NCBI GenBank assembly: GCA_964058805.1
Contig: CAXKVV010002144.1
Coordinates: 620,001-684,000 of the forward strand
Direction of reading: 5' to 3'
Source: Schoenoplectus triqueter
Lineage: Eukaryota; Streptophyta; Magnoliopsida; Poales; Cyperaceae
Length of the DNA: 64,000 nucleotides
The notes under the pieces are model-generated. The model was not told where the DNA came from. It worked only from the letters and a program-made list of their open reading frames with translations, and did not search any database. A program made the position numbers and the translations under genes. Of this stretch, positions 1 through 64,000 are shown piece by piece. Each line of letters begins with the position of its first letter. The first letter of the stretch is position 1.

Positions 1-3000
1 TGGCGTCGGGACCTGTTTTCATGTTTTGCACTCTCGGACTCGATTTCGGCCGTACCGAGGGCGTCGGGTCCCGTTTTCATGTTTTGCGCGCCCAAACTCG
101 GTTTCGGCGTTACCGAAGGCTTCGGGTCCCGTTTTCATGTTTTGCGCCCCCAAACTCGGTTTCGGCCGTACCGAGGGCGTCGGGTCCCGTTTTCATGTTT
201 TGCGCGCCCAAACTCGGTTTCGGCGGTACCGAGGGCTTCGGGTCCCGTTTTCATGTTTTGCGCACCCGGACTCATTTTCGGCGGTACCGAGGGCGTCGGG
301 TCCCGTGTTCATGTTTTGCGCTCCGCGACTCGTTTTCGGCGGTACCGATGGCGTCGGGACCCGTTTTCATGCTTTGCGCTCTCGGACTCGTTTTCGACGG
401 TACCGAGGGCGTCGGGTCCCGTTTTCATGTTTTGCGCTCCCCGACTCGTTTGCGGCGGTACCGTTGGCGTCGGGACCCGTTTTCATGTTTTGCGCTCGCG
501 GACTCGGTTTCGGCAGTACCGAGGGCGTCGGGTCCCGTTTTCATGTTTTGCGCGCCCGAACTCGGTTTCGGCGGTACCGAGGGCGTCGCGTCTCATTTTC
601 ATTTTTTGCGCTCCCGGACCCGATTTCGGCGGTACCGAGGGCGTCGGGTCCCGTTTTCATGTTTTGTGCGCCCGAACTCGGTTTCGGCAGTACCGAGGGC
701 GTCGGGTCCCGTTTTTATGTTTTGAGCACCCCGACTCGTTTTCGGCGGTACCGAGGGCGTCGGGACCCGTTTTCATGTTTTGTGCTCTCGGACTCTATTT
801 CGGCAGTACCGAGGGCGTCGGGTCCCGTTTTCATTTTTTGCGCGCCCGAACTCGGTTTCGGCTGTTCCGAGGGCGTCGGGTCCCGTTTTCAAGTTTTGCG
901 CCCCCCGACTCGTTTTCGGCGGTACCGATGGCGTCGGGACCCGTTTTCATGTTTAGCGCTCTCGGACTCGATTTCGGCCGTACCGAGGGCGTCGGGGTCC
1001 CGTTTTCATGTTTTGCGCGCCCAAACTCGGTTTCGGCGGTACCGAGGGCTTCGGGTCCCGTTTTCATGTTTTGCGCGCCCGAACTCGGTTTCGGCAGTAC
1101 CGAGGGCGTCGGGTCCCGTTTTTATGTTTTGAGCACCCCGACTCGTTTTCGGCGGTACCGAGGGCGTCGGGACCCGTTTTCATGTTTTGTGCTCTCGGAC
1201 TCTATTTCGGCAGTACCGAGGGCGTCGGGTCCCGTTTTCATTTTTTGCGCGCCCGAACTCGGTTTCGGCTGTTCCGAGGGCGTCGGGTCCCGTTTTCATG
1301 TTTTGCGCCCCCCGACTCGTTTTCGGCGGTACCGATGGCGTCGGGACCCGTTTTCATGTTTAGCGCTCTCGGACTCGATTTCGGCCGTACCGAGGGCGTC
1401 GGGGTCCCGTTTTCATGTTTTGCGCGCCCAAACTCGGTTTCGGCGGTACCGAGGGCTTCGGGTCCCGTTTTCATGTTTTGCGCCCCCGAACTCGGTTTCG
1501 GCGGTACCGAGGGCTTTGGTTCCCGTTTTCATGTTTTGCGCTCCCGGACTCGTTTTCGGCGGTACCGAGGGCGTCGGGTCCCGTGTTCATGTTTTGCGCT
1601 CCGCGACTCGTTTTCGGCGGTACCGATGGCGTCGGGACCCGTTTTCATGTTTTGCGCTCTCGGACTCGTTTTCGACGGTACCGAGGGCGTCGGGTCCCGT
1701 TTTCATGTTTTGCGCTCCCCGACTCGTTTGCGGCGGTACCGTTGGCGTCGGGACCCGTTTTCATTTTTTGCGCTCTCGGACTTGGTTTCGGCAGTACCGA
1801 GGGCGTCGGGTCCCGTTTTCATGTTTTGCGCGCCCGAACTCGGTTTCGGCGGTACCGAGGGCGTCGGGTCCCGTTTTCATGTTTTGCGCTCCCCGACTCG
1901 TTTTCGACGGTACCGATGGCGTCGGGACCCGTTTTCATGTTTTGCACTCTCGGACTCGATTTCGGCCGTACCGAGGGCGTCGGGTCCCGTTTTCATGTTT
2001 TGCGCGCCCAAACTCGGTTTCGGCGGTACCGAAGGCTTCGGGTCCCGTTTTCATGTTTTGCGCCCCCGAACTCGGTTTCGGCCGTACCGAGGGCGTCGGG
2101 TCCCGTTTTCATGTTTTGCGCGCCCAAACTCGGTTTCGGCGGTACCGAGGGCTTCGGGTCCCGTTTTCATGTTTTGCGCACCCGGACTCATTTTCGGCGG
2201 TACCGAGGGCGTCGGGTCCCGTGTTCATGTTTTGCGCTCCGCGACTCGTTTTCGGCGGTACCGATGGCGTCGGGACCCGTTTTCATGTTTTGCGCTCTCG
2301 GACTCGTTTTCGACGGTACCGAGGGCGTCGGGTCCCGTTTTCATGTTTTGCGCTCCCCGACTCGTTTGCGGCGGTACCGTTGGCGTCGGGACCCGTTTTC
2401 ATGTTTTGCGCTCTCGGACTCGGTTTCGGCAGTACCGAGGGCGTCGGGTCCCGTTTTCATGTTTTGCGCGCCCGAACTCGGTTTCGGCGGTACCGAGGGC
2501 GTCGCGGCTCGTTTTCATTTTTTGCGCTCCCGGACCCGATTTCGGCGGTACCGAGGGCGTCGGGTCCCGTTTTCATGTTTTGCGCGCCCGAACTCGGTTT
2601 CGGCAGTACCGAGGGCGTCGGGTCCCGTTTTTATGTTTTGAGCACCCCGACTCGTTTTCGGCGGTACCGAGGGCGTCGGGACCCGTTTTCATGTTTTGTG
2701 CTCTCGGACTCTCTTTCGGCAGTACCGAGGGCGTCGGGTCCCGTTTTCATTTTTTGCGCGCCCGAACTCGGTTTCGGCTGTTCCGAGGGCGTCGGGTCCC
2801 GTTTTCATGTTTTGCGCCCCCCGACTCGTTTTCGGCGGCACCGATGGCGTCGGGACCCGTTTTCATGTTTAGCGCTCTCGGACTCGATTTCGGCCGTACC
2901 GAGGGCGTCGGGGTCCCGTTTTCATGTTTTGCGCGCCCAAACTCGGTTTCGGCGGTACCGAGGGCTTTGGGTCCCGTTTTCATGTTTTGCGCCCCCGAAC

Positions 3001-3500
3001 TCGGTTTCGGCGGTACCGAGGGCTTTGGTTCCCGTTTTCATGTTTTGCGCTCCCGGACTCGTTTTCGGCGGTACCGAGGGCGTCGGGTCCCGTGTTCATG
3101 TTTTGCGCTCCGCGACTCGTTTTCGGCGGTACCGATGGCGTCGGGACCCCTTTTCATGTTTTGCGCTCTCGGACTCGTTTTCGACTGTACCGAGGGCGTC
3201 GGGTCCCGTTTTCATGTTTTGCGCTCCCCGACTCGTTTGCGGCGATACCGTTGGCGTCGGGACCCGTTTTCATGTTTTGCGCTCTCGGACTGGGTTTCGG
3301 CAGTACCGAGGGCGTCGGGACCCGTTTTCATGTTTTGCGCTCTCGGACTCGATTTCGGCCTTACCGAGGGCGTCGGGTCCTGTTTTCATGTTTTGCGCGC
3401 CCGAACTCGGTTTCGGCGGTACCGAGGGCGTCGGGTCCTGTTTTCATATTTTGCGCTCCCCGACTCGTTTTCGGCGGTACCGATGGCGTCGGGACCCGTT
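1..3500 (+). repeat. About 1,916-bp higher-order duplication (33 monomers + 2 bp)
   Basis: The variant order beginning at the GCACTCTCGGACTCG monomer near 21 is repeated from 1,937, an offset of 1,916 bp. A related block recurs at an offset of 1,509 bp (1,415 to 2,924). The left copy is cut by the window start, so its true extent is unknown. Confidence 0.6.
662..1475 (+). repeat. 407-bp tandem duplication (seven monomers, one of 59 bp)
   Basis: Two adjacent copies start near 662 and 1,069. Each contains the same ordered variants: a GTTTTTATGTTTTGAGC monomer, a GTGCTCTCGGACTCT monomer, a GGCTGTTCCGAGG monomer, a CATGTTTAGCGC monomer and one 59-bp unit with GTCGGGGTCCCG. The offset is exactly 407 = 7 x 58 + 1, the extra base being in the 59-bp unit. 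A third related copy lies near 2,580-2,990. Confidence 0.7.
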
Positions 3501-4905
3501 TTCATGATTTGCACTCTCGGACTCGATTTCGGCCGTACCGAGGGCGTCGGGTCCCGTTTTCATGTTTTGCGCGCCCAAACTCGGTTTCGGCGGTACCGAA
3601 GGCTTCGGGTCCCGTTTTCATGTTTTGCGCCCCCGAACTCTGTTTCGGCCGCACCGAGGGCGTCGGGTCCCGTTTTCATGTTTTGCGCGCCCAAACTCGG
3701 TTTCGGCGGTATCGAGGGCTTCGGGTCCCATTTTCATGTTTTGCGCGCCCAAACTCGGTTTCGGCGGTACCGAGGGCTTCGGGTCCCGTTTTCATGTTTT
3801 GCGCACCCGGACTCATTTTCGGCGATACCGAGGGCGTCGGGTCCAGTGTTCATGTCTTGCGTTCCGCGACTCGTTTTCGGCGGTACCGACGGCATCGGGA
3901 CCCGTTTTCATGTTTTGCGCGCCCGGACTCGTTTTCGACGATACTGACGGCGACGGGTCCCGTTTTCATGTTTTGCGCTCCCGGACTCGTTTTCGGCGGA
4001 ACCGAGGGCGTCGGGTCCCGTGTTCATGTTTTGCGCTCCGCGACTCGTTTTCGGCGGTACCGATGGCGTCGGGACCCCTTTTCATGTTTTGCGCTCTCGG
4101 ACTCGTTTTCGACTGTACCGAGGGCGTCGGGTCCCGTTTTCATGTTTTGCGCTCCCCGACTCGTTTGCGGCGATACCGTTGGCGTCGGGACCCGTTTTCA
4201 TGTTTTGCGCTCTCGGACTGGGTTTCGGCAGTACCGAGGGCGTCGGGACCCGTTTTCATGTTTTGCGCTCTCGGACTCGATTTCGGCCTTACCGAGGGCG
4301 TCGGGTCCTGTTTTCATGTTTTGCGCGCCCGAACTCGGTTTCGGCGGTACCGAGGGCGTCGGGTCCTGTTTTCATATTTTGCGCTCCCCGACTCGTTTTC
4401 GGCGGTACCGATGGCGTCGGGACCCGTTTTCATGATTTGCACTCTCGGACTCGATTTCGGCCGTACCGAGGGCGTCGGGTCCCGTTTTCATGTTTTGCGC
4501 GCCCAAACTCGGTTTCGGCGGTACCGAAGGCTTCGGGTCCCGTTTTCATGTTTTGCGCCCCCGAACTCTGTTTCGGCCGCACCGAGGGCGTCGGGTCCCG
4601 TTTTCATGTTTTGCGCGCCCAAACTCGGTTTCGGCGGTATCGAGGGCTTCGGGTCCCATTTTCATGTTTTGCGCGCCCAAACTCGGTTTCGGCGGTACCG
4701 AGGGCTTCGGGTCCCGTTTTCATGTTTTGCGCACCCGGACTCATTTTCGGCGATACCGAGGGCGTCGGGTCCAGTGTTCATGTCTTGCGTTCCGCGACTC
4801 GTTTTCGGCGGTACCGACGGCATCGGGACCCGTTTTCATGTTTTGCGCGCCCGGACTCGTTTTCGACGATACTGACGGCGACGGGTCCCGTTTTCATGTT
4901 TTGCG
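3050..4905 (+). repeat. 928-bp tandem duplication (16 monomers)
   Basis: The distinctive GACCCCTTTTCATG variant occurs at 3,146 and 4,074, exactly 928 bp apart. The monomer order after it is the same in both copies through the GATACTGACGGCGACGGG variant. The copies diverge near 3,980 and 4,911, which places the unit ends. Confidence 0.75.
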
Positions 4906-7799
4906 CTCCCCGACTCGTTTGCGGCGATACCGTTGGCGTCGTACCCGTTTTCATGTTTTGCGCTCTCGGACTCGGTTTCTGCTGTACCGAGGGCGTCGGG
5001 TCTCGTTTTCATGTTTTGCGCACCCGGACTCGTTTTCGGCGGTACCGAGGGCGTCGGGTCCCGTGTTCATGTTTTGCGCTCCGCGACACGTTTTCGGCGG
5101 TACCGATGGCGTCGGGACCCGTTTTCATGTTTTGCGCTCTCGTACTCGATTTCGGCCTTACCGAGGGCGTCGGGTCCCGTTTTCATGTTTTGCGCGCCCA
5201 AACTCGGTTTCGGCGGAACCGAAGGCTTCGGGTCCCGTTTTCATGTTTTGCGCCCCCGAACTCGGTTTCGGCCGTACCGAGGGCGTCGGGTCCCGTTTTC
5301 ATGTTTTGCGCGCCCGGACTCGTTTTCGGCGGTACCGAGGGCGTCAGGTCCCGTGTTCATGTTTTGCGCTCCGCGACTCGTTTTCGGCGGTACCGATGGC
5401 GTCGGGACCCGTTTTCATGTTTTGCGCTTTCGGACTCGTTTTCGACGGTACCGAGGGCGTCGGGTCCCGTTTTCATGTTTTGCGCTCCCCGACTCGTTTG
5501 CGGCGGTACCGTTGGCGTCGGACTCGTTTTCATGTTTTGCGCTCTCGGACTCGGTTTCGGGCGTACCGAGGGCGTCGGGTCCCGTTTTCATGTTTTGCGC
5601 GCCCGAACTCGGTTTCTGCGGTACCGAGGGCGTCGGGTCTCGTTTTCATGTTTTGCGCACCCGGACTCGTTTTCGGCGGTACCGAGGGCGTCGGGTCCCG
5701 TGTTCATGTTTTGTGCTCCGCGACTCGTTTTCGGCGGTACCGATGGCGTCGGGACCCGTTTTCATGTTTAGCGCTCTCGGACTCGATTTCGGCCGTACCG
5801 AGGGCGTCGGGGTCCCGTTTTCATGTTTTGCGCCCCCGAACTCGGTTTCGGCGATACCGAGGGCTTTGGTTCCCGTTTTCATGTTTTGCGCTCCCGGACT
5901 CGTTTTCGGCGGTACCGAGGGCGTCGGGTCCCGTGTTCATGTATTGCGCTCCGCGACTCGTTTTCGGCGGTACCGATGGCGTCGGGACCCGTTTTCATGT
6001 TTTGCGCTCTCGGACTCGTTTTCGACTGTACCGAGGGCGTCGGGTCCCGTTTTCATGTTTTGCGATCCCCGACTCGTTTGCGGCGATACCGTTGGCGTCG
6101 GGACCCGTTTTCATGTTTTGCGCTCTCGGACTGGGTTTCGGCAGTACCGAGGGCGTCGGGACCCGTTTTCATGTTTTGCGCTCTCGGACTCGATTTCGGC
6201 CTTACCGAGGGTGTCGGGTCCCGTTTTCATGTTTTGCGCACACAAACTCGGTTTCGGCGGAACCGAAGGCTTCGGGTCCCGTTTTCATGTTTTGCGCCCC
6301 CGAACTCAGTTTCGGCCGTACCGAGGGCGTCGGGTCCCGTTTTCATGTTTTGCGCGCCCAAACTCGGTTTCGGCGGTACCGAGGGCTTCGGGTCCCGTTT
6401 TCATGTTTTGCGCACCCGGACTCGTTTTCGGCGGTACCGAGGGCGTCGGGTCCCGTGTTCATGTTTTGCGCTCCGCGACTCGTTTTCGGCGGTACCGATG
6501 GCGTCGGGACCCGTTTTCATGTATTGCGCTCTCGGACTCGTTTTCGACGGTACCGAGGGCGTCGGGTCCCGTTTTCATGTTTTGCGCTCCCCGACTCGTT
6601 TGCGGCGGTACCGTTGGCGTCGGACCCGTTTTCATGTTTTGCGCTCTCGGACTCGGTTTCGGTCGTACCGAGGGCGTCGGGTCCCGTTTTCATGTTTTGC
6701 GCGCCCGAACTCGGTTTCTGCGGTACCGAGGGCGTCGGGTCTCGTTTTCATGTTTTGCGCTCCCGGACTCGTTTTCGGCGGTACCGAGGGCGTCAGGTCC
6801 CGTGTTCATGTTTTGCGCTCCGCGACTCGTTTTCGGCGGTACCGATGGCGTCGGGACCCGTTTTCATGTTTTGCGCTCTCGGACTCGTTTTCGACGGTAC
6901 CGAGGGCGTCGGGTCCCGTTTTCATGTTTTGCGCTCCCCGACTCGTTTGCGGCGGTACCGTTGGCGTCGGGACCCGTTTTCATTTTTTGCGCTCTCGGAC
7001 TCGGTTTCGGCAGTACCGAGGGCGTCGGGTCCCGTTTTCATGTTTTGCGCGCCCGAACTCGGTTTCGGCGGTACCGAGGGCGTCGGGTCCCGTTTTCATG
7101 TTTTGCGCTCCCCGACTCGTTTTCGACGGTACCGATGGCGTCGGGACCCGTTTTCATGTTTTGCACTCTCGGACTCGATTTCGGCCGTACCGAGGGCGTC
7201 GGGTCCCGTTTTCATGTTTTGCGCGCCCAAACTCGGTTTCGGCAGTACCGAAGGCTTCGGGTCCCGTTTTCATGTTTTGCGCCCCCGAACTCTGTTTCGG
7301 CCGTACCGAGGGCGTCGGGTCCCGTTTTCATGTTTTGCGCTCCCCGACTCGTTTGCGGCGATACCGTTGGCGTCGGGACCCGTTTTCATGTTTTGCGCTC
7401 TCGGACTGGGTTTCGGCAGTACCGAGGGCGTCGGGACCCGTTTTCATGTTTTGCGCTCTCGGACTCGATTTCGGCCTTACCGAGGGCGTCGGGTCCTGTT
7501 TTCATGTTTTGCGCGCCCGAACTCGGTTTCGGCGGTACCGAGGGCGTCGGGTCCTGTTTTCATATTTTGCGCTCCCCGACTCGTTTTCGGCGGTACCGAT
7601 GGCGTCGGGACCCGTTTTCATGATTTGCACTCTCGGAGTCGATTTCGGCCGTACCGAGGGCGTCGGGTCCCGTTTTCATGTTTTGCGCGCCCAAACTCGG
7701 TTTCGGCGGTACCGAAGGCTTCGGGTCCCGTTTTCATGTTTTGCGCCCCCGAACTCTGTTTCGGCCGCACCGAGGGCGTCGGGTCCCGTTTTCATGTTT

Positions 7800-10700
7800 T
7801 GCGCGCCCAAACTCGGTTTCGGCGGTACCGAGGGCTTCGGGTCCCATTTTCATGTTTTGCGCGCCCAAACTCGGTTTCGGCGGTACCGAGGGCTTCAGGT
7901 CCCGTTTTCATGTTTTGCGCACCCGGACTCATTTTCGGCGATACCGAGGGCGTCGGGTCCAGTGTTCATGTTTTGCGCTCCGCGACTCGTTTTCGGCGGT
8001 ACCGACGGCATCGGGACCCGTTTTCATGTTTTGCGCTCTCGGACTCGTTTTCGACGATACTGACGGCGACGGGTCCCGTTTTCATGTTTTGCGCTCCCCG
8101 ACTCGTTTGCGGCGATACCGTTGGCGTCGTACCCGTTTTCATGTTTTGCGCTCTCGGACTCGGTTTCGGTCGTACCGAGGGCGTCGGGTCCCGTTTTCAT
8201 GTTTTGCGCGCCCGAACTCGGTTTCTGCGGTACCGAGGGCGTCGGGTCTCGTTTTCATGTTTTGCGCACCCGGACTCGTTTTCGGCGGTACCGAGGGCGT
8301 CGGGTCCCGTGTTCATGTTTTGCGCTCCGCGACTCGTTTTCGGCGGTACCGATGGCGTCGGGACCCGTTTTCATGTTTTGCGCTCTCGGACTCGATTTCG
8401 GCCTTACCGAGGGCGTCGGGTCCCGTTTTCATGTTTTGCGCGCCCAAACTCGGTTTCGGCGGAACCGAAGGCTTCGGGTCCCGTTTTCATGTTTTGCGCC
8501 CCCGAACTCGGTTTCGGCCGTACCGAGGGCGTCGGGTCCCGTTTTCATGTTTTGCGCGCCCGGACTCGTTTTCGGCGGTACCGAGGGCGTCGGGTCCCGT
8601 GTTCATGTTTTGCGCTCCGCGACTCGTTTTCGGCGGTACCGATGGCGTCGGGACCCGTTTTCATGTTTTGCGCTCTCGGACTCGTTTTCGGCCGTACCGA
8701 GGGCGTCGGGTCCCGTTTTCATGTTTTGCGCGCCCGAACTCGGTTTCGGCCGTACCGAGGGCGTCGGGTCCCGTTTTCATGTTTTGCGCTTTCGGACTCG
8801 GTTTCGGGCGTACCGAGGGCGTCGGGTCCCGTTTTCATGTTTTGCGCGCCCGAACTCGGTTTCTGCGGTACCGAGGGCGTCGGGTCTCGTTTTCATGTTT
8901 TGCGCACCCGGACTCGTTTTCGGCGGTACCGAGGGCGTCGGGTCCCGTGTTCATGTTTTGCGCTCCGCGACTCGTTTTCGGCGGTACCGATGGCTTCGGG
9001 ACCCGTTTTCATGTTTTGCGCTCTCAGACTCGTTTTCGACGGTACCGAGGGCGTCGAGTCCCGTTTTCATTTTTTTGCGCTCCCCGACTCGTTTGCGGCG
9101 GTACCGTTGGCGTCGGGACCCGTTTTCATTTTTTTGCGCTCTCGAACTCGGTTTCGGCAGTACCGAGGGCGTCGGGTCCCGTTTTCATGTTTTGCGCGCC
9201 CGAACTCGGTTTCGGCGGTACCGAGGGCGTCGGGTCCCGTTTTCATGTTTTGCGCTCCCCGACTCGTTTTCGGCGGTACCGATGGCGTCGGGACCCGTTT
9301 TCATGTTTTGCACTCTCGGACTCGATTTCGGCCGTACCGAGGGCGTCGGGTCGCGTTTTCATGTTTTGCGCGCCCGAACTCTGTTTCGGCGGTACCAAGG
9401 GCGTCGGGCCCCGTTTTCATATTTTGCGCTCCCCGACTCGTTTTCGGCGGTACCGATGGCGTCGGGACCCGTTTTCATGATTTGCACTCTCGGACTCGAT
9501 TTCGGCCGTACCGAGGGCGTCGGGTCCCGTTTTCATGTTTTGCGCGCCCAAACTCGGTTTCGGCGGTACCGAAGGCTTCGGGTCCCGTTTTCATGTTTTG
9601 CGCCCCCGAACTCTGTTTCGGCCGCACCGAGGGCGTCGGGTCCCGTTTTCATGTTTTGCGCGCCCCAACTCGGTTTCGGCGGTACCGAGGGCTTCGGGTT
9701 CCATTTTCATGTTTTGCGCGCCCAAACTCGGTTTCGGCGGTACCGAGGGCTTCGGGTCCCGTTTTCATGTTTTGCGCACACGGACTCATTTTCGGCGATA
9801 CCGAGGGCGTCGGGTCCAGTGTTCATGTTTTGCGCTCCGCGACTCGTTTTCGGCGGTACCGACGGCATCGGGACCCGTTTTCATGTTTTGCGCTCTCGGA
9901 CTCGTTTTCGACGATACTGACGGCGACGGGTCCCGTTTTCATGTTTTGCGCTCCCCGACTCGTTTGCGGCGATACCGTTGGCGTCGGACCCGTTTTCATG
10001 TTTTGCGCTCTCGGACTCGGTTTCGGTCGTACCGAGGGCGTCGGGTCCCGTTTTCATGTTTTGCGCGCCCGAACTCGGTTTCTGTGGTACCGAGGGCGTC
10101 GGGTCTCGTTTTCATGTTTTGCGCACCCGGACTCGTTTTCGGCGGTACCGAGGGCGTCGGGTCCCGTGTTCATGTTTTGCGCTCCGCGACTCGTTTTCGG
10201 CGGTACCGATGGCGTCGGGACCCGTTTTCATGTTTTGCGCTCTCGGACTCGATTTCAGCCTTACCGAGGGCGTCGGGTCCCGTTTTCATGTTTTGCGCGC
10301 CCAAACTCGGTTTCGGCGGAACCGAAGGCTTCGGGTCCCGTTTTCATGTTTTGCGCCCCCGAACTCGGTTTCGGCCGTACCGAGGGCGTCGGGTCCCGTT
10401 TTCATGTTTTGCGCGCCCAAACTCGGTTTCGGCGGTACCGAGGGCTTCGGGTCCCGTTTTCATGTTTTGCGCACCCGGACTCGTTTTCGGCGGTACCGAG
10501 GGCGTCTGGTCCCGTGTTCATGTTTTGCGCTCCGCGACTCATTTTCGGCGGTACCGATGGCGTCGGGACCCGTTTTCATGTTTTGCGCTCTCGGACTCGT
10601 TTTCGACGGTGCCGAGGGCGTCGGGTCCCGTTTTCATGTTTTGCGCTCCCCGACTCGTTTGCGGCGGTACCGTTGGCGTCGGACTCGTTTTCATGTTTTG

Positions 10701-13700
10701 CGCTCTCGGACTCGGTTTCGGTCGTACCGAGGGCGTCGGGTCCCGTTTTCATGTTTTGCGCGCCCGAACTCGGTTTCTGCGGTACCGAGGGCGTCGGGTC
10801 TCGTTTTCATGTTTTGCGCCCCCGGACTCGTTTTCGGCGGTACCGAGGGCGTCGGGTCCCGTGTTCATGTTTTGCGCTCCGCGACTCGTTTTCGGCGGTA
10901 CCGATGGCGTCGGGACCCGTTTTCATGTTTTGCGCTCTCGGACTCGTTTTCGACGGTACCGAGGGCGTCGGGTCCCGTTTTCATGTTTTGCGCTCCCCGA
11001 CTCGTTTGCGGCGGTACCGTTGGCGTCGGGACCCGTTTTCATGTTTTGTGCTCTCGGACTCGGTTTCGGCCGTACCGAGGGCGTCGGGTCCCGTTTTCAT
11101 GTTTTGCGCTCCCGAACTCGGTTTCGGCGGTACCGAGGGCGTCGGGTCCCGTTTTCATGTTTTGCGCTCCCCGACTCGTTTTCGGCGGTACCGATGGCGT
11201 CGGGACCTGTTTTCATGTTTTGCACTCTCGGAATCGATTTCGGCCGTACCGAGGGCGTCGGGTCCCGTTTTCATGTTTTGCGCGCCCGAACTCGGTTTCG
11301 GCCGTACCGAGGGCGTCGGGTCTCGTTTTCATGTTTTGAGCACCCCGACTCGTTTTCGGCGGTACCGATGGCGTCGGGACCCGTTTTCATGTTTTGTGCT
11401 CTCGGACTCTATTTCGGCAGTACCGAGGGCGTCGGGTCCCGTTTTCATTTTTTGCGCGCCCGAACTCGGTTTCGGCTGTTCCGAGGGCGTCGGGTCCTGT
11501 TTTCATGTTTTGCGCCCCCCGACTCGTTTTCGGCGGTACCGATGGCGTCGGGACCCGTTTTCATGTTTAGCGCTCTCGGACTCGATTTCGGCCGTACCGT
11601 GGGCGTCGGGGTCCCGTTTTCATGTTTTGCGCGCCCAAACTCGGTTTCGGCGGTACCGAGGGCGTCGGGTCCCGTTTTCATGTTTTGAGCACCCCGACTC
11701 GTTTTCGGCGGTACCGATGGCGTCGGGACCCGTTTTCATGTTTTGTGCTCTCGGACTCTATTTCGGCAGTACCGAGGGCGTCGGGTCCCGTTTTCATTTT
11801 TGCGCGCCCGAACTCGGTTTCGGCTGTTCCGAGGGGGTTGTGTCCCGTTTTCATGTTTTGCGCCCCCCGACTCGTTTTCGGCGGTACCGATGGCGTCGGG
11901 ACCCGTTTTCATGTTTTGCGCTCTCGGACTCGATTTCGGCCGTACCGAGGGCGTCGGGGTCCCGTTTTCATGTTTTGCGCGCCCAAACTCGGTTTCGGCG
12001 GTACCGAGGGCTTCGGGTCCCATTTTCATGTTTTGCGCGCCCAAACTCGGTTTCGGCGGTACCGAGGGCTTCAGGTCCCGTTTTCATGTTTTGCGCACCC
12101 GGACTCATTTTCGGCGATACCGAGGGCGTCGGGTCCAGTGTTCATGTTTTGCGCTCCGCGACTCGTTTTCGGCGGTACCGACGGCATCGGGACCCGTTTT
12201 CATGTTTTGCGCTCTCGGACTCGTTTTCGACGATACTGACGGCGACGGGTCCCGTTTTCATGTTTTGCGCTCCCCGACTCGTTTGCGGCGATACCGTTGG
12301 CGTCGTACCCGTTTTCATGTTTTGCGCTCTCGGACTCGGTTTCGGTCGTACCGAGGGCGTCGGGTCCCGTTTTCATGTTTTGCGCGCCCGAACTCGGTTT
12401 CTGCGGTACCGAGGGCGTCGGGTCTCGTTTTCATGTTTTGCGCACCCGGACTCGTTTTCGGCGGTACCGAGGGCGTCGGGTCCCGTGTTCATGTTTTGCG
12501 CTCCGCGACTCGTTTTCGGCGGTACCGATGGCGTCGGGACCCGTTTTCATGTTTTGCGCTCTCGGACTCGATTTCGGCCTTACCGAGGGCGTCGGGTCCC
12601 GTTTTCATGTTTTGCGCGCCCAAACTCGGTTTCGGCGGAACCGAAGGCTTCGGGTCCCGTTTTCATGTTTTGCGCCCCCGAACTCGGTTTCGGCCGTACC
12701 GAGGGCGTCGGGTCCCGTTTTCATGTTTTGCGCGCCCGGACTCGTTTTCGGCGGTACCGAGGGCGTCGGGTCCCGTGTTCATGTTTTGCGCTCCGCGACT
12801 CGTTTTCGGCGGTACCGATGGCGTCGGGACCCGTTTTCATGTTTTGCGCTCTCGGACTCGTTTTCGGCCTTACCGAGGGCGTCGGGTCCCGTTTTCATGT
12901 TTTGCGCGCCCAAACTCGGTTTCGGCGGAACCGAAGGCTTCGGGTCCCGTTTTCATGTTTTGCGCCCCCGAACTCGGTTTCGGCCGTACCGAGGGCGTCG
13001 GGTCCCGTTTTCATGTTTTGCGCGCCCGGACTCGTTTTCGGCGGTACCGAGGGCGTCGGGTCCCGTGTTCATGTTTTGCGCTCCGCGACTCGTTTTCGGC
13101 GGTACCGATGGCGTCGGGTCCCGTGTTCATGTTTTGCGCTTTCGGACTCGGTTTCGGGCGTACCGAGGGCGTCGGGTCCCGTTTTCATGTTTTGCGCGCC
13201 CGAACTCGGTTTCTGCGGTACCGAGGGCGTCGGGTCTCGTTTTCATGTTTTGCGCACCCGGACTCGTTTTCGGCGGTACCGAGGGCGTCGGGTCCCTTGT
13301 TCATGTTTTGCGCTCCGCGACTCGTTTTCGGCGGTACCGATGGCTTCGGGACCCGTTTTCATGTTTTGCGCTCTCGGACTCGTTTTCGACGGTACCGAGG
13401 GCGTCGAGTCCCGTTTTCATTTTTTTGCGCTCCCCGACTCGTTTGCGGCGGTACCGTTGGCGTCGGGACCCGTTTTCATTTTTTTGCGCTCTCGAACTCG
13501 GTTTCGGCAGTACCGAGGGCGTCGGGTCCCGTTTTCATGTTTTGCGCGCCCGAACTCGGTTTCGGCGGTACCGAGGGCGTCGGGTCCCGTTTTCATGTTT
13601 TGCGCTCCCCGACTCGTTTTCGGCGGTACCGATGGCGTCGGGACCCGTTTTCATGTTTTGCACTCTCGGACTCGATTTCGGCCGTACCGAGGGCGTCGGG

Positions 13701-16360
13701 TCGCGTTTTCATGTTTTGCGCGCCCGAACTCTGTTTCGGCGGTACCAAGGGCGTCGGGCCCCGTTTTCATATTTTGCGCTCCCCGACTCGTTTTCGGCGG
13801 TACCGATGGCGTCGGGACCCGTTTTCATGATTTGCACTCTCGGACTCGATTTCGGCCGTACCGAGGGCGTCGGGTCCCGTTTTCATGTTTTGCGCGCCCA
13901 AACTCGGTTTCGGCGGTACCGAAGGCTTCGGGTCCCGTTTTCATGTTTTGCGCCCCCGAACTCTGTTTCGGCCGCACCGAGGGCGTCGGGTCCCGTTTTC
14001 ATGTTTTGCGCGCCCCAACTCTGTTTCGGCGGTACCGAGGGCTTCGGGTTCCATTTTCATGTTTTGCGCGCCCAAACTCGGTTTCGGCGGTACCGAGGGC
14101 TTCGGGTCCCGTTTTCATGTTTTGCGCACACGGACTCATTTTCGGCGATACCGAGGGCGTCGGGTCCAGTGTTCATGTTTTGCGCTCCGCGACTCGTTTT
14201 CGGCGGTACCGACGGCATCGGGACCCGTTTTCATGTTTTGCGCTCTCGGACTCGTTTTCGACGATACTGACGGCGACGGGTCCCGTTTTCATGTTTTGCG
14301 CTCCCCGACTCGTTTGCGGCGATACCGTTGGCGTCGGACCCGTTTTCATGTTTTGCGCTCTCGGACTCGGTTTCGGTCGTACCGAGGGCGTCGGGTCCCG
14401 TTTTCATGTTTTGCGCGCCCGAACTCGGTTTCTGTGGTACCGAGGGCGTCGGGTCTCGTTTTCATGTTTTGCGCACCCGGACTCGTTTTCGGCGGTACCG
14501 AGGGCGTCGGGTCCCGTGTTCATGTTTTGCGCTCCGCGACTCGTTTTCGGCGGTACCGATGGCGTCGGGACCCGTTTTCATGTTTTGCGCTCTCGGACTC
14601 GATTTCAGCCTTACCGAGGGCGTCGGGTCCCGTTTTCATGTTTTGCGCGCCCAAACTCGGTTTCGGCGGAACCGAAGGCTTCGGGTCCCGTTTTCATGTT
14701 TTGCGCCCCCGAACTCGGTTTCGGCCGTACCGAGGGCGTCGGGTCCCGTTTTCATGTTTTGCGCGCCCAAACTCGGTTTCGGCGGTACCGAGGGCTTCGG
14801 GTCCCGTTTTCATGTTTTGCGCACCCGGACTCGTTTTCGGCGGTACCGAGGGCGTCTGGTCCCGTGTTCATGTTTTGCGCTCCGCGACTCATTTTCGGCG
14901 GTACCGATGGCGTCGGGACCCGTTTTCATGTTTTGCGCTCTCGGACTCGTTTTCGACGGTGCCGAGGGCGTCGGGTCCCGTTTTCATGTTTTGCGCTCCC
15001 CGACTCGTTTGCGGCGGTACCGTTGGCGTCGGACTCGTTTTCATGTTTTGCGCTCTCGGACTCGGTTTCGGTCGTACCGAGGGCGTCGGGTCCCGTTTTC
15101 ATGTTTTGCGCGCCCGAACTCGGTTTCTGCGGTACCGAGGGCGTCGGGTCTCGTTTTCATGTTTTGCGCCCCCGGACTCGTTTTCGGCGGTACCGAGGGC
15201 GTCGGGTCCCGTGTTCATGTTTTGCGCTCCGCGACTCGTTTTCGGCGGTACCGATGGCGTCGGGACCCGTTTTCATGTTTTGCGCTCTCGGACTCGTTTT
15301 CGACGGTACCGAGGGCGTCGGGTCCCGTTTTCATGTTTTGCGCTCCCCGACTCGTTTGCGGCGGTACCGTTGGCGTCGGGACCCGTTTTCATGTTTTGTG
15401 CTCTCGGACTCGGTTTCGGCAGTACCGAGGGCGTCGGGTCCCGTTTTCATGTTTTGCGCGCCCGAACTCGGTTTCGGCGGTACCGAGGGCGTCGGGTCCC
15501 GTTTTCATGTTTTGCGCTCCCCGACTCGTTTTCGGCGGTACCGATGGCGTCGGGACCTGTTTTCATGTTTTGCACTCTCGGAATCGATTTCGGCCGTACC
15601 GAGGGCGTCGGGTCCCGTTTTCATGTTTTGCGCGCCCGAACTCGGTTTCGGCCGTACCGAGGGCGTCGGGTCTCGTTTTCATGTTTTGAGCACCCCGACT
15701 CGTTTTCGGCGGTACCGATGGCGTCGGGACCCGTTTTCATGTTTTGTGCTCTCGGACTCTATTTCGGCAGTACCGAGGGCGTCGGGTCCCGTTTTCATTT
15801 TTTGCGCGCCCGAACTCGGTTTCGGCTGTTCCGAGGGCGTCGGGTCCTGTTTTCATGTTTTGCGCCCCCCGACTCGTTTTCGGCGGTACCGATGGCGTCG
15901 GGACCCGTTTTCATGTTTAGCGCTCTCGGACTCGATTTCGGCCGTACCGTGGGCGTCGGGGTCCCGTTTTCATGTTTTGCGCGCCCAAACTCGGTTTCGG
16001 CGGTACCGAGGGCGTCGGGTCCCGTTTTCATGTTTTGAGCACCCCGACTCGTTTTCGGCGGTACCGATGGCGTCGGGACCCGTTTTCATGTTTTGTGCTC
16101 TCGGACTCTATTTCGGCAGTACCGAGGGCGTCGGGTCCCGTTTTCATTTTTGCGCGCCCGAACTCGGTTTCGGCTGTTCCGAGGGGGTTGTGTCCCGTTT
16201 TCATGTTTTGCGCCCCCCGACTCGTTTTCGGCGGTACCGATGGCGTCGGGACCCGTTTTCATGTTTTGCGCTCTCGGACTCGATTTCGGCCGTACCGAGG
16301 GCGTCGGGGTCCCGTTTTCATGTTTTGCGCGCCCAAACTCGGTTTCGGCGGTACCGAGGG
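7800..16360 (+). repeat. 4.2/4.35-kb tandem higher-order repeat, two copies
   Basis: Copy A (about 7,800-12,010) and copy B (about 11,976-16,360) share the same order of rare variants. The offset is 4,176 bp (72 monomers) at the left and 4,350 bp (75 monomers) to the right of about 13.1 kb. Copy B has therefore gained three monomers near 12.85-13.1 kb. From 9,535 and 13,885 onward the two copies look almost identical over more than 2 kb. A partial third copy runs from about 19,160 to 22,010. Confidence 0.8.
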
Positions 16361-19300
16361 CTTCGGGTCCCGTTTTCATGTTTTGCGCCCCCGAACTCGG
16401 TTTCGGCGGTACCGAGGGCTTTGGTTCCCGTTTTTATGTTTTGCGCACCCGGACTCGTTTTCGGCGGTACCGAGGGCGTCGGGTCCCGTGTTCATTTTTT
16501 GCGCTCTCGGACTCGTTTTCGACGGTATCGAGGGCGTCGGGTCCCGTTTTCATGTTTTGCGCCCCCCGACTCGTTTGCGGCGGTACCGTTGGCGTCGGAC
16601 CCATTTTCATGTTTTGCGCTCCCGAACTCGGTTTCGGCCGTACCGAGGGCGTCGGGTCCCGTTTTCATGTTTTGCGCGCCCAAACTCGGTTTCGGCGGTA
16701 CCGAGGGCTTCGGGTCCCGTTTTCATGTTTTGCGCACCCGGACTCGTTTTCGGCGGTACCGAGGGCGTCGGGTCCCGTTTTCATGTTTTGCGCTCCCCGA
16801 CTCGTTTTCGGCGGTACCGATGGCGTCGGGACCCGTTTTCATGTTTTGCACTCTCGGACTCGATTTCGGCCGTACCGAGGGCGTCGGGTCCCGTTTTCAT
16901 GTTTTGCGCGCCCGAACTCGGTTTCGGCCGTACCGAGGGCGTCGGGTCCCGTTTTCATGTTTTGAGCACCCCGACTCGTTTTCGGCGGTACCGATGGCGT
17001 CGGGACCCGTTTTCATGTTTTGTGCTCTCGGACTCTATTTCGGCAGTACCGAGGGCGTCGGGTCCCGTTTTCATTTTTTGCGCGCCCGAACTCGGTTTCG
17101 GCTGTTCCGAGGGCGTCGGGTCCCGTTTTCATGTTTTGCGCCCCCCGACTCGTTTTCGGCGGTACCGATGGCGTCGGGACCCGTTTTCATGTTTAGCGCT
17201 CTCGGACTCGATTTCGGCCGTACCGAGGGCGTCGGGGTCCCGTTTTCATGTTTTGCGCGCCCAAACTCGGTTTCGGCGGTACCGAGGGCTTCGGGTCCCG
17301 TTTTCATGTTTTGCGCCCCCGAACTCGGTTTCGGCGGTACCGAGGGCTTTGGTTCTCGTTTTCATGTTTTGCGCACCCGGACTCGTTTTCGGCGGTACCG
17401 AGGGCGTCGAGTCCCGTGTTCATGTTTTGCGCTCTCGGACTCGTTTTCGACGGTACCGAGGGCGTCGGGTCCCGTTTTCATGTTTTGCGCTCCCCGACTC
17501 GTTTGCGGCGGTACCGTTGGCGTCGGACCCGTTTTCATGTTTTGCGCCCCCGAACTCGGTTTCGGCCGTACCGAGGGCGTCGGGTCCCGTTTTCATGTTT
17601 TGCGCGCCCCAACTCGATTTCGGCGGTACCGAGGGCTCCGGGTCCCGTTTTCATGTTTTGCGCACCCGGACTCGTTTTCAGCGGTACCGAGGGCGTCGGG
17701 TCCCGTGTTCATGTTTTGCGCTCCCGACTCGTTTTCGGCGGTACCGATGGCGTCGGGACCCGTTTTCATGTTTTGCGGTCTCGGACTCGTTTTCGACGGT
17801 ACCGAGGGCGTCGGGTCCCGTTTTCATGTTTTGCGCTCCCCGACTCGTTTTCGACGGTACCGATGGCGTCGGGACCCGTTTTCATGTTTTGCCCTCTCGG
17901 ACTCGATTTCGGCCGTACCGAGGGCGTCGGGTCCCGTTTTCATGTTTTGCGCGCCCGAACTCGGTTTCGGCCGTACCGAGGGCGTCGGGTCCCGTTTTCA
18001 TGTTTTGCGCACCCGGACTCATTGTCGGCGGTACCGAGGGCGTCGGGTCCCGTTTTCATGTTTTGCGCTCCCCGACTCGTTTGCGGCGGTACCGTTGGCG
18101 TCGGGACCCGTTTTCATGTTTTGCGCTCGCGGACTCGGTTTCGGCCGTACCGAGGGCGTCGGGTCCCGTTTTCATGTTTTGCGCGCCCGAACTCGGTTTT
18201 GGCGGTACCGAGGGCGTCGCGTCTCGTTTTCATGTTTTGCGCGCCCGAACTCGGTTTCGGCCGTACCGAGGGCGTCGGGTCCCGTTTTCATGTTTTGAGC
18301 ACCCCGACTCGTTTTCGGCGGTACCGATGGCGTCGGGACCCGTTTTCATGTTTTGTGCTCTCGGACTCTATTTTGGCTGTACCGAGGGCGTCGGGTCCCG
18401 TTTTCATTTTTTGCGCGCCCGAACTCGGTTTCGGCTGTTCCGAGGGCGTCGGGTCCCGTTTTCATGTTTTGCGCCCCCCGACTCGTTTTCGGCGGTACCG
18501 ATGGCGTCGGGACCCGTTTTCATGTTTAGCGCTCTCGGACTCGATTTCGGCCGTACCGAGTGCGTCGGGGTCCCGTTTTCATGTTTTGCGCGCCCAAACT
18601 CGGTTTCGGCGGTACCGAGGGCTTCGGGTCCCGTTTTCATGTTTTGCGCCCCCGAACTCGAGTTCGGCGGTACCGAGGGCTTTGGTTCCCGTTTTCATGT
18701 TTTGCGCACCCGGACTCGTTTTCGGCGGTACCGAGGGCGTCGGGTCCCGTGTTCATGTTTTGCGCTCTCGAACTCGGTTTCGGCAGTACCGAGGGCGTCG
18801 GGTCCCGTTTTCATGTTTTGCGCGCCCGAACTCGGTTTCGGCAGTACCGAGGGCGTCGGGTCCCGTTTTCATGTTTTGCGCTCCCCGACTTGTTTTCGGC
18901 GGTACCGATGGCGTCGGGACCCGTTTTCATGTTTTGCACTCTCGGACTCGATTTCGGCCGTACCGAGGGCGTCGGGTCCCGTTTTCATGTTTTGCGCGCC
19001 CGAACTCGGTTTTGGCCGTACCGAGGGCGTCGGGTCCCGTTTTCATGTTTTGAGCACCCCGACTCGTTTTCGGCGGTACCAATGGCGTCGGGACCCGTTT
19101 TCATGTTTTGTGCTCTCGGACTCTATTTCGGCAGTACCGAGGGCGTCGGTTCCCGTTTTCATGTTTTGCGCACCCGGACTCGTTTTCGGCGGTACCGAGG
19201 GCGTCGGGTCCCGTGTTCATGTTTTGCGCTCCGCGACTCGTTTTCGGCGGTACCGATGGCGTCGGGACCCGTTTTCATGTTTTGCGCTCTCGGACTCGAT

Positions 19301-22300
19301 TTCGGCCTTACCGAGGGCGTCGGGTCCCGTTTTCATGTTTTGCGCGCCCAAACTCGGTTTCGGCGGAACCGAAGGCTTCGGGTCCCGTTTTCATGTTTTG
19401 CGCCCCCGAACTCGGTTTCGGCCGTACCGAGGGCGTCGGGTCCCGTTTTCATGTTTTGCGCGCCCGGACTCGTTTTCGGCGGTACCGAGGGCGTCGGGTC
19501 CCGTGTTCATGTTTTGCGCTCCGCGACTCGTTTTCGGCGGTACCGATGGCGTCGGGACCCGTTTTCATGTTTTGCGCTCTCGGACTCGTTTTCGGCCGTA
19601 CCGAGGGCGTCGGGTCCCGTTTTCATGTTTTGCGCGCCCGAACTCGGTTTCGGCCGTACCGAGGGCGTCGGGTCCCGTTTTCATGTTTTGCGCTTTCGGA
19701 CTCGGTTTCGGGCGTACCGAGGGCGTCGGGTCCCGTTTTCATGTTTTGCACGCCCGAACTCGGTTTCTGCGGTACCGAGGGCGTCGGGTCTCGTTTTCAT
19801 GTTTTGCGCACCCGGACTCGTTTTCGGCGGTACCGAGGGCGTCGGGTCCCGTGTTCATGTTTTGCGCTCCGCGACTCGTTTTCGGCGGTACCGATGGCTT
19901 CGGGACCCGTTTTCATGTTTTGCGCTCTCGGACTCGTTTTCGACGGTACCGAGGGCGTCGAGTCCCGTTTTCATGTTTTGCGCTCCCCGACTCGTTTGCG
20001 GCGGTACCGTTGGCGTCGGGACCCGTTTTCATTTTTTTGCGCTCTCGAACTCGGTTTCGGCAGTACCGAGGGCGTCGGGTCCCGTTTTCATGTTTTGCGC
20101 GCCCGAACTCGGTTTCGGCGGTACCGAGGGCGTCGGGTCCCGTTTTCATGTTCTGCGCTCCCCGACTCGTTTTCGGCGGTACCGATGGCGTCGGGACCCG
20201 TTTTCATGTTTTGCACTCTCGGACTCGATTTCGGCCGTACCGAGGGCGTCGGGTCGCGTTTTCATGTTTTGCGCGCCCGAACTCGGTTTCGGCGGTACCA
20301 AGGGCGTCGGGCCCCGTTTTCATATTTTGCGCTCCCCGACTCGTTTTCGGCGGTACCGATGGCGTCGGGACCCGTTTTCATGATTTGCACTCTCGGACTC
20401 GATTTCGGCCGTACCGAGGGCGTCGGGTCCCGTTTTCATGTTTTGCGCGCCCAAACTCGGTTTCGGCGGTACCGAAGGCTTCGGGTCCCGTTTTCATGTT
20501 TTGCGCCCCCGAACTCTGTTTCGGCCGCACCGAGGGCGTCGGGTCCCGTTTTCATGTTTTGCGCGCCCCAACTCGGTTTCGGCGGTACCGAGGGCTTCGG
20601 GTTCCATTTTCATGTTTTGCGCGCCCAAACTCGGTTTCGGCGGTACCGAGGGCTTCGGGTCCCGTTTTCATGTTTTGCGCACACGGACTCATTTTCGGCG
20701 ATACCGAGGGCGTCGGGTCCAGTGTTCATGTTTTGCGCTCCGCGACTCGTTTTCGGCGGTACCGACGGCATCGGGACCCGTTTTCATGTTTTGCGCTCTC
20801 GGACTCGTTTTCGACGATACTGACGGCGACGGGTCCCGTTTTCATGTTTTGCGCTCCCCGACTCGTTTGCGGCGATACCGTTGGCGTCGGACCCGTTTTC
20901 ATGTTTTGCGCTCTCGGACTCGGTTTCGGTCGTACCGAGGGCGTCGGGTCCCGTTTTCATGTTTTGCGCGCCCGAACTCGGTTTCTGTGGTACCGAGGGC
21001 GTCGGGTCTCGTTTTCATGTTTTGCGCACCCGGACTCGTTTTCGGCGGTACCGAGGGCGTCGGGTCCCGTGTTCATGTTTTGCGCTCCGCGACTCGTTTT
21101 CGGCGGTACCGATGGCGTCGGGACCCGTTTTCATGTTTTGCGCTCTCGGACTCGATTTCAGCCTTACCGAGGGCGTCGGGTCCCGTTTTCATGTTTTGCG
21201 CGCCCAAACTCGGTTTCGGCGGAACCGAAGGCTTCGGGTCCCGTTTTCATGTTTTGCGCCCCCGAACTCGGTTTCGGCCGTACCGAGGGCGTCGGGTCCC
21301 GTTTTCATGTTTTGCGCGCCTAAACTCGGTTTCGGCGGTACCGAGGGCTTCGGGTCCCGTTTTCATGTTTTGCGCACCCGGACTCGTTTTCGGCGGTACC
21401 GAGGGCGTCTGGTCCCGTGTTCATGTTTTGCGCTCCGCGACTCATTTTCGGCGGTACCGATGGCGTCGGGACCCGTTTTCATGTTTTGCGCTCTCGGACT
21501 CGTTTTCGACGGTGCCGAGGGCGTCGGGTCCCGTTTTCATGTTTTGCGCTCCCCGACTCGTTTGCGGCGGTACCGTTGGCGTCGGACTCGTTTTCATGTT
21601 TTGCGCTCTCGGACTCGGTTTCGGTCGTACCGAGGGCGTCGGGTCCCGTTTTCATGTTTTGCGCGCCCGAACTCGGTTTCTGCGGTACCGAGGGCGTCGG
21701 GTCTCGTTTTCATGTTTTGCGCCCCCGGACTCGTTTTCGGCGGTACCGAGGGCGTCGGGTCCCGTGTTCATGTTTTGCGCTCCGCGACTCGTTTTCGGCG
21801 GTACCGATGGCGTCGGGACCCGTTTTCATGTTTTGCGCTCTCGGACTCGTTTTCGACGGTACCGAGGGCGTCGGGTCCCGTTTTCATGTTTTGCGCTCCC
21901 CGACTCGTTTGCGGCGGTACCGTTGGCGTCGGGACCCGTTTTCATGTTTTGTGCTCTCGGACTCGGTTTCGGCCGTACCGAGGGCATCGGGTCCCGTTTT
22001 CATGTTTTGCGCGCCCGAACTCGGTTTCGGCTGTTCCGAGGGGGTTGTGTCCCGTTTTCATGTTTTGCGCCCCCCGACTCGTTTTCGGCGGTACCGATGG
22101 CGTCGGGACCCGTTTTCATGTTTTGCGCTCTCGGACTCGATTTCGGCCGTACCGAGGGCGTCGGGGTCCCGTTTTCATGTTTTGCGCGCCCAAACTCGGT
22201 TTCGGCGGTACCGAGGGCTTCGGGTCCCGTTTTCATGTTTTGCGCCCCCGAACTCGGTTTCGGCGGTACCGAGGGCTTTGGTTCCCGTTTTTATGTTTTG

Positions 22301-24910
22301 CGCACCCGGACTCGTTTTCGGCGGTACCGAGGGCGTCGGGTCCCGTGTTCATTTTTTGCGCTCTCGGACTCGTTTTCGACGGTACCGAGGGCGTCGGGTC
22401 CCGTTTTCATGTTTTGCGCCCCCCGACTCGTTTGCGGCGGTACCGTTGGCGTCGGACCCATTTTCATGTTTTGCGCTCCCGAACTCGGTTTCGGCCGTAC
22501 CGAGGGCGTCGGGTCCCGTTTTCATGTTTTGCGCGCCCAAACTCGGTTTCGGCGGTACCGAGGGCTTCGGGTCCCGTTTTCATGTTTTGCGCACCCGGAC
22601 TCGTTTTCGGCGGTACCGAGGGCGTCGGGTCCCGTTTTCATGTTTTGCGCTCCCCGACTCGTTTTCGGCGGTACCGATGGCGTCGGGACCCGTTTTCATG
22701 TTTTGCACTCTCGGACTCGATTTCGGCCGTACCGAGGGCGTCGGGTCCCGTTTTCATGTTTTGCGCGCCCGAACTCGGTTTCGGCCGTACCGAGGGCGTC
22801 GGGTCCCGTTTTCATGTTTTGAGCACCCCGACTCGTTTTCGGCGGTACCGATGGCGTCGGGACCCGTTTTCATGTTTTGTGCTCTCGGACTCTATTTCGG
22901 CAGTACCGAGGGCGTCGGGTCCCGTTTTCATTTTTTGCGCGCCCGAACTCGGTTTCGGCTGTTCCGAGGGCGTCGGGTCCCGTTTTCATGTTTTGCGCCC
23001 CCCGACTCGTTTTCGGCGGTACCGATGGCGTCGGGACCCGTTTTCATGTTTAGCGCTCTCGGACTCGATTTCGGCCGTACCGAGGGCGTCGGGGTCCCGT
23101 TTTCATGTTTTGCGCGCCCAAACTCGGTTTCGGCGGTACCGAGGGCTTCGGGTCCCGTTTTCATGTTTTGCGCCCCCGAACTCGGTTTCGGCGGTACCGA
23201 GGGCTTTGGTTCTCGTTTTCATGTTTTGCGCACCCGGACTCGTTTTCGGCGGTACCGAGGGCGTCGAGTCCCGTGTTCATGTTTTGCGCTCTCGGACTCG
23301 TTTTCGACGGTACCGAGGGCGTCGGGTCCCGTTTTCATGTTTTGCGCTCCCCGACTCGTTTGCGGCGGTACCGTTGGCGTCGGACCCGTTTTCATGTTTT
23401 GCGCCCCCGAACTCGGTTTCGGCCGTACCGAGGGCGTCGGGTCCCGTTTTCATGTTTTGCGCGCCCCAACTCGATTTCGGCGGTACCGAGGGCTCTGGGT
23501 CCCGTTTTCATGTTTTGCGCACCCGGACTCGTTTTCAGCGGTACCGAGGGCGTCGGGTCCCGTGTTCATGTTTTGCGCTCCCGACTCGTTTTCGGCGGTA
23601 CCGATGGCGTCGGGACCCGTTTTCATGTTTTGCGCTCTCGGACTCGTTTTCGACGGTACCGAGGGCGTCGGGTCCCGTTTTCATGTTTTGCGCTCCCCGA
23701 CTCGTTTTCGACGGTACCGATGGCGTCGGGACCCGTTTTCATGTTTTGCCCTCTCGGACTCGATTTCGGCCGTACCGAGGGCGTCGGGTCCCGTTTTCAT
23801 GTTTTGCGCGCCCGAACTCGGTTTCGGCCGTACCGAGGGCGTCGGGTCCCGTTTTCATGTTTTGCGCACCCGGACTCATTGTCGGCGGTACCGAGGGCGT
23901 CGGGTCCCGTTTTCATGTTTTGCGCTCCCCGACTCGTTTGCGGCGGTACCGTTGGCGTCGGGACCCGTTTTCATGTTTTGCGCTCGCGGACTCGGTTTCG
24001 GCCGTACCGAGGGCGTCGGGTCCCGTTTTCATGTTTTGCGCGCCCGAACTCGGTTTTGGCGGTACCGAGGGCGTCGCGTCTCGTTTTCATGTTTTGCGCG
24101 CCCGAACTCGGTTTCGGCCGTACCGAGGGCGTCGGGTCCCGTTTTCATGTTTTGAGCACCCCGACTCGTTTTCGGCGGTACCGATGGCGTCGGGACCCGT
24201 TTTCATGTTTTGTGCTCTCGGACTCTATTTTGGCTGTACCGAGGGCGTCGGGTCCCGTTTTCATTTTTTGCGCGCCCGAACTCGGTTTCGGCTGTTCCGA
24301 GGGCGTCGGGTCCCGTTTTCATGTTTTGCGCCCCCCGACTCGTTTTCGGCGGTACCGATGGCGTCGGGACCCGTTTTCATGTTTAGCGCTCTCGGACTCG
24401 ATTTCGGCCGTACCGAGTGCGTCGGGGTCCCGTTTTCATGTTTTGCGCGCCCAAACTCGGTTTCGGCGGTACCGAGGGCTTCGGGTCCCGTTTTCATGTT
24501 TTGCGCCCCCGAACTCGAGTTCGGCGGTACCGAGGGCTTTGGTTCCCATTTTCATGTTTTGCGCACCCGGACTCGTTTTCGGCGGTACCGAGGGCGTCGG
24601 GTCCCGTGTTCATGTTTTGCGCTCTCGAACTCGGTTTCGGCAGTACCGAGGGCGTCGGGTCCCGTTTTCATGTTTTGCGCGCCCGAACTCGGTTTCGGCA
24701 GTACCGAGGGCGTCGGGTCCCGTTTTCATGTTTTGCGCTCCCCGACTTGTTTTCGGCGGTACCGATGGCGTCGGGACCCGTTTTCATGTTTTGCACTCTC
24801 GGACTCGATTTCGGCCGTACCGAGGGCGTCGGGTCCCGTTTTCATGTTTTGCGCGCCCGAACTCGGTTTCGGCCGTACCGAGGGCGTCGGGTCCCGTTTT
24901 CATGTTTTGA
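13400..24910 (+). repeat. 5.86/6.55-kb duplicated block with a 12-monomer difference
   Basis: Sequence from about 13,478 to 15,470 recurs 6,553 bp downstream (20,031 to about 22,020). Sequence from about 16,170 to 19,053 recurs 5,857 bp downstream (about 22,027 to 24,910). The offsets differ by 696 bp, exactly 12 monomers, so the downstream copy lacks 12 monomers at about 22.02 kb. This is what unequal exchange in register would produce. Confidence 0.75.
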
Positions 24911-27000
24911 GCACCCCGACTCGTTTTCGGCGGTACCGATGGCGTCGGGACCCGTTTTCATGTTTTGTGCTCTCGGACTCTATTTCGGCAGTACCGAGGG
25001 CGTCGGGTCCCGTTTTCATTTTTTGCGCGCCCGAACTCGGTTTCGGCTGTTCCGAGGGCGTCGGGTCCCGTTTTCATGTTTTGCGCCCCCCGACTCGTTT
25101 TCGGCGGTACCGATGGCGTCGGGACCCGTTTTCATGTTTAGCGCTCTCGGACTCGATTTCGGCCGTACCGAGGGCGTCGGGGTCCCGTTTTCATGTTTTG
25201 CGCGCCCAAACTCGGTTTCGGCGGTACCGAGGGCTTCGGGTCCCGTTTTCATGTTTTGCGCCCCCGAACTCGGTTTCGGCGGTACCGAGGGCTTTGGTTC
25301 TCGTTTTCATGTTTTGCGCACCCGGACTCGTTTTCGGCGGTACCGAGGGCGTCGAGTCCCGTGTTCATGTTTTGCGCTCTCGGACTCGTTTTCGACGGTA
25401 CCGAGGGCGTCGGGTCCCGTTTTCATGTTTTGCGCTCCCCGACTCGTTTGCGGCGGTACCGTTGGCGTCGGACCCGTTTTCATGTTTTGCGCCCCCGAAC
25501 TCGGTTTCGGCCGTACCGAGGGCGTCGGGTCCCGTTTTCATGTTTTGCGCGCCCCAACTCGATTTCGGCGGTACCGAGGGCTCTGGGTCCCGTTTTCATG
25601 TTTTGCGCACCCGGACTCGTTTTCAGCGGTACCGAGGGCGTCGGGTCCCGTGTTCATGTTTTGCGCTCCCGACTCGTTTTCGGCGGTACCGATGGCGTCG
25701 GGACCCGTTTTCATGTTTTGCGCTCTCGGACTCGTTTTCGACGGTACCGAGGGCGTCGGGTCCCGTTTTCATGTTTTGCGCTCCCCGACTCGTTTTCGAC
25801 GGTACCGATGGCGTCGGGACCCGTTTTCATGTTTTGCCCTCTCGGACTCGATTTCGGCCGTACCGAGGGCGTCGGGTCCCGTTTTCATGTTTTGCGCGCC
25901 CGAACTCGGTTTCGGCCGTACCGAGGGCGTCGGGTCCCGTTTTCATGTTTTGCGCACCCGGACTCATTGTCGGCGGTACCGAGGGCGTCGGGTCCCGTTT
26001 TCATGTTTTGCGCTCCCCGACTCGTTTGCGGCGGTACCGTTGGCGTCGGGACCCGTTTTCATGTTTTGCGCTCGCGGACTCGGTTTCGGCCGTACCGAGG
26101 GCGTCGGGTCCCGTTTTCATGTTTTGCGCGCCCGAACTCGGTTTTGGCGGTACCGAGGGCGTCGCGTCTCGTTTTCATGTTTTGCGCGCCCGAACTCGGT
26201 TTCGGCCGTACCGAGGGCGTCGGGTCCCGTTTTCATGTTTTGAGCACCCCGACTCGTTTTCGGCGGTACCGATGGCGTCGGGACCCGTTTTCATGTTTTG
26301 TGCTCTCGGACTCTATTTTGGCTGTACCGAGGGCGTCGGGTCCCGTTTTCATTTTTTGCGCGCCCGAACTCGGTTTCGGCTGTTCCGAGGGCGTCGGGTC
26401 CCGTTTTCATGTTTTGCGCCCCCCGACTCGTTTTCGGCGGTACCGATGGCGTCGGGACCCGTTTTCATGTTTAGCGCTCTCGGACTCGATTTCGGCCGTA
26501 CCGAGTGCGTCGGGGTCCCGTTTTCATGTTTTGCGCGCCCAAACTCGGTTTCGGCGGTACCGAGGGCTTCGGGTCCCGTTTTCATGTTTTGCGCCCCCGA
26601 ACTCGAGTTCGGCGGTACCGAGGGCTTTGGTTCCCATTTTCATGTTTTGCGCACCCGGACTCGTTTTCGGCGGTACCGAGGGCGTCGGGTCCCGTGTTCA
26701 TGTTTTGCGCTCTCGAACTCGGTTTCGGCAGTACCGAGGGCGTCGGGTCCCGTTTTCATGTTTTGCGCGCCCGAACTCGGTTTCGGCAGTACCGAGGGCG
26801 TCGGGTCCCGTTTTCATGTTTTGCGCTCCCCGACTTGTTTTCGGCGGTACCGATGGCGTCGGGACCCGTTTTCATGTTTTGCACTCTCGGACTCGATTTC
26901 GGCCGTACCGAGGGCGTCGGGTCCCGTTTTCATGTTTTGCGCGCCCGAACTCGGTTTTGGCCGTACCGAGGGCGTCGGGTCCCGTTTTCATGTTTTGAGC
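16965..27000 (+). repeat. 2,088-bp higher-order unit (36 monomers), three copies
   Basis: A 2,088-bp unit occupies about 16,965-19,053. It reappears as two adjacent copies at about 22,822-24,910 and 24,910-26,998. It is recognised by a GCTCCCGACTCG 57-bp monomer, a GCCCTCTCGGACTCG monomer, an ATTGTCGGCGG monomer and a GAACTCGAGTTCGG monomer in the same order. A partial fourth copy with several changes continues to about 27,540. The extra tandem copy is more recent than the 5.86-kb duplication that contains it. Confidence 0.8.
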
Positions 27001-30000
27001 ACCCCGACTCGTTTTCGGCGGTACCAATGGCGTCGGGACCCGTTTTCATGTTTTGTGCTCTCGGACTCTATTTCGGCAGTACCGAGGGCGTCGGGTCCCG
27101 TTTTCATTTTTTGCGCGCCCGAACTCGGTTTCGGCTGTTCCGAGGGCGTCGGGTCCCGTTTTCATGTTTTGCTCCCCCCGACTCGTTTTCGGCAGTACCA
27201 ATGGCGTCGGGACCCGTTTTCATGTTTAGCGCTCTCGGACTCGATTTCGGCCGTACCGAGGGCGGCGGGGTCCCGTTTTCATGTTTTGCGCGCCCAAACT
27301 CGGTTTCGGCGGCACCGAGGGCTTCGGGTCCCGTTTTCATGTTTTGCGCCCCCGAACTCGGTTTCGGCGGTACCGAGGGCTTTGGTTCCCGTTTTCATGT
27401 TTTGCGCACCCGGACTCGTTTTCGGCGGTACCGAGGGCGTCGGGTCCCGTGTTCATGTTTTGCGCTCTCGGACTCGTTTTCGACGGTACCGAGGGCGTCG
27501 GGTCCCGTTTTCATGTTTTGCGCTCCCCGACTCGTTTGCGGCGGTACCGTTGGCGTCGGACCCGTTTTCATGTTTTGCGCGCCCGAACTCGGTTTCTGCG
27601 GTACCGAGGGCGTCGGGACTCGTTTTCATGTTTTGCGCACCCGGACTCGTTTTCGGCGGTACCGAGGGCGTCGGGTCCCGTGTTCATGTTTTGCGCTCCG
27701 CGACTCGTTTTCGGCGGTACCGATGGCGTCGGGACCCGTTTTCATGTTTTGCGCTCTCGGACTCGTTTTCGACGGTACCGAGGGCGTCGGGTCCCGTTTC
27801 CATGTTTTGCGCTCCCCGACTCGTTTGCGGCGGTACCGTTGGCGTCGGGACCCGCTTTCATGTTTTGCGCTCTCGGATTCGGTTTCGGCAGTACCGAGGG
27901 CGTCGGGTCCCGTTTTCATGTTTTGCGCGCCCGAACTCGGTTTGCGGCGGTACCGTTGGCGTCGGGACCCGATTTCATGTTTTGCGCTCTCGAACTCGGT
28001 TTCTGCGGTACCGAGGGCGTTGGGTCCCGTTTTCATGTTTTGCGCACCCGGACTCGTTTTCGGCGGTACCGAGGGCGTCGGGTCCCGTTTTCATGTTTTG
28101 CGCTCCGCGACTCGTTTTTGGCGGTACCGATGGCGTCGGGACCCGTTTTCATGTTTTGCGCTCTCGGACTCGGTTTCGGTCGTACCGAGGTCGTCGGGTC
28201 CCGTTTTCATGTTTTGCGCGCCCGAACTCGGTTTCTGCGGTACCGAGGGCGTCGGGTCTCGTTTTCATGTTTTGCGCACCCGGACTCGTTTTCGGCGGTA
28301 CCGAGGGCGTCGGGTCCCGTGTTCATGTTTTGCGCTCCGCGACTCGTTTTTGGCGGTACCGATGGCGTCCGGACCCGTTTTCATGTTTTGCGCTCTCGGA
28401 CTCGTTTTCGACGGTACCGAGGGCGTCGGGTCCTGTTTTCATGTTTTGCGCTCCCCGACTCGTTTGCGGCGGTACTGTTGGCGTCGGGACCCGTTTTCAT
28501 GTTTTGAGCTCTCAGACTCGGTTTCGGCAGTACCGAGGGCGTCGGGTCCCGTTTTCATGTTTTGCGCGCCCGAACTCGGTTTCGGCGGTACCGAGGGCGT
28601 CGGGTCCCGTTTTCATGTTTTGCGCTCCCCGACTCGTTTTCGGCGGTACCGATGGCGTCGGGACCCGTTTTCATGTTTTGCACTCTCGGACTCGATTTCG
28701 GCCGTACCGAGGGCGTCGGGTCCCGTTTTCATGTTTTGCGCGCCCGAACTCGGTTTCGGCCGTACCGAGGGCGTCGGGTCCCGTTTTCATGTTTTGAGCA
28801 CCCCGACTCGTTTTCGGCGGTACCGACGGCGTCGGGACTCGTTTTCGTGTTTTGTGCTCTCGGACTCTATTTCGGCAGTACCGAGGGCGTCGGGTCCCGT
28901 TTTCATTTTTTGCGCGCCCGAACTCGGTTTCGCATGTTCCGAGGGCGTCGGGTCCCATTTTCATGTTTTGCGCCCCCCGACTCGTTTGCGGCGGTACTGT
29001 TGGCGTCGGGACCCGTTTTCATGTTTTGCGCTCTCAGACTCGGTTTCGGCAGTACCGAGGGCGTCGGGTCCCGTTTTCATGTTTTGCGCGCCCGAACTCG
29101 GTTTCGGCGGTACCGAGGGCGTCGAGTCCCGTTTTCATGTTTTGCGCTCCCCGACTCGTTTTCGGCGGTACCGATGGCGTCGGGACCCGTTTTCATGTTT
29201 TGCACTCTCGGACTCGATTTCGGCCGTACCGAGGGCGTCGGGTCCCGTTTTCATGTTTTGCGCGCCCGAACTCGGTTTCGGCCGTACCGAGGGCGTCGGG
29301 TCCCATTTTCATGTTTTGAGCACCCCGACTCGTTTTCGGCGGTACCGACGGCGTCGGGACTCGTTTTCATGTTTTGTGCTCTCGGACTCTATTTCGGCAG
29401 TACCGAGGGCGTCGGGTCCCGTTTTCATTTTTTGCGCGCCCGAACTCGGTTTCGCATGTTCCGAGGGCGTCGGGTCCCGTTTTCATGTTTTGCGCCCCCC
29501 GACTCGTTTTCGGCGATACCGATGGCGTCGGGACCCGTTTTCATGTTTAGCGCTCTCGGACTCTATTTCGGCCGTACCGAGGGCGTCGGGGTCCCGTTTT
29601 CATGTTTTGCGCGCCCAAACTCGGTTTCGGCGGTACCGAGGGCTTCGGGTCTCGTTTTCATGTTTTGCGCCCCCGAACTCGGTTTCGGCGGTACCGAGGG
29701 CTTTGGTTCCCGTTTTCATGTTTTGCGCACCCGGACTCGTTTTCGGCGGTACCGAGGGCGTCGGGTCCCGTGTTCATGTTTTGCGCTCTCGGACTCGTTT
29801 TCGATGGTACCGAGGGCGTCGCGTCCCGTTTTCATGTTTTGCGCTCCCCGACTCGTTTGCGGCGGTACCGTTGGCATCGGACCCGTTTTCATGTTTTGCG
29901 CTCTCGGACTCGGTTTCGGTCGTACCGAGGGCGTCGGGTCCCGTTTTCATGTTTTGCGCGCCCGAACTCGGTTTCTGCGGTACCGAGGGCGTCGGGACCC

Positions 30001-30973
30001 GTTTTCATGTTTTGCGCTCTCGGACTCGTTTTCGACGGTACCGAGGGCGTCGGGTCCCGTTTTCATGTTTTGCGCTCCCCGACTCGTTTGCGGCGGTACC
30101 GTTGGCGTCGGGACCCGTTTTCATGTTTTGCGCTCTCGGACTCGTTTTCGACGGTACCTAGGGCGTCGGGTCCCGTTTTCATGTTTTGCGCTCCCCGACT
30201 CGTTTGCGGCGGTACCGTTGGCGTCGGGACCCGTTTTCATGTTTTGCGCGCCCAAACTCGGTTTCGGCGGTACCGAGGGCGTCGGGTCCCGTTTTCATAT
30301 TTTGCGCTCCCCGACTCGTTTTCGGCGGTACCGATGGCGTCGGGACCCGTTTTCATGTTTTGCACTCTCGAACTCTGTTTCGGCCGTACCAAGGGCGTCG
30401 GGTCCCGTTTTCATGTTTTGCGCGCCCAAACTCGGTTTCGGCGGTACCGAGGGCTTCTGGTCCCGTTTTCATGTTTTGCGCACCCGGACTCATTTTTTGC
30501 GGTACCGAGGGCGTCGGGTCCCGTGTTCATGTTTTGCGCTCCGCGACTCATTTTCGGCGGTACCGATGGCATCGGGACCCGTTTTCATGTTTTGCGCTCT
30601 CGGACTCGTTTTCGACGGTACCGAGGGCGTCGGGTCCCGTTTTCATGTTTTGCGCTCCCCGACTCGTTTGCGGCGGTACCGTTGCCGTCGGGACCCGTTT
30701 TCATGTTTTGCGCTCTCGGACTCGGTTTCGGTCGTATAGAGGGCGTCGGGTCCCGTTTTCATGTTTTGCGCGCCTGAACTCGGTTTCTGCGGTACCGAGG
30801 GCGTCGGGTCTCATTTTCATGTTTTGCGCACCCGGACTCGTTTTCGGCGGTACCGAGGGCGTCGGGTCCCGTGTTCATGTTTTGCGCTCCGCGACTCGTT
30901 TTGGGCGGTACCGATGGCGTCGGGACCCGTTTTCATGTTTCGCGCTCTCGGACTCGGTTTCGGCGGTGCTGAG

Positions 30974-31028
30974 GGCTTCGGGTCCAGTTTTCATGTTTTG
31001 CGCACCCGGACTCGGGTTCGGTACCGAT
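30974..31028 (+). repeat. 55-bp short satellite monomer
   Basis: The unit starting at 30,974 is followed by the next at 31,029. It reads GGACTCGGGTTCGGTACCG where other copies have three more bases before the palindrome. Confidence 0.85.
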
Positions 31029-31782
31029 GGCGTCGGGACCCGTTTTCATGTTTTGCGCTCCCGGACTCGTTTTCGGCGGTACCGATGGCGTCGGGTCCCG
31101 TTGTCATGTTTTGCGCTCTCGGACTCATTTTCGGCGGTACCGATGGCGTCGGGACCCGTTTTCATGTTTTGCGCTCTCGGACTCGTTTTCGGCGGCGCCG
31201 AGGGCGTCGGGTCCCGTTTTCATGTTTTGCGCTCCCCGACTCGTTTTCGGCGGTACCGATGGCGTCGGGACCCGTTTTCATGTTTTGCGCTCTCGGACTC
31301 GTTTTCGACGGTGCCGAGGGCGTCGGGTCCCGTTTTCATGTTTTGCGCTCCCCCACTCGTTTGCGGCGGTACCGTTGGCGTCGGGACCCGCTTTCATGTT
31401 TTGCGCTCTCGGACTCGGTTTCGGCGGTACCGAGGGCGTCGGGTCCCGTTTTCATGTTTTGCGCGCCCGAACTCGGTTTCGGCGGTACCGAGGGCGTCGG
31501 GTCTCGTTTTCATGTTTTGCGCTCCCGGACCCGGTTTCGGCGGTACCGAGGGCGTCGGGTCCCGTTTTCATGTTTTGCGCGCCCGAACTCGGTTTCGGCC
31601 GAACCGAGGGCGTCGGGTCCCGTTTTCATGTTTTGCGCTCTCGGACTCTATTTCGGCAGTACCGAGGGCGTCAGGTCCCGTTTTTATGTTTTGCGCGCCC
31701 GAACTCGGTTTCGGCGGTTCGGAGGGCGTCGGGTCCCGTTTTCAAGTTTTGCGCCCCCCGACTCGTTTTCGGCGGTACCGAT

Positions 31783-31813
31783 GGCGTCGGGACTCGATTT
31801 CGGCCGTACCGAG
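31783..31813 (+). repeat. 31-bp truncated satellite monomer
   Basis: The unit starting at 31,783 passes directly from GGCGTCGGGAC into TCGATTTCGGCC, and the next unit starts at 31,814. It lacks 27 bp, including the T-rich patch. It is the shortest unit I found in the array. Confidence 0.85.
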
Positions 31814-34189
31814 GGCGTCGGGGTCCCGTTTTCATGTTTTGCGCGCCCAAACTCGGTTTCGGCGGTACCGAGTGCTTCGGGTCCCGTTTTCATGTTTTGC
31901 GCCCCCGAACTCGGTTTCGGCGGTACCGAGGGCTTTGGTTCCCGTTTTCATGTTTTGCGCACCCGGACTCGTTTTCGGCGGTACCGAGGGCGTCGGGTCC
32001 CGTTTTCATGTTTTGCGCTCTCGGACTCGTTTTTGACGGTACCGAGGGCGTCGGGTCCCGTTTTCATGTTTTGCGCTCCCCGACTCGTTTGTGGCGGTAC
32101 CGTTGGCGTCGGGACCCGATTTCATGTTTTGCGCTCTCGGACTCGGTTTCGGCCGTACCGAGGGTGTCGGGTCCCGTTTTCATGTTTTGCGCTCTCGGAC
32201 TCGGTTTCGGCCGTACCGAGGGTGTCGGGTCCCGTTTTCATGTTTTGCGCGCCCGAACTCGGTTTCTGCGGTACCGAGGGCGTCGGGTCCCGTTTTCATG
32301 TTTTGCGCACCCGGACTTGTTTTCGGCGGTACCGAGGGCGTCGGGTCCCGTGTTCATGTTTTGCGCTCCGTGACTCGTTTTCGGCGGTACCGATGGCGTC
32401 GGGACCCGTTTTCATGTTTTGCGCTCTCGGACTCGGTTTCGGCGGTACCGAGGGCTTCGGGTCCAGTTTTCATTTTTTGCGTACCCGGACTTGGTTTCGG
32501 CGGTACCGAGGGCGTCGGGTCCCGTGTTCATGTTTTGCGCTCCGCGACTCGTTTTCGGCGGTACCGATGGCGTCGGGGCCCGTTTTCATGTTTTGCGCTC
32601 CCGGACTCGTTTTCGGCGGTACCGATGGCGTCGGGTCCCGTTTTCATGTTTTGCGCTCCCCGACTCATTTTCGGCGGTACCGATGGCGTCGAGACCCGTT
32701 TTCATGTTTTGCGCTCTCGGACTCGCTTTCGGCGGCGCCGAGGGCGTCGGGTCCCGTTTTCATGTTTTGCGCTCCCCGACTTGTTTTCGGCGGTACCGAT
32801 GGCGTCGGGACCCGTTTTCATGTTTTGCGCTCCCGGACCCGGTTTCGGCGGTACCGAGGGCGGCGGGTCCCGTTTTCATGTTTTGCGCGCCCGAACTCGG
32901 TTTCGGTGGTACCGAGGGCGTCGGGTCCCATTTTCATGTTTTGCGCTCCCCGACTCGTTTTCGGCGGTACCGATGGCGTCGGGACCCGTTTTCATGTTTT
33001 GCGCACCGGGACTCGATTTCGGCCGTAACGAGGGCGTCGGGTCCCGTGTTCATGTTTTGAGCACCCCGACTCGTTTTCGGCGGTACCGATGGCGTCGGGA
33101 CCCGTTTTCATGTTTTGCGCTCTCGGACTCGTTTTTGACGGTACCGAGGGCGTCGGGTCCCGTTTTCATGTTTTGCGCTCCCCGACTCGTTTGCGGCGGT
33201 ACCGTTGGCGTCGGGACCCGATTTCATGTTTTGCGCTCTCGGACTCGGTTTCGGCCGTACCGAGGGTGTCGGGTCCCGTTTTCATGTTTTGCGCTCTCGG
33301 ACTCGGTTTCGGCCGTACCGAGGGTGTCGGGTCCCGTTTTCATGTTTTGCGCGCCCGAACTCGGTTTCTGCGGTACCGATGGCGTCGGTTCCCGTTTTCT
33401 TGTTTTGCGCTCTCGGACTCGGTTTCGGCGGTACCGAGGGCTTCGGGTCCAGTTTTCATGTTTTGCGCACCCGGACTTGGTTTCGGCCGTACCGAGGGCG
33501 TCGGGTCCCGTGTTCATGTTTTGCGCTCCGCGACTCGTTTTCGGCGGTACCGATGGCGTCGGGGCCCGTTTTCATGTTTTGCGCTCCCGGACTCGTTTTC
33601 GGCGGTACCGATGGCGTCGGGTCCCGTTTTCATGTTTTGCGCTCCCCGACTCATTTTCGGCGGTACCAATGGCGTCGAGACCCGTTTTCATGTTTTGCGC
33701 TCTCGGACTCGTTTTCGGCGGCGCCGAGGGCGTCGGGTCCCGTTTTCATGTTTTGCGCTCCCCGACTCGTTTGCGGCGGTACCGATGGCGTCGGGACCCG
33801 TTTTCATGTTTTGCGCTCCCGGACCCGGTTTCGGCGGTACCGAGGGCGTCGGGTCCCGTTTTCATGTTTTGCGCGCCCGAACTCGGTTTCGGTGGTACCG
33901 AGGGCGTCAGGTCCCATTTTCATGTTTTGCGCTCCCCGACTCGTTTTCGGCGGTACCGATGGCGTCGGGACCCGTTTTCATGTTTTGCGCATCGGGACTC
34001 GATTTCGGCCGTACCGAGGGCGTCGGGTCCCGTGTTCATGTTTTGAGCACCCCGACTCGTTTTCGGCGGTACCGATGGCGTCGGGACCCGTTTTCATGTT
34101 TTGCGCTCTCGGACTCGTTTTTGACGGTACCGAGGGCGTCGGGTCCCGTTTTCATGTTTTGCGCTCCCCGACTCGTTTGCGGCGGTACC

Positions 34190-37100
34190 GTTGGCGTCGG
34201 GACCCGATTTCATGTTTTGCGCTCTCGGACTCGGTTTCGGCCGTACCGAGGGAGTCGGGTCCCGTTTTCATGTTTTGCGCTCTCGGACTCGGTTTCGGCC
34301 GTACCGAGGGTGTCGGGACCCGTTTTCATGTTTTGCGCGCCCGAACTCGGTTTCTGCGGTACCGAGGGCGTCGGGTCTCGTTTTCATGTTTTGCGCACCC
34401 GGACTCGTTTTCGGCGGTACCGAGGGCGTCGGGTCCCGTGTTCATGTTTTGCGCTCCGCGACTCGTTTTCGGCGGTACCGATGGCGTCGGGACCCGTTTT
34501 CATGTTTTGCGCTCTCGGACTCGGTTTCGGCGGTACCGAGGGCTTCGGGTCCAGTTTTCATGTTTTGCGCACTCGGACTCGGTTTCGGCGGTACCGAGGG
34601 CGTCGGGTCCCGTGTTCATGTTTTGCGCTCCGCGACTCGTTTTCGGCGGTACCGATGGCGTCGGCACCCGTTTTCATGTTTTGCGCTCTCGGACTCGTTT
34701 TCGACGGAACCGAGGGCGTCGGGTCCCGTTTTCATGTTTTGCGCTCCCCGACTCGTTTGCGGCGGTACCGTTGGCGTCGGGACCCGTTTTCATGTTTTGC
34801 GCTCTCGGACTCGGTTTCGGCCGTACCGAGGGTGTCGGGTCCCGCTTTCATGTTTTGCGCGCCCGAACTCAGTTTCTGCGGTACCGAGGGCGTCGGGTCT
34901 CGTTTTCATGTTTTGCGCTCCCGGACCCGGTTTCGGCGGTACCGAGGGCGTCGGGTCCCGTTTTCATGTTTTGCGCGCCCGAACTCGATTTCTGCGGTAC
35001 CGAGGGCGTCGGGTCCCGTTTTCATGTTTTGCGCACCCGGACTCGTTTTCGGCGGTACCGAGGGCGTCGGGTCCCGTGTTCATGTTTTGCGCTCCGCGAC
35101 TCGTTTTCGGCGGTACCGATGGCGTCGGGACCCGTTTTCATGTTTTGCGCTCTCGGACTCGGTTTCGGCGGTACCGAGGGCTTCGGGTCCAGTTTTCATG
35201 TTTTGCGCACCCGGACTCGGTTTCGGCGGTACCGAGGGCGTCGGGTCCCGTGTTCATGTTTTGCGCTCCGCGACTCGTTTTCGGCGGTACCGATGGCGTC
35301 GGGACCCGTTTTCATGTTTTGCGCTCTCGGACTCGTTTTCGACGGTACCGAGGGCGTCGGGTCCCGTTTTCATGTTTTGCGCTCCCCGACTCGTTTGCGG
35401 CGGTACCGTTGGCGTCGGGACCCGTTTTCATGTTTTGCGCTCTCGGACTCGGTTTCGGCAGTACCGAGGGCGTCGGGTCCCGTTTTCATGTTTTGCGCGC
35501 TCGAACTCGGTTTCGGCGGTACCGAGGGCGTCGGGTCTCGTTTTCATGTTTTGCGCACCTGGACTCGTTTTCGACGGTACCGAGGGCGTTGGGTCCCGTG
35601 TTCATGTTTTGCGCTCCGCGACTTGTTTTCGGCGGTACCGATGGCGTCGGGACCCGTTTTCTTGTTTTGCGCTCTCGGACTCGGTTTCGGCGGTACCGAG
35701 GGCTTCGGGTCCAGTTTTCATGTTTTGCGCACCCGGACTTGGTTTCGGCGGTACCGAGGGCGTCGGGTCCCGTGTTCATGTTTTGCGCTCCGCGACTCGT
35801 TTTCGGCGGTACCGATGGCGTCGGGGCCCGTTTTCATGTTTTGCGCTCCCGGACTCGTTTTCGGCGGTACCGATGGCGTCGGGTCCCTTTTTCATGTTAT
35901 GCGCTCCCCGACTCATTTTCGGCGGTACCGATGGCGTCGAGACCCGTTTTCATGTTTTCCGCTCTCGGACTCGTTTTCGGCGGCGCCGAGGGCGTCGGGT
36001 CCCGTTTTCATGTTTTGCGCTCCCCGACTCGTTTGCGGCGGTGCCCATGGCGTCGGGACCCGTTTTCATGTTTTGCGCTCCCGGACCCGGTTTCGGCGGT
36101 ACCGAGGGCGTCGGGTCCCGTTTTCATGTTTTGCGCGCCCGAACTCGGTTTCGGTGGTACCGAGGGCGTCCGGTCCCATTTTCATGTTTTGCGCTCCCCG
36201 ACTCGTTTTCGGCGGTACCGATGGCGTCGGGACCCGTTTTCATGTTTTGCGCACCGGGACTCGATTTCGGCCGTACCGAGGGCGTCGGGTCCCGTGTTCA
36301 TGTTTTGAGCACCCCGACTCGTTTTCGGCGGTACCGATGGCGTCGGGACCCGTTTTCATGTTTTGCGCTCTCGGACTCGTTTTTGACGGTACCGAGGGCG
36401 TCGGGTCCCGTTTTCATGTTTTGCGCTCCCCGACTCGTTTACGGCGGTACCGTTGGCGTCGGGACCCGATTTCATGTTTTGCGCTCTCGGACTCGGTTTC
36501 GGCCGTACCGAGGGTGTCGGGTCCCGTTTTCATGTTTTGCGCTCTCGGACTCGGTTTCGGCCGTACCGAGGGTGTCGGGACCCGTTTTCATGTTTTGCGC
36601 GCCCGAACTCGGTTGCTGCGGTACCGAGGGCGTCGGGTCCCGTTTTCATGTTTTGCGCACCCGGACTCGTTTTCGGCGGTACCGAGGGCGTCGGGTCCCG
36701 TGTTCATGTTTTGCGCTCCGCGACTCGTTTTCGGCGGTACCGATGGCGTCGGGACCCGTTTTCATGTTTTGCGCTCTCGGACTCGGTTTCGGCGGTACCG
36801 AGGGCTTCGGGTCCAGTTTTCATGTTTTGCGCACTCGGACTCGGTTTCGGCGGTACCGAGGGCGTTGGGTCCCGTGTTCATGTTTTGCGCTCCGCGACTC
36901 GTTTTCGGCGGTACCGATGGCGTCGGCACCCGTTTTCATGTTTTGCGCTCTCGGACTCGTTTTCGACGGTACCGAGGGCGTCGGGTCCCGTTTTCATGTT
37001 TTGCGCTCCCCGACTCGTTTGCGGCGGTACCGTTGGCGTCGGGACCCGTTTTCATGTTTTGCGCTCTCGGACTCGGTTTCGGCCGTACCGAGGGTGTCGG

Positions 37101-38400
37101 GTCCCGCTTTCATGTTTTGCGCGCCCGAACTCAGTTTCTGCGGTACCGAGGGCGTCGGGTCTCGTTTTCATGTTTTGCGCTCCCGGACCCTGTTTCGGCG
37201 GTACCGAGGGCGTCGGGTCCCGTTTTCATGTTTTGCGCGCCCGAACTCGGTTTCTGCGGTACCGTGGGCGTCGGGTCCCGTTTTCATGTTTTGCGCACCC
37301 GGACTCGTTTTCGGCGGTACCGAGGGCGTCGGGTCCCGTGTTCATGTTTTGCGCTCCGCGACTTGTTTTCGGCGGTACCGATGGCGTCGGGACCCGTTTT
37401 CTTGTTTTGCGCTCTCGGACTCGGTTTCGGCGGTACCGAGGGCTTCGGGTCCAGTTTTCATGTTTTGCGCACCCGGACTTGGTTTCGGCGGTACCGAGGG
37501 CGTCGGGTCCCGTGTTCATGTTTTGCGCTCCGCGACTCGTTTTCGGCGGTACCGATGGCGTCGGGGCCCGTTTTCATGTTTTGCGCTCCCGGACTCGTTT
37601 TCGGCGGTACCGATGGCGTCGGGTCCCTTTTTCATGTTATGCGCTCCCCGACTCATTTTCGGCGGTACCGATGGCGTCGAGACCCGTTTTCATGTTTTCC
37701 GCTCTCGGACTCGTTTTCGGCGGCGCCGAGGGCGTCGGGTCCCGTTTTCATGTTTTGCGCTCCCCGACTCGTTTGCGGCGGTACCGATGGCGTCGGGACC
37801 CGTTTTCATGTTTTGCGCTCCCGGACCCGGTTTCGGCGGTACAGAGGGCGTCGGGTCCCGTTTTCATGTTTTGCGCGCCCGAACTCGGTTTCGGTGGTAC
37901 CGAGGGCGTAGGGTCCCATTTTCATGTATTGCTCTCCCCGACTCGTTTTCGGCGGTACCGATGGCGTCGGGACCCGTTTTCATGTTTTGCGCACCGGGAC
38001 TCGATTTCGGCCGTACCGAGGGCGTCGGGTCCCGTGTTCATGTTTTGAGCACCCCGACTCGTTTTCGGCGGTACAGATGGCGTCGGGACCCGTTTTCATA
38101 TTTTGCGCTCTCGGACTCGTTTTTGACGGTACCGAGGGCGTCGGGTCCCGTTTTCATGTTTTGCGCTCCCCGACTCGTTTGCGGCGGTACCGTTGGCGTC
38201 GGGACCCGATTTCATGTTTTGCGCTCTCGGACTCGGTTTCGGCCGTACCGAGGGTGTCGGGTCCCGTTTTCATGTTTTGCGCTCTCGGACTCGGTTTCGG
38301 CCGTACCGAGGGTGTCGGGACCCGTTTTCATGTTTTGCGCGCCCGAACTCGGTTTCTGCGGTACCGAGGGCGTCGGGTCCCGTTTTCATGTTTTGCGCAC
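34190..38400 (+). repeat. 1,740-bp and 2,262-bp higher-order duplications
   Basis: Blocks recur at 1,740 bp (30 monomers: 35,486 to 37,226 and 36,453 to 38,193) and at 2,262 bp (39 monomers: 34,191 to 36,453). Diagnostic variants include TCATGTTATGCGCTCC, CATGTTTTCCGCTCTC and GCACCTGGACTCG. Further shuffled copies extend to about 41.8 kb. Confidence 0.65.
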
Positions 38401-41400
38401 CCGGACTCGTTTTCGGCGGTACCGAGGGCGTCGGGTCCCGTGTTCATGTTTTGCGCTCCGCGACTCGTTTTCGGCGGTACCGATGGCGTCGGGACCCGTT
38501 TTCATGTTTTGCGCTCTCGGACTCGGTTTCGGCGGTACCGAGGGCTTCGGGTCCAGTTTTCATGTTTTGCGCACCCGAACTCGGTTTCGGCGGTACCGAG
38601 GGCGTCGGGTCCCGTGTTCATGTTTTGCGCTCCGCGACTCGTTTTCGGCGGTACCGATAGCGTCGGCACCCGTTTTCATGTTTTGCGCTCTCGGACTCGT
38701 TTTCGACGGTACCGAGGGCGTCGGGTCCCGTTTTCATGTTTTGCGCTCCCCGACTCGTTTGCGGCGGTACCGTTGGCGTCGGGACCCGTTTTCATGTTTT
38801 GCGCTCTCGGACTCGGTTTCGGCGGTACCAAGGGCTTCGGGTCCAGTTTTCATGTTTTGCGCACCCGGACTCGGTTTCGGCGGTACCGAGGGCGTCGGGT
38901 CCCGTGTTCATGTTTTGCGCTCCGCGACTCGTTTTCGGCGGTACCGATGGCGTCGGGACCCGTTTTCATGTTTTGCGCTCTCGGACTCGTTTTCGACGGT
39001 ACCGAGGGCGTCGGGTCCCGTTTTCATGTTTTGCGCTCCCCGACTCGTTTGCGGCGGTACCGTTGGCGTCGGGGGTCCGTTTTCATGTTTTGCGCTCTCG
39101 GACTCGGTTTCGGCAGTACCGAGGGCGTCGGGTCCCGTTTTCATGTTTTGCGCGCTCGAACTCGGTTTCGGCGGTACCGAGGGCGTCGAGTCTCGTTTTC
39201 ATGTTTTGCGCACCTGGACTCGTTTTCGACGGTACCGAGGGCGTCGGGTCCCGTGTTCATGTTTTGCGCTCCGCGACTTGATTTCGGCGGTACCGATGGC
39301 GTCGGGACCCGTTTTCTTGTTTTGCGCTCTCGGACTCGGTTTCGGCGGTACCGAGGGCCTCGGGTCCAGTTTTCATGTTTTGCGCACCCGGACTTGGTTT
39401 CGGCGGTACCGAGGGCGTCGGGTCCCGTGTTCATGTTTTGCGCACCTGGACTCGTTTTCGACGGTACCGATGGCGTCGGGTCCCTTTTTCATGTTATGCG
39501 CTCCCCGACTCATTTTCGGCGGTACCGATGGCGTCGAGACCCGTTTTCATGTTTTCCGCTCTCGGACTCGTTTTCGGCGGCGCCGAGGGCGTCGGGTCCC
39601 GTTTTCATGTTTTGCGCTCCCCGACTCATTTTCGGCGGTACCGATGGCGTCGGGACCCGTTTTCATGTTTTGCGCTCCCGGACCCGGTTTCGGCGGTACC
39701 GAGGGCGTCGGGTCCCGTTTTCATGTTTTGCGCGCCCGAACTCGGTTTCGGTGGTACCGAGGGCGTCGGGTCCCATTTTCATGTATTGCTCTCCCCGACT
39801 CGTTTTCGGCGGTACCGATGGCGTCGGGACCCGTTTTCAAGTTTTGCGCACCGGGACTCGATTTCGGCCGTACCGAGGGCGTCGGGTCCCGTGTTCATGT
39901 TTTGAGCACCCCGACTCGTTTTCGGCGGTACCGATGGCGTCGGGACCCGTTTTCATGTTTTGCGCTCTCGGACTCGTTTTTGACGGTACCGAGGGCGTCG
40001 GGTCCCGTTTTCATGTTTTGCGCTCCCCGACTCGTTTGCGGCGGTACCGTTGGCGTCGGGACCCGATTTCATGTTTTGCGCTCTCGGACTCGGTTTCGGC
40101 CGTACCGAGGGTGTCGGGTGCCGTTTTCATGTAATGCGCTCTCGGACTCGGTTTCGGCCGTACCGAGGGTGTCGGGTCCCGTTTTCATGTTTTGCGCGCC
40201 CGAACTCGGTTTCTGCGGTACCGAGGGCGTCGGGTCCCGTTTTCATGTTTTGCGCACCCGGACTTGTTTTCGGCGGTACCGAGGGCGTCGGGTCCCGTGT
40301 TCATGTTTTGCGCTCCGCGACTCATTTTCGGCGGTACCGATGGCGTCGGGACCCGTTTTCATGTTTTGCGCTCTCGGACTCGGTTTCGGCGGTACCGAGG
40401 GCTTCGGGTCCAGTTTTCATGTTTTGCGCACCCGGACTTGGTTTCGGCGGTACCGAGGGCGTCGGGTCCCGTGTTCATGTTTTGCGCTCCGCGACTCGTT
40501 TTCGGCGGTACCGATGGCGTCGGGACCCATTTTCATGTTTTGCGCACCGGGACTCGATTTCGGCCGTACCGAGGGCGTCGGGTCCCGTGTTCATGTTTTG
40601 AGCACCCCGACTCGTTTTCGGCGGTACCAATGGCGTCGGGACCCGTTTTCATGTTTTGCGCTCTCGGACTCGTTTTTGACGGTACCGAGGGCGTCGGGTC
40701 CCGTTTTCATGTTTTGCGCTCCCCGACTCGTTTGCGGCGGTACCGTTGGCGTCGGGACCCGATTTCATGTTTTGCGCTCTCGGACTCGGTTTCGGCCGTA
40801 CCGAGGGTGTCGGGTCCCGTTTTCATGTTTTGCGCTCTCGGACTCGGTTTCGGCCGTACCGAGGGTGTCTGGACCCGTTTTCATGTTTTGCGCGCCCGAA
40901 CTCGGTTTCTGCGGGACCGAGGGCGTCGGGTCCCGTTTTCATGTTTTGCGCACCCGGACTCGTTTTCGGCGGTACCGAGGGCGTCGGGTCCCGTGTTCAT
41001 GTTTTGCGCTCCGCGACTCGTTTTCGGCGGTACCGATGGCGTCGGGACCCGTTTTCATGTTTTGCGCTCTCGGACTCGGTTTGGGCGGTACCGAGGGCTT
41101 CGGGTCCAGTTTTCATGTTTTGCGCACCCGGACTCGGTTTCGGCGGTACCGAGGGCGTCGGGTCCCGTGTTCATATTTTGCGCTCCGCGACTCGTTTTCG
41201 GCGGTACCGATGGCGTCGGCACCCGTTTTCATGTTTTGCGCTCTCGGACTCGTTTTCGACGGTACCGAGGGCGTCGGGTCCCGTTTTCATGTTTTGCGCT
41301 CCCCGACTCGTTTGCGGCGGTACCGTTGGCGTCGGGACCCGTTTTCATGTTTTGCGCTCTCGGACTCGGTTTCGGCAGTACCGAGGGCGTCGAGTCCCGT

Positions 41401-44400
41401 TTTCATGTTTTGCGCGCTCGAACTCGGTTTCGGCGGTACCGAGGGCGTCGGGTCTCGTTTTCATGTTTTGCGCACCTGGACTCGTTTTCGACGGTACCGA
41501 GGGCGTCGGGTCCCGTTTTCATATTTTGCGCTCCGCGACTTGTTTTCGGCGGTACCGATGGCGTCGGAACCCGTTTTCTTGTTTTGCGCTCTCGGACTCG
41601 GTTTCGGCGGTACCGAGGGCTTCGGGTCCAGTTTTCATGTTTTGCGCACCCGGACTTGGTTTCGGCGGTACCGAGGGCGTCGGGTCCCGTGTTCATGTTT
41701 TGCGCTCCGCGACTCGTTTTCGGCGGTACCGATGGCGTCGGGGCCCGTTTTCATGTTTTGCGCTCCCGGACTCGTTTTCGGCGGTACCGATGGCGTCGGG
41801 TCCCGTTTTCATGTTTTGCGCTCCCGGACCCGGTTTCGGCGGTAACGAGGGCGTCGGGTCCCGTTTTCATGTTTTGCGCGCCCGAACTCGGTTTCGGTGG
41901 TACCGAGGGCGTCGGGTCCCATTTTCATGTATTGCTCTCCCCGACTCGTTTTCGGCGGTACCGATGGCGTCGGGACCCGTTTTCATGTTTTGCGCACCGG
42001 GACTCGATTTCGGCCGTACCGAGGGCGTCGGGTCCCGTGTTCATGTTTTGAGCACCCCGACTCGTTTTCGGCGGTACCGATGGCGTCGGGACCCGTTTTC
42101 ATGTTTTGCGCACTCGGACTCGTTTTTGACGGTACCGAGGGCGTCGGGTCCCGTTTTCATGTTTTGCGCTCCCCGACTCGTTTGCGGCGGTACCGTTGGC
42201 GTCGGGACCCGATTTCATGTTTTGCGATCTCGGACTCGGTTTCGGCCGTACCGAGGGCGTCGGGTCCCGTTTTCATGTTTTGCGCTCGCGGACTCGGTTT
42301 CGGCCGTACTGAGGGCGTCGGGTCCCGTTTTCATGTTTTGCGCACCCGGACTTGTTTTCGGCGGTACCGAGGGCGTCGGGTCCCGTGTTCATGTTTTGCG
42401 CTCCGCGACTCGTTTTCGGCGGTACCGATGGCGTCGGGACCCGTTTTCATGTTTTGCGCTCTCGGACTCGGTTTCGACGGTACCGAGGGCTTCGGGTCCT
42501 GTTTTCATGTTTTGCGCACCCGGACTCGGTTTCGGCGGTACCGAGGGCGTCGGGTCCCGTGTTCATGTTTTGCGCTCCGCGACTCGTTTTTGGCGGTACC
42601 GATGGCGTCGGGACCCGTTTTCATGTTTTGCGCTCTCGGACTCGTTTTCGACGGTACCGAGGGCGTCGGGTCCCGTTTTCATGTTTTGCGCTCCCTGACT
42701 CGTTTGCGGCGGTACCGTTGGCGTGGGGACCCGTTTTCATGTTTTGCGCTCTCGGACTCGGTTTCGGCAGTACCGAGGGCGTCGGGTCCCGTTTTCATGT
42801 TTTGCGCGCCCGCACTCGGTTTCGACGGTACCGAGGGCGTCGGGTCTCGTTTTCATGTTTTGCGCTCCCGGACCCGGTTTCGGCGGTCCCGAGGGCGTCG
42901 GGTCCCGTTTTCATGTTTTGCGCACCCGGACTCGTTTTCGGCGGTACCGAGGGCGTCGGGTCCCGTGTTCATGTTTTGCTTTCCGCGACTCGTTTTCGGC
43001 GGTACCGATGGCGTCGGGTCCCGTGTTCATGTTTTGCGCTCCGCGACTCGTTTTCGGCGGTACCGATGGCGTCGGGACCCGTTTTCATGTTTTGCGCTCT
43101 CGGACTCGTTTTCGGCAGTACCGAGGGCGTCGGGTCCCGTTTTCATGTTTTGCGCGCCCGAACTCGGTTTCGGCGGTACCGAGGGCGTCGGGTCTCGTTT
43201 TCATGTTTTGCGCTCCCGGACCCGGTTTCGGCGGTACCGAGGACGTCGGGTCCCGTTTTCATGTTTTGCGCTCCCCGACTCGTTTGCGGCGGTACCGTTG
43301 GCGTCGGGACCCGATTTCATGTTTTGCGCTCTCGGACTCGGTTTCGGCCGTACCGAGGGTGTCGGGTCCCGTTTTCATGTTTTGCGCTCGCGGACTCGGT
43401 TTCGGCCGTACCGAGGGAGTCGGGTCCCGTTTTCATGTTTTGCGCGCCCGAACTCGGTTTCTGCGGTACCGAGGGCGTCGGGTCCCGTTTTCATGTTTTG
43501 CGCACCCGGACTCGTTTTCGGCGGTACCGAGGGCGTCGGGTCCCGTGTTCATGTTTTGCGCTCCGCGACTCATTTTCGGCGGTACCGATGGCGTCGGGAC
43601 CCGTTTTCATGTTTTGCGCTCTCGGACTCGTTTTCGACGGTACCGAGGGCGTCGGGTCCCGTTTTCATGTTTTGCGCTCTCGGACTCGGTTTCGGCGGTA
43701 CCGAGGGCGTCGGGTCCCGTTTTCATGTTTTGCGCGCCCGAACTCGGTTTCGGCGGTACCGAGGGCGTCGGGTCCCGTTTTCATGTTTTGCGCGCCCGAA
43801 CTCGGTTTCGGCGGTACCGAGGGCGTCGGGTCTCGTTTTCATGTTTTGCGCTCCCGGACCCGGTTTCGGCGGTACCGAGGGCGTCGGGTCCCGTGTTCAT
43901 GTTTTGCTTTCCGCGACTCGTTTTCGGCGGTACCGATGGCGTCGGGACCCGTTTTCATGTTTTGCGCTCTCGGACTCGGTTTCGGCGGTACTGAGGGCTT
44001 CGGGTCCAGTTTTCATGTTTTGCGCACCCGGACTCGGTTTCGGCGGTACCGAGGGCGTCGGGTCCCGTGTTCATGTTTTGCGCTCCGCGACTCGTTTTCG
44101 GCGGTACCGATGGCGTCGGGACCCGTTTTCATGTTTTGCGCTCTCGGACTCGGTTTCGGCGGTACCGAGGGCTCCGGGTCCAGTTTTCATGTTTTGCGCA
44201 CCCGGACTCGGTTTCGGCGGTACCGAGGGCGTCGGGTCCCGTGTTCATGTTTTGCGCTCCGCGACTCGTTTTCGGCGGTACCGATGGCGTCGGGACCCGT
44301 TTTCATGTTTTGCGCTCTCGGACTCGTTTTCGACGGTACCGAGGGCGTCGCGTCCCGTTTTCATGTTTTGCGCGCCCGAACTCGGTTTCGGTGGTACCGA

Positions 44401-45289
44401 GGGCGTCGGGTCCCGTTTTCATGTTTTGCGCCCCCGGACTAGTTTTCGGCGGTACCGAGGGCGGCGGGTCCCGTTTTCATGTTTTGCGCTCCCCGACTCG
44501 TTTTCGGCCTTACCGATGGCGTCGGGACCCGTTTTCATGTTTTGCGCACAGGGACTCGATTTCGGCCGTACCGAGGGCGTCGGGTCCCGTGTTCATGTTT
44601 TGAGCACCCCGACTCGTTTTCGGCGGTACCGATGGCGTCGGGACCCGTTTTCATTTTTTGCGCTCTTGGACTCGGTTTCGGCGGTACCGAGGGCTTCGGG
44701 TCCAGTTTTCATGTTTTGCGCACCCGGACTCGGTTTCGGCGGTACCGAGGGCGTCGGGTGCCGTGTTCATGTTTTGCGCTCCGCGACTCGTTTTCGGCGG
44801 TATCGATGGCGTCGAGACCCGTTTTCATGTTTTGCGCTCTCGGACTCGTTTTCGACGGAACCGAGGGCGTCGGGTCCCGTTTTCTTGTTTTGCGCTCCCC
44901 GACTCATTTACGGCGGTACCGTTGGCGTCGGGACCCGCTTTCATGTTTTGCGCACTCGGACTCGGTTTCGGCAGTACCGAGGGCGTCGGGTCCCGTTTTC
45001 ATGTTTTGCGCGCCCGAACTCGGTTTCGGCGGTACTGAGGGCGTCGGGTCTCGTTTTCATGTTTTGCGCTCCCGTACCCGGTTTCGGCGGTACCGAGGGC
45101 GTCGGGTCCCGTTTTCATGTTTTGCGCGCCCGAACTCGGTTTCGGCCGTACCGAAGGCGTCGGGTCCCGTTTTCATGTTTTGAGCACCCCGACTCGTTTT
45201 CGGCGGTACCGATGGCGTCGGGACCCGTTTTCATGTTTTGCGCTCTCAAACTCTATTTCGGCAGTCCCGAGGGCGTCGGGTCCCGTTTT

Positions 45290-46690
45290 CATGTTTTGCG
45301 CCCCCCGACTCGTTATCGGCGGTACCGATGGCGTCGGGACCCATTTTCATGTTTAGCGCTCTCGGACTCGATTTCGGCCGTACCGAGGGCGTCGGGGTCC
45401 ATTTTTCATGTTTTGCGCGCCCAAACTCGGTTTCGGCGGTACCGAGGGCTTCGGGTCCCGTTTTCATGTTTTGCGCCCCCGAACTCGGTTTCGGCGGTAC
45501 CGAGGGCATTGGTTCCCGTTTTCATGTTTTGCGCACCCGGACTCATTTTCGGCGGTACCGAGGGCGTCGGGTCCCGTGTTCATGTTTTGCGCTCCGCGAC
45601 TCGTTTTCGGCGGTACCGATGGCGTCGGGACCCGTTTTCATGTTTTGCGCTCTCGGACTCGGTTTCGGCGGTACCGAGGGCTTCGGGTCCAGTTTTCATG
45701 TTTTGCGCACCCGGACTCGGTTTCGGCGGTACCGAGGGCGTCGGGTCCCGTGTTCATGTTTTGCGCTCCGCGACTCGTTTTCGGCGGTACCGATGGCGTC
45801 GAGACCCGTTTTCATGTTTTGCGCTCTCGGACTCGTTTTCGACGGTACCGAGGGCGTCGGGTCCCGTTTTCTTGTTTTGCGCTCCCCGACTCATTTACGG
45901 CGGTACCGTTGGCGTCGGGACCCGCTTTCATGTTTTGCGCACTCGGACTCAGTTTCGGCAGTACCGAGGGCGTCGGGGTCCCGTTTTCATGTTTTGCGCC
46001 CCCCGACTCGTTATCGGCGGTACCGATGGCGTCGGGACCCATTTTCATGTTTAGCGCTCTCGGACTCGATTTCGGCCGTACCGAGGGCGTCGGGGTCCAT
46101 TTTTCATGTTTTGCGCGCCCAAACTCGGTTTCGGCGGTACCGAGGGCTTCGGGTCCCGTTTTCATGTTTTGCGCCCCCGAACTCGGTTTCGGCGGTACCG
46201 AGGGCATTGGTTCCCGTTTTCATGTTTTGCGCACCCGGACTCATTTTCGGCGGTACCGAGGGCGTCGGGTCCCGTGTTCATGTTTTGCGCTCCGCGACTC
46301 GTTTTCGGCGGTACCGATGGCGTCGGGACCCGTTTTCATGTTTTGCGCTCTCGGACTCGGTTTCGGCGGTACCGAGGGCTTCGGGTCCAGTTTTCATGTT
46401 TTGCGCACCCGGACTCGGTTTCGGCGGTACCGAGGGCGTCGGGTCCCGTGTTCATGTTTTGCGCTCCGCGACTCGTTTTCGGCGGTACCGATGGCGTCGG
46501 GACCCGTTTTCATGTTTTGCGCTCTCGGACTCGGTTTCGGCGGTACCGAGGGCTTCGGGTCCAGTTTTCATGTTTTGCGCACCCGGACTCGGTTTCGGCG
46601 GTACCGAGGGCGTCGGGTCCCGTGTTCATGTTTTGCGCTCCGCGACTCGTTTTCGGCGGTACCGATGGCGTCGGGACCCGTTTTCATGTT
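45290..46690 (+). repeat. 698-bp tandem duplication (12 monomers + 2 bp)
   Basis: The GCGCCCCCCGACTCGTTATC variant occurs at 45,299 and 45,997. Both copies carry the same GGGGTCCATTTTTCATG length variant and GGGCATTGGTTCCCG variant. The two extra bases come from units of unusual length. Confidence 0.7.
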
Positions 46691-49369
46691 TTGCGCTCTC
46701 GGACTCGTTTTCGACGGTACCGAGGGCGTCGGGTCCCGTTTTCATGTTTTGCGCGCCCGAACTCGGTTTCGGCGGTACCGAGGGCGTCGGGTCCCGTTTT
46801 CATGTTTTGCGCCCCCGGACTAGTTTTCGGCGGTACCGAGGGCGGCGGGGTCCCGTTTTCATGTTTTGCACTCCCCGACTCGTTTTCGGCGGTACCGATG
46901 GCGTCGGGACCCGTTTTCATGTTTTGCGCACAGGGACTCGATTTCGGCCGTACCGAGGGCGTCGGGTCCCGTGTTCATGTTTTGAGCACCCCGACTCGTT
47001 TTCGGCGGTACCGATGGCGTCGGGACCCGCTTTCATGTTTTGCGCTCTTGGACTCGGTTTCGGCGGTACCGAGGGCTTCGGGTCCAGTTTTCATGTTTTG
47101 CGCACCCGGACTCGGTTTCGGCGGTACCGAGGGCGTCGGGTCCCGTGTTTATGTTTTGCGCTCCGCGACTCGTTTTCGGCGGTACCGATGGCGTCGGGAC
47201 CCGTTTTCATGTTTTGCGCTCTCGGACTCGTTTTCGACGGTACCGAGGGCGTCGGTTCCCGTTTTCATGTTTTGCGCGCCCGAACTCGGTTTCGGTGGTA
47301 CCGAGGGCGTCGGGTCCCGTTTTCATGTTTTGCGCCCCCGGACTAGTTTTCGGCGGTACCGAGGGCGGCGGGGTCCCGTTTTCATGTTTTGCGCTCCCCG
47401 ACTCGTTTTCGGCGGTACCGATGGCGTCGGGACCCGTTTTCATGTTTTGCGCACAGGGACTCGATTTCGGCCGTACCGAGGGCGTCGGGTCCCGTGTTCC
47501 TGTTTTGAGCACCCCGACTCGTTTTCGGCGGTACCGATGGCGTCGGGACCCGTTTTCATGTTTTGCGCTCTTGGACTCGGTTTCGGCGGTACCGAGGGCT
47601 TCGGGTCCAGTTTTCATGTTTTGCGCACCCGGACTCGGTTTCGGCGGTACCGAGGGCGTCGGGTCCCGTGTTCATGTTTTGCGCTCCGCGACTCGTTTTC
47701 GGCGGTACCGATGGCGTCGAGACCCGTTTTCATGTTTTGCGCTCTCGGACTCGTTTTCGACGGTACCGAGGGCGTCGGGTCCCGTTTTCTTGTTTTGCGC
47801 TCCCCGACTCATTTACGGCGGTACCGTTGGCGTCGGGACCCGCTTTCATGTTTTGCGCACTCGGACTCAGTTTCGGCAGTACCGAGGGCGTCGGGGTCCC
47901 ATTTTCATGTTTTGCGCACCCAAACTCGGTTTCGGCGGTACCGAGGGCTTCGGGTCCCGTGTTCATGTTTTGCGCTCCGCGACTCGTTTTCGGCGGTACC
48001 GATGGCGTCGAGACCCGTTTTCATGTTTTGCGCTCTCGGACTCGTTTTCGACGGTACCGAGGGCGTCGGGTCCCGTTTTCATGTTTTGCGCTCCCCGACT
48101 CGTTTGCGGCGGTACCGTTGGCGTCGGGACCCGTTTTCATGTTTTTCGCTCTCGGACTCGGTATCGGCAGTACCGAGGGCGTCGGGTCCCGTTTTCATGT
48201 TTTGCGCACCCGGACTCGTTTTCGGCGGTACCGAGGGCGTCGGGTCCCGTGTTCATGTTTTGCGCTCCGCGACTCGTTTTCGGCGGTACCGACGGCGTCG
48301 GGACCCGTTTTCATGTTTTGCGCTCTCGGACTCGGTTTCGGCGGTACCAAGGGCTTCGGGTCCAGTTTTCATGTTTTGCGCACCCGGACTCGGTTTCGGC
48401 GGTACCGAGGGCGTCGGGTCCCGTGTTCATGTTTTGCGCTCCGCGACTCATTTTCGGCGGTACCGATGGCGTCGGGGCCCGTTTTCATGTTTTGCGCTCC
48501 CGGACTCGTTTTCGGCGGTACCGATGGCGTCGGGTCCCGTTTTCATGTTTTGCGCTCCCCGACTCATTTTCGGCGGTACCGATGGCGTCGGGTCCCGTTT
48601 TCATGTTTTGCGCTCCCCGACTCATTTTCGGCGGTACCGATGGCGTCGGGACCCATTTTCATGTTTTGCGCTCTCGTACTCGTTTTCGGCGGCGCCGAGG
48701 GCGTCGGGTCCCGTTTTCATGTTTTGCGCTCCCCGACTCGTTTTCGGCGGTACCGATGGCGTCGGGACCCGTTTTCATGTTTTGCGCTCCCGGACCCGGT
48801 TTCGGCGGTACCGAGGGCGTCGGGTCCCGTTTTCATGTTTTGCGCGCCCGAACTCGGTTTCGGTGGTACCGAGGGCGTCGGGTCCCGTTTTCATGTTTTG
48901 CGCCCCCGGACTAGTTTTCGGCGGTACCGAGGGCGTCGGGTCCCGTGTTCATGTTTTGCGCTCCCCGACTCGTTTTCGGCGGTACCGATGGCGTCGGGAC
49001 CCGTTTTCATGTTTTGCGCACCGGGACTCGATTTTGGCCGTACCGAGGGCGTCGGGTCCCGTGTTCATGTTTTGAGCACCCCGACTCGTTTTCGGCGGTA
49101 CCGATGGCGTCGGGACCCGTTTTCATGTTTTGCGCTCTTGGACTTGGTTTCGGCGGTACCGAGGGCTTCGGGTCCAGTTTACATGTTTTGCGCACCCGGA
49201 CTCGGTTTCGGCGGTACCGAGGGCGTCGGGTCCCGTGTTCATGTTTTGCGCTCCGCGACTCGTTTTCGGCGGTACCGATGGCGTCGAGAGCCGTTTTCAT
49301 GTTTTGCGCTCTCGGACTCGTTTTCGACGGTACCGAGGGCGTCGGGTCCCGTTTTCATGTTTTGCGCTC

Positions 49370-52155
49370 CCCTACTCATTTGCGGCGGTACCGTTGGCGT
49401 TGGGACCCGCTTTCATGTTTTGCGCACTCGGACTCGGTTTTGGCTGTTCCGAGGGCGTCGGGTCCCGTTTTCATGTTTTGCGCGCCCGAACTCGTTTTTG
49501 GCGGTTCCGAGGGCGTCGAGTCCCGTTTTCAAGTTTTGCGCCCCCCGACTCGTTATCGGCGGTACCGATGGCGTCGGGACCCGTTTTCATGTTTAGCGCT
49601 CTCGGACTCGATTTCGGCCGTACCGAGGGCGTCGGGGTCCCGTTTTCATGTTTTGCGCGCCCAAACTCGGTTTCGGCGGTACCGAGGGCTTCGGGTCCCG
49701 TTTTCATGTTTTGCGCCCCCGAACTCGGTTTCGGCGGTACCGAGGGCTTTGGTTCCCGTTTTCATGTTTTGCGCACCCGGACTCGTTTTCGGCGGTACCG
49801 AGGGCGTCGGGTCCCGTGTTCAAGTTTTGCGCTCCGCGACTCGTTTTCGGCGGTACCGATGGCGTCGGGACCCGTTTTCATGTTTTGCGCTCTCGGACTC
49901 GTTTTCGACGGTACCGAGGGCTTCGGGTCTCGTTTTCATGTTTTGCGCTCCCCGACTCGTTTGCGGCGGTACCGTTGGCGTCGGGACCCGTTTTCATGTT
50001 TTTCGCTCTCGGACTCGGTATCGGCAGTACCGAGGGCGTCGGGTCCCGTTTTCATGTTTTGCGCACTCGGACTCGTTTTCGGCGGTACCGAGGGCGTCGG
50101 GTCCCGTGTTCATGTTTTGCGCTCCGCGACTCGTTTTCGGCGGTACCGACGGCGTCGGGACCCGTTTTCATGTTTTGCGCTCTCGGACTCGGTTTCGGCG
50201 GTACCAAGGGCTTCGGGTCCAGTTTTCATGTTTTGCGCACCCTGACTCGGTTTCGGCGGTACCGAGGGCGTCGGGTCCCGTGTTCATGTTTTGCGCTCCG
50301 CGACTCATTTTCGGCGGTACCGATGGCGTCGGGGCCCGTTTTCATGTTTTGCGCTCCCGGACTCGTTTTCGGCGGTACCGATGGCGTCGGGGCCCATTTT
50401 CATGTTTTGCGCTCTCGGACTCGTTTTCGACGGTACCGAGGGCTTCGGGTCTCGTTTTCATGTTTTGCGCTCCCCGACTCGTTTGCGGCGGTACCGTTGG
50501 CGTCGGGACCCGTTTTCATGTTTTTCGCTCTCGGACTCGGTATCGGCAGTACCGAGGGCGTCGGGTCCCGTTTTCATGTTTTGCGCACCCGGACTCGTTT
50601 TCGGCGGTACCGAGGGCGTCGGGTCCCGTGTTCATGTTTTGCGCTCCGCGACTCGTTTTCGGCGGTACCGACGGCGTCGGGACCCGTTTTCATGTTTTGC
50701 GCTCTCGGACTCGGTTTCGGCGGTACCGAGGGCGTCGGGTCCCGTTTTCATGTTTTGCGCTCCCCTACTCATTTGCGGCGGTACCGTTGGCGTCGGGACC
50801 CGCATTCATGTTTTGCGCACTCGGACTCGGTTTTGGCTGTTCCGAGGGCGTCGGGTCCCGTTTTCATGTTTTGCGCGCCCGAACTCGTTTTTGGCGGTTC
50901 CGAGGGCGTCGAGTCCCGTTTTCAAGTTTTGCGCCCCCCGACTCGTTATCGGCGGTACCGATGGCGTCGGGACCCGTTTTCATGTTTAGCGCTCTCGGAC
51001 TCGATTTCGGCCGTACCGAGGGCGTCGGGGTCCCGTTTTCATGTTTTGCGCGCCCAAACTCGGTTTCGGCGGTACCGAGGGCTTCGGGTCCCGTTTTCAT
51101 GTTTTGCGCCCCCGAACTTGGTTTCGGCGGTACCGAGGGCTTTGGTTCCCGTTTTCATGTTTTGCGCACCCGGACTCGTTTTCGGCGGTACCGAGGGCGT
51201 CGGGTCCCGTGTTCAAGTTTTGCGCTCCGCGACTCGTTTTCGGCGGTACCGATGGCGTCGGGACCCGTTTTCATGTTTTGCGCTCTCGGACTCGTTTTCG
51301 ACGGTACCGAGGGCTTCGGGTCTCGTTTTCATGTTTTGCGCTCCCCGACTCGTTTGCGGCGGTACCGTTGGCGTCGGGACCCGTTTTCATGTTTTTCGCT
51401 CTCGGACTCGGTATCGGCAGTACCGAGGGCGTCGGGTCCCGTTTTCATGTTTTGCGCACTCGGACTCGTTTTCGGCGGTACCGAGGGCGTCGGGTCCCGT
51501 GTTCATGTTTTGCGCTCCGCGACTCGTTTTCGGCGGTACCGACGGCGTCGGGACCCGTTTTCATGTTTTGCGCTCTCGGACTCGGTTTCGGCGGTACCAA
51601 GGGCTTCGGGTCCAGTTTTCATGTTTTGCGCACCCTGACTCGGTTTCGGCGGTACCGAGGGCGTCGGGTCCCGTGTTCATGTTTTGCGCTCCGCGACAAA
51701 TTTTCGGCGGTACCGATGGCGTCGGGGCCCGTTTTCATGTTTTGCGCTCCCGGACTCGTTTTCGGCGGTACCGATGGCGTCGGGGCCCATTTTCATGTTT
51801 TGCGCTCTCGGACTCGTTTTCGACGGTACCGAGGGCTTCGGGTCTCGTTTTCATGTTTTGCGCTCCCCGACTCGTTTGCGGCGGTACCGTTGGCGTCGGG
51901 ACCCGTTTTCATGTTTTTCGCTCTCGGACTCGGTATCGGCAGTACCGAGGGCGTCGGGTCCCGTTTTCATGTTTTGCGCACCCGGACTCGTTTTCGGCGG
52001 TACCGAGGGCGTCGGGTCCCGTGTTCATGTTTTGCGCTCCGCGACTCGTTTTCGGCGGTACCGACGGCGTCGGGACCCGTTTTCATGTTTTGCGCTCTCG
52101 GACTCGGTTTCGGCGGTACCAAGGGCTTCGGGTCCAGTTTTCATGTTTTGCGCAC
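49370..52155 (+). repeat. 1,393-bp tandem duplication (24 monomers + 1 bp)
   Basis: CTCCCCTACTCATTTGCGG begins the block near 49,368 and again near 50,761. CATGTTTTTCGCTCTCGG, GGTATCGGCAG and GCACCCTGACTCGG variants follow in the same order in both. Part of the block is repeated again up to about 52.2 kb. Confidence 0.75.
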
Positions 52156-53439
52156 CCTGACTCGGTTTCGGCGGTACCGAGGGCGTCGGGTCCCGTGTTC
52201 ATGTTTTGCGTTCCGCGACTCATTTTCGGCGGTACCGATGGCGTCGGGGCCCGTTTTCATGTTTTGCGCTCCCGGACTCGTTTTCGGCGGTACCGATGGC
52301 GTCGGGTCCCGTTTTCATGTTTTGCGCTCCCCGACTCATTTTCGGCGGTACCGATGGCGTCGGGTCCCGTTTTCATGTTTTGCGCTCCCCGACTCATTTT
52401 CGGCGGTACCGTTGGCGTCGGGACCCGTTTTCATGTTTTGCGCTCTCGGACTCGTTTTCGGCGGCGCCGAGGGCGTCGGGTCCCGTTTTCATGTTTTGCG
52501 CTCCCCGACTCGTTTTCGGCGGTACCGATGGCGTCGGGACCCGTTTTCATGTTTTGCGCTCCCGGACCCGGTTTCGGCGGTACCGAGGGCGTCGGGTCCC
52601 GTTTTCAAGTTTTGCGCGCCCGAACTCGGTATCGGCGGTACCGAGGGCGGCGGGTCCCATGTTCATGTTTTGCGCTCCCCGACTCGTTTTCGGCGGTACC
52701 GATGGCGTCGGGACCCGTTTTCATGTTTAGCGCACCGGGACTCGATTTCGGCCGTACCGAGGGCGTCGGGTCCCGTGTTCGTGTTTTGAGCACCCCGACT
52801 CGTTTTCGGCGGTACCGATGGCGTCAGGACCCGTTTTCATATTTTGCGCTCTCGGACTCGTTTTCGACGGTACCGAGGGCGTCGGGTCCCGTTTTCATGT
52901 TTTGCGCTCCCCGACTCGTTTGCGGCGGTACCGTTGCCGTCGGGACCCGATTTCATGTTTTGCGCTCCGCGACTCGTTTTCGGCGGTACCGATGGCGTCG
53001 GGACCCGTTTTCATGTTTTGCGCTCTCGGACTCGGTTTCGGCGGTACCGAGGGCTTCGGGTCCAGTTTTCATGTTTTGCGCACCCGAACTGGGTTTCGGC
53101 GGTAACGAGGACGTCGGGTCCCGTGTTCATGTTTTACGCTCCGCGACTCGTTTTCGGCGGTACCGATGGCGTCGGGACCCATTTTCATGTTTTGCGCTCT
53201 CGGACTCGGTTTCGGCGGTACCGAGGGCTTCAGGTCCTGTTTTCTTGTTTTGCGCACCCGGACTCGGTTTCGGCGGTACCGAGGGTGTCGGGTCCCGTGT
53301 TCATGTTTTGCGCTCCGTGACTCGTTTTTGGCGGTACCGATGGCGTCGGGGCCCGTTTTCATGTTTTGCGCTCCCGGACTCGTTTTCGGCGGTACCAATG
53401 GCGTCGGGTCCCGTTTTCATGTTTTGCGCTCCCCGACTC

Positions 53440-55640
53440 GTTTTCGGCGGTACCGATGGCGTCGGGACCCGTTTTCATGTTTTGCGCTCTCGGACTCGTT
53501 TTCGGCGAAGCCGAGGGCGTCGGGTCCCGTTTTCATGTTTTGCGCTCCCCGACTCTATTTCGGCGGTACCGATGGCGTTGGGACCCGTTTTCATGTTTTG
53601 CGCTCCCGGACCCGGTTTCGGCGGTACCGAGGGCGTCGGGTCCCGTTTTCATGTTTTGCGCGCCCGACATCGGTTTCGGTGGTACCGAGGGCGTCGGGTC
53701 CCGTTTTCATGTTTTGCGCCCCCGGACTAGTTTTCGGCGGTACCGAGGGCGGCGGGTCCCATGTTCATGTTTTGCGCTCCTCGACTCGTTTTCGGCGGTA
53801 CCGATGGCGTCGGGACCCGTTTTCATGTTTTGCGCTCTCGGACTCGTTTTCGACGGTACCAAGGGCGTCGGGTCCCGTTTTCATGTTTTGCGCTCCCCGA
53901 CTGGTTTGCGGCGGTACCCTTGGCGTCGGGACCCGATTTCATGTTTTGCGCTCTCGGAATCGGTTTCGGCCGTACCGAGGGCGTCGGGTCCCGTGTTCAT
54001 GTTTTGCGCTCCGCGACTCGTTTTCGGCGGTACCGGTGGCGTCGGGACCCGTTTTCATGTTTTGCGTTCCCGGATCCGGTTTCGGCGGTACGGAGGGCGT
54101 CGGGTCTCGTTTTCATGTTTTGCGCGCCCGAACTCGGTTTCGGCGGTACCGAGGGCGTCGGGTCCCGTTTTCATGTTTTGCGACCCCGGACTAGTTTTCG
54201 GCGGTACGGAGGGCGGCGGGTCCCATGTTCTTTTTTTGCGCTCCCCGACTCGTTTTCGGCGGTAACGATGGCGTCGGGACCCGTTTTCATGTTTTGCGCA
54301 CCGGGACTCGATTTCGGCCGTACCGAGGGCGTCGGGTCCCGTGTTCATGTTTTGAGCACCCCGACTCGTTTTCGGCGGTACCGATGGCGTCGGGACCCGT
54401 TTTCATGTTTTGCGCTCTTGGACTCGGTTTCGGCGGTACCGAGGGCTTTGTGTCCAGTTTTCATGTTTTGCGCTCCCGGAATCGGTTTCGGCGGTACCGA
54501 GGGCGTCGGGTCCCGTGTTCATGTTTTGCGCTCCGCGACTCGTTTTCGGCGGTACCGATGGCGTCGGGACCCGTTTTCATGTTTTGCGCTCTCGGACTCG
54601 TTTTCGGCGGAGCCGAGGGCGTCGGGTCCCGTTTTCATGTTTTGCGCTCCCCGACTCTATTTCGGCGGTACCGATGGCGTCGGGACCCGTTTTCATGTTT
54701 TGCGCTCCCGGACCCGGTTTCGGCGGTACCGAGGGCGGCGGGTCCCGTTTTCATGTTTTGCGCGCCCGAACTCGGTTTCGGTGGTACCGAGGGCGTCGGG
54801 TCCCGTTTTCATGTTTTGCGCCCCCGGACTAGTTTTCAGCGGTACCGAGGGCGGCGGGTCCCATGTTCATGTTTTGCGCTCCTCGACTCGTTTTCGGCGG
54901 TACCGATGGCGTCGGGACCCGTTTTCATGTTTTGCGCTCTCGGACTCGTTTTCGACGGTACCGAGGGCGTCGGGTCCCGTTTTCATGTTTTGCGCTCCCC
55001 GACTCGTTTGCGGCGGTACCCTTGGCGTCGGGACCCGATTTCATGTTTTGCGCTCTCGGAATCGGTTTCGGCCGTACCGAGGGCGTCGGGTCCCGTGTTC
55101 ATGTTTTGCGCTCCGCGACTCGTTTTCGGCGGTACCGGTGGCGTCGGGACCCGTTTTCATGTTTTGCGTTCCCGGATCCGGTTTCGGCGGTACGGAGGGC
55201 GTCGGGTCCCGTTTTCATGTTTTGCGCGCCCGAACTCGGTTTCGGCGATACCGAGGGCGTCGGGTCCCGTTTTCATGTTTTGCGACCCCGGACTAGTTTT
55301 CGGCGGTACCGAGGGCGGCGGGTCCCATGTTCATGTTTTGCGCTCCCCGACTCGTTTTCGGCGGTACCGATGGCGTCGGGACCCGTTTTCATGTTTTGCG
55401 CACCGGGACTCGATTTCGGCCGTACCGAGGGCGTCGGGTCCCGTGTTCATGTTTTGAGCATCCCGACTCGTTTTCGGTGGTACCGATGGCGTCGGGACCC
55501 GTTTTCATGTTTTGCGCTCTTGGACTCGGTTTCGGCGGTACCGAGGGCTTCGTGTCCAGTTTTCATGTTTTGCGCTCCCGGACTCGGTTTCGGCGGTACC
55601 GAGGGCGTCGGGTCCCGTGTTTATGTTTTCCGCTCCGCGA
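53440..55640 (+). repeat. 1,102-bp tandem duplication (19 monomers)
   Basis: The GGATCCGGTTTCGGCGGTAC variant lies near 54,071 and 55,173, exactly 1,102 bp apart. TACCGGTGGCGTC, GCGACCCCGGACTAG and CCCTTGGCGTCGG variants keep the same order in both copies. This is the last duplication before the array ends. Confidence 0.7.
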
Positions 55641-56067
55641 CTCGTTTTCGGCGGTACCGATGGCGTCGGGACCCGTTTTCATGTTTTGCGCTCTCGGACT
55701 CGTTTTCGACGGTACCGAGGGCGTCGGGTGCCGTTTTCATGTTTTGCGCTCCCCGACTCGTTTGCGGCGGTACCGTTGGCGTCGGGACCCGCTTTCATGT
55801 TTTGCGCGCTCGGACTCGGTTTCGGCAGTACCGAGGGCGTCGGGTCCCGTTTTCATGTTTTGCGCGCCCGAACTCGGTTTCGGCGGTACCGAGGGCGTCG
55901 GGTCTCGTTTTCATGTTTTGCGCTCCCGGACCCGGTTTCGGCGGTACCGAGGGCGTCGGGTCCCGTTTTCATGTTTTGCGCGCCCGAACTCGGTTTCGGC
56001 CGTACCGAGGGCGTCGGGTCCCGTTTTCATGTTTTGAGCACCCCGACTCGTTTTCGGCGGTACCGAT

Positions 56068-56101
56068 GGCTGTGCGACCCTTTTTCGCGTGCTCCGCACC
56101 G
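56068..56101 (+). repeat. Decayed terminal satellite monomer at the array edge
   Basis: After the last regular palindrome (TACCGATGG) the next unit should read like GGCGTCGGGACCCG followed by the T-rich patch. Instead it reads GGCTGTGCGACCCTTTTTCG and then GCGTGCTCCGCACC. These align base for base with a satellite unit at many positions, but with about a third changed. Beyond about 56,101 the similarity is lost. Confidence 0.65.
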
Positions 56102-56390
56102 CCGCTGGGCGATGGGTTGCGGAAGAAGGACACGGAGATCCCTCCCGAACGTGCATCTGCTGGGTGTCGGCCGATTCTGCCGTTTAGAGATTATTTGGAT
56201 GCACATTTAGGGGGTTTTTAGTGATTGTGAGTTCTTGTAGATTCCGGTGGGCGCAAGCCCCCACCGTTAATTACCCTGGGCTACTAACCTCGAGGCACCT
56301 CTGGATCTTTGAAAGAGAGAAGCAAATAGTATAGTTAAAAGATGGTCAAGTGGTCGTCTAATTTCATAAAAAGGGGTCTACGGAAGATGA
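56102..56390. other. Unique flank next to the array; small GC hairpin
   Basis: No gene is recognised here. A possible hairpin lies at 56,245-56,266. Its arms are CGGTGGGC and GCCCCCACCG around a GCAA loop, with two unpaired bases in the 3' arm. Base composition drops steeply from the GC-rich array to ordinary or AT-rich DNA within about 150 bp. Confidence 0.5.
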
Positions 56391-56556
56391 ACCTACAAAC
56401 AGATCGGTTCAATCTATGGAAGACAAACCTACAAACAGATCGGTTTTATCCTATGGAAGACGAACCTACAAACAGATCGGTTCAATCTATGGAAGACAAA
56501 CCTACAAACAGATCGGTTTTATCCTATGGAAGACGAACCTACAAACAGATCGGTTC
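56391..56556. repeat. Tandem repeat of about 73 bp made of two 36/37-bp halves
   Basis: The core ACCTACAAACAGATCGGTT starts at 56,391, 56,427, 56,464, 56,500 and 56,537. The spacings alternate 36, 37, 36, 37. Alternate halves end in CAATCTATGGAAGAC and TTATCCTATGGAAGAC, so the true repeat is a 73-bp dimer. An 86-codon open frame over it is a by-product. Confidence 0.9.
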
Positions 56557-57067
56557 AGTCCATGCCACCTCGAGATGTAACCTTACCTACAGACCAGGTT
56601 AATCTCTTTAGAGGGGCTTGAGGTGAGTCTACATACAGAACGACTCGACCTTCGTTGATCTAGAAGATAAACCTACAAACAGATCGGTTTAATCTTAACT
56701 AGTCAACAACCAATCACACAAAATACAACTCGAAGCGCTGAGCCGGTTGATCTTGAGGTTGGTGAATCAGGAGAAGGGTGGATATGGCCCACGTGTTTCT
56801 TCTCACTGATCTTCTAGATCATGAATTCGAAGCACTAAGCCGATTCATAAACCTAGGAAACACAATTGCACACAATGTCAAACCTGAAGCGCTGAGCTAG
56901 TTCAACATTGAGGCATGTGTTAGTGAAGGAACCTACCTACAGAACGGTTCACATTCACTGTTTTGTGAATGAATCTACCTACAGACCGATTCAATCTCAC
57001 AGTCTCGGGAAATGAACCAGGAGACAAACTTATCGACGGATGAGTTCAGTCTTGCCAGCTCAAATCG
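56557..57067. repeat. Degenerate outliers of the ACCTACAAACAGATCGG repeat
   Basis: Scattered related copies are seen near 56,583 (ACCTACAGACCAGGTT), 56,626 (TCTACATACAGAACGACTC), 56,671 (a full core), 56,931 (ACCTACCTACAGAACGGTTC) and 56,971 (TCTACCTACAGACCGATTC). Between them AAGCGCTGAGC or AAGCACTAAGC recurs near 56,734, 56,829 and 56,887. Nothing here looks coding. Confidence 0.6.
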
Positions 57068-57755
57068 TCATGAATTACTTGTTCATGACACCGAGTCATT
57101 AAGATGTCGCTTCGCTCGGACATCTTAATGTTCTTCTTCTTCAAAGTCGACATATCTCTCCATGCTGATGTCGTAGCTTTGGTCATTCTTCAGCGAGCGT
57201 CAAGATGTTCTTGTCTCGACTAATCATTCTACGTGTTGCATTACTTGTGCAAAATTACTATGTTGCCCTACACCCCTTGTGTGAGCGTATTCAATCATGA
57301 GTTACTTGCTCATGGCAGCGAGTCATTAAGATGTCACCTATCTAGGACATCATAATGTTCTTCTTCTTCAGAGTCGATATATATCTCCATGTTAATATCG
57401 CAGCTCTGGTTATTCTTCATCAAGTGTCAAGATGTTCTTGTCTCGACATATTCACTCATGTTGCTATCGAAGCCTTATTCATCTTACGTCAAGATGTTCT
57501 TGTCTCAACGTATCTTATTATTCTTTATCAAGTGTCAAGATGTTCTTGTCTCGACATATCTTCTCGTATTGTTATTAAAGCCTTAATCATCTCACGTCAA
57601 GATGTTTTTGTCTCAACGTATCTTCTTCATATTGCTATCAAAGCCTAAATCATCCTACGTCAAGATGTTCTCGTCTTGACTAATCATTCTAAATGTTATA
57701 TCATGTGTGCAAATATTCATATGTGGCTCTACACTCCTTATGTGAGCATATTTAT
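57068..57755. repeat. Two-block repeat with an expanded CAAGATGTTCTTGTCTCGAC core
   Basis: A block starting TCATGAATTACTTG at 57,068 is repeated from 57,295 (TCATGAGTTACTTG). Both share GAGTCATTAAGATGTC, a TAATGTTCTTCTTCTTCA segment and the end pattern near TGTGTGAGCGTATT (first copy) and TATGTGAGCATATT (second). In the second block the core has multiplied: it occurs at 57,201 once, then at 57,428, 57,491, 57,536, 57,598 and 57,661, spaced 63, 45, 62 and 63 bp. Two short open frames here (65 and 97 codons) simply follow the repeat. Confidence 0.8.
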
Positions 57756-57822
57756 TTATTTCTAAAATGCACAAAATCTATTATATAATATCTTCCATTA
57801 TCATTCTTTATTATAAAGATGC

Positions 57823-57874
<52 letters not shown>

Positions 57875-59000
57875 TTTATTTTTAAACTCTATTTATCTAT
57901 GTAGAAAATTATTTACAAAAATAATAGGAAAAAGGGGTTAGCTATTTAACTAGATTTTCATTTATATTTTTGGGATTTTTTTTATAATAGCTAAAATAGT
58001 AGAATTTTTATTTTTATTATTTCTAAACTCTATTTATTTTGTAGAAAATCACTTACAAAAATAATAGAAAATAAAATGGGTATGATCTTTTTATTTGTAT
58101 ATTTTTTTTAAAAAAAAATGTTTATAATAGCCAAAGTAATAGAATTTTATTATTATATTCTATTATTCATTATGTAGGAATTATTTACAAAATCAAAAGA
58201 TGGTTAGCTATATTATTTTATTATTATTATTATTTTTTTATTATTATTTTTTATTTTTATTTTAATATCTATAATAGCTAAAAAGAACTCATTACTAATA
58301 TTCTATCCTATTTATTATACTATTCATTATTTTTTATTATTTCTATTTATTATCTATAGAAAAGTATAAGATTTTTTTATTATTACTTGAAAATAGCCAT
58401 AAGAGATGAAATTCATTATGTTTTTATTACAACTATTATCTTTATTGCATTTTATTCATCAAAAGTATTTTTATTGTATATATTTGTATAGAAATAACAA
58501 AAGAAATACAATTCATATTATAAAACTATATTATCATTCTTTATTATAAAAGAAAATGTATTTACTATTTATTACCATGGTATTATATTTTTGTATATTT
58601 TGTGCTATTTATTTTTATTATTCTTTTTACAGAAAATATCAATATAATATCTATTATTATTATTATATATTTTTTTTTATTTATCAAAGAACATAGCTAA
58701 TCTCACTATTTATTATAGTATATTGCTATCATCATTATTATTTCATGGAAAATCACTTGAAAAATCACTAAAATATATCTAGTTATTATTTATGATTTTT
58801 ATTTGTATTTTTTGGAATTTTTATAGTATTTAAAATGGCAAGTCAAATCTAGGTCAAATATACCAATATATGTAGTGTATTTTGCTTTTAAATTGTTTTA
58901 TCATGATTACATTTTTAAAACTGAAATATTATCATATAGAAAAATAGTATGAAAAATAAGAAAATTTTAGAAACAAATTTGAGTCAATTTGGAGTTCAGG
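57720..59000. repeat. Strongly AT-rich tract with degenerate repeats of about 137 bp
   Basis: This stretch is mostly A and T with many TATTATT runs. A degenerate unit is recognisable from AAACTCTATTTAT followed by GTAGAAAA and TTACAAAAATAATAG, near 57,885 and 58,022. A weaker copy lies near 58,155 (TTCATTATGTAGGAATTATT). No coding potential is seen, and a 60-codon frame at the right end looks fortuitous. Confidence 0.65.
57823..57875. repeat. (ATT)n microsatellite
   Basis: About sixteen uninterrupted ATT/TTA triplets, then running into T-rich sequence. Confidence 0.95.
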
Positions 59001-59340
59001 AGCATTTTCAAATCATTTATCTATTCTATATTATTACTATTCTGTTATTATTTAATTACTGGGCCTAATCTGGGCCGTCAGATTTGCATCCAGATTATCA
59101 TATACCTTTATTTCATTATAAACTTATTTGGGCCGCTGGATCTATTCCTGAGATTGGTGCACATTAGATGAAGGGCCCAGATCTTCATTTATTCAATCAG
59201 GCTTATTTGACTATGAATCACTTGGGCCATTAGATTTACTTTGAGATTCACTCATCTGAGATGAAAGGTTTAGATCAACTCCTTCTTTTTCCTTTAAGCC
59301 GCGGTTTATAACTGACGTTGGATTCCTTTAAGATGTGTTT
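59001..59340. other. Intergenic DNA with repeated GGGCC...AGAT motifs
   Basis: Similar motifs occur near 59,072 (GGGCCGTCAGATTT), 59,130 (GGGCCGCTGGATCT), 59,173 (GGGCCCAGATCTTC) and 59,224 (GGGCCATTAGATTT). Motifs of this kind are common in plant intergenic and promoter-proximal DNA. No gene is recognised. Confidence 0.5.
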
Positions 59341-59547
59341 TCGCGCATCAAATCTCGTGTTCATGCGCTAAAAGTCGTGCACATTCGTCCCTCTGACTGT
59401 CCCGTTGACCACTTCGCTGAGATTCGTGCAGGGAGCTGTTTCCGGTGACCGGAGCTCCGCCCTTCCGATCAGGTAAACCTAGCAGCGCCGCTTTACTCTC
59501 AAGAACCTTTTTATCACTCCTGATTGAAGATCGGTATGGTGTTCTAG

Positions 59548-59560
59548 CGTATATAAGGGT
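59548..59560 (+). promoter_or_regulatory. TATA-like site
   Basis: CGTATATAAGGG matches the plant TATA box pattern. No clear downstream reading frame starts nearby, so this is a sequence match only. Confidence 0.25.
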
Positions 59561-59599
59561 ACCATTTTCGGTACAGTTCAAATTCGGTACCGATTGAGT

Positions 59600-60390
59600 T
59601 TTCAATCGCGAATTTCACTCAATTGATTGATGAATCTTGCAATTGAACTTCTGTTACTGATCGCCTGTGTCTTCTGATCGTGTTTGTGAAGTCGAATTTT
59701 CTTTTGAGGTGTTGTGCATGGCCTATTCCACTTAAGCATGGTCGTGCACGGTACCGGTCACGCTAACTTCAATGCTATGTGATGAATTGCTCCCAATTAC
59801 ACCGCTTCCTTGCACCTTGAACCGGTCTCAGGCTCTCAAGTCATCGTTTAGGCAAAGGAGTCGAGAGGAATGGCTTATCCTTCTATCGACTCCATACTGA
59901 CAGATCATCGGCCGATTTGGTGAATGGGAGAGTTGCGAAACTCTACTACCAATCCCGTTGCAGATTCAAATGATATAGAAAGAAGCGAAAGAATAGGTAC
60001 ATGTAATCATATGAAGCCTAAACCGAAAGATCAAATCTTTGCTTCTATGAAATACTGGTAATTTCCAAGATTTAATCAAAAGAACATGAATTGAAAAGAA
60101 GAAAAAGGATAATGCGAAAAAGGCATAAAGAATCACACTGTGAACTAAAATTGGACAGAAAATAGCAAATTATTTGATTATTCAATGCAAGAACTGATTT
60201 TATTGCACAGCTACAACTCTGCCCTAATCACATCTTCAATTCCATAGCAATACCTGCTTAGCAAACTTGCAAGTGATGAATAGAGCTTGTGAAGATTATA
60301 AATTGGATCGAATTGAGAGACTAGGTCTACTATCAATTGATTCAATTGCCTCTGTTCACTTTGCCTCACTCTCTCTCTTCTCCTTGCTGA
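59600..60390. other. No gene recognised; ordinary intergenic sequence
   Basis: Composition is balanced to AT-rich, with stops in all frames. A short hairpin (AGAGTT, loop GCGA, AACTCT) lies near 59,931. No tRNA, terminal repeat or transposase signal was found. Confidence 0.4.
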
Positions 60391-60409
60391 TCTCTCTCTC
60401 TCTCTCTCT
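60391..60409. repeat. (CT)n microsatellite
   Basis: About nine CT units, in a broader CT-rich stretch from about 60,365. Confidence 0.9.
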
Positions 60410-60452
60410 TAATTGCTAGAAATTTTCGAACCCCCTCTTCATTCTCTGTAGA

Positions 60453-60467
60453 GGGTTTATATAGGCC
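60453..60467 (+). promoter_or_regulatory. TATA-like site downstream of a CT-rich stretch
   Basis: GGGTTTATATAGGCC resembles a plant TATA box and sits about 45 bp after the CT microsatellite. CT-rich tracts followed by such a motif occur in plant promoters and in some retrotransposon terminal repeats. No matching gene or second terminal repeat is seen. Confidence 0.25.
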
Positions 60468-60479
60468 AGAATACAAGGT

Positions 60480-61254
60480 GTGAGAGAGGGTTTGTGTTTG
60501 TTCAATTCTTTGGATTGCTAATGTGGCACTCCATCTCACCTTTCATTTTACAAACCAGTGGCCAGGATTGATTCTCTTTGTGCTTCTTGATGTTAAGTCC
60601 ACGGATTGATGACTTGGCAATCGACAGGTATAACAGATTGTGGCGGGTTAGTTATTGTTTTCCTTGTATTCACCATCTTGCCATTTATAACTGTCATTTG
60701 CACTCCTTTCAATTCTTCTAGAACCTTCTCTGATCCAATTAACATTCGTCTAAATCAATTAATTGGGTCTATATATACCAATTAGGTGCCACTAGCGTTT
60801 TCCTTTCTGATTTGCCTTAATCCACAGCCAAAGCATCCTTCTTCATCTCTTTGCTTATTTCTCTAATTACAAGCTCATTCATGCCCCTTTTAGTCTCAGA
60901 TATCAATTTCACACCTTTTTTTGAGATCCTATACTGTTGAGATCGAGTATTACAGATCCCTTCACTGACCCGAGTGGTGGACTGGTGTAGCATTAGGTTA
61001 GAACTTCCCTCAAGTTAATCCAAGCTTCTGGATAGCATCGCAAAGGTTAGAACATTGTATAAGCACTGCCAATTTGATCTCTTATATTTGTATGAGTCGA
61101 TTACAAGTTTCAATTTTGCAAGCTATCTTCGACCGATTCTCCATATTTCCTTTGTGATTCATTGAAATTTGTTGCTTATGTATCTCTAATCCGCCTTGTC
61201 TTGCCCATTCTAATCATATCCAGGGAATAAGAACACCTTTCAAAGCATCCCTCC
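60480..61254. other. No gene recognised
   Basis: AT-moderate sequence with frequent stops in all frames. No repeat, RNA gene or mobile-element ends were identified. Confidence 0.4.
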
Positions 61255-61431
61255 ATGGCGCCTCCTTCTGTGTCGCGCGGAAGAAAAAGACGGAAGGGAA
61301 GGGAAGAAGAAGGAAGTAGTCTCGATCGGGATGGTCTAGGCGCATGTGAGCCGCAACAGCAAAGGGTCCACCGTCAGAGAGGCGTTACACAAGAGCCAGG
61401 TACTCATCTCTCTTCTTTGCTGTTTATTTAA
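61255..61431 (+). CDS. Possible small protein or first exon, 58 codons, unknown function
   Basis: The frame opens with ATG in a reasonable plant context (CTCCATGGCG). It encodes 58 residues beginning MAPPSVSRGRKRRKGREEEG, basic then acidic. The stretch is more GC-rich than its surroundings. A plausible splice donor, CAG/GTACTC, lies at 61,399-61,401, inside the frame. If used, the frame would leave the exon after 48 codons plus one base. An acceptor-like AG ending at 63,129 would rejoin the PMD frame in phase, giving an intron of about 1.7 kb. I recognise no domain, and the splicing idea is inference only. It may equally be a chance frame. Confidence 0.25.
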   Translation: MAPPSVSRGRKRRKGREEEGSSLDRDGLGACEPQQQRVHRQRGVTQEPGTHLSSLLFI

Positions 61432-61695
61432 ATTTCAACTTTATTTGAATGGGCTTGGTTCATGCGCCTCTGTCTTATAATGCTTACAACCTGGCCCCAC
61501 TTGTCAGGATTTAATCTTGCTGCTTAGCTAAGATTTAGGAATTGATCATCATTTAGCCTTAATTAGGGCCCACATGTCAGTCATACAGGGTTTAAACTAA
61601 TGACTTACACATAGCTAATTGGGATGATGTGTCACCAATCATGCTGTGACACATGTCAAATGAACTTGGCTGTGTTGGAATTAACCTGCTGATGT
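61432..61695. other. Intergenic DNA with grass-like GGCCCCAC/TGTCAG motifs
   Basis: CTGGCCCCACTTGTCAGG is near 61,491 and GGGCCCACATGTCAGTC near 61,567. No gene is recognised. Confidence 0.4.
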
Positions 61696-61895
61696 GCTAT
61701 ACCACGTGTACTGCCATGTGGCAAGGTTGCTGAGATGGCCCTATCACCAGCTGCCACGTGGTATATCGGTGGGGCCCACTTCTTGGCTGACTTCACTGGT
61801 GTGGGGCCCACATGTGCTGAGGTGGCCCAATAGATGTGTGCCACGTGGCACATGTATGCTGACTTGGCTTATCCTGGTGCTGCCACGTGGCACAC
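61696..61895. promoter_or_regulatory. Cluster of G-box (CACGTG) palindromes
   Basis: CCACGTGT is near 61,702, and the full palindrome CCACGTGG is at 61,754-61,761, 61,841-61,848 and 61,883-61,890, three of them within CTGCCACGTGG or TGCCACGTGGCA. CACGTG is the core bound by plant bZIP and bHLH factors. The copies share flanks such as GCTGA and CTTGGCT, so they may be a degenerate local repeat rather than selected sites. The overlapping short open frames on both strands look fortuitous. Confidence 0.5.
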
Positions 61896-61904
61896 CCTCT
61901 CTCC

Positions 61905-61925
61905 TCCGTTATTTTATATATTCTG
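61905..61925 (+). promoter_or_regulatory. TATA-like site just after the G-box cluster
   Basis: TTATTTTATATATTC lies about 20 bp past the last G-box. With the G-boxes it has the layout of a plant promoter, but no convincing coding start follows within 300 bp. Confidence 0.25.
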
Positions 61926-62310
61926 TGTTCTCTTGTACCCAGTTTGCACCCAAAGAGGCCTCTGTCCCCAAGTTGCACCCAGAGTCATTTTGATCAAATC
62001 TCAGCTCTTGATTAATCCATTTAATCTGTTTTATCTTCTCTGAATTTATTTTAATAGCTCCACTTATCCAAAAATCATGAAAATTTCACCAAAAATCCCT
62101 AAATTCATGATGATCATCCCTGTAATTTTTAATTCCATTTTTGCCCCTCCTTTTTTGAATTAAAAATTCTTTTGTCAAATAAACCCTGTTATTCCTTCTG
62201 AATTAATCCCAGATTTCATTTGTAGCTCAATGTCTCTGCCAATTATCTCTCTCTTGCAGAAACCACCCTAACTAAACATCAATTAGACTTATATTGACAT
62301 TCATTAGGGC
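61926..62310. other. No gene recognised
   Basis: AT-rich sequence with poly-T and poly-A runs and stops in all frames. Confidence 0.4.
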
Positions 62311-62530
62311 TTGATTTGATCAAATGCTGACTACTTATCAGCAATTAATACAAATCTAGACTTGATCAGGTGGTTGCTCCCAGCTTTGGCACCTGACCAG
62401 TCTTGTGAAATTGACTTTCAATCCCTTAACATGAGGGTGACTTGGTCAAAGAACTGACTACTTATCAGTAATTGACACAAATCAAAGCATGGTTAGGTGG
62501 TTGCTCGCAGCTTTGGCACCAGGTCAGCCT
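62311..62530. repeat. Pair of direct repeats about 90 bp long, 127 bp apart
   Basis: The first copy is about 62,311-62,403 and the second about 62,438-62,530. CTGACTACTTATCAG begins at 62,327 and 62,454. Both copies continue through GGTGGTTGCTC and CAGCTTTGGCACC, with scattered substitutions between them. There are no ends or target duplications typical of a transposon. Confidence 0.8.
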
Positions 62531-62699
62531 TGAAAGCAAAATCACATTTGAAATTTCTCATGACTAGTTGCATCAAAATGCTAGCTTGGCATTGACATCA
62601 TTTCATGTAGCATAGGGATTATACTGCTTCAGCTCCTTTCTAGGGTTAGCTCCAAAGGCAGATTTCTAGGGTTCAACTCTGGTCCCTATAGCAGGTCAC

Positions 62700-62845
62700 T
62701 GAGGTGTGGGGTCCACCTGTCAGTGAAAAATGGTTACATGGGTGACTCATCAGATAGGCTATGTTGTTAGATTCATCTACAAGGGACTGCCAGGTGGGTC
62801 CCACTTGTCAGAGAAAATGTAATCAAATGGCTGACCCATCAGGAG
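62700..62845. repeat. Pair of direct repeats about 50 bp long, 89 bp apart
   Basis: GTGGGGTCCACCTGTCAG at 62,705 and GTGGGTCCCACTTGTCAG at 62,794 start two similar segments. Both continue through a GTGAAAAA or GAGAAAAT stretch to a GACTCATCAG or GACCCATCAG end. Confidence 0.75.
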
Positions 62846-62902
62846 ATTTTCTCTCTCCCAAATCTCCCGAGGGTCAGCCACCTCGAATGAGTAGGAGGTG
62901 GT

Positions 62903-62920
62903 GGGGTATTTATACTCTTC
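62903..62920 (+). promoter_or_regulatory. TATA-like site upstream of the PMD frame
   Basis: GGGTATTTATACTC lies about 200 bp before the PMD frame opens. A short inverted repeat (CCACCT...AGGTGG) precedes it. This is consistent with a promoter, but it is only a motif match. Confidence 0.25.
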
Positions 62921-63082
62921 ACTTCATGCCCAGCATTCCATTGTGGGACTAATGAATTCATTCCGGGGTTAAGCAGCGACCTCTTCTGATCAGTGGGCCA
63001 TCTTTTCATTGCTTTCTCTCCTTCCCTCTTCTTATGATTTGTCATTAATCATCAATTTATTTTCATTTATTCATTTACTCAT

Positions 63083-63100
63083 CCTTGAAATTTTTCAAGG
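63083..63100. repeat. Short perfect inverted repeat
   Basis: CCTTGAAA and TTTCAAGG separated by two bases, ending just before the stop codon (63,102-63,104) that bounds the PMD frame. Confidence 0.8.
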
Positions 63101-63104
63101 GTAA

Positions 63105-64000
63105 ACAAAGAGCCACCCACCAAGACGAGTCTTGAATGCTCGAAAGGCTTGTCTTGGTGCATTATTCCTTATTATTCATCACTTCATTTCTCATGACGTC
63201 TTCTCTTCTTCGGGTATTGTAGTTTCATCTCATGACGCCATTCCGCGTCGCCCCTTGAGTCATTATCATTCTTTTTATGAGGATCCTAGCGATTGGACTC
63301 CTCTCGTCTCAGCCATCCGAGCGACTCCTGTCTACCCGCGAGGCGGCGGTTTATTCTTCAGGGATGATCAGCCTCATGACATCATGCCCCTTCAGCCTCT
63401 AGGCGCTGCCTCTACAGCTCCTTTGACACATCTCCTGGGCAAGGAGATTATTGACGGGGAGGCCTCTCGGTGGTCTTCCGCTTCTTTCATGGCTCCTTTA
63501 GAGTGCCACGGTTACCAGCTGGAGTGGACTCGATATATACTCATGCGGGAGAGGGCTATACTTGAGCGTACTGGGATATACGACCCGATCTTTCTGTCGA
63601 TGTTTCGCTATCACATCGACACACCCTGGCTGTGGGCCTTTTGCGAGAGGTGGAACTATTCCACCAATACTTTGTTCATCGATGACCGGGAGCTGACTTT
63701 GACCCTCCTGGAGATACAGCAGTTGACAGGGTTGCCGATCTTTGGCTGGTTTTACGACGAGTTCATAGTCTCGCCTGCTGACTTGAGAGATTCATCTCGA
63801 TTCCCGTCATCTTTATAGAGGGTGTATGATATGTACCACCATTTGAGAGGAGGTCACTCTGGAGTCCCCTTCAGACATTGGATTGCCTATTTCACAGATC
63901 GAGTTCATACTCGTCCCGAGGGCTTAGCCTCTATTCGGGATCCTTTTGGTACAGGTCGGCTCGAGATTCACTATGACGGCCCTACCCCTTCTCAGGATGC
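63105..64000 (+). pseudogene. Plant mobile domain (PMD, PF10536-like) reading frame with premature stop; runs off the window
   Basis: The frame is open from 63,105 to a TAG at 63,816-63,818. Counting from the TTG codon at 63,132 it has 228 codons. The first in-frame ATG codons are residues 85 and 120, so the true start or an upstream exon is uncertain. PMD features are clear: GIYDPIFLSMFRY (residues 148-160), AFCERWNYSTNT (169-180) and a block near LTLTLLEIQQLTGLPIFGWF (188-207) followed by YDEF. Sequence after the TAG continues in the same frame to 64,000 with further PMD-like features (YDMYHHLRGG, PFRHWIAYF). The TAG therefore looks like a nonsense mutation inside the domain. PMD proteins in plants are either host genes related to MAIN/MAIL or parts of transposable elements. 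With a premature stop and no supported start, a decayed transposon-derived copy is most likely. An intron spanning the stop, or a sequencing error, is not excluded. Confidence 0.75.
63118..63159. repeat. 9-bp inverted repeat at the start of the PMD frame
   Basis: CACCAAGAC (63,118-63,126) and GTCTTGGTG (63,151-63,159) are perfect complements with a 24-base spacer, so a transcript could fold into a hairpin here. Confidence 0.7.

What the first reader, a model, noticed from the sequence alone, without database searches (positions are those of the whole stretch)
1..56069. A 56-kb, CpG-rich 58-bp satellite that I do not recognise
The sequence shows about 967 head-to-tail units of 58 bp with no interruption by transposons. 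I match it to no plant satellite family I know. Many plant centromeric satellites are 150-180 bp and AT-richer, so a short, GC-rich unit is unusual. Three units make 174 bp, close to those lengths.
Basis: partly seen in the sequence, partly recalled or inferred. Interest (0 to 1): 0.75.

Follow-up and report, generated by a model that had tools for sequence, protein, structure and literature searches.

The report
Short GC-rich plant centromere-type satellite
The window holds a real, very abundant 58-base tandem repeat of a plant, unusually rich in CG, into which a centromere-type retrotransposon has jumped repeatedly, so it is most likely part of that plant's centromeres: a probably undescribed member of a well-known kind of DNA.

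Summary
Window 2-56070 is about 967 head-to-tail 58-bp units, 60% GC, CpG observed/expected 1.62 (0.68 in the flank), uninterrupted by transposons. The window cuts it: the array runs C2057:549,278-676,070 (127 kb), its first 18 kb inverted and more diverged. The family is major in the held 82-Mb assembly: 46,336 near-matches to a 24-base core, roughly 3.1-4.4 Mb. Eight array samples of this contig share one consensus; C2067 carries a subfamily four bases different. There is no 174-bp trimer; arrays grow by duplication of many-unit blocks. Fresh mutations favour transitions at CG and CHG, as in methylated DNA.

Best reading: centromeric satellite. A young CRM-type retrotransposon lies in it at 9 of 18 loci, with differing target sites, against 0 of 21 outer flanks of a Tat/Ogre control. 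Short and GC-rich plant centromere repeats are known: a new member of a known kind.

The parts
1..56070 (+). 58-bp satellite array, about 967 units, consensus GGCGTCGGGTCCCGTTTTCATGTTTTGCGCTCCCGGACTCGTTTTCGGCGGTACCGAG; right-hand part of a 127-kb array (contig C2057:549,278-676,070)
   Evidence: TRF, lag analysis, segmentation, extent
31760..31822 (+). 31-bp part-unit duplication, the one large phase slip in the window's array
   Evidence: TRF row; single 90-bp step between units
56071..63107 (-). 7.0-kb LTR of a giant Tat/Ogre-type Ty3/gypsy element that abuts the array; element spans C2057:676,071 to about 704,779, LTR regions 99.6% identical, gag-pol on the minus strand
   Evidence: copies and ends; gag, RT, two RNase H types and integrase by Pfam
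63108..64000 (+). start of the element's internal region, with an open frame of plant mobile domain type opposite to gag-pol
   Evidence: Pfam PF10536 E 5e-7, 29.7 bits, below the curated cut-off of 34.9; PMD in 57% of Ogre elements (PMC6317226, passage)

Best explanation
The array belongs to a major satellite family of a plant, probably a monocot, and most likely forms the centromeric, kinetochore-bearing or immediately adjoining part of its chromosomes. Shown: abundance in the held assembly; one shared consensus in eight of eight array samples of this contig; both orientations; a diverged inverted edge beside a homogenised core; growth by duplication of blocks of tens of units; repeated recent insertion of a CRM-type retrotransposon at differing positions of the unit. 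Inferred: those insertions mark CENH3 chromatin, since CRM group A elements concentrate in centromeres; CG and CHG are methylated; CpG richness persists because block duplication renews arrays faster than deamination erodes them. The unit needs no nucleosome length and shows no sign of coding.
For: Abundance 26,795 + 19,541 core matches. CRM-type element: both 663-bp LTRs identical, 5-bp TSD GTACC, TGATG...TATCA ends, tRNA-Met type primer site, frame running into the 3' LTR, matching traits given by Neumann 2011 (PMC3059260, abstract and passages), where all tested group A elements were centromeric. Its LTRs: 40 scored of 118 candidates, 37 of 40 at 99-100% identity; by position they form 22 groups, 19 checked, one a duplicate site, so 18 loci, 9 in satellite (8 of 17 if two sharing a flank count once), against a satellite share of 3.8-5.4%: binomial p 1e-7 to 1.3e-6 for 8 of 17. 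Control Tat LTR: 0 of 21 distinct outer flanks, Fisher p 2e-4 to 5e-4. Six TSDs read in satellite differ (GTACC, GACTT, GAGGG, GACGA, TAATG, GCGTC). Satellite in 7 of 7 grid samples at C2057:720-1,020 kb. Singleton spectrum: transitions per site CG 2.92, CHG 3.71, CHH 1.42; transversions 1.89, 2.01, 2.48; Fisher p 0.0045 for CG+CHG against CHH; the diverged edge shows the same order (C to T / G to A: CG 7.0/10.8%, CHG 12.4/10.2%, CHH 4.2/4.1%).
Against: Half the CRM loci (9 of 18) are outside the satellite. Three Tat LTR edges on this contig touch satellite too (window 56,070; C2057:549,278; L032:7,652); the last two are of the side used for the control but not among its 40 scored matches. One scored Tat copy (L092) runs into satellite after a 10-base internal stub; counting it weakens the contrast to p 0.005. 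The copy in L026 shows no integrase core, and I could not compare its C-terminus with the CR motif, given only in a figure. The held assembly looks like unanchored scaffolds, enriched in repeats of all kinds. On scaffold C2067 satellite follows a telomere piece, though across a 5-kb run of N. No CENH3, FISH or methylation data.
Confidence: 0.58

Rival explanations
1. A pericentromeric or interstitial heterochromatin (knob-like) satellite that carries no CENH3; CRM elements sit in it because centromeres lie near or have shifted past it.
For: Half the CRM loci are outside the satellite; Tat/Ogre elements abut it; CG/CHG transition bias fits ordinary heterochromatin; the inverted edge array is heavily diverged.
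Against: Recent CRM insertions are far more frequent in it than its share of the assembly or than for the Tat control.
Confidence: 0.26
2. A subtelomeric satellite.
For: On scaffold C2067 a telomere piece is followed by satellite: 9 of 9 samples from 15,000 to 19,400 and 6 of 6 from 20,000 to 64,600, then 1 of 8 from 70,000 to 165,600.
Against: The join is a 5-kb run of N, so no continuous sequence links them; the other telomere contig listed, C2051, shows 0 of 4 satellite samples; CRM insertion is not expected at subtelomeres.
Confidence: 0.09
3. A satellite derived from the ribosomal intergenic spacer, amplified away from the rDNA.
For: GC-rich short subrepeats are usual in plant rDNA spacers (recalled); I found no other source.
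Against: No rDNA to compare with: the 5.8S search found none (39 of 2,102 candidates scored), SSU and LSU searches did not complete; no Rfam match in the window.
Confidence: 0.04
4. An assembly artefact, or a short array blown up in assembly.
For: Many contigs are short and one sampled scaffold has N joins; array length was never checked against reads.
Against: The family is on at least 12 scaffolds; 380 distinct units of 966, element junctions with target duplications, and graded divergence.
Confidence: 0.03

Closest known systems
Barley centromere: cereba (CRM clade) with the short GC-rich satellite (AGGGAG)n
   Same: Monocot centromere built of a CRM-type retrotransposon and a short GC-rich satellite; both are said to bind CENH3 (PMC10834757, passages)
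   Different: 58-bp unit of unrelated sequence; CENH3 binding not tested here
Chionographis japonica Chio1/Chio2 (23 and 28 bp)
   Same: Short, sub-nucleosomal centromeric units in a monocot, arrays in both orientations, no known relatives (PMC10264360, passages)
   Different: Chio has dyad symmetries; the 58-mer shows no excess folding (z -0.94 to 1.09 in 7 sequences); holocentricity here unknown
Plant CRM clade group A centromeric retrotransposons
   Same: LTR ends, tRNA-Met primer site, frame entering the 3' LTR
   Different: The copy studied shows no integrase core; CR motif not verified
Conventional 150-180-bp plant centromeric satellites
   Same: Abundant, homogenised, invaded by CRM-type elements (recalled for the class)
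   Different: 58-bp unit, 60% GC, CpG observed/expected 1.62, no 174-bp super-unit

Membership tests
Satellite DNA | Long head-to-tail arrays of one unit, many copies in the genome | tested here: met
Satellite DNA | Non-coding | tested here: met
   Stop-bearing distinct units 51 of 380 against 55.4 +/- 3.8 when columns are shuffled. Against: over all 966 units, stops are 104 against 119.2 +/- 4.3 and the longest frame 3,442 against a shuffled maximum of 3,302; I put this down to block-duplicated, non-independent units
Plant centromeric satellite | Binds CENH3 | not testable with these tools
   No chromatin data
Plant centromeric satellite | Lies at primary constrictions of all or most chromosomes | not testable with these tools
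   Chromosomes appear not to be held; the contigs look like unanchored scaffolds
Plant centromeric satellite | Preferred target of CRM-type elements | tested here: met
   9 of 18 loci against 0 of 21 for the Tat control
CRM group A retrotransposon (element in L026) | LTR ends TGATG / T-or-C-ATCA and tRNA-Met primer site | tested here: met
   against PMC3059260 passages; that the primer site fits tRNA-Met is recalled
CRM group A retrotransposon (element in L026) | Polyprotein frame extends into the 3' LTR | tested here: met
   Open frame L026:4372-7968 passes the LTR start at 7860; the paper finds this in all group A but also in a few group B and C elements
CRM group A retrotransposon (element in L026) | CR motif at the integrase C-terminus | tested here: inconclusive
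   Motif is given only in a figure that is not held
CRM group A retrotransposon (element in L026) | Complete integrase core | tested here: not met
   No rve hit in this copy; it looks like a deletion derivative; other copies are about 0.9 kb longer between LTRs, their coding content not examined
Higher-order repeat with 174-bp (3-unit) period | Units three apart more alike than neighbours | tested here: not met
   Lag 3 not among the eight best lags in the window array; in one of six samples (L029) it is, at background identity
rDNA-spacer-derived satellite | Similarity to the species' own rDNA spacer | not testable with these tools
   No rDNA found; SSU/LSU searches unanswered
Tat/Ogre element (window flank) | RT with two RNase H domains; long LTRs | tested here: met
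   RVT_1, RT_RNaseH, RVT_3, rve, gag; 7-kb LTRs; that a second RNase H marks this group is recalled

The most novel reading that the evidence does not exclude
The 58-bp, CpG-rich, methylated unit is the CENH3-binding repeat of a monocot whose centromeric arrays renew by duplicating blocks of tens of units rather than single units or fixed higher-order repeats, so that renewal outruns deamination and keeps a CpG-dense centromere in a methylating genome; the many separate arrays could even mean a poly- or holocentric plant.
Probability: 0.25. Interest if true: 0.55.

Novelty: new member of a known kind. Interest (0 to 1): 0.36.

Why it matters
If it binds CENH3 it adds a clear case of a sub-nucleosomal, CpG-dense plant centromere repeat, with a young retrotransposon marking the chromatin. 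The CpG density makes a test of methylation, deamination and array renewal possible at one locus. It is otherwise a typical fast-evolving plant satellite.

Tried and rejected
Trimer (174 bp) or any fixed higher-order repeat: rejected; the best lags differ between samples (window 101, 75, 36; only 38 leads in two of the six samples). Half-unit (29-bp) ancestry: not significant, 146 of 500 shuffles reach the score. Cruciform or hairpin-forming unit: no excess folding in 7 of 7 sequences (z -0.94 to 1.09). Coding repeat, prompted by an open frame of 4,620 codons on the + strand: rejected on distinct units (51 of 380 with a stop, 55.4 +/- 3.8 expected), although the whole array has fewer stops than column shuffles (104 against 119.2 +/- 4.3), which copied blocks can explain. 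CpG kept because unmethylated: not favoured, given the CG and CHG transition excess, which is indirect. Telomere link on C2067: N-joined. Species: a plastid insert on C823 has the order trnH (ARAGORN) - rps19 (named from recall of the frame) - psbA (Pfam), which I recall as the monocot type; a protein search with the plant mobile domain frame gave 35 hits, all of source 'jgi' and without organism. Papers looked into for a match without success: PMC5672272 (its '58 bp' is 5S rDNA), PMC10959549, PMC9526063, PMC12046898 (passages). A first segmentation lost phase and was replaced.
Full report
Observation. The window's first 56,070 bases are one satellite array. TRF reports period 58 with 86% matches; a unit-by-unit segmentation gives 966 units covering 99.9% of the stretch, 94.1% of steps exactly 58 bp, mean divergence 8.4% from the consensus GGCGTCGGGTCCCGTTTTCATGTTTTGCGCTCCCGGACTCGTTTTCGGCGGTACCGAG. 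GC is 0.60 and CpG observed/expected 1.62, against 0.68 in the flank. The + strand is strikingly poor in A (5,159 A against 17,070 T).

Extent. The window is contig C2057:620,001-684,000 of an assembly held as 82,091,230 bases in 2,086 contigs. Eighteen contigs sampled for length run from 2.5 to 427 kb; C2057 is 1.49 Mb and C22, met later, 1.01 Mb. Scaffold C2067 contains 5-kb runs of N. I infer unanchored scaffolds of a larger genome. The array runs from 549,278 (first core match 549,320) to 676,070 and switches orientation near 567,730. On a coarse grid of C2057, 0 of 7 samples between 20 and 470 kb are satellite, 7 of 7 between 720 and 1,020 kb are, 0 of 3 at 1,070-1,200 kb (though 1,100-1,110 kb is), and 3 of 3 at 1,250, 1,340 and 1,450 kb. 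A 24-base core with up to two mismatches occurs 46,336 times in the assembly (the first 100 places listed lie on C8, C22, C23, C44, C50 and C79). With 826 matches per 967 units in the window and 104 per 172 in a diverged sample, that is roughly 54,000-77,000 units or 3.1-4.4 Mb, 3.8-5.4% of what is held. This does not give the share of the whole genome.

Anatomy and evolution. Eight of eight array samples, all of this contig, give the same consensus. The inverted left edge is older: 12.7% divergence and 280 distinct units of 307, against 380 distinct of 966 in the window. In the window neighbouring units are no more alike (0.857) than units 1 to 119 apart on average (0.868), and no lag dominates; instead exact blocks recur, 14 runs of ten or more units, the longest 37 units at a lag of 36 (2.1 kb), with others at 75, 101 and 137 units. 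So arrays grow by block duplication, and the suggested 174-bp super-unit is not there. A subfamily on C2067 differs at 4 of 58 consensus positions and has lost the GGTACC site (45 units). Of 426 unit sequences seen once in the homogenised arrays, 225 differ by one base from a common unit; transitions per site are 2.92 at CG, 3.71 at CHG, 1.42 at CHH and 0.83 at A/T, with no such trend in transversions (CG+CHG against CHH, Fisher p 0.0045). The diverged edge shows the same order. That is the footprint expected of CG and CHG methylation; it is indirect.

Link to centromeres. In the next array of the contig (L026:3752-8522) sits a 4.77-kb LTR element with identical 663-bp LTRs, a 5-bp target duplication GTACC, LTR ends TGATG...TATCA, a tRNA-Met type primer site and a single frame with gag, reverse transcriptase and RNase H that runs into the 3' LTR. 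Neumann et al. 2011 (PMC3059260; [quoted passage not shown] they report that all tested group A elements are centromeric. This copy shows no integrase core. The genome search (query L026:3753-4415, one base off the LTR) scored 40 matches of 118 candidates, 37 of 40 at 99-100% identity. By position they fall into 22 groups; I checked the outer flanks of 19 (C2079:400,528, C1958 and C408 not checked; C2062 and C88 have one outer flank each). C1581 is the same site as a C2079 complex and was dropped, leaving 18 loci: 9 in satellite (C2057 four times, C2079 twice, C2082, C50, C2062), 9 not (C512, C379, C2067, C86, C2081, C1057, C566, C88, C1893). Two satellite loci share a right flank, so 8 of 17 is the cautious count. 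Target duplications within the satellite differ, so the element follows something other than a fixed sequence. As a control I took the LTR end of the Tat/Ogre element of the window flank: 40 matches scored of 480 candidates; 2 on C2057 were known to run into internal sequence, 38 were fetched: 14 matched internal sequence, 1 satellite after a 10-base stub of internal sequence, 23 other sequence. After dropping one duplicate flank (L109) and one that begins as internal sequence (L122), 0 of 21 outer flanks are satellite. Fisher p is 2.3e-4 (9 of 18) or 5.0e-4 (8 of 17), and 0.005 if the stub case is counted as satellite. Against this, three Tat LTR edges on C2057, two of them of the same side but outside the 40 scored, do touch satellite.

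Surroundings. Window 56,071-63,107 is a 7-kb LTR; the element continues to a second LTR at C2057:697,752-704,779 and then 1.1 kb of internal sequence before the next array (the two 8.1-kb stretches are 99.6% identical). Its polyprotein is on the minus strand with gag, RT, two kinds of RNase H and integrase, and a plant-mobile-domain-like frame lies opposite to it. PMD occurs in 57% of Ogre elements (PMC6317226, passage).

Comparison. GC-rich and short plant centromere repeats are known: plants show no GC preference in a survey of 282 species (PMC4053949, passages); barley combines cereba and a short GC-rich satellite, both said to bind CENH3 (PMC10834757, passages); Chionographis has 23- and 28-bp units (PMC10264360, passages). 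Six searches of open-access papers did not lead me to a description of a 58-bp plant centromere satellite; most listed papers were seen as listing only, and subscription journals and supplements are not covered. Scans of viral and prokaryotic contigs for the exact core found none, as expected.

Verdict. Real, ordinary in kind, probably undescribed in sequence, probably centromeric. Without CENH3 or FISH data the centromere claim stays at about 0.58.

Noticed in passing
56071-64000 (C2057:676071-705869): Giant Tat/Ogre-type element with 7-kb LTRs, arranged LTR-internal-LTR-partial internal, ending in a junction of internal sequence with the next 58-bp array.
   Followed up: partly
56377-56564: 36/73-bp tandem repeat inside the 7-kb LTR.
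   Followed up: no
L026:3752-8522 and 21 further groups of LTR matches: Young CRM-type family, 37 of 40 scored LTR matches at 99-100% identity, with two LTR-to-LTR spacings (about 4.1 and 5.1 kb); the shorter form in L026 shows no integrase core.
   Followed up: partly
C2057:514079-520126 and 532207-538255: 6-kb inner duplication at 99.7% identity left of the array.
   Followed up: no
C2067:15001-64600: Satellite subfamily four bases different from the consensus, KpnI site lost; joined by a 5-kb run of N to a telomere piece.
   Followed up: partly
1-56070, unit position 10: The T (70%) / A (28%) variant lies at the centre of the odd palindrome CGGG[T/A]CCCG, as a small inversion would give.
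   Followed up: no
1-56070, + strand: Open frames up to 4,620 codons because the unit is poor in A; no sign of coding selection on distinct units, a slight lack of stops over the whole array.
   Followed up: yes
L051 (C823, about 7.8-11.5 kb): Incomplete plastid insert with trnH, an rps19-like frame and psbA.
   Followed up: partly
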